From: a virus
IMG/VR virus record: IMGVR_UViG_3300035698_009132
Location: 1-22,894 of that record
Length of the DNA stretch: 22,894 nt
Strand: one strand, 5' to 3'
Part shown: positions 1 to 22,894 of the stretch, in pieces
How the letters are laid out: every line of letters starts with the position of its first letter
Numbering within the stretch: the stretch's first letter is position 1
Program-made: the position numbers and the translations under genes
Notes under the pieces: model-generated
Seen by the model: only the letters and a program-made list of their open reading frames with translations
Told to the model about the DNA's origin: nothing
Database searches by the model: none

Positions 1-2
1 AT

Positions 3-62
3 GATGAGCGATATGGAAGATTTCTTAAACATCGCGAATGGTTTCGTCTTGTAGTGCGCTAA
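3..62 (+). CDS. C-terminal end of an unidentified upstream gene (partial)
   Basis: The frame beginning at base 3 is open from the window edge to a TAA at 60-62 and would encode the last 19 residues of a protein ending in FLKHREWFRLVVR. It stops 20 bases before a strong terminator, as expected for the last gene of an upstream operon. A competing reading in frame 1 (ATG at the window edge to TAG at 52-54, 17 residues) is also open, and so short a piece cannot decide between them. No function can be assigned. Confidence 0.3.
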   Translation, partial: DERYGRFLKHREWFRLVVR

Positions 63-67
63 AAAAG

Positions 68-97
68 TTGCATATACGCATCAAGCCTGTTTATTAT
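68..97 (+). promoter_or_regulatory. Weak sigma70-like promoter candidate inside the terminator
   Basis: TTGCAT (68-73) and TATTAT (92-97) are 18 bases apart, resembling -35 (3/6) and -10 (5/6) boxes. A transcript from here would start within the terminator loop and carry only the 3' arm, so it would escape termination. The -10 lies in an A/T-rich loop where such matches occur by chance. I list it because no better promoter is visible ahead of the late block. Confidence 0.2.
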
Positions 98-125
98 TTA
101 ATATAGTAAACAGGCTTTTTCTTTT
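83..125 (+). terminator. Rho-independent terminator
   Basis: A perfect 11-bp stem pairs AAGCCTGTTTA (83-93) with TAAACAGGCTT (107-117). It can be extended through the A/T-rich loop to a 5-base loop by one wobble and three A-T pairs. The 3' arm runs directly into a T-rich tract (116-125, broken by one C). It lies just after the upstream stop codon and before the late block, so it marks the operon boundary. It is the only hairpin with a U-tract that I find in the window. Confidence 0.9.
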
Positions 126-132
126 TGTGGTA

Positions 133-276
133 ATGGACAACGATAAAAACAATGGCCGTCGTTTGAAACGGCGCAGTAATCCTGAATCGTCTAAGCGGCA
201 GAGTGAAAAAGTTACAATGGCTTGCGGTCGCAGAAAAATCCGCAAGGTAAAGACAAGGAAGAATTATGACATTTAA
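133..276 (+). CDS. Possible 47-residue basic protein
   Basis: ATG at 133 opens a 47-codon frame ending TAA at 274-276, overlapping the start of the next gene by 11 bases. The product is very rich in Arg and Lys (for example GRRLKRR near the start, GRRKIRKVKTRK near the end) with no recognisable domain; a basic nucleic-acid-binding peptide is conceivable. Against it: there is no Shine-Dalgarno sequence before the ATG, which falls 8 bases after the terminator T-tract, and the segment also contains hairpins that could explain it as a non-coding leader. A shorter version could begin at the in-frame ATG at 217. I cannot choose between coding and leader. Confidence 0.3.
   Translation: MDNDKNNGRRLKRRSNPESSKRQSEKVTMACGRRKIRKVKTRKNYDI
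221..246 (+). promoter_or_regulatory. Leader hairpin before the first late gene
   Basis: CTTGCGG (221-227) and CCGCAAG (240-246) form a perfect 7-bp inverted repeat around a 12-base A-rich loop, ending 8 bases before the AAGGAAG ribosome binding site (255-261) of the gene at 266. It could protect the 5' end of the message or modulate initiation. A smaller competing hairpin (TGCG-GT-CGCA, 223-232) uses the same 5' arm. Confidence 0.35.
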
Positions 277-1066
277 TCCGGCGAATGTAAAATCGAGGAG
301 TTCTGCGTTAAGGACTGGCGAGATTTATAGCGGCGGTGGTATTCTTGGAATGCTACCATATACAGGTTTCATTTGCAGAGTAACTGCTGTTGATACCGCA
401 AAGACCGTCATTAGAATCGAGATATTACGAAGTCTCGGCAATGACATGGGGACTCAGAGTCTTGACGACATGTTTAATGCTGGTTTCAAACTCAAAACTA
501 TCAAGGGCGGAACCGGTCCAGGAACCAACAATGGCGAAATAGTTGACATCACAAACTTTGACAGCGACCTCGGTCAACTAACAACCGTTGCTGTGACGGC
601 TGACTATCTGGTTGGCGATATTGTAGCGTTAATCCCTGACGAAATTTCACAGTTGGCATCGACCGCTACGCCAAAGGGCGAAGTGTTCTATGTCACCAAG
701 ACACTCACGAAGGCTTCGGTTATTCACACTGGATCTGGCGTTGCTATCACAGCGGCAAGCACAGGCGGTGCGGTTGCTATTGAGGGCATTACCATCCAGA
801 ACGACACGAACGTTGGAGCTGATGCGTCCGGAGGCATACAGGTGATTACGAACGATGTTATTGCCATGAAGCGTGGATTGATTGCAAACGGAGCCGCGTT
901 GACAAGTTTCGCAAGCATCCAGGAAAGCATCGGACATATCCTCAACACGGGCAAGATAATCTATCTGCAAGCGTTGACGGACTCGTTGACCGGTGATGAT
1001 AATATTCAAGTCACCCTGAAACTCAGGCGTTTGGCGCAAGATGCAACATTAGCCGCAGCGGCGTAA
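266..1066 (+). CDS. Probable virion structural protein, unknown family
   Basis: Encodes 266 residues. The ATG is preceded by a good AAGGAAG site (255-261). I do not recognise the family. The protein is rich in Gly, Thr, Ala, Val and Ile with repeated short beta-prone stretches, as in capsid decoration or tail-surface proteins, and has no signal peptide or membrane segment. Residues near 90-130 (GDIVALIPDEI) and the last 35 residues (IIYLQALTDSLTGDD, then a strand ending LKLRRLA) look like strands joined by a polar turn. This C-terminal pattern resembles the ends of the proteins at 1076, 1692, 11026 and 20687. It is first in a run of three tightly spaced genes leading into the terminase (9 bases to the next ATG). 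The virion role is inferred from position and composition only. Confidence 0.75.
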   Translation: MTFNPANVKSRSSALRTGEIYSGGGILGMLPYTGFICRVTAVDTAKTVIRIEILRSLGNDMGTQSLDDMFNAGFKLKTIKGGTGPGTNNGEIVDITNFDSDLGQLTTVAVTADYLVGDIVALIPDEISQLASTATPKGEVFYVTKTLTKASVIHTGSGVAITAASTGGAVAIEGITIQNDTNVGADASGGIQVITNDVIAMKRGLIANGAALTSFASIQESIGHILNTGKIIYLQALTDSLTGDDNIQVTLKLRRLAQDATLAAAA

Positions 1067-1075
1067 GGAGATAAA

Positions 1076-1651
1076 ATGAAAAGATTTATGACAATTCTGT
1101 TCGCCGTTCTGTTGATCGGCATGTTGTCCGGAGATGCGTTTGCGAGCAAGATGTTCTCTTGGGGACAAGACAAGGCTAACAACGAGTATGTGGCTACTAC
1201 CGGTTTGTTGGCTGGAACTGCCGCCGTTGATTCGCTTACTGCTTTTACGATAAGTGGTGGCGATATTTACATCACTGGCTTATCAATGTTTCTGAATACT
1301 GCACCAGGTGCAAACACAGAACTTGCAAATTTTTTAATTGAAACTGGAGGATCTGCTGGCGATACGGCAAAGGTGCGCTTAGGATTAGCTAAAGATCTAA
1401 ACGGTGTTGCTATCGGCACAACGCAGTACCTGAATCCATTAACTGCTATACTAACAGACTCGCTGGCATACTACGGATCTGAGGCCGCTGGTATTAGTCC
1501 TATCGCCGAGGTTGTTAAGTGGAGAATACGGGTTAGGGAGAGTACGGTCATAAGACTGCTTCTCCCCGGTGATCAACTAACAGCTATGACTGCAATACTT
1601 CATTGGTCAAAGGTTGATCCGACTTCTTCAGCAATAGTGACGGCTGAGTAA
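1076..1651 (+). CDS. Secreted virion-associated protein candidate with signal peptide
   Basis: Encodes 191 residues with a strong ribosome binding site: AAGGAG (1065-1070) overlaps the previous stop codon and sits 5 bases from the ATG. Residues 1-23 form a textbook signal peptide: MKR, a hydrophobic core (ILFAVLLIGML), then SGDAFA with predicted cleavage after Ala23 (AFA|S). The mature part is beta-prone and Gly/Ala/Thr-rich without cysteines or a known domain. It ends with a strand VIRLLLPGD, a short turn and a strand AILHW, similar to the ends of neighbouring signal-peptide proteins. Its cleavage region LSGDAFA is identical in sequence to that of the protein at 21576, though most codons differ. 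A phage protein made for the Sec pathway in a late operon is unusual; it may be an envelope protein rather than a virion part. Function unknown. Confidence 0.75.
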   Translation: MKRFMTILFAVLLIGMLSGDAFASKMFSWGQDKANNEYVATTGLLAGTAAVDSLTAFTISGGDIYITGLSMFLNTAPGANTELANFLIETGGSAGDTAKVRLGLAKDLNGVAIGTTQYLNPLTAILTDSLAYYGSEAAGISPIAEVVKWRIRVRESTVIRLLLPGDQLTAMTAILHWSKVDPTSSAIVTAE

Positions 1652-1658
1652 GAATAGG

Positions 1659-1684
1659 ATGGGTAGGGTTTTGGCTCTACCCAT
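1659..1684 (+). promoter_or_regulatory. Intercistronic hairpin that may present the ribosome binding site of the next gene
   Basis: ATGGGTAG (1659-1666) pairs perfectly with CTACCCAT (1677-1684). One wobble and one G-C pair extend this to 10 bp around a 6-base loop (TTTTGG). No U-tract follows, so it is a poor terminator. The 15 bases before the ATG at 1692 have no Shine-Dalgarno match. However, AGGA at 1656-1659 lies at the foot of the stem, and folding the hairpin would bring it to about 7-8 bases from that ATG. A folded ribosome binding site of this kind has been described for phage T4 gene 38. Confidence 0.55.
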
Positions 1685-1691
1685 TTAACTC

Positions 1692-3050
1692 ATGAAAAAA
1701 TACATACTTGTAATAGTCCTTGCTCTCTTTTTGTGCGGTGGTGTGTTTGCGTCAAGCATTCTCACTATCGCACAACAGGAAATACTCACCGCTATTGAAG
1801 GCGGTGCGTCATGTTCTGAGGCAATTGAGGACACGCTCAACGTCATATATGACGCTCTTAGCCATGTGCCAAAGTTCGGTGGAACTATCTGGTTTGTGAG
1901 TGAAGGCGGGAGTGATGATAGTTCTGGTCGTGATCCACATCAAGCATTTCTGACTATCGGTAACGCTCTTGATAGCACTGTATCTGGCGATGCTGTATCT
2001 GTTATGGCTGGAACTTACACTGGGGTTGGGCTTGTTCTTGGCGAAGCTGGAGTTAAAGACAACCTTGAAATGTGGTGTGAGATCGGTACTATCATATCCC
2101 CTGCAAGTGGTATCGCTTTAACCATAGCAGGTAATTACTGTAAGTTGATTGGTGAAGTGTCGATATTCCCAACTGGTGCAGCCGGTCTTTTGGTTAGCGG
2201 TGCAAACTGTGTTATATCTGAAGTCAAATCACTCGCCGCTGGGGTTGGAACAGACTGCTATCATATCACAGGTGCCGGGGTAGTAATGACTCGGTGTGTT
2301 GGCGGTTTCCCAACTGCAACGTATGCTGGATTTAATATATCTGGCGCACAAGGAAGATTTTATGAATGCTCTGTTGTAGGCAATACAACATCTTACGGTT
2401 ATCATATTCAGGGTGGAGTTGATACAGGTGTTATATCTAACGCTACATCAACCGGGCACGCTTCAGGCGGGTATTACATTGATGCCAATTCTACTGACTG
2501 GACAATCCTTGATTGCTCTTCTGGTGGCGGCGATGGTAAATGGGTAGATGTTGACCATGCTAATATATGGAGTGGGTTTACATATCCAGAGACAAAATAT
2601 AAATCCATTACACTTGACAATAGTCATGCCTACAATCTGTTTGAGATTACTGGCGGCGTTGAAATTATTGAGATATCTGGAACTGTTACGACTACACTGG
2701 AGGGGGCAAATACGGATGTATCTTTTCAGCTTTATGGGAGTACCGGACCAAATACAGACATAATAACCAAAGCCACTGATGCTGACATGGGAACCGCAGC
2801 TGTCGGTTCTATCGTTATAAAAACAGAAGATCCCGGTAAAAAAGTAACGTTCCTGTCTGCTGGCGTACCGTCAGTTGACAAAGGTACAGACCCGAAAAAG
2901 AAAAAGGCAACATTGGTGGCTGCGCTCACTGGTACTACGCATATTAGATGGGTATGCGCTGGTAATAACGATACTTCAGGAGCCATAGACTTCCATGTTG
3001 AATGGCGACCGATGAACGATGATGGATTTTTAGAGCCGTACACTCCGTAA
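1692..3050 (+). CDS. Right-handed beta-helix (pectate-lyase-like) protein with signal peptide; tailspike candidate
   Basis: Encodes 452 residues. Residues 1-20 are a signal peptide (MKKY, core ILVIVLALFL, cleavage VFA|S after Ala20). Residues 65-110 contain the entry motif of DUF1565/pectate-lyase-fold proteins: a strand IWFVSEGGSDDSSGRDP, then an AFLTIGNAL helix and the sequence VSVMAGTYTG. Residues about 110-290 are short repeated turns typical of a beta-helix (for example NCVISEVKSL, GRFYECSVVG, DWTILDCSSGG). The remaining residues form a separate beta-sandwich-like domain ending IRWVCAGNND and FHVEWRP. In phages such folds usually bind or degrade surface polysaccharide, so a tailspike or depolymerase is the leading guess; I see no assignable catalytic residues. 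The signal peptide is unexpected for a tailspike and leaves open a secreted enzyme. Its stop overlaps the terminase start by one base (TAATG). Confidence 0.8.
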   Translation: MKKYILVIVLALFLCGGVFASSILTIAQQEILTAIEGGASCSEAIEDTLNVIYDALSHVPKFGGTIWFVSEGGSDDSSGRDPHQAFLTIGNALDSTVSGDAVSVMAGTYTGVGLVLGEAGVKDNLEMWCEIGTIISPASGIALTIAGNYCKLIGEVSIFPTGAAGLLVSGANCVISEVKSLAAGVGTDCYHITGAGVVMTRCVGGFPTATYAGFNISGAQGRFYECSVVGNTTSYGYHIQGGVDTGVISNATSTGHASGGYYIDANSTDWTILDCSSGGGDGKWVDVDHANIWSGFTYPETKYKSITLDNSHAYNLFEITGGVEIIEISGTVTTTLEGANTDVSFQLYGSTGPNTDIITKATDADMGTAAVGSIVIKTEDPGKKVTFLSAGVPSVDKGTDPKKKKATLVAALTGTTHIRWVCAGNNDTSGAIDFHVEWRPMNDDGFLEPYTP

Positions 3051-4855
3051 TGAACAAGCGAGATTTATCCCTACTTACGGAGCAGTTGGCGTGGGCTAAG
3101 GACTTTAATAATTTCCCTGAGTACTGCAAGAGGTACATGAAGATCCAGACGAAAGAGCATGGACTTCAGCCGTTGATCCTTAACCCTCCGCAGATGAAAT
3201 TATTTAACAAGATATTGTATAATATCAAGAACGGTTTACCGCTTTATTTCATAATACTAAAAGCGAGGCAGATGGGCTTTTCGACGGTGATCGAAGCGAT
3301 CATCACTTGGCTGACGATGTACAACGCTGACTGGAGATCTGCAATCATAGCGCATGGTTCGACCCCGGCGAGCAACTTGTACAATATGTTCAAGATTTAT
3401 CACAAGTATATTCCGGATGACATAAAGTCAGCATTGTTGAGTTCTGGCAACGAGAAGGTGTTGAAGTTCAAGGATACAAGATCGTCTGTGAACATCTTCA
3501 CCGCGGAGAACCCGCAAGCAACATCGTCTGGAACGTTCCAATCGGTGCATATATCTGAACTGTCAAAGTGGCGTGATCAACGAACCGCAATGGTATCGTT
3601 GGAACAGACCATACCGCGTAATGCTTTTGTAGCGATTGAGTCAACAGCATTTGGAGTTGGTAACGAGTTCCATAAAAAATGGGTATCGGCTGAAGCTGGA
3701 AATAGTGATTACACCCCGTTGTTCTTCCCCTGGTATGAACATCAGGAGTACTTTGTTCCACTAAATGAAGGTGAGGTGATCGAACCGGATTTCGAGGAAA
3801 GATATTACTATGAAAAGTACAAACTTACTGACGAACAACTGAAATGGATGCGATGGTTTAGGGTTAATAAATGTAATGGTGAATGGAGTGTGTTCAAGCA
3901 GGAATACCCGGCAGATCCTGAAGAGGCGTTTATCTCGTCCGGTAGTCCAGTATTTGACATGCGAGTATTACAACGTAGAGAGCTTGAGATCGAGAAGAGT
4001 GAAGAGCCGATTATGCGTGGCGAATTTATCGTCAAAGAAGAAGAAGGTGGCAAGTACAAAGTAAACTGGTTGCCGAATGAAAGTCTGAATGACAACAACT
4101 TTGTAGAGATTTACGGTGCGCTTCCAGATCAGTATGATAAATGGAAGTATAGATATACGATTGGCGTTGATGTTTGCGAGGGTATTGATAGACAGGCAAC
4201 GGGTTCACCATCGAAAGACAAGAAGAGTTCTGGCGATACAGACTTCAATGCGATAAGTGTTTGGGACAAGATCAAGGGTAAGCAGGTTTTATTTGCCAGG
4301 AACAAATTTGACACGTATAGACTTGCAGAGCAGATCTTTGGTATAATGGTTTATTTTGGTGGCAATACAGACAAGACATCTTACCCGCTGACAGTGATTG
4401 AGCGTAACAATTCCGGACTTGCGGCGATAAGGTTCCTGATTGATTTGTATCTTCGAAAGTACGGGGTGCCGCTTGAGAGGTTATACCACACTGGAAAGTT
4501 CGACACGAATTACGAACCGACAGGTGATCAGTTAGGGTTCAGGACGAGTCAGCAGACTAAGCCGTTATTGATAAGTGAAATGCAACAGAGATTGATAAAT
4601 GGTACTGACGGGATACAGAGCAAACGTGTGATCAGGGAAGCAAAGACGTATGAGCGCAACGCAGCGGGTCAGATGAATGCTGTTCAGGGTCAATGGGACG
4701 ACGCTGTTATCGCACAGTGTCTGAGTTATGAAGGTGTAAGGAGAGATCATTTGCCAATGGAGTTGGTAGATAAAAAAAAGTTGACCGGATGGAGAAAGCG
4801 AGTGTTTGGCAACAAGTCTAAAAATGTGGGGTACTGGAGCAGTGGCGTTAAATAG
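3050..4855 (+). CDS. terL: Terminase large subunit (packaging ATPase and nuclease)
   Basis: Encodes 601 residues, a usual length for the family. The protein docks on the portal, pumps DNA into the prohead with ATP and cuts the concatemer. The ATPase half shows an adenine-binding-type LNPPQMKLF (44-52), Walker A KARQMGFST (71-79), Walker B region SVHISE (165-170, Glu170 the likely catalytic carboxylate) and a coupling motif IESTAFGVGN (196-205). A family hallmark QEYPADPEEAF (284-294) joins the halves. The RNase H-like nuclease half has Asp374 (IGVDVCEG), Glu451 (VIERNNSG) and Asp550/551 (QWDDAVIA). No Shine-Dalgarno precedes the ATG, which overlaps the previous stop as TAATG, so translation is probably coupled. 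No small-terminase candidate is recognised in this window. Confidence 0.96.
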   Translation: MNKRDLSLLTEQLAWAKDFNNFPEYCKRYMKIQTKEHGLQPLILNPPQMKLFNKILYNIKNGLPLYFIILKARQMGFSTVIEAIITWLTMYNADWRSAIIAHGSTPASNLYNMFKIYHKYIPDDIKSALLSSGNEKVLKFKDTRSSVNIFTAENPQATSSGTFQSVHISELSKWRDQRTAMVSLEQTIPRNAFVAIESTAFGVGNEFHKKWVSAEAGNSDYTPLFFPWYEHQEYFVPLNEGEVIEPDFEERYYYEKYKLTDEQLKWMRWFRVNKCNGEWSVFKQEYPADPEEAFISSGSPVFDMRVLQRRELEIEKSEEPIMRGEFIVKEEEGGKYKVNWLPNESLNDNNFVEIYGALPDQYDKWKYRYTIGVDVCEGIDRQATGSPSKDKKSSGDTDFNAISVWDKIKGKQVLFARNKFDTYRLAEQIFGIMVYFGGNTDKTSYPLTVIERNNSGLAAIRFLIDLYLRKYGVPLERLYHTGKFDTNYEPTGDQLGFRTSQQTKPLLISEMQQRLINGTDGIQSKRVIREAKTYERNAAGQMNAVQGQWDDAVIAQCLSYEGVRRDHLPMELVDKKKLTGWRKRVFGNKSKNVGYWSSGVK

Positions 4856-6659
4856 TAAAGAAAATAACGAGATTGTTGATGAAGTAATCCATACCCACTC
4901 TTACTATGTCCAAGAGTACCAAACTCGCCTTGATATGATTCGCAAGAACAATAGCATGGTAAACGGTGATCAGTGGGATGCGAAAAAGAAGGCTAAACTC
5001 AACAAACAAGGTCGTCCAACGTTAAGTTTGAACATTGAGTTGCCGTTAGTGCTACAACTCATTGGTACAATGACAAGCAATAAACGTTCGATCAAAATTA
5101 TACCCGTTGACAACACTGCTGATGACCAGATAGCCACTATCCTAACCAAGCTTTTATTGCATATAGACAACAGAAGTATCAATGATGTTGAGTATCTTGA
5201 TGAACAGCAATTCTCCGCTGGCGTGATCGGCAGTTCAGGCTGGCAATTTATAGACGTCGAATATGAAGAAGATCCACTTGGAGAGATAAGGGTTTATTCC
5301 GAGAAGAATACCGACATACTTGTTGATCCAGACGCTGTAACGATTGACCAAAAGGACTGGAAGAAGGTCATACGGCGTAGATGGATGTCTTGGAGTGCTA
5401 TACGGTTTGAGTGGAATAATGTTGTCAAGGAGAAGAGTCCAGGCTATTTCAAGAGAATATGGGAAGCGACAATCGAAAGACTCAAACCTGATCTGCGCGA
5501 CAAAGGCATAGATGATCTTGTGACACAGAACAACAATATGTTCAGGGTGATAGAGCAGTGGGAACGTAAGAAAGAGCGCGTCGTGAGTATTCAGAACCCT
5601 GCTGATGGTGAGATCATGCAGGTTAAGCCAGGCAAGATAGCTGATGAACTTATTGAGAAACATGGTTGGGGATTGATACATCAGGGCATTCGGTATTATC
5701 TGGATGTCAAAACTGTTCTGCCGTTCACTAATCAGGTACTTGAAAGAAAGCGTTACAATTATTATTACTATCCGTTTGCTGGTTATTTCCCATTGAAGTT
5801 TAGCGGATTGCCGCTTATTGATGGTATATCCTATGTTGAGAACCTTCACGGAGCGCAGGAAGAAAAGAATAACATGCGATCCGTTATGCAGGACACACTT
5901 CAGCGAACTCCTGTTGGCGGAGCAATCTTGCCACCTGGTGAAGATGCGTTACTTGAAGAAATGCGAGTGCATGGATCTGAGCCTGGATTTTTTGGTATTC
6001 GAGAAGGCACAAACGGTATAATTGAATGGTTAAAACAGAATTTTCCTACTGGCTGGCATCATTTGTCATTGTCTAACGATGTTGACATTCAAAGAATATC
6101 GGCAATGCCATTGGCACAACAGGGCATATCTGAAAGTTCAAGCGAGTCTGGTACGCTGTTTAACTCAAAGGTTGCACAGGGTTTGACTTCGATGGGCATG
6201 ATGTTCTCTAATTTCAAACGTGCGAGAAAGCTTGCTGCAAATATTAAGATAGAGCGGATACAAAAGACCTATACGCAAGAGCGGATATACAGAATAATTG
6301 GCGAAGAGAACAGTGAGGTTGTACCGGTCAATGTTCAGTACGGAGCCGGACAAATACTTAACGACGTGTCTGTTGGGAAGTACGACGCTATCGTTGATGA
6401 AGTTGAACACATCAATAATTACAGCGAGGGTGAACTCAAGGCATTGGCTGAAGTAGCGAAGGGCGTTCTGCCGTTGTTACCGCCGAGTATTGCGATAGAG
6501 TACCTTGCTGAAATGATAAATAATACCACGCTTGAGAACAAGAAGCGTTTCAGGGATATGTTGTTAGGGGCTGCAAAGCAGATGGAAGGACAACCGGCCG
6601 GTGGAGCGCAACAAGGTCAAGGTGGAACAAATAACACAGAACAAACGCAACTTCAGTGA
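4824..6659 (+). CDS. Portal protein, P22 gp1-like
   Basis: Encodes about 611 residues from the ATG at 4824, overlapping the terminase end by 32 bases. The same frame has a TTG at 4806 with a distant GGAG (4791-4794, 11 bases), so the start is uncertain. The N-terminal motif with NGDQWD and GRPTLSLN, followed by an MTSNKRSIKIIPVD segment and a helix-rich wing, matches the P22-type portal family, in which 12 subunits form the DNA channel at one capsid vertex. A repeat of acidic and aromatic residues follows (FIDVEYEEDPLGEI, DILVDPDAV), also usual for that family. The last 30 residues are Gly/Gln-rich and probably disordered. Placement directly after the terminase and before the scaffold agrees. 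Confidence 0.93.
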   Translation: MWGTGAVALNSKENNEIVDEVIHTHSYYVQEYQTRLDMIRKNNSMVNGDQWDAKKKAKLNKQGRPTLSLNIELPLVLQLIGTMTSNKRSIKIIPVDNTADDQIATILTKLLLHIDNRSINDVEYLDEQQFSAGVIGSSGWQFIDVEYEEDPLGEIRVYSEKNTDILVDPDAVTIDQKDWKKVIRRRWMSWSAIRFEWNNVVKEKSPGYFKRIWEATIERLKPDLRDKGIDDLVTQNNNMFRVIEQWERKKERVVSIQNPADGEIMQVKPGKIADELIEKHGWGLIHQGIRYYLDVKTVLPFTNQVLERKRYNYYYYPFAGYFPLKFSGLPLIDGISYVENLHGAQEEKNNMRSVMQDTLQRTPVGGAILPPGEDALLEEMRVHGSEPGFFGIREGTNGIIEWLKQNFPTGWHHLSLSNDVDIQRISAMPLAQQGISESSSESGTLFNSKVAQGLTSMGMMFSNFKRARKLAANIKIERIQKTYTQERIYRIIGEENSEVVPVNVQYGAGQILNDVSVGKYDAIVDEVEHINNYSEGELKALAEVAKGVLPLLPPSIAIEYLAEMINNTTLENKKRFRDMLLGAAKQMEGQPAGGAQQGQGGTNNTEQTQLQ

Positions 6660-6662
6660 GTA

Positions 6663-6738
6663 TCGGGATTCTGGCAATCGCCACCCTGAGAAAGCGGAGG
6701 ATTGAAAAGTAACCGGATTCTGGCTAACGCCACCCGGT
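6663..6738 (+). repeat. Tandem imperfect direct repeats, each able to fold as a bulged hairpin
   Basis: Between portal and scaffold, GGATTCTGGC-N3-CGCCACCC occurs at 6666-6686 and again at 6715-6735; the 21-base units differ at only two positions, both in the loop. Each unit folds as TGGC-4 bases-GCCA above a bulge containing ATTC and a G/C-rich foot. In copy 1 the foot is GGG with CCC; in copy 2 it is ACCGG (6712-6716) with CCGGT (6734-6738). Thus the pairing potential is kept although the foot sequence changes. The copies are 49 bases apart, and each is followed by a purine-rich GGAGG or GAGGA; the second GAGGA is the scaffold ribosome binding site. A regulatory RNA or protein-binding site for scaffold/capsid expression is plausible. 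Confidence 0.6.
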
Positions 6739-6761
6739 AAAACGCAATAGCAGAGGATAAG

Positions 6762-7637
6762 ATGAACCCGGAAGACAACGAAAACCCAAATGTTAATCTT
6801 GATGAAGTCAGGTTTAACGACGACGGTACTGTAGAGATTAAGGCTGACACGCCTCCTGATTTACCAAAATATGAAGCGTTACCAGCTGATTTCGATCCAT
6901 CGAAGTATGGACTGGTAAAGCCGGAAGATGCTGCCGCTACGAAGGTAGAGCAAGATCGGTTGACGGCTGAAAATGCGAATTTGCAGAAACGCTTTGAGGA
7001 TACACAGAGAGATTATCATAGTAATCTGCAACAGCAAAGCGCACGAGTGATACAGGCAGATCAGCAGTATCAACAGCAACCGCAGTATCAACAACAGTAC
7101 CAACCCCCAGCACAGCAAAAGCCTAAAGAGACGGCAGCGCAGGCATGGGATGCACATTTGAAGAACCCAACACAGGCTTCAATGGATTACTACTACACTG
7201 TCAAAGCCAACGAGGACTCGGCAAATGCGATGGCACCCATGATGCAACAGATGCGACAGATGATCCAGCAACAACAGGGTTACACACAACAAGCGACTGA
7301 TCGCGTGTCTATTCAGAGTAACCCGATGTTCAAGGGGATTGATTACAATGCAATGGATAAGTCGTTCCAGGCTCAACCTGGTACGCAGGAAGAGACAGCA
7401 TTTGTGCATTTGGTTCGCGAGGCTGGCGGTATCGAAAAATATCACGAGCAACTACGAAAGACCCACAATGACAAACTGATATTGGACATCAAGACTGCGA
7501 AGGCAAAGAATCCTGGCAAGGGTAAGTTGACTGCTGGTTCAAGCCCTAAACCTTCATCCGGTAATGACATCATGGAACATCCTGAGAATTACACTGAGGC
7601 TGAAATGATAGCACACATGAAACGGATGGAGATATAA
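6762..7637 (+). CDS. Capsid scaffolding protein
   Basis: Encodes 291 residues; AGAGGA (6752-6757) lies 4 bases before the ATG. The N-terminus (1-58) is acidic and Pro-rich. Residues about 59-90 look like a coiled coil (VEQDRLTAENANLQKRFED), then a Gln-rich tract (about 90-122, QQYQQQPQYQQQ) and another methionine/glutamine-rich helix near 160-175. The C-terminal 100 residues are charged and helical, ending in a basic and Gly/Ser linker and a small acidic-basic helix. No enzyme motif is present. Position between portal and capsid genes, length and helical, highly charged composition are those of phage scaffolds, which nucleate capsid assembly and leave the prohead. There is no sign of a protease domain. 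The Gln tract is encoded by mixed CAA and CAG codons, so it is not a simple nucleotide repeat. Confidence 0.82.
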   Translation: MNPEDNENPNVNLDEVRFNDDGTVEIKADTPPDLPKYEALPADFDPSKYGLVKPEDAAATKVEQDRLTAENANLQKRFEDTQRDYHSNLQQQSARVIQADQQYQQQPQYQQQYQPPAQQKPKETAAQAWDAHLKNPTQASMDYYYTVKANEDSANAMAPMMQQMRQMIQQQQGYTQQATDRVSIQSNPMFKGIDYNAMDKSFQAQPGTQEETAFVHLVREAGGIEKYHEQLRKTHNDKLILDIKTAKAKNPGKGKLTAGSSPKPSSGNDIMEHPENYTEAEMIAHMKRMEI

Positions 7638-7666
7638 ACCAATTTCGAACATAAGGAGATTTTATA

Positions 7667-8938
7667 TTGTCGTTTGATTTTACACGACTAAACGAACTCA
7701 CTCCTCAGGCTATTGCGAAACTCGCAAGAGCTGAGACGTGGTTCAACTCACCATGGGCACCATATATTTCGACCATCGAGAACTCGGTGGAACGAAAAAT
7801 GGCTGGCATGGGAGATTTAGAACCCACTGGCGCACCTATCACGCGCTACACGGAGTTCGCCAAAGAGGGAACAGACACCCTTTATGTCCCACAGTACGGC
7901 AGATTGTATGGCGAAGGTATCTACGGAGATAATGACCTTGCAGGGACAGAAGAAGATCTCGAAGTTTACAGAGCGCAGGTGATAATTAACGCTATCGCCC
8001 ATGCCGTGAACGTAAAGAAGGGTCCGATGAACGCATTGCGCTCGTCAGGGATTGATGGCAACACAGGCGAGATGGGTCAGATGATGCAGGGTAAGCCGGC
8101 ATTGTCAGGATGGTTCAGCGATAAACTGTCATGGGAAGTCTCACAGGCTTTCTATCGCGGTTACAATCCTGCTGTACTTGCCGCTGCCGCTGATGGCGGT
8201 CCAGCAATATCCCAACGCAACCACCCGCACTTCTGGGTTGCAGATCACGGCTTTGTCACATGGAGTGCAACACATGCTACATATAATGCCAGCATCGAGG
8301 ATGCGCTTCAGACAATGGAAGGCGGAGCAACCGTCGAACGAGCGATGACAGCCGAGTTGCTTGAGGCTTTGAAACCTGCGCTGATCAAAAAGCGTATTGC
8401 CCCGGCGTTGATTAAGGATGGTAAAAAGTTCTGGTTCTTGTTTGTGCATCCGGACGTTATGGCACAGGCTCGCCAAGACGACAAGATTATGACTTCAACT
8501 CAGAGCGCATTCCGCTCCGGACAGTTGAAAGATCCGATGTTGACTGGCGTTGAATTGTTCTACAACGGCTTTGCGCTGAAAGAGAATTTGATCGCCGCTC
8601 CGGAAATCCACGAGGATGGATCTGACAATATTCTGTATGGTCCGACCAATGCTGCCGAGGATACGCTGCTTAACCCGCTCCTGTATGTTGAATCGACTGA
8701 TGAAATTGACAGGAATTTGAAGGCGAGTTTGATACTCGGATCTAATGCTCTTTCCATTGGCGAATTGTCAAATGGTGAGATGGTAGTCGAAGACAGCGGA
8801 ACGTACAAGCGTAAAGCTTCCGTTGGTATGACGACTATCTTTGGCGCAGCTCGCAATGACTCTTACGATGTCATTGACGGTGCAACAGCAGTCAAGAACT
8901 TCGGTTCAATGGTTGTTGTAACAAACTCACCTGAATAG
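7667..8938 (+). CDS. Major capsid protein, N4-gp56/DUF4043-like
   Basis: Encodes 423 residues from a TTG codon. AAGGAG (7653-7658) is 8 bases upstream, no in-frame ATG occurs before codon 46, and the sequence from residue 1 is coherent, so the TTG start is well supported. The stretch around residues 78-113 (YGRLYGEGIYGDNDLAGTEE, then LEVYRAQVIINAIAHAV) matches the conserved core of N4-gp56/DUF4043 capsid proteins, where a GD..L.G.EE motif is followed by a V.I...RHAV-like strand. Further on, the WFSDKLSWEVSQAF helix (about 147-160) also fits. The protein builds the icosahedral shell. It sits directly after the scaffold, 29 bases apart. A TTG start for what should be the most abundant phage protein is noteworthy. 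Confidence 0.9.
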   Translation: MSFDFTRLNELTPQAIAKLARAETWFNSPWAPYISTIENSVERKMAGMGDLEPTGAPITRYTEFAKEGTDTLYVPQYGRLYGEGIYGDNDLAGTEEDLEVYRAQVIINAIAHAVNVKKGPMNALRSSGIDGNTGEMGQMMQGKPALSGWFSDKLSWEVSQAFYRGYNPAVLAAAADGGPAISQRNHPHFWVADHGFVTWSATHATYNASIEDALQTMEGGATVERAMTAELLEALKPALIKKRIAPALIKDGKKFWFLFVHPDVMAQARQDDKIMTSTQSAFRSGQLKDPMLTGVELFYNGFALKENLIAAPEIHEDGSDNILYGPTNAAEDTLLNPLLYVESTDEIDRNLKASLILGSNALSIGELSNGEMVVEDSGTYKRKASVGMTTIFGAARNDSYDVIDGATAVKNFGSMVVVTNSPE

Positions 8939-8946
8939 GAGAAATT

Positions 8947-9228
8947 ATGTCCGATCCTACTTTCACGAAAAAAGTTGGTAACCGCCGGACTGCATGGTTC
9001 ACTGGACCAGTGGTTTCCGGTGATCCGTTACCCACTGATGGGTATAAAAACTTTGCAATGCTTCAGGACACTGAGGGAAACAAGGTGTCGTTCATTATCA
9101 GTGAGGGTGCGCCAAGTACCGACTACACTGGAGCTGGCATCTGTTCACTATGCTTTGATATAACCAATGGCAACATCTACCTGAATCATGACGGCGTAGA
9201 TGATTGGGATCAAATCACTGCGTCTTAG
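8947..9228 (+). CDS. Small head protein, decoration or head-fibre candidate
   Basis: Encodes 93 residues; AGGAG ends 6 bases before the ATG, which is 8 bases after the capsid stop. It is all-beta by appearance, without signal peptide or membrane segment. The C-terminal third (GAGICSLCFDITNGNIYLN, then a W near the end) follows a pattern often seen in short phage head-fibre or decoration proteins, in which a G.G.. strand is followed by D.TNG.(I/L)Y.N and a terminal tryptophan strand. Position directly after the capsid gene agrees with a decoration or stabilising role. A CxxC pair (ICSLCF) is present but no metal site is evident. A role is inferred from position and pattern only. Confidence 0.7.
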   Translation: MSDPTFTKKVGNRRTAWFTGPVVSGDPLPTDGYKNFAMLQDTEGNKVSFIISEGAPSTDYTGAGICSLCFDITNGNIYLNHDGVDDWDQITAS

Positions 9229-9241
9229 TGTACGTAATTTA

Positions 9242-9267
9242 GAGAGGGGATTTAACTATCCCCTCTC
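9242..9267 (+). promoter_or_regulatory. Strong intercistronic hairpin without U-tract
   Basis: GAGAGGGGAT (9242-9251) and ATCCCCTCTC (9258-9267) form a perfect 10-bp stem with a TTAACT loop. The following bases (ACAAACTTTG) are not a U-tract, so efficient intrinsic termination is not expected. It lies after the capsid and small head genes and could act as a 3' stabiliser or processing site that keeps capsid message abundant relative to downstream genes, or as a partial terminator. The next gene has its own ribosome binding site (GAGG, 9276-9279). Confidence 0.65.
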
Positions 9268-9285
9268 ACAAACTTTGAGGACAAT

Positions 9286-9699
9286 ATGGCTGATATGATA
9301 GCAATCGAACGGAACGTTAGTGACGTTTACTCGCGCAAACAGGTTCACAGATTTGGAACAAAAGGGCGCAAAGGGAAAGTGTACAAATGGCCTGAACACG
9401 CCCCATCGGTACTCAGTGTTCCAGTTGAATTTGGAGAACACCTCGCCAAAACGATGCCTGATAAATTCAGTGTATCTGACAAAATAGCGCCGAGCATCAA
9501 CGCCACAGGTAAGAATACCGTACCTGGGTTGGTTGCGGATGGCGATACTGCCATTGACCTTGCTTCATGTTCGAGCGATGATATGGTTGTTGAGTTACGC
9601 AAGCGAGGCTGGCGTGGAATGCGCCCCCCGAAGCCAAAAGAAGAACCCAAAGAGACGGTTAAGGTTTCTGACACAGAACCCAAAGACGACGCTGAATAA
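9286..9699 (+). CDS. Head-region protein of unknown function with charged C-terminal tail
   Basis: Encodes 137 residues with a GAGG site (9276-9279) 6 bases before the ATG. I do not recognise the family. The N-terminal part is basic and probably beta-rich (KGRKGKVYKWPEHA near 26-39). Residues about 93-108 (SSDDMVVELRKRGWRGMR) form a short helix-extension element resembling HeH/LEM or SAP-type motifs found at the ends of some phage head proteins, but the match is weak. The last 28 residues are Lys, Glu, Pro and Asp-rich and probably disordered. It lies between the decoration candidate and the adaptors, so a capsid accessory or connector role is likely. Its stop overlaps the next start (TAATG). 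Confidence 0.7.
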   Translation: MADMIAIERNVSDVYSRKQVHRFGTKGRKGKVYKWPEHAPSVLSVPVEFGEHLAKTMPDKFSVSDKIAPSINATGKNTVPGLVADGDTAIDLASCSSDDMVVELRKRGWRGMRPPKPKEEPKETVKVSDTEPKDDAE

Positions 9700-10388
9700 T
9701 GGCGACACTTCTTCAGTTACGCACAAGATTGCGGTATCGGCTTGATGATGTCGATACCGCTAATCCGCGGATAGTTGACGCTAACTACAACACCTGGATC
9801 AATAGCGCATTGAAGCGGATAGCGCGAGAGGCGTTATGTTTCAAGGATACTGACACAATCACCGGTGACGGATCTACAGGCTATACCTTGATCGGAACTC
9901 TCGCAACAAACCTTGCATCTGACTATTATCTCATGCACGGTGTCGATGTTGATTATAGCGCAATTATAGCATGGACTGGAACTACACACAAGATATTACG
10001 CCAAGTTGACATTGAGCGGATACGCGAAGAGGTTGTGGCTGTATCTGGTACTTTACCTGCCGATGAACTTCCAACCATGTATGCGCTGTACGGGAATACA
10101 ATTTATCTCAATGCACAGATTGTGGCTGGAGCTATAATTCATGGCAGATACTTTGGAACTCCCGTAGCATTGACTGTTGACGGTACTTCACCAGAAGCCC
10201 CGCTTGACACATGGGACTCGTTAGTTGTTGCGGCGGCAAGACTTGAACACACAGTTGATGAAGAAGGTGGTAATCTTGACTCTTCGGTTGTTGTGGGCGC
10301 GACAAAAGAATATCAAACTGAGTTGAAAAAGTTCCTTCAATTCTTCCCGAACGAGAGTTACGGCACCGCAAGGCAGGAGAGAGGCTAA
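9699..10388 (+). CDS. Head-tail adaptor protein, copy 1
   Basis: Encodes 229 residues. The N-terminal helix LRTRLRYRLDD followed by NTWINSALKRIA (31-42) is the usual opening of phage adaptor (gp6/gp11-type) proteins that form a ring below the portal. A DGSTGYTLIG strand and NLASDYY (71-77) follow. The C-terminal third is a helical region with ARLEHTVDEEGG and a terminal helix (TELKKFLQFF). The whole length aligns by eye with the next gene: TWIN...KRIA, T.DG, (L/V)IG, N.ASD, an IY.N strand, and the helix (V/L)..AARLE or AAMLE. No good Shine-Dalgarno is present; the start overlaps the previous stop as TAATG. Confidence 0.78.
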   Translation: MATLLQLRTRLRYRLDDVDTANPRIVDANYNTWINSALKRIAREALCFKDTDTITGDGSTGYTLIGTLATNLASDYYLMHGVDVDYSAIIAWTGTTHKILRQVDIERIREEVVAVSGTLPADELPTMYALYGNTIYLNAQIVAGAIIHGRYFGTPVALTVDGTSPEAPLDTWDSLVVAAARLEHTVDEEGGNLDSSVVVGATKEYQTELKKFLQFFPNESYGTARQERG

Positions 10389-11029
10389 TGAATTTAGAAG
10401 CACTCACAGAAGCATTGCGCTTCAGGTTTGAGACAATTGGCGTTAAGTCGCGTATTCACCCAGGTATGTTCGACACTTGGATTAATCGCGGTATCGAACG
10501 CATTGCAACAGATACTTTATATCTTGAAGGAGAAGCGACATTAACCCCCGACGGTACAAACTCATCATTCACAGTTATCGGTTCAGGTGCGGACAATGTT
10601 GCTTCTGACTTCCTTGCGATCAAGTCATGCTATCATTCTGAAGGCGTTATCGAAGAAATTCAGATGGACAAGATTGAAGAACTTGCGGTTGATGGCGATA
10701 TAATTGCTGGCAATCCAACCGGGTATGTTATATTTGGCGGTAAGATATATTTCAATAATATACCTGGCGCGACGTTAACGGTCAATTTCAAATATTACAA
10801 GGTTCCATCCACCCTGAGTGCTAAGACAGATGAACCCGATTATCCATTGAGTTTATTTGGTCGCTTAGTGCTTGATGCAGCAATGCTTGAATACGCTAAC
10901 GATATTGACAACGAGAGTCTGTACGGCAAAAGACTGGCGATGTACAAAGACAACCGTACTGACTTCACAAAGGTGTCTGAACGAAAGAGTAAGCTTTCAC
11001 GTCGATCAACTACGGCTCACACGTTATGA
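10388..11029 (+). CDS. Head-tail adaptor protein, copy 2 (paralogue of copy 1)
   Basis: Encodes 213 residues. DTWINRGIERIA (29-40) follows a helix LEALTEALRFRFE; TPDGTNSSFTVIG (53-65) and NVASDFLA (70-77) match the first copy in order and spacing, as do the IYFNN strand near 118 and the LVLDAAMLEYAND helix near 160. The two genes are therefore an ancient tandem duplication in which both proteins were kept. In other short-tailed phages one adaptor usually suffices, so the copies may form mixed or stacked rings or serve as adaptor and nozzle-side connector. A strong site (GGAGAGAGG, 10376-10384) overlaps the end of copy 1, and TAATG joins the genes. The C-terminal tail is basic (KSKLSRRS). Confidence 0.78.
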   Translation: MNLEALTEALRFRFETIGVKSRIHPGMFDTWINRGIERIATDTLYLEGEATLTPDGTNSSFTVIGSGADNVASDFLAIKSCYHSEGVIEEIQMDKIEELAVDGDIIAGNPTGYVIFGGKIYFNNIPGATLTVNFKYYKVPSTLSAKTDEPDYPLSLFGRLVLDAAMLEYANDIDNESLYGKRLAMYKDNRTDFTKVSERKSKLSRRSTTAHTL

Positions 11030-11709
11030 GATATTTGATTTGCATATTATTGCTCACTGGTATTGCTTTCGGCGCATCGTCCGCTGGTGACGGTGGTCTA
11101 ACTGATTCCAGTGTTGTAAAGGTTAAGAGTAAATCACTTAATCAATATGGTCAGGTTTCAGACTTTTCCTTGACTAAGAATGGTTCTCGTGGCGCACTGT
11201 ATTATGATGTCTATCGTATCGACTTTGACAACAACATAAGCGAAACGGTTTACACGCGTGGCGAGCTTGATATGACCGACAGCACATGGTGGGCTGGTAA
11301 ATATTTAGACCTGTCAGATTATATTGACACCTATGCGCTTATCCTATGTTATCATGGGCTATTAGGCACGATTGTAACCACCGTCGAACAATCTGCATAT
11401 TATGACTCAACAACATTTGGGCTAATAGCAGGATACAACAATGGGTATTACCCAACAGATGTTGTGTTTGCAACACTTGCCGGGGGCGGTGCTGCTGGTG
11501 TTGTTTTAGATAGTTTCCTTGTTCGTTTGCCAATAGTACGATTTAAAATTGCCGAACAGGGTGTCTCAGCCCTTGACGTTTGGAACTTCGTTATGTTTTT
11601 GAAACATCCACACGAACAATTTGCAACTCCGCAGGGTATTCCGTACACAAGACCGCGCAATACACAGCGTCAAACCTTGCAACAGGGGATTGGGATACAT
11701 GGCAGATAA
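11026..11709 (+). CDS. Signal-peptide protein in the tail block, unknown function
   Basis: Encodes 227 residues. The start overlaps the previous stop as ATGA, with no clear Shine-Dalgarno, so it depends on coupling. Residues 1-16 form a short signal peptide (MRY, core LICILLLTGIAF, then G|ASSAG with likely cleavage near residue 16). The mature chain is beta-prone and Tyr/Asp-rich (ALYYDVYRIDFDNN, DLSDYIDTY). Its C-terminal part has LPIVRFKIAEQG followed by a strand containing VWNFVMFLKHP, resembling the two-strand ending of the other signal-peptide proteins here, then a 30-residue polar, basic tail. It stands between the adaptors and the large nozzle-like gene, overlapping the latter by 11 bases, which suggests a tail-related role. 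No family recognised. Confidence 0.72.
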   Translation: MRYLICILLLTGIAFGASSAGDGGLTDSSVVKVKSKSLNQYGQVSDFSLTKNGSRGALYYDVYRIDFDNNISETVYTRGELDMTDSTWWAGKYLDLSDYIDTYALILCYHGLLGTIVTTVEQSAYYDSTTFGLIAGYNNGYYPTDVVFATLAGGGAAGVVLDSFLVRLPIVRFKIAEQGVSALDVWNFVMFLKHPHEQFATPQGIPYTRPRNTQRQTLQQGIGIHGR

Positions 11710-14700
11710 CGAACAACACAGGATAGGTGGTGAAGGATTTGGAACTATCAACAGAGACGTATCTACTGTCGATAAGCCTTTCAGCGTTGCCGATGTAGCC
11801 AGAAACGTCAAGATAGATAAACAGGGTAAGTTGACGTGGAGAGAGTCAATGGCTGAAGTCTATGAAGACCGCCCGAACTGGTTTGACTATACGACACCTT
11901 TGACCGCTGCGAAAGAGCGGTACATCGACGAGTCGCGGGCAGATACACAGAACAACTCAGGGATATACAATACCCATGCCCGTAAGGCAGTAGCGTATCT
12001 GCTTCATGACAGCACTAAGTATGTATTTGTTGCCAATGTAATATACAGCGATGGAAGTGGTGACTTTGTAAAGCTATATATTTACCATGGAAAAGCTGGT
12101 AGTGATGGTGAAATAGACTGGGATGATCCATCAATACAAAAAGCTACTGATGATTTAGTTTTATTAGATCCCATAACCACCTTTCAATATCTTGGTGATG
12201 ATACCGGAATATCTAATCAGGAATGGATTGACTTCAGTATGGTTGCGGATGCAGATAACGATAAACTGTATCTTGCTGTTATGTTACGTGATGATAGAAA
12301 CGCAGCAACCGGACACAATCGGGCAATACTGAGAGTAATTGAAGTTGGCAGTTTATACACAGATGATTTCACTGGTGATGCAACATGGGCATTACTCGAC
12401 GAAGTTGCTGGATGGACAGGTCAAGTAGTTGCTGATAATGCAGACAATGATGCTTTTACGCACGATGTTGATATATGCTTGGTTGAAGATACCAGCTCCC
12501 CGGTAAGTCCAAGCATACTATACCTGCATGTCATTTGGGGATTTTACGAGGAGGGTGAAAATCCGTCTTACTATCTGAAACATAGACGACACAAGATAAG
12601 CACCGCTACGTGGACGGAAGAGACGGTCATATCGCTTGCTGATGCACATTTAACAGCGGCAACTATCCAAGCCGATGCAACATTAGAAGTTGTGGTCATG
12701 GTTTACACCTATGAAGACAATGGAACCGGCGATGGTGATTCGCTCAAGATGCTAGTTTGGGATGCTGATGGTGCTCCGGGTGCAGAAGCTACAGCAGAAA
12801 TAATAGCGTCTGGTGGGCAAGCTCCTCACATGGAGTCCGTTATATACGCAACAGCGTTCAGTGGTGCAACGTTTTCGATAGACGAGAATGAAGATTTAGC
12901 CGTAAGCGTTAAGCGTTACCACATATTGTATAGAACTGAAGCGGCAGTACTTAAATATGTTGCTGCGATATATGCTCCTACCGGAATAACTGTTGGCACT
13001 CCAATTGCAATAGGCACCGCAATCGCAGACGGGATAACTCTTGTAACTCCGCAACGTCTCAACTGTTTCGATATCAGCGCAAGAGACGGCGTTGCATGTA
13101 TTTACGTTGTGCTTGATGGAACTGAAGATATTATCAATCTATACACAGTAGCCGATGCAGCGTCCTCTGCAACAGACGAGGGTCGTGTCCATGTTGGATT
13201 TGACTTTGAAGTGTTCCTGAATACAGACAAGATTTATAACATCTACTGTGCAAGGCGATTAAACTTCATTGACCTCGAATTGCATAACGTAGAAGAAGAC
13301 CCAACAAATTATTACACTTTCCATTTGATGTATTTACGGCAAGAGAAAGATACCGAAGAGGACGAGGTCGTGATAGAGGCTATCCATCATTACCGGATGC
13401 CTGAACTTGACGAAACAACGATTAAGACTCACATAGTTCAATGTGATGATAGTCGATACTATAAGCGGAATACGGATCTTTGGCACTGGATGTTGCTTGA
13501 GAATACGATGGACCCGCTCAACTCCGACGAGTCATGGTGGAAAAGATTAGCAGCGTCCGTTGCTAATGGTGGATTTGGCTTGACTGAGGCTCCAGATCCC
13601 AACCCCCGGACGTTCTTTATTGATCACAAGAAGGTTGTGATGGGTGGGGCGGGTAATGCTGATACTGAAGTTGGCATGAATTACAAGTTGATTGACCGAT
13701 ACTTCTTTACCAATGACGCTGCGAACCGTTATCAAGGCATGTTCATCGACGTGTTTCCGGTATTGCAACCACCTAATTCTGACAACCTGCAAACCAAGGC
13801 TTTTACGTTTTTATCAGCCAGCCAAACGCTTGGCAATGTTCTTGATTTTATAGTACCTGCGGACTTGGTGAGACTACCCGCAAGAGAGTACAGACCTTTT
13901 ATGCTTAACGAATTACGGAATGACATTAACGGGGTTGTTCCAGATATAGATTACGTGGCGCAATTTAGGGGTTTGTCAAGAATAGTGGTGGATAGAATGC
14001 CGATAAAGCCGTTCTTTTGCGCCTTGTCGTTTGTTTATGATGGTGCAGAAGAGAGTTCGTTGTACCATATACCTGAAGCCTATGTAGATGCCTTTGATGA
14101 CCTTGATGGTGATGGCAGTCTTGTTGGGAGTAATATTCCACCAACATCTGCATGGGTAGGTGCAGTGCCCAATAACATCGGTGGTGGTAGTTGGAAAGAT
14201 TACACAAAACCATATTTAGCCGTTCAATTGCAAATCCAAAAATGGGACAGCATAGATGTTGATAAATGCAATAAGCGCGTAACGGCAATCAGGATATGGA
14301 TGTCAGAGGTTCTTGATTATAGTCAAGTACCAGAGAAGAGTGCATTTCATCCTGTCAAAACAGTGTTGGTATCTAAGAACAAGGTGTTTAAGGACGAGCT
14401 TTGGAATGGTGATGACGAGTGGACATGGGATGATCCATATTACAAGATCACAGTTCCGATTGATATAGATGATTTTCTTGGCAGTTTAAGCTCCGCAACA
14501 TATTCACAGATAAACGACCACCCGTATGTTGACTTCTTGTACGAAGCCGACAAAGGACTTGAGCTTAGTATGGCAGTGGAAGCGTTCAAGACAGTAGAGA
14601 TTGCGGCTAACATACCTATACTTGGCAATGTGAGGATTAACGGCGTTGATCACCCGAACTGGATTATTAAACCAGCAACCCGTAGCGAGCTTGGATCTGC

Positions 14701-15604
14701 AAATATTACGCCGGATGTTTATCCGGAGAAGAATCATGTATCGTTCCCATTCTCGGTGCAATCGATTAAGAAGATTGATGACAACACGATTGTTGTAGTT
14801 GGCGATAACGGTTTGGCAGTTGTCGATGTATCAGCAATGTCGGTGCGTGAAATAATGTTGCCAGATGTTGGGACAGAACATGGAATGTCTGCTACACGGA
14901 TATTCATGGGTAAGCCACATATTGCATTCCTGTCAAGTGATGACAAGAACGGTAATTACATTTGGATATTTGATGGGTTTAATATTGGTGAAGAGATAAG
15001 CATCCCGATCTATAACGACTCTATTGACGGTACATATAAGGGCTTAGGTGGATTGACAACACTTGATGACGCTTGGGGATTTGCGCTTCATAGGCATGGT
15101 TACTTTATGATGTTCTTCCCGACAGAGGGAATTGTGTTCGTCTATGATACTCGGCGCAAAGGTTGGTATGATTGGACGTTTGACGAAACGTTTGTTGCCG
15201 GATGCGTTGGAGTTGACGGCGAATTGTTTATCACTGATGGCGCAAAGGTTTATGACTTCCCCAATCCGTCTTCAGGGCTTGAACCTATATGGCGATCAGG
15301 TGGGAATAAATGGAGTGCTGAACACGACTTGAGTTTCTTGCGGATGTTCACATCTTACAAATGCGCTGGATCTGGCATCGATGTCAAGTTGATTGCTGAC
15401 AAAGGGACGGTTCCGATAGCGACTCCATACCTTCAGAACTTAGCGGCAAGTGCTTCAGAGACAGAGAATACTCGTAAGATTGCAACAGGCACGAAAGCAA
15501 CACGTGAAGTCCAGGTGCAGATTGAGATCGTCACTCCAGCAAATGCGACAACATTTGAATTGGATAGACTTGAAATTCAGGGTGCGTTGAGGAAAAGACG
15601 ATGA
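11699..15604 (+). CDS. Very large tail nozzle/stabilisation-like protein
   Basis: Encodes 1301 residues from the ATG at 11699, preceded by AGGGGATTGGG (GGGG 11684-11687); the frame is open 26 codons further upstream, but that part overlaps the previous gene. The protein is dominated by beta-propeller-like repeats: strands ending in Trp/Tyr-Asp turns, for example KLYIYHGKAG, DDKLYLAVML, PSILYLHVIWGF, ICARR-type turns, and near the C-terminus FVYDTRRKGWYDWTFDE with GELFITDGAKVYDF. A motif with VVGDNGLAVVDVSA lies near 1035. T7 gp12-type nozzle proteins have this kind of fold and follow the adaptor in gene order, but are much shorter (roughly 800 residues), so this one has a long N-terminal or inserted part. 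The assignment rests on order, size and composition. Confidence 0.7.
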   Translation: MADNEQHRIGGEGFGTINRDVSTVDKPFSVADVARNVKIDKQGKLTWRESMAEVYEDRPNWFDYTTPLTAAKERYIDESRADTQNNSGIYNTHARKAVAYLLHDSTKYVFVANVIYSDGSGDFVKLYIYHGKAGSDGEIDWDDPSIQKATDDLVLLDPITTFQYLGDDTGISNQEWIDFSMVADADNDKLYLAVMLRDDRNAATGHNRAILRVIEVGSLYTDDFTGDATWALLDEVAGWTGQVVADNADNDAFTHDVDICLVEDTSSPVSPSILYLHVIWGFYEEGENPSYYLKHRRHKISTATWTEETVISLADAHLTAATIQADATLEVVVMVYTYEDNGTGDGDSLKMLVWDADGAPGAEATAEIIASGGQAPHMESVIYATAFSGATFSIDENEDLAVSVKRYHILYRTEAAVLKYVAAIYAPTGITVGTPIAIGTAIADGITLVTPQRLNCFDISARDGVACIYVVLDGTEDIINLYTVADAASSATDEGRVHVGFDFEVFLNTDKIYNIYCARRLNFIDLELHNVEEDPTNYYTFHLMYLRQEKDTEEDEVVIEAIHHYRMPELDETTIKTHIVQCDDSRYYKRNTDLWHWMLLENTMDPLNSDESWWKRLAASVANGGFGLTEAPDPNPRTFFIDHKKVVMGGAGNADTEVGMNYKLIDRYFFTNDAANRYQGMFIDVFPVLQPPNSDNLQTKAFTFLSASQTLGNVLDFIVPADLVRLPAREYRPFMLNELRNDINGVVPDIDYVAQFRGLSRIVVDRMPIKPFFCALSFVYDGAEESSLYHIPEAYVDAFDDLDGDGSLVGSNIPPTSAWVGAVPNNIGGGSWKDYTKPYLAVQLQIQKWDSIDVDKCNKRVTAIRIWMSEVLDYSQVPEKSAFHPVKTVLVSKNKVFKDELWNGDDEWTWDDPYYKITVPIDIDDFLGSLSSATYSQINDHPYVDFLYEADKGLELSMAVEAFKTVEIAANIPILGNVRINGVDHPNWIIKPATRSELGSANITPDVYPEKNHVSFPFSVQSIKKIDDNTIVVVGDNGLAVVDVSAMSVREIMLPDVGTEHGMSATRIFMGKPHIAFLSSDDKNGNYIWIFDGFNIGEEISIPIYNDSIDGTYKGLGGLTTLDDAWGFALHRHGYFMMFFPTEGIVFVYDTRRKGWYDWTFDETFVAGCVGVDGELFITDGAKVYDFPNPSSGLEPIWRSGGNKWSAEHDLSFLRMFTSYKCAGSGIDVKLIADKGTVPIATPYLQNLAASASETENTRKIATGTKATREVQVQIEIVTPANATTFELDRLEIQGALRKRR

Positions 15605-15789
15605 ATATACCAAAGCATCAAGCGAACGTAAATAATTTTAGCGACCTGAGAGGGTCGATAGATAGAGCGTATAGGCTTATTAATGCGATGGCAGACAAGC
15701 AAGTACAACTCGAGAGTACTATTCAGTCACAGGCATTGCAGATACAGCAACATGATCAGTTAATTAGACAATTACAAGCGGGAGGATAA
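15601..15789 (+). CDS. Small coiled-coil protein at the head of the ejection block
   Basis: Encodes 62 residues. GAGGAAAAG (15587-15595) precedes the ATG, which overlaps the nozzle gene stop as ATGA. Residues about 16-59 form a continuous amphipathic helix (SIDRAYRLINAMADKQ, then QLESTIQSQALQIQQHDQLI) with heptad-like hydrophobic spacing, so a coiled coil is likely. No domain is recognised. It could be a small internal virion protein or a chaperone for the following ejection proteins. Length and spacing make it credible despite its size. Confidence 0.7.
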   Translation: MNIPKHQANVNNFSDLRGSIDRAYRLINAMADKQVQLESTIQSQALQIQQHDQLIRQLQAGG

Positions 15790-15790
15790 C

Positions 15791-16327
15791 ATGGGGTTTC
15801 CATTAGCGTTGATACCATTAGCAATACAAGGGGCAACAGCATTAGTAAGTTATTTGGGACGTGACAAGAACAAAACATCAAACATATCCGGTGTTCAGGC
15901 TCCGACATTCAACGCAAGCGGGATGCGTTCAGCGGCGTTGTCGAACATTGGCGAACAGTCTGCACGGGCGGGACGTTCTGCAAATATGGCGCTCAATGCA
16001 CAGGGATTGGGTAACACAGGGCTTGGCACGGCGGTTGGTCGTGGTATAGCAAGTGACGCTTCACAGCAAGCACAGAGATCGTTTGCCAACATTAACCAGA
16101 TGCAAAACCAGTTCCAACAGAACCTTGCTAACTTTAATTTGCAGAAGGCATCGTTGCAGGATCAATGGAAGGCGCAGCAACCGAACTTCATGAGTGATTT
16201 AGCTCTTGGTGCAAACGTGGCGGGTGCGTTAACTCCGTTGATGAACCCACAGCAATTTGTGCCACAGTATAATATCAATGGTGGTCAAGGACAGGGTGGC
16301 GTACAGTTTGCACCGGGGCCAATTTAA
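15791..16327 (+). CDS. Small internal (ejection) virion protein, T7 gp14-like
   Basis: Encodes 178 residues with an excellent site (GGGAGG, 6 bases before the ATG). The N-terminus (MGFPLALIPLAIQGATALV) is a hydrophobic membrane-seeking segment. It is followed by a basic turn and a long Ala/Gln/Asn-rich helical region (residues about 45-130), then a second hydrophobic helix (MSDLALGANVAGALTPLM, 131-150) and a Gly/Gln-rich tail. Size, composition and position before two larger proteins match the first member of the T7-type internal core (gp14 is about 196 residues), which is injected and inserts in the outer membrane of the host. Sequence identity with T7 gp14 cannot be claimed. The stop overlaps the next start (TAATG). 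Confidence 0.68.
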   Translation: MGFPLALIPLAIQGATALVSYLGRDKNKTSNISGVQAPTFNASGMRSAALSNIGEQSARAGRSANMALNAQGLGNTGLGTAVGRGIASDASQQAQRSFANINQMQNQFQQNLANFNLQKASLQDQWKAQQPNFMSDLALGANVAGALTPLMNPQQFVPQYNINGGQGQGGVQFAPGPI

Positions 16328-17193
16328 TGCCTCCATTCAAACCATTTGGACCCGCTGATTTAGGTCAAGCTGTCAACCAAGCGTTCAACCCACTTGGACA
16401 AATGGCGGTCAGGAAACAGACGCTTGAAAACCAGTTCGCAGCAGAACAACAGTTAGCGGCTAATCAGCAAGAGTTTGATCTGCGACAGCAAGAGCAAGAG
16501 CGTGGTCGGCAACTCCAGCAACAGCAGAATTTCTTCACTGCAAGGACACAGGGCAATCCGGCGTTTGACGGACTGGGGTTTTCACCGGGTGTTAATGCTG
16601 CGCTTCCTGGTATTGAAAACCAGTTCGATCAACAGCAAACAGAGCAACAAAGGCTACAAGTTGAAGAGCAACAAAAGGCAATCGAAATAAAACAACTGGC
16701 TAATCGTGTAGTGGCACATACCGCTATTGTTGGACAGATCGAACCTATCAATAAAGACTTTGCAGACAGATTAAGGGAATTAGTGGGTACGGATGAGTTC
16801 GATACTTTCATGGACGCTGCTAGAGATATGAAGGTCTTTGATGGAGACAGCCCTTTTATCGCACCATCGAAACCTGAACCAGTGCCAGATCCGAACATAT
16901 TTAGTGTGTTAGGTAAAGAGTTCACGGTGTTTGAGGCTATGCGTGAATTGGGAAAAGCCCGAAAAACAGACCCACTAACAAGCAACCCTACAAACCCTGA
17001 ACTTGTGACCGCACTCGAAGATGCCTTATCAGCCAGAGGTGTAAATGTTGGCGGTGGTACAGATCTTGACAACCCCAACGAAGCAGAGGAATGGTTCAAG
17101 GGTTTAGATCCGCAGTCTAAGTCAAACATACAGACGGTGATAACCGAAGACAACGTATCATTGGAACAGGTTTTCGAAATGATGGGTAAATAG
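16327..17193 (+). CDS. Gln-rich internal virion protein candidate
   Basis: Encodes 288 residues, initiated at a TAATG junction with only a weak GGGG upstream. After a Pro-rich start (MPPFKPFGPADLGQAV), residues 29-70 and 95-125 are Gln/Glu-rich helices (ENQFAAEQQLAANQQEFD, QEQERGRQLQQQQNFF, QQQTEQQRLQVEEQQK), likely coiled coils or disordered. The C-terminal part is a mixed, acidic region (DRLRELVGTDEFDTFMDAAR; SLEQVFEMMGK at the end) without a recognised domain. Order suggests the second ejection protein, in the place of T7 gp15, though much shorter (gp15 is about 750 residues). A tail or core accessory is equally possible. Confidence 0.62.
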   Translation: MPPFKPFGPADLGQAVNQAFNPLGQMAVRKQTLENQFAAEQQLAANQQEFDLRQQEQERGRQLQQQQNFFTARTQGNPAFDGLGFSPGVNAALPGIENQFDQQQTEQQRLQVEEQQKAIEIKQLANRVVAHTAIVGQIEPINKDFADRLRELVGTDEFDTFMDAARDMKVFDGDSPFIAPSKPEPVPDPNIFSVLGKEFTVFEAMRELGKARKTDPLTSNPTNPELVTALEDALSARGVNVGGGTDLDNPNEAEEWFKGLDPQSKSNIQTVITEDNVSLEQVFEMMGK

Positions 17194-17201
17194 GTACAAT
17201 A

Positions 17202-20200
17202 ATGGCACCCTTATCAGTTGATGACATACGTTCTGGAATGGCAGGTACGCCAAAGAAGCAAGCAACTCCCAACGGCGGCGGATTTAGCGTTGACGCTATC
17301 AGGTCTGCTATGTCTGGAAAGACGGCACAACCTGCACAACCTTCAGCCTTTGAACAGGTTAAGGAGGTTGGACAACAGCTTGGTCAAGCGATAGGTGCGG
17401 TTCCAGGCTTTTTTAAGAACGTATTGCCACAACAGGACGACCCGTTGTTTGCTGAATTGCGCAACATAACACAACAGACAGTTCAACCATTGTTCGGCGG
17501 TGCTGAAATCATACCTAACGCTGCGATTGACCTTGCAAGATTGACCGCTGGAGTTCCTGAATTTGCGGCTAACGTTGTCGGTAGTCCAATCGAAACAGCT
17601 AAAGGTGTAGCGCAGGACATGATTAAATCCGGTGCGCTTATCAGTCGAATGATGAAACTTGACAATGACGCTTGGCTTGAGTTTAATCAAAGACCATTGA
17701 CAATACTGGCACCCTTTTTGATTGCTAAAGGTATCGCTTCGAGAGTGGGCGGTAAAATAGTTCCTAACCCGAAAGCACCGCCAGAAGCATTTGCAGAGAT
17801 AGCAAGCGAAGTTAAATTGTTAGAGGCTGGCAAACCGTCACCATTATTATTAGAAGCTGGCAAGCAGGAGGCGTTGCCGCTTAATAGAAGATTGCCGCAG
17901 ACCGCAGAGTCGCTGCCACAGTTCAAGGCACCTGAAAGTATTACGCCTGAACTTCTTGATGTTAAGGCACCGGTGCGCACTCCTGAACCATTAGGTGTTA
18001 TCGAAGGTAGGACTATCTTTCAACCAGGTGAACCAAGTAGTCGCTTAAACGTACCCGGTGAGCCTTCAGGCATAGGTCTATTAGATCAAGGCACTAACCC
18101 TTTCACTGTGCAGTCGGTTGCAGAGACGGCAAGGTTTGATTCATTTACACAGCCCAAGCAACAGGCTCCGGGTATTACATTACGCCCAAGTGAACTCAGC
18201 CCTGCTCCAGCAACAGGAGGGGCGTTAAGGTTCCAAAGTCCATTTGAAGAGGCACCGCCGCTACGCAGTGAGGGAAGACCAATTTCACCAAGACCATCTG
18301 GACAGTCTGGCAAGTGGTACGACCGGGCGTTTGATGATCAGGGATTTGTGAGAATACCCAAAGTTGACAAGGTGCGTGAATTTGTGGCGGGGCTTAATCC
18401 CGCGTATCTTGATCTAACAGCCGATGCAGCAAAGGCATTAGATTTCCAAGCGCAGGGCGTTAGTCGTGTTGTAAAACCGTGGAGCACGATAGAGCAAAAG
18501 GCTAAAGAGCTCAACATGAGTCCTGAAAGAGTCAAGCAGTTGTATGATAAAAACAAAGGTTTGACAACCGAGGAGTTATATGCTGCCCGTGAATTAGAGC
18601 AGGGAATGCTCAAGTCGATCACTGATAAATACGAGAATAGGTCAAGTGACCCTGCGACAATAAGTCCGCAAGACATTGCCGAACTTCAGACCACATTGTT
18701 AAATGCGAAGGCAACATTAGTTGATCCGATAACTAAGACAGCATCCGAAACTGCTCGTAAACTTAACTCGCTAAAGATGATCCCAAATAAGACCAAGTTT
18801 ATCGAGAAGGTAATTCAGAAGCGTGACGGCAAGCCAATGACACCACTTGAAGCTGGACAACTTATCGATGTTATCAAGATGACAGACATGAAAGATCCTA
18901 ACGCTCTCAAGTCTATGCGTAGGTTTCTTAAAGATATGGACAAACCCCGCTTTTGGGATTATGTAAACGAGTACTGGATTAATAATATCTTGTCTGGTTT
19001 GTCAACTAATGTAGTAAACACAACAGCAAACACTATTAAGTCTGTGTACAAACAAGGCGTTCAGCGTCCATTAGCTACGGCTTTTGACGTTCCACTTTCC
19101 AAGTTACAAGGTCGAGCAAGAGAGAAGTTGTTCTCAGAGATACAGCCAGCCGTCGAGGGATCATGGGCAGGTTTGAAATCCGGTGCGATCAAGGCGATTG
19201 ATATACTCAGAACAGGTCACACTAAAATTGGCGGTGAGACAAAATGGATGGCAGAGATCCCTGGACGTGGTGCATTCGAAAGATCACCTAATAAGGCATT
19301 ACGAGCGGCTAACCCATTCTTGACAATGCCCACAAGATTTCTGAGTGCAAGCGATGTTGCGTTCAAATCGGTTGCGTTTGAGGCCGAGACAGGTGCCTTG
19401 TCAAGGCGCATGGCGGCTAAAGAAGGACTGAAGGGTACAGAAGCAACAAAGCGTGCTGCCGAGATAAACGAAAATCCACCGCAAGCGATTATAGAATTAG
19501 CGGCAAAGGCTGCCGAAGAAGCAACCTTTATGGAAAACCCTGGCACGTTTGCCAACATGATACTCAAGCTTCGCGACTTTGAACCATTTCCCAACAAGGC
19601 TGGCGGGTTCAAACCATTACTATTTATTGCTCCATTTGTTAGAACAATATCAAACCTTATCAGACAAGGAGCGCAATTAACTCCCGGACTTGGGATTGCC
19701 GTTGACGCGGCAATGGGAACTAAGGGCGCAGGATGGGCTGATACCGCAGCAAGACAAACAACTGGCGCGATCATAACAACTTATTTTGCACAGAAATATG
19801 CAGAGGGTGAGATGGTTGGCGCGTCACCGCGTAACCCAACCGATAGAGCGGAATTCTTTGCACAGGGGAAACAACCATTTTCGATAAAGATCAGCAACAA
19901 ATGGATACAGTACAAGCGATTTGAACCGTTCAGTTTTCCAATGATAGCAGTGGCAAATGTTGGTGATGCTTATAGAGACTTTGGATCTGACAACCTTGAA
20001 GCAATGGTGACCAATGCTTTTTTTAGGACAATCAACGGGATAACGGACGCTTCATATCTGGCAGGGTTCTCTGACTTACTCAAGGGTATTGAGTATTCGA
20101 CTGACAGGAAAGATGAAAGCAATCCGTACATGGAGAACTTCTTCTCTCGTATTGCTGGTGGATATGTACCGGGGTCATCATTCTTGAGATCTGTTACAAG

Positions 20201-20690
20201 AGCGACAGAGGCAGTAACGGAAGGCGAGGTAAGACTACGCAAGTCAGAGGGCGTTGTAGATCGAGTTAAGGCTGGTATCCCGGGACTCAACACAGATATT
20301 AAATCAAAGTTCGATGTGTTTGGTGAACCGATAAAATTGCCGGGTGGTCCGGTCAGGCAAATATCACCGTTCAAATTCAGTGAAGAAACGACAGATCCTG
20401 TAACCATCGAACTTGGCAATGTTGGTTATTATCCCGGTATGCCAGGAAAGGCAGCATTCAAGAAAAAAATGATAAGTGCAAACTCGTCATTGACAGATAA
20501 AGAACTGAACGGTTATTACGATATGTTTGTGGTCTTTGCTGGCAGAGACTCTAAAGAACGGCTACGGGTACTGATGCGTAAAGACACTTACAAGAGCGCA
20601 AACGACGAAGCCAAGATAGGATTCATCGTAGAAAACATTAAGTCGGCCCGTAATAAGGCTCGCAATAAGATAAGGGGATTAGTTAAGTGA
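17202..20690 (+). CDS. Large internal (ejection) virion protein with LPD38-like C-terminal region
   Basis: Encodes 1162 residues; ribosome binding site weak (TAGG). The N-terminus has two copies of an 11-residue motif, SVDDIRSGMAG (5-15) and SVDAIRSAMSG (28-38), followed by a Pro/Ala-rich disordered stretch with hydrophobic helices (FLIAKGIASRVG near 172). Residues about 220-380 are Pro-rich and low complexity. From about 395 on the chain is helical and matches large phage internal proteins: NEYWINNILSGLSTNVVNT near 590, PLLFIAPFVRTISNLI near 805 and the LPD38-type segment PFSIKISNKWIQYKRFEPF near 890. The size matches T7 gp16 (about 1300), the transglycosylase-bearing ejection protein, but I see no transglycosylase active site. 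It probably enters the cell with the DNA. The C-terminus is basic. Confidence 0.72.
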   Translation: MAPLSVDDIRSGMAGTPKKQATPNGGGFSVDAIRSAMSGKTAQPAQPSAFEQVKEVGQQLGQAIGAVPGFFKNVLPQQDDPLFAELRNITQQTVQPLFGGAEIIPNAAIDLARLTAGVPEFAANVVGSPIETAKGVAQDMIKSGALISRMMKLDNDAWLEFNQRPLTILAPFLIAKGIASRVGGKIVPNPKAPPEAFAEIASEVKLLEAGKPSPLLLEAGKQEALPLNRRLPQTAESLPQFKAPESITPELLDVKAPVRTPEPLGVIEGRTIFQPGEPSSRLNVPGEPSGIGLLDQGTNPFTVQSVAETARFDSFTQPKQQAPGITLRPSELSPAPATGGALRFQSPFEEAPPLRSEGRPISPRPSGQSGKWYDRAFDDQGFVRIPKVDKVREFVAGLNPAYLDLTADAAKALDFQAQGVSRVVKPWSTIEQKAKELNMSPERVKQLYDKNKGLTTEELYAARELEQGMLKSITDKYENRSSDPATISPQDIAELQTTLLNAKATLVDPITKTASETARKLNSLKMIPNKTKFIEKVIQKRDGKPMTPLEAGQLIDVIKMTDMKDPNALKSMRRFLKDMDKPRFWDYVNEYWINNILSGLSTNVVNTTANTIKSVYKQGVQRPLATAFDVPLSKLQGRAREKLFSEIQPAVEGSWAGLKSGAIKAIDILRTGHTKIGGETKWMAEIPGRGAFERSPNKALRAANPFLTMPTRFLSASDVAFKSVAFEAETGALSRRMAAKEGLKGTEATKRAAEINENPPQAIIELAAKAAEEATFMENPGTFANMILKLRDFEPFPNKAGGFKPLLFIAPFVRTISNLIRQGAQLTPGLGIAVDAAMGTKGAGWADTAARQTTGAIITTYFAQKYAEGEMVGASPRNPTDRAEFFAQGKQPFSIKISNKWIQYKRFEPFSFPMIAVANVGDAYRDFGSDNLEAMVTNAFFRTINGITDASYLAGFSDLLKGIEYSTDRKDESNPYMENFFSRIAGGYVPGSSFLRSVTRATEAVTEGEVRLRKSEGVVDRVKAGIPGLNTDIKSKFDVFGEPIKLPGGPVRQISPFKFSEETTDPVTIELGNVGYYPGMPGKAAFKKKMISANSSLTDKELNGYYDMFVVFAGRDSKERLRVLMRKDTYKSANDEAKIGFIVENIKSARNKARNKIRGLVK

Positions 20691-21586
20691 ACAAGTTACT
20701 TTCAATAGTTGGATTGGTATTTATCGCCTGTCTGTTTATGGGCGCAGATCATCCGTTTGGGATGCAACCGGGCAATAGAGCAATCCCGACCGATGTAAGC
20801 ACACAAGAATGTATCGGCGGCTCACATGCGCCAATGATATTCATGGGAGAAGATACGCTCTTTAATGATGCTGCCAACACCCTGAGTAAATCTACTCGGT
20901 GGATGCAGATGGGATGGGTTGACGGAGCGACAGACAGGAACAACAAGACTGTACAGATGTTCAATCCAGAAATATTCACAATGAAGATAAAACTGAAGTC
21001 TGCTGACGGTGGTGATGGGCAAGGCGCCGTAGATACCACGTCTTTCAATGGCGCATATTTTGAGGTTCTTAGGGATACAACCGAAGCGGATGTGATAACA
21101 CTAACCTTGACCGATGGTTCAGGGGTTGGTCATTTCACTATTGGGGAACTTGTGACAGGCGATGCTTCTGGCGCAACCGGATATGTTCAATCAGCTACAG
21201 CGGATGTTACAACTCCAACTAGCGATACCCTTGTTTATTTAAGCAATGTCACAGGTGTATTTGACACAGGCACTCCGGACGATTTGACCGGTGGCACGTC
21301 TGGATCAACAGGAGAGATAGCGGCTAAGAGCGCAATATGGGACAGGTCTGGCTGGAACGCTGATAGCTCGAACTTCTTCATCGGTGACTTTTACAATCAC
21401 GACAAATATGGCGATTGGAAGTTCCGGGTTCCACTTATATCAACCGTGCTTGCTGATACTTCACGATGGTATCATTACCCTATTCGTCTATTTGACGGAG
21501 GTTTATACATAAGATTTGTCTGGACAGGCGACGCTTCCATTGGCGATACCACATTTATCAAATGGGAATACGAAGTTGAGAACTAA
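20687..21586 (+). CDS. Signal-peptide virion surface protein candidate with SGAT-type repeats
   Basis: Encodes 299 residues from GTG, overlapping the previous stop as GTGA; AAGGGG (20672-20677) lies 9 bases upstream. Residues 1-20 look like a signal peptide (MNKLL, core SIVGLVFIACLF, MGA|D); a lipobox reading around Cys15 is poor. The middle contains two copies of a Gly-rich phage motif: GELVTGDASGATGYV (residues about 153-167) and DDLTGGTSGSTGEIA (about 199-213), connected by a strand VYLSNVTGVF. Such units occur in phage tail fibre or structural proteins. The C-terminal 30 residues (LYIRFVWTGD, turn, FIKWEYEV) resemble the ends of the proteins at 1076 and 1692. The position after the ejection genes suits a fibre or other surface protein; the secretion signal is again unexpected. 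Family unknown. Confidence 0.7.
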   Translation: MNKLLSIVGLVFIACLFMGADHPFGMQPGNRAIPTDVSTQECIGGSHAPMIFMGEDTLFNDAANTLSKSTRWMQMGWVDGATDRNNKTVQMFNPEIFTMKIKLKSADGGDGQGAVDTTSFNGAYFEVLRDTTEADVITLTLTDGSGVGHFTIGELVTGDASGATGYVQSATADVTTPTSDTLVYLSNVTGVFDTGTPDDLTGGTSGSTGEIAAKSAIWDRSGWNADSSNFFIGDFYNHDKYGDWKFRVPLISTVLADTSRWYHYPIRLFDGGLYIRFVWTGDASIGDTTFIKWEYEVEN

Positions 21587-22181
21587 AAGTTTGTTGCTAC
21601 TTCAAACATTAATCGCTATCTTACTACTAAGCGGAGACGCTTTCGCCTGGACTCCTGACGAGATCGGCGTTGAGGTCGCTGCACGTTCACCTAATCAGGG
21701 TGAGGTTACTGACTACCTGCTTGGATTGGACTGCGAAGCTGAATCTATAACTGGTCACGTCGAGTTTGAGCGGGAGAACGGCGAGCAATACGTCAACTAT
21801 AAAATCACTGGATCGAAAGATGTTGGCAATTGGGAGTACGAGTTCTCGACTCGTGCTTCTGAAGCTCGCGACATCAACACACAAAAGATCGCCTGTAAGC
21901 GACGTTTGGGATATATAGGGCTTGGCGTTGGTCTAACAGCCGAGTATTACAACACAGATAGGCTACACGGTGTCTGTGTGTATTCCATGCCATTGTATCG
22001 CTACGGCTCATTGAACTACATGACGAACTTCGGCGGTCTGGAGATTTGGGACGTTGACATTGAAATATCTGATACTGCACAAAGAGTCAGTCCTGCGATA
22101 ACAGGCAGGTTCTACCGACAGATTGGAAAGCCTGTTGATTGGGCTGTGAGTATTGGAATTAAGATTAAATTCACGGAGTAG
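21576..22181 (+). CDS. Phage-encoded outer-membrane beta-barrel-like protein
   Basis: Encodes 201 residues if started at the TTG at 21576, which has GGGA (21564-21567) 8 bases upstream and overlaps the previous gene by 11 bases; a longer frame from TTG 21516 would add a non-signal-like extension. Residues 1-24 form a classic signal peptide (MRTKS, core LLLLQTLIAILLL, SGDAFA|W). The mature chain alternates polar and hydrophobic residues in strands joined by turns (EYEFSTRASEA, YIGLGVGLTAEYY, AITGRFYRQIG) and ends VSIGIKIKFTE, close to the aromatic-terminated last strand of outer-membrane proteins. Two cysteine pairs could be oxidised. The role is inferred: by analogy with lambda Lom or receptor-masking proteins it may alter the host surface. 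It is followed directly by the deoxyribosyltransferase-like gene. Confidence 0.7.
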   Translation: MRTKSLLLLQTLIAILLLSGDAFAWTPDEIGVEVAARSPNQGEVTDYLLGLDCEAESITGHVEFERENGEQYVNYKITGSKDVGNWEYEFSTRASEARDINTQKIACKRRLGYIGLGVGLTAEYYNTDRLHGVCVYSMPLYRYGSLNYMTNFGGLEIWDVDIEISDTAQRVSPAITGRFYRQIGKPVDWAVSIGIKIKFTE

Positions 22182-22185
22182 ATGA
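22173..22185 (+). repeat. Direct repeat copy 1 at ribosome binding site (ACGGAGTAGATGA)
   Basis: This 13-base sequence contains a GGAG Shine-Dalgarno core, the TAG stop of the preceding gene and the first ATG of the next gene. It recurs exactly at 22581-22593. The two copies bracket one complete gene. Confidence 0.85.
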
Positions 22186-22577
22186 TGAAGAAAGTATTCT
22201 TGGGCGGAACCTACAATAATTCAACTTGGCGTAATGAGTTAATTGCTTATTTGACGACTGATTATTTTAATCCGGTTGTAGAAGACTGGACTCCTGCTTG
22301 TCAGTTGGAAGAAGAGCGTCAGAAGCGGATATGCGAATTTTCTGTTTACGTGATCACGCCCGCAATGACAGGTGTATATTCTATCGCTGAAGTTATTAAT
22401 GACAGCATCAAGAAGGATTCTGGCAAAACGATATTCTGTGTTCTTGATGAATCCGGAAGTTTTGATAAGGGTCAATATGGTTCGTTGAAGGCTGTTGGCG
22501 ATATGGTTCGCAGGAATGGCGGCGTTGTCCTTCACAGCTTGAGGGACATTGCATCATATTTGAATACTTATCAATAA
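22182..22577 (+). CDS. Nucleoside 2-deoxyribosyltransferase-like protein
   Basis: Encodes 131 residues. Two start codons are adjacent (ATGATG); the second, at 22185, has better spacing from GGAG (6 bases). Motifs fit the Nuc_deoxyri_tr2 family: FLGGTYNNSTWR (6-17), YFNPVVEDW (28-36), EEER (43-46) and the core VYVITPAMTGVYSIAE (55-70), in which Glu70 is the probable catalytic residue of a G.YS.AE motif. Known relatives transfer 2-deoxyribose between bases or hydrolyse modified nucleotides; some phages use such enzymes in DNA precursor or hypermodified-base metabolism. Which reaction this one performs cannot be told. It is an auxiliary metabolic gene, not a virion part, yet lies in the late block. 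It is flanked by identical 13-base direct repeats, consistent with cassette insertion. Confidence 0.85.
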   Translation: MMKKVFLGGTYNNSTWRNELIAYLTTDYFNPVVEDWTPACQLEEERQKRICEFSVYVITPAMTGVYSIAEVINDSIKKDSGKTIFCVLDESGSFDKGQYGSLKAVGDMVRRNGGVVLHSLRDIASYLNTYQ

Positions 22578-22580
22578 TTT

Positions 22581-22593
22581 ACGGAGTAGATGA
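22581..22593 (+). repeat. Direct repeat copy 2 at ribosome binding site (ACGGAGTAGATGA)
   Basis: This copy, identical to 22173-22185, provides the GGAG site 7 bases before the ATG at 22594. The TAG here is not used as a stop, and the ATG inside it (22590) opens a frame of only a few codons. These non-functional remnants fit duplication of a pre-existing gene junction. Confidence 0.85.
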
Positions 22594-22854
22594 ATGCCAG
22601 ACGACAAAATACTTGAAATGATTCACGAAGATGTAAAGGCTGTCAAAAGCTCTGTCAGTAATACCTACAAGATAATCAACGGCAATGGCAATATTGGACT
22701 GGTTACAAAGGTTGAGCTGAACACAAAGGATATTGCCGATCACGCCGCCGAGCAAGGCAAACGTAGCGACACGAAACTGTTTGTCTTTATCACGATTATA
22801 GCGGCGGTCATCGGTGGGGGATCTTCGTGGCTCACTATCATACTTGGAAATTGA
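22594..22854 (+). CDS. Small single-span membrane protein, holin or lysis-accessory candidate
   Basis: Encodes 86 residues with a GGAG site 7 bases upstream. The N-terminal half is a soluble amphipathic helix (ILEMIHEDVKAVKSSVSN), followed by a turn with NGNGNIGLVTKVELNTKD and a charged helix (EQGKRSDTK). The C-terminal 25 residues (LFVFITIIAAVIGGGSSW, LTIILGN) form one transmembrane segment. This layout, with an N-terminal coiled-coil-like region, NG..GL turn and C-terminal membrane anchor, is common in small phage proteins of the lysis region, including XhlA-like and holin-like proteins. A typical type I holin would have more membrane segments. The call is by layout and position at the end of the late block. 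Confidence 0.72.
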   Translation: MPDDKILEMIHEDVKAVKSSVSNTYKIINGNGNIGLVTKVELNTKDIADHAAEQGKRSDTKLFVFITIIAAVIGGGSSWLTIILGN

Positions 22855-22865
22855 CCATTTGCCTG

Positions 22866-22894
22866 ATGTCGGGAATATGGTCTGAACTTGAAGG
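22866..22894 (+). CDS. Start of a further gene (partial, runs off the window)
   Basis: ATG at 22866, 11 bases after the preceding stop, opens a frame that reads MSGIWSELE and is still open at the window end. No strong Shine-Dalgarno is visible. Nine codons do not allow identification; after a possible holin gene a lysis enzyme would be usual, but that is only position. Confidence 0.3.

Follow-up and report, generated by a model that had tools for sequence, protein, structure and literature searches.

Five late genes with predicted Sec-type signal peptides in the virion operon of a divergent P22/SU10-type podovirus

Introduction

The usual view is that the virion proteins of tailed phages fold and are assembled in the cytoplasm. 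The initial annotation of the phage studied here added that they have no signal peptide. The premise that tailed phages lack late proteins with export signals is too strong: Lom of phage lambda is an outer-membrane protein that is encoded in the late operon and reaches high expression during the lytic cycle (PMC9836094); Llp of phage T5 is exported, binds FhuA on its periplasmic side, and blocks re-adsorption (PMC9586334); and Nixviridae phages of Porphyromonas gingivalis encode several unknown proteins with Sec signals, for which outer-membrane modification has been proposed (PMC10367356). For virion architecture, the nearest described systems are the SU10-type and P22-type podoviruses; in SU10, the gene order runs from the adaptor (gp11) through the long fiber (gp12) and short fiber (gp16) to the nozzle (gp17) (PMC9509320). 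Here we describe five genes with predicted Sec-type signal peptides, designated SP1 to SP5, in an uncultured phage whose virion genes resemble those of P22 and SU10.

Phage and late operon

The DNA analyzed (the window) is a whole virus record of 22,894 bases. Every recognized gene is on the plus strand, 3′ of a strong intrinsic terminator (83 to 117, plus strand; 15-bp stem and T-run; fold z, −5.6) that lies just 5′ of the late operon. The terminase large subunit gene (3050 to 4855) belongs to PHROGs terminase families and has tblastn matches in 287 phage records. It is followed by genes for a P22-type portal (4806 to 6659, assuming a TTG start; PF16510, E = 1e-67), the major capsid protein (Phage_capsid_3; 7667 to 8938; phrog_334, E = 6e-21; PF13252, E = 2e-11), two SU10-type adaptors (9699 to 10388, PF24175, E = 2e-11; 10388 to 11029, PF24175, E = 9e-13), a large nozzle/hub-like protein (11699 to 15604), and an internal virion (ejection) protein (17202 to 20690; phrog_6651, E = 1e-28). 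The nozzle/hub-like protein, for which we prefer the ATG start at 11699, was assigned by its position after the adaptors; its only match is a weak one of beta-propeller type (LVIVD, E = 0.14). The P22-type portal, the SU10-type adaptor, and the matching capsid protein are those of P22/SU10-like podoviruses and, judged by gene content, the phage is a divergent short-tailed member of that type.

The divergence is considerable. In alignment scans, terminase relatives were at most 34% identical, the nearest portal relatives found were mostly 25 to 30% identical, and capsid relatives were mostly 20 to 30% identical. Single-sequence scans of viral contigs with the portal and terminase gave no close relatives, neither the adaptor scan nor one of the portal-alignment scans yielded any relatives, and a tblastn search of 50,697 phage records with SP1 to SP4 and the nozzle-like protein had no match. 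Our searches found no whole-protein homologues of SP1 to SP5.

Several other features of the operon deserve mention. The adaptor gene is duplicated in tandem (9699 to 11029), yielding two SU10_adaptor paralogues that are ∼30% identical. TTG or GTG starts are apparently used by the major genes at 4806, 7667, 20687, and 21576, the TTG of the capsid gene at 7667 being preceded by a good Shine-Dalgarno sequence. Strong RNA hairpins lie directly before the start at 1692 (1657 to 1686; fold z, −4.2) and after a small gene at 8947 (9242 to 9267; fold z, −2.8), and possibly serve expression control around the capsid region; an RNA family search of the window found none.

Prediction of signal peptides

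N termini were evaluated with a home-made, rule-based score that combines n-region charge, the hydrophobic core, and the residues at −3 and −1. When the same rules were applied to 14 Escherichia coli signal peptides as positive controls, 13 scored 12.2 to 15.1 and PhoA was missed. Five of the 21 window genes (15.0, 14.6, 13.5, 12.4, and 11.5) passed a cutoff of 11.5, which was set with the window in view, after its weakest gene had been seen at 11.53; the next best gene scored 9.7. Three of the five signals match the strength of the E. coli controls, and the other two are at or just under the lower edge of the control range. All five N termini, encoded from 1076, 1692, 11026, 20687, and 21576, are as the initial annotation described them, with a short basic stretch, a hydrophobic core of 10 to 14 residues, and a small-residue cleavage site, and they conform to the Sec signal-peptide pattern of a basic n-region, a hydrophobic core of 8 to 15 residues, and small residues at −3 and −1 (borderline for 20687). 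At position +1, the five predicted sites have S, S, A, D, and W, respectively, never the Q of the Bacteroidetes Q-rule. We disfavor transmembrane anchors, since the hydrophobic cores are short and are followed by small-residue sites.

As a measure of chance, none of 298 internal in-frame starts and 1 of 54 non-gene open reading frames (ORFs) passed the cutoff. We also scored 301 loci that share the terminase, portal, or capsid protein with the window; these are distant relatives and are not independent of one another. In these loci, 79 of 4,639 genes passed (1.7%), or 31 of 2,846 when only genes of ≥140 amino acids (aa) were counted, and many of those that passed were either antisense ORFs or short genes of the holin or spanin type. 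Fisher tests of the window against these loci gave P values of 2.7e-5 for all genes and 9e-7 for genes of ≥140 aa (5 of 16 in the window), which serve only as guides because the loci are non-independent. The earlier view that coincidence is unlikely was supported. None of the 301 loci shows such a set: the maximum per locus is three signal-positive genes, versus five in the window.

A weak signal-like N terminus (MSNRLTKQGKVTFIAAIPAVVA) was seen in some distant relatives (L268:15050-16828, and also L266, L269, L231, and L296), in proteins of 592 to 675 aa whose genes follow that for the capsid at a distance of ∼5 kb; these are probably false positives of the score.

The five genes and their products

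The five SP genes belong to a single, compactly arranged late operon, where they are found among genuine virion genes (terminase, portal, capsid, adaptors, and ejection protein), as the initial annotation had noted. SP2 overlaps the terminase gene by 1 nucleotide (nt), the second adaptor gene overlaps SP3 by 4 nt, the ejection protein gene overlaps SP4 by 4 nt, and SP4 overlaps SP5 by 11 nt. Because of these overlaps, and because their GC content (0.43 to 0.47) is the same as that of their neighbors, we regard the SP genes as established members of the operon rather than recent insertions; recent moron insertion is disfavored on the same grounds. A beta-rich composition, also proposed earlier for four of the five SP proteins, is plausible. 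Domain matches for these proteins are weak and were chosen out of several searches.

SP1 (1076 to 1651; score, 14.6) has a good Shine-Dalgarno sequence and encodes an orphan late protein of 191 aa, 168 aa when mature; its predicted signal peptide (1076 to 1144) would be cleaved between MKRFMTILFAVLLIGMLSGDAFA and S. We found no family at a useful E value for SP1 in PHROGs, Pfam, or NCBIfam, and we judged its PDB sequence matches (RNA polymerase alpha and nanobodies) to be due to chance. SP2 (1692 to 3050; score, 15.0; signal peptide predicted at 1692 to 1751, with cleavage between MKKYILVIVLALFLCGGVFA and S) encodes a 452-aa protein that is probably a right-handed beta-helix with an orphan C-terminal domain. 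It matches phrog_13163 (tail, baseplate wedge; a beta-helix profile) with an E value of 1.2e-5 over ∼49 residues, and the Pfam Beta_helix match (E = 0.099) is under the cutoff. SP3 (11026 to 11709; score, 12.4), which encodes a 227-aa protein, lies between the second adaptor gene and the nozzle-like gene; its predicted signal peptide (11026 to 11073) would be cleaved between MRYLICILLLTGIAFG and A. No fiber or spike domain was recognized in SP3 or SP1.

SP4 (20687 to 21586; GTG start; score, 11.5, borderline) encodes a 299-aa protein with a spike-type SGATG domain and a signal peptide predicted at 20687 to 20746, with cleavage between MNKLLSIVGLVFIACLFMGA and D. A weak lipobox-like FIAC motif suggests that SP4 could be a lipoprotein. 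The protein matches phrog_358 weakly (E = 0.0023), and the same region of phrog_358 also matches the end of a spike-like protein of a Rhodospirillaceae contig (L145:19674-21548; E = 5e-4). BLAST likewise pairs SP4 with this protein, which is itself signal-less. With the SP4 domain alone, tblastn returned only cyanophage neck proteins, at E values of ∼1 or worse.

SP5 (21576 to 22181; TTG start; score, 13.5) encodes a 201-aa protein whose predicted signal peptide (21576 to 21647) would be cleaved between MRTKSLLLLQTLIAILLLSGDAFA and W. If translation began instead at an in-frame start farther upstream, at 21516, the signal would be internal; the start at 21576 overlaps the preceding stop, as in neighboring genes. 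Weak similarity to OmpF (NCBIfam, E = 0.0067; PDB, E = 0.54) and the highest strand-like alternation among the window proteins (z, 1.75) make SP5 a possible small outer-membrane beta-barrel. The Pfam Ail/Lom family model did not match SP5, and AlphaFold models built from the single sequences of SP5 and SP2 were uninformative (pLDDT, ∼35). The next gene downstream of SP5 is deoxyribosyltransferase-like; after it comes a small gene (22594) that could be lysis-related and whose product has a hydrophobic segment at the C terminus.

SP1 and SP5 have the heptapeptide LSGDAFA in common at the cleavage site, although only one of its seven codons is the same in both genes and the other six differ synonymously. 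This pattern would be expected if the two share an old origin and the peptide has been under selection, or if they converged. The mature SP proteins show no significant paralogy. We also considered, from inspection by eye, a virion-type C-terminal domain common to SP1 and SP2 but do not claim it: paralogy was not significant, and a motif search of the related loci was empty.

Proposed role and alternatives

What the sequence itself shows is the signal-peptide anatomy, its enrichment relative to related phages, and a layout in which the genes share an operon and overlap their neighbors. The reading that we consider probable, though by no means assured, is that SP1 to SP5 are made late, alongside the virion proteins, and are exported by the Sec pathway to the envelope or beyond, where they may coat or block the receptor or remodel the surface. 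The host Sec translocase, in a host of Gram-negative type, would carry them to the periplasm, the outer membrane, or the outside; signal peptidase I would cleave the signals, with signal peptidase II perhaps acting on SP4. SP5 might then form a small outer-membrane barrel, and SP2, SP3, and SP4 might be cell surface-binding proteins of the fiber or spike type. The initial annotation likewise proposed export for action at the envelope; the porin-like similarity of SP5, albeit weak, and the spike- or tail-like similarities of SP4 and SP2 lend this some support, as a prediction from sequence. By analogy with T5 Llp and lambda Lom, receptor masking or surface remodeling appears to be the likeliest use: late in infection, the phage would coat or block its own receptor, or remodel the surface, so that progeny would be spared re-adsorption to the dying cell and its debris and rivals would be shut out. 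Counting against masking at a late stage, the exclusion proteins known so far have been reported to act early (PMC9586334). A bolder version of export, which we consider unlikely, has spike- or fiber-type proteins passing through Sec to the host exterior, either as soluble or membrane-held decoys or as parts that virions acquire during or after lysis; combined with a phage-encoded outer-membrane barrel, this would amount to an envelope-side stage of assembly.

The strongest rival invokes no export at all: the SP proteins would be ordinary tail fibers, spikes, or decoration proteins whose hydrophobic N termini dock on the adaptor or nozzle or are cut by a phage protease. SP3 occupies the slot of the SU10 fiber genes, and SU10 short fibers indeed dock via hydrophobic residues near the N terminus (PMC9509320); the spike- and tail-like similarities of SP4 and SP2 are also as expected, and signal-like N termini of capsid proteins have been ascribed to a prohead protease (PMC10367356). 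Against docking stand the complete n-h-c anatomy with an AxA-type site and the presence of the same LSGDAFA, where cleavage is predicted, in two proteins with no other relationship; moreover, such an N terminus is absent from the genes of related phages, including the domain-sharing L145 spike, and no protease was recognized within the window. We consider docking unlikely. That these are moron-like cargo genes, whose envelope proteins benefit a lysogen by altering its surface and have no part in the lytic cycle, also seems unlikely: the weak porin similarity of SP5 would suit such a role, but the five genes are dispersed, have starts that overlap upstream stops and a normal GC content, and are not individually bracketed by terminators, in a window without lysogeny genes.

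Export might instead serve lysis or virion exit, with the outer layers opened by, for example, a barrel together with a beta-helix depolymerase. The possibly lysis-related small gene at 22594 lies downstream of SP5, and a link between Lom and holin has been proposed (PMC9836094), but no endolysin, holin, or spanin family and no catalytic motif was recognized in the window, and we rate this idea as quite improbable. Least credible of all is that the hydrophobic N termini arose by chance or reflect an assembly artifact. Two of the five scores are near the cutoff, and the window was chosen because a reader had noticed the signals; against this stand the null controls, the three strong signals, and a continuous operon of uniform GC content. 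Export toward the envelope remains the reading that we prefer. If true, about a quarter of the late genes would be devoted to exported, partly spike- or fiber-like proteins, which would point to a substantial envelope-side program, with receptor masking, surface remodeling, and late decoration as candidates; annotation files such proteins as hypothetical structural proteins. Other phage genomes could be screened simply by counting how many of their late genes of ≥140 aa encode signal peptides.

Comparison with known systems

In its P22-type portal, SU10-type adaptor, Phage_capsid_3 capsid protein, and internal virion protein, the phage is like SU10-type (Kuravirus) and P22-type phages; signal peptides go unmentioned in the SU10 paper (PMC9509320), whereas five are predicted here. 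As an outer-membrane protein of a late operon, lambda Lom (Ail/Lom, PF06316) is a possible counterpart for SP5, whose porin-like similarity is weak; lambda has a single gene of this kind, against five genes with predicted signals in the window phage. Like T5 Llp and Cor, which are exported to the envelope and block re-adsorption (PMC9586334), the SP proteins would be phage proteins sent to the envelope, but Llp and Cor are small lipoproteins for which early expression is described, whereas the SP proteins are 191 to 452 aa long, belong to a late operon, and include one possible lipobox at most, the weak FIAC motif found only in the 299-aa product of 20687. The Porphyromonas phages are siphoviruses with signals that follow the Bacteroidetes Q-rule, whereas the window phage is a podovirus in which S, A, D, or W comes after the predicted sites. 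Phage-encoded exported proteins are, then, already known; what is unusual here is their number, their place in a virion operon, and their partly spike-like build.

Follow-up and report, generated by a model that had tools for sequence, protein, structure and literature searches.

The head gene order and the gap before the presumed scaffold gene

The window, that is, the whole stretch of 22,894 bases that was analysed, corresponds to an entire virus record. Its head genes follow the order TerL, portal, presumed scaffold and capsid, with these features:

3050–4855: terminase large subunit gene
4806–6659, plus strand: portal protein gene, P22-like, 617 codons from the listed TTG (PF16510, E 1.2e-67; phrog_156 portal, E 3.5e-56)
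6762–7637, plus strand: presumed scaffold gene, 291 aa, named only by its position between the portal and major capsid protein genes
7667–8938, plus strand: major capsid protein gene (PF13252, E 1.6e-11; phrog_334, E 5.9e-21)

The portal stop codon (TGA) forms the left edge of a gap of 102 bases (6660–6761) that separates the portal gene from the presumed scaffold gene and is the longest gap between main genes of the window. The 291-aa ORF at 6762–7637 matched no PHROG or Pfam family; in a distant homologue (locus L039), the gene in the same place weakly matches a head scaffolding family (E 0.0097). As listed from its TTG start, the portal ORF shares 50 bases with the terminase gene (4806–4855), and the portal start may lie further inside the ORF. 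The phage is an orphan: for its portal, terminase, capsid and largest tail-region protein, the collections searched hold no homologue above about 37% identity.

A tandem repeat is predicted to fold into two hairpins of the same shape

The gap contains a direct repeat, each copy of which lies within a hairpin (internal-loop bases in brackets):

6666–6686, plus strand: 21-base direct repeat, copy 1
6715–6735, plus strand: 21-base direct repeat, copy 2
6663–6689, plus strand: hairpin 1, UCGGG-[AUUC]-UGGC-AAUC-GCCA-[C]-CCUGA, MFE −9.7 kcal/mol folded alone
6712–6738, plus strand: hairpin 2, ACCGG-[AUUC]-UGGC-UAAC-GCCA-[C]-CCGGU, MFE −11.8 kcal/mol folded alone

The initial annotation had described two 21-base direct repeats with 19 identical positions, and both were located as described, with a start-to-start spacing of 49 bases. 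In register, the repeat extends to 35 bases at 80% identity (6659–6693 versus 6708–6742). When three mismatches are allowed, the repeat pattern occurs twice in the window, against 0.01 occurrences expected by chance. Folded alone, both copies give the same minimum-energy hairpin of nine pairs, with the TGGC-N4-GCCA core and the ATTC element that had been noticed in the sequence. Each hairpin is built from a foot of five pairs (6663–6667 with 6685–6689 in copy 1; 6712–6716 with 6734–6738 in copy 2), an AUUC internal loop facing a single C, a UGGC/GCCA stem and a 4-base loop. The earlier description of a bulged hairpin on a G/C foot holds for the pairing and needs amending in its details: the foot is not made of G and C alone, and the bulge has a C opposite it.

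The copies differ at 7 of the 35 bases: four of the differences lie in two foot pairs, two in the loop and one outside the hairpin. From copy 1 to copy 2, both bases are replaced in each of these foot pairs (U-A to A-U and G-U to C-G) and no pair is broken, as expected from the proposal that foot pairing is conserved while its bases change. The 13 positions of the internal loop and distal stem carry none of the 7 differences (chance about 0.025 by a hypergeometric count). On the minus strand, the foot of copy 1 is unable to form in full, and in the modelled fold its G-U pair fits an RNA read from the plus strand.

Ribosome sites, coding capacity and termination

Each hairpin is followed by a purine-rich element:

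6696–6701, plus strand: GGAGGA, purine-rich and SD-like, after hairpin 1; its GGAGG lies 1 base before the TTG of a 12-codon ORF
6752–6757, plus strand: AGAGGA, 4 bases before ATG 6762 and probably the ribosome binding site of the presumed scaffold gene

A purine-rich element after each copy had been noticed, and both are present, though not in the same register (GGAGG begins 7 bases past hairpin 1 and AGAGGA 14 past hairpin 2), and ribosome-site spacing is found at the second only. The hairpins directly precede this ribosome site; hairpin 2 ends 13 bases upstream of the SD, which is predicted to be largely unpaired.

Two short ORFs run across the gap. One starts at GTG 6656, which shares bases with the portal stop (GTGA), and reads 18 codons through hairpin 1 to a TAA at 6710–6712; the other, the 12-codon ORF from the TTG, covers hairpin 2. 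Both lack a usable SD at the right distance. Aligned codons differ between the copies (I-N, G-R, I-N, L-R, R-stop), nearly all changes being non-synonymous. The spacing of 49 is not divisible by 3, and the stops fall in different places. Judged by these sequence features, the repeat is not coding. Intrinsic terminators were also looked for: no terminator-like site was found in 4700–9800, and no U run accompanies the hairpins.

Chance versus selection on the structure

Hairpins of the same shape occur at 8 places in the 22.9 kb, counting both strands and including these two copies, which corresponds to about one per 6 kb per strand. Under random drift with 7 substitutions, all nine pairs survive in 2.6% of simulations, and all pairs survive with at least two of them compensated in 0.11%. 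The MFE structure is retained in 0.5–0.8%, and retained with an energy as low as observed in 0.04–0.34%. Overall, the neutral-drift simulations give a probability of about 0.0004–0.008 for retaining the hairpin structure, a range that is optimistic since the feature was picked after reading 23 kb; the feature consists of two sequences from one genome. Random 35-mers from the window attain the observed consensus energy in 0.06% of cases. When the observed positions are mutated to random bases, all pairs survive in 14.7%, and thus much of the signal lies in where the changes fell. With partner columns slid by 1–3, 28–50% of cells are paired and no double change appears; a two-row shuffle control gave 125/500, in a test where two rows can never reach significance.

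The compensatory changes amount to two pairs between tandem copies of one genome. Together with the drift simulations, they support the proposal of the initial annotation that an RNA structure has been selected, beyond mere repetition, to the extent that two sequences can carry it. The structure is probably maintained as RNA. The suggestion that the element is the trace of a duplicated leader appears right as to origin, but duplication alone does not explain the compensated pairs.

Folding in longer context and hairpins in other gaps

Taken as a whole, the 110-base region shows no unusual stability (z −0.45), and its best fold pairs the 5′ arm of copy 1 with the 3′ arm of copy 2 (6661–6667 with 6734–6740), at −26.2 kcal/mol versus −21.5 for two hairpins. 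In the fold of 6640–6800, hairpin 2 is robust (pair probabilities 0.89–1.0); hairpin 1 keeps a stable distal stem and the probability of its foot falls to about 0.2. Pairings that compete with this foot, in which the 5′ arm of copy 1 joins the 3′ arm of copy 2 or scaffold codons, are no less stable. Prefix folds suggest that co-transcriptional folding would favour hairpin 1 first. Pairing of the 5′ arm with the opening codons of the scaffold gene, as a candidate switch, was rejected as nothing special: 13–22% of 34-base windows match its duplex energy.

Strong hairpins are present in all three gaps of at least 40 bases in the window (1652–1691, 9229–9285 and 6660–6761). The gap at 1652–1691 (40 bases, between genes ending at 1651 and starting at 1692) holds a 13-pair hairpin at 1657–1686 (z −3.7), and the gap at 9229–9285, which follows a small gene at 8947–9228, holds a perfect 10-pair hairpin at 9242–9267 (GAGAGGGGAT..ATCCCCTCTC, z −2.8). 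Each is a plain long stem that occurs once and has no U run after it. Intercistronic hairpins therefore seem habitual in this genome, so that an ordinary reading, as mRNA punctuation or stability, gains relative to a dedicated operator.

Relatives and further copies

In Rfam covariance models, nothing reached the gathering score in the whole window; with E up to 10, the only match in 6600–6850 was CRISPR-DR15 on the minus strand (E 3, 14.7 bits against a cut-off of 36). Single-protein scans of a viral collection with the portal and capsid gave no match, and a portal scan of genome contigs gave nothing confirmed. Alignment-based scans recovered distant homologues only, with best segments at 22–27% identity for the portal and up to about 36% for the terminase; the capsid scan gave about 20–37%, mostly low or short. 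Queried with portal, terminase or capsid, the viral collection and the phage records yielded no relative near enough to be expected to have this gap, and neither did the genome contigs queried with the portal; these scans may omit records that are very close to the window. Phage records showed no DNA similarity to 6500–6900.

The homologues at about 22–27% portal identity do not have the hairpin element and are too distant to count against it. Between the portal and the next gene they mostly have fewer than 12 bases or else coding sequence, and the gaps tested fold unremarkably except for one. This exception (L060, 2353–2435) is a portal-to-next-gene gap with a strong hairpin (z −4.0).

The exact hairpin pattern matched 9 times in viral contigs, and none of these matches had a further copy or flanks like those here. 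A covariance model built from the two copies found only those copies in the window; 160 other loci scored at chance level (best E 0.26). Matches to the distal-stem tandem pattern were rejected as coding-type repeats or as perfect palindromes of another hairpin (GTCATTCTGGC..GCCAGAAT), and in about 85,000 species genomes none had the flanking GG and CCC. With the distal stem left free, a pattern of tandem loop and foot matched 30 records, but in no case were all pairs of both hairpins present. Within the reach of these sequence searches, the hairpin element appears private to this phage. Many palindromes of the form GTCATTCTGGCGAAAGCCAGAATC...GATTCTGGCTTTCGCCAGAATGAC, in inverted pairs, were encountered in Candidatus Magasanikbacteria nzgw355 (L107, L109, L112, L113 and other JAHFIE01 contigs), and related forms in Kordiimonadaceae, Rickettsiaceae and others.

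Possible roles of the tandem hairpins

The reading that we favour, with a probability that we would call about even, is a cis-acting mRNA element: one hairpin would have been duplicated in tandem within the leader of a late operon, between the portal and scaffold genes. Selection would act on the hairpins as RNA, and they would act post-transcriptionally on the scaffold–capsid segment. By the most likely route, a protein or the translation or decay machinery would recognise the invariant AUUC/C and UGGC/GCCA parts, and the foot would be required merely to pair. The outcome would be a scaffold output set relative to that of the portal from a shared transcript. Such an element may take two main forms, a stem-loop for stability or processing that has no ligand and an operator bound by scaffold or capsid protein; our confidence in each of these forms overlaps with that in the general reading, and the values are not additive.

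As ordinary intercistronic stem-loops, the hairpins could protect, process or punctuate the late mRNA and set the amounts of portal versus scaffold–capsid mRNA with no dedicated ligand, which we regard as possible. Known stem-loops of this kind likewise lie between low-dose and high-dose genes of one operon. Here, a low-dose product (portal) precedes high-dose ones in the gene order, and the recurrence of strong hairpins in every gap of at least 40 bases agrees with this role. However, the hairpins of the other two gaps are simple and single-copy, whereas these are tandem copies with a conserved 4x1 internal loop, a fixed feature unnecessary for such a role. That loop, invariant like the distal stem above a covarying foot, resembles a protein site. 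In a translational operator, unassembled scaffold (or capsid) protein would bind the hairpins and repress its own translation, and two copies could allow cooperative binding. The P22 scaffolding protein (gene 8) is autoregulated post-transcriptionally, and the present phage resembles P22 in the order of TerL, portal, presumed scaffold and coat and in its P22-type portal family, with hairpins immediately upstream of the presumed scaffold start, where a control element would be expected; it differs in that its capsid and portal are only about 20–27% identical to any homologue found. In MS2/PP7-type coat-protein operators, a structural gene is preceded by a short hairpin that has a bulge or an internal loop and whose foot tolerates compensated changes. 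The tandem hairpins share the short form, the internal loop and the place upstream of a structural phage gene. They depart from the bulged A and fixed loop of those operators in having two copies, a 4x1 internal loop and a variable tetraloop, in a dsDNA phage with no coat-protein relation. Since no family matches the presumed scaffold, whose name derives from its position only, the SD beyond hairpin 2 is predicted to be largely unpaired and the element is absent from distant homologues, we consider the operator rather unlikely. Quite unlikely is its broader version, an undescribed class of RNA operator in which tandem AUUC/C hairpins bound by the scaffold or capsid protein of a dsDNA phage would serve self-control, as a tailed-phage counterpart of the RNA-phage coat operators.

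Other explanations would leave the hairpins with a different function or none. A recent and neutral tandem duplication of a hairpin-bearing leader, its compensated pairs arising by chance, is in keeping with there being just two copies, at 80% identity and a spacing of 49 bases, with the background frequency of same-shape hairpins and with an element conserved nowhere else searched; the drift simulations speak against it, and we think it doubtful. REP-like palindromic DNA elements acquired from a host are highly improbable here. Both copies are imperfect palindromes that carry a GTA prefix and lie between genes, and palindromes with a GGATTCTGGC-N4-GCCA core are found in several bacteria. REP elements are likewise imperfect palindromes of 20–40 bases in intergenic gaps with covarying stems, and within their families the stem bases alternate in complementary fashion and G-T pairs occur (PMC3733652). 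However, the GTAG/CGTC class is marked by one of these two tetranucleotides at its end, beside the stem (PMC3733652), whereas the copies here have GTAT and GTAA and occur only twice in the 22.9 kb of a phage record, in direct and not opposite orientation; the failure to find flanked tandem matches in species genomes also argues against this origin. Finally, a leader micro-ORF could toggle the hairpins if the 18 codons from GTG 6656 were translated up to the foot of hairpin 2. The reading frame does exist with these borders, but there is no upstream SD, no peptide conservation between the copies and one genome only, which makes this very improbable.

The favoured reading, a cis-acting mRNA element in the portal–scaffold leader, bears on how tailed phages set the portal (about a dozen per head) against scaffold and capsid proteins (hundreds) from one late transcript, a matter that at the RNA level is largely open. 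If the hairpins merely serve as stem-loops for stability or processing, they are ordinary. If they bind scaffold or capsid protein, they would provide a concrete RNA target for scaffold autoregulation.
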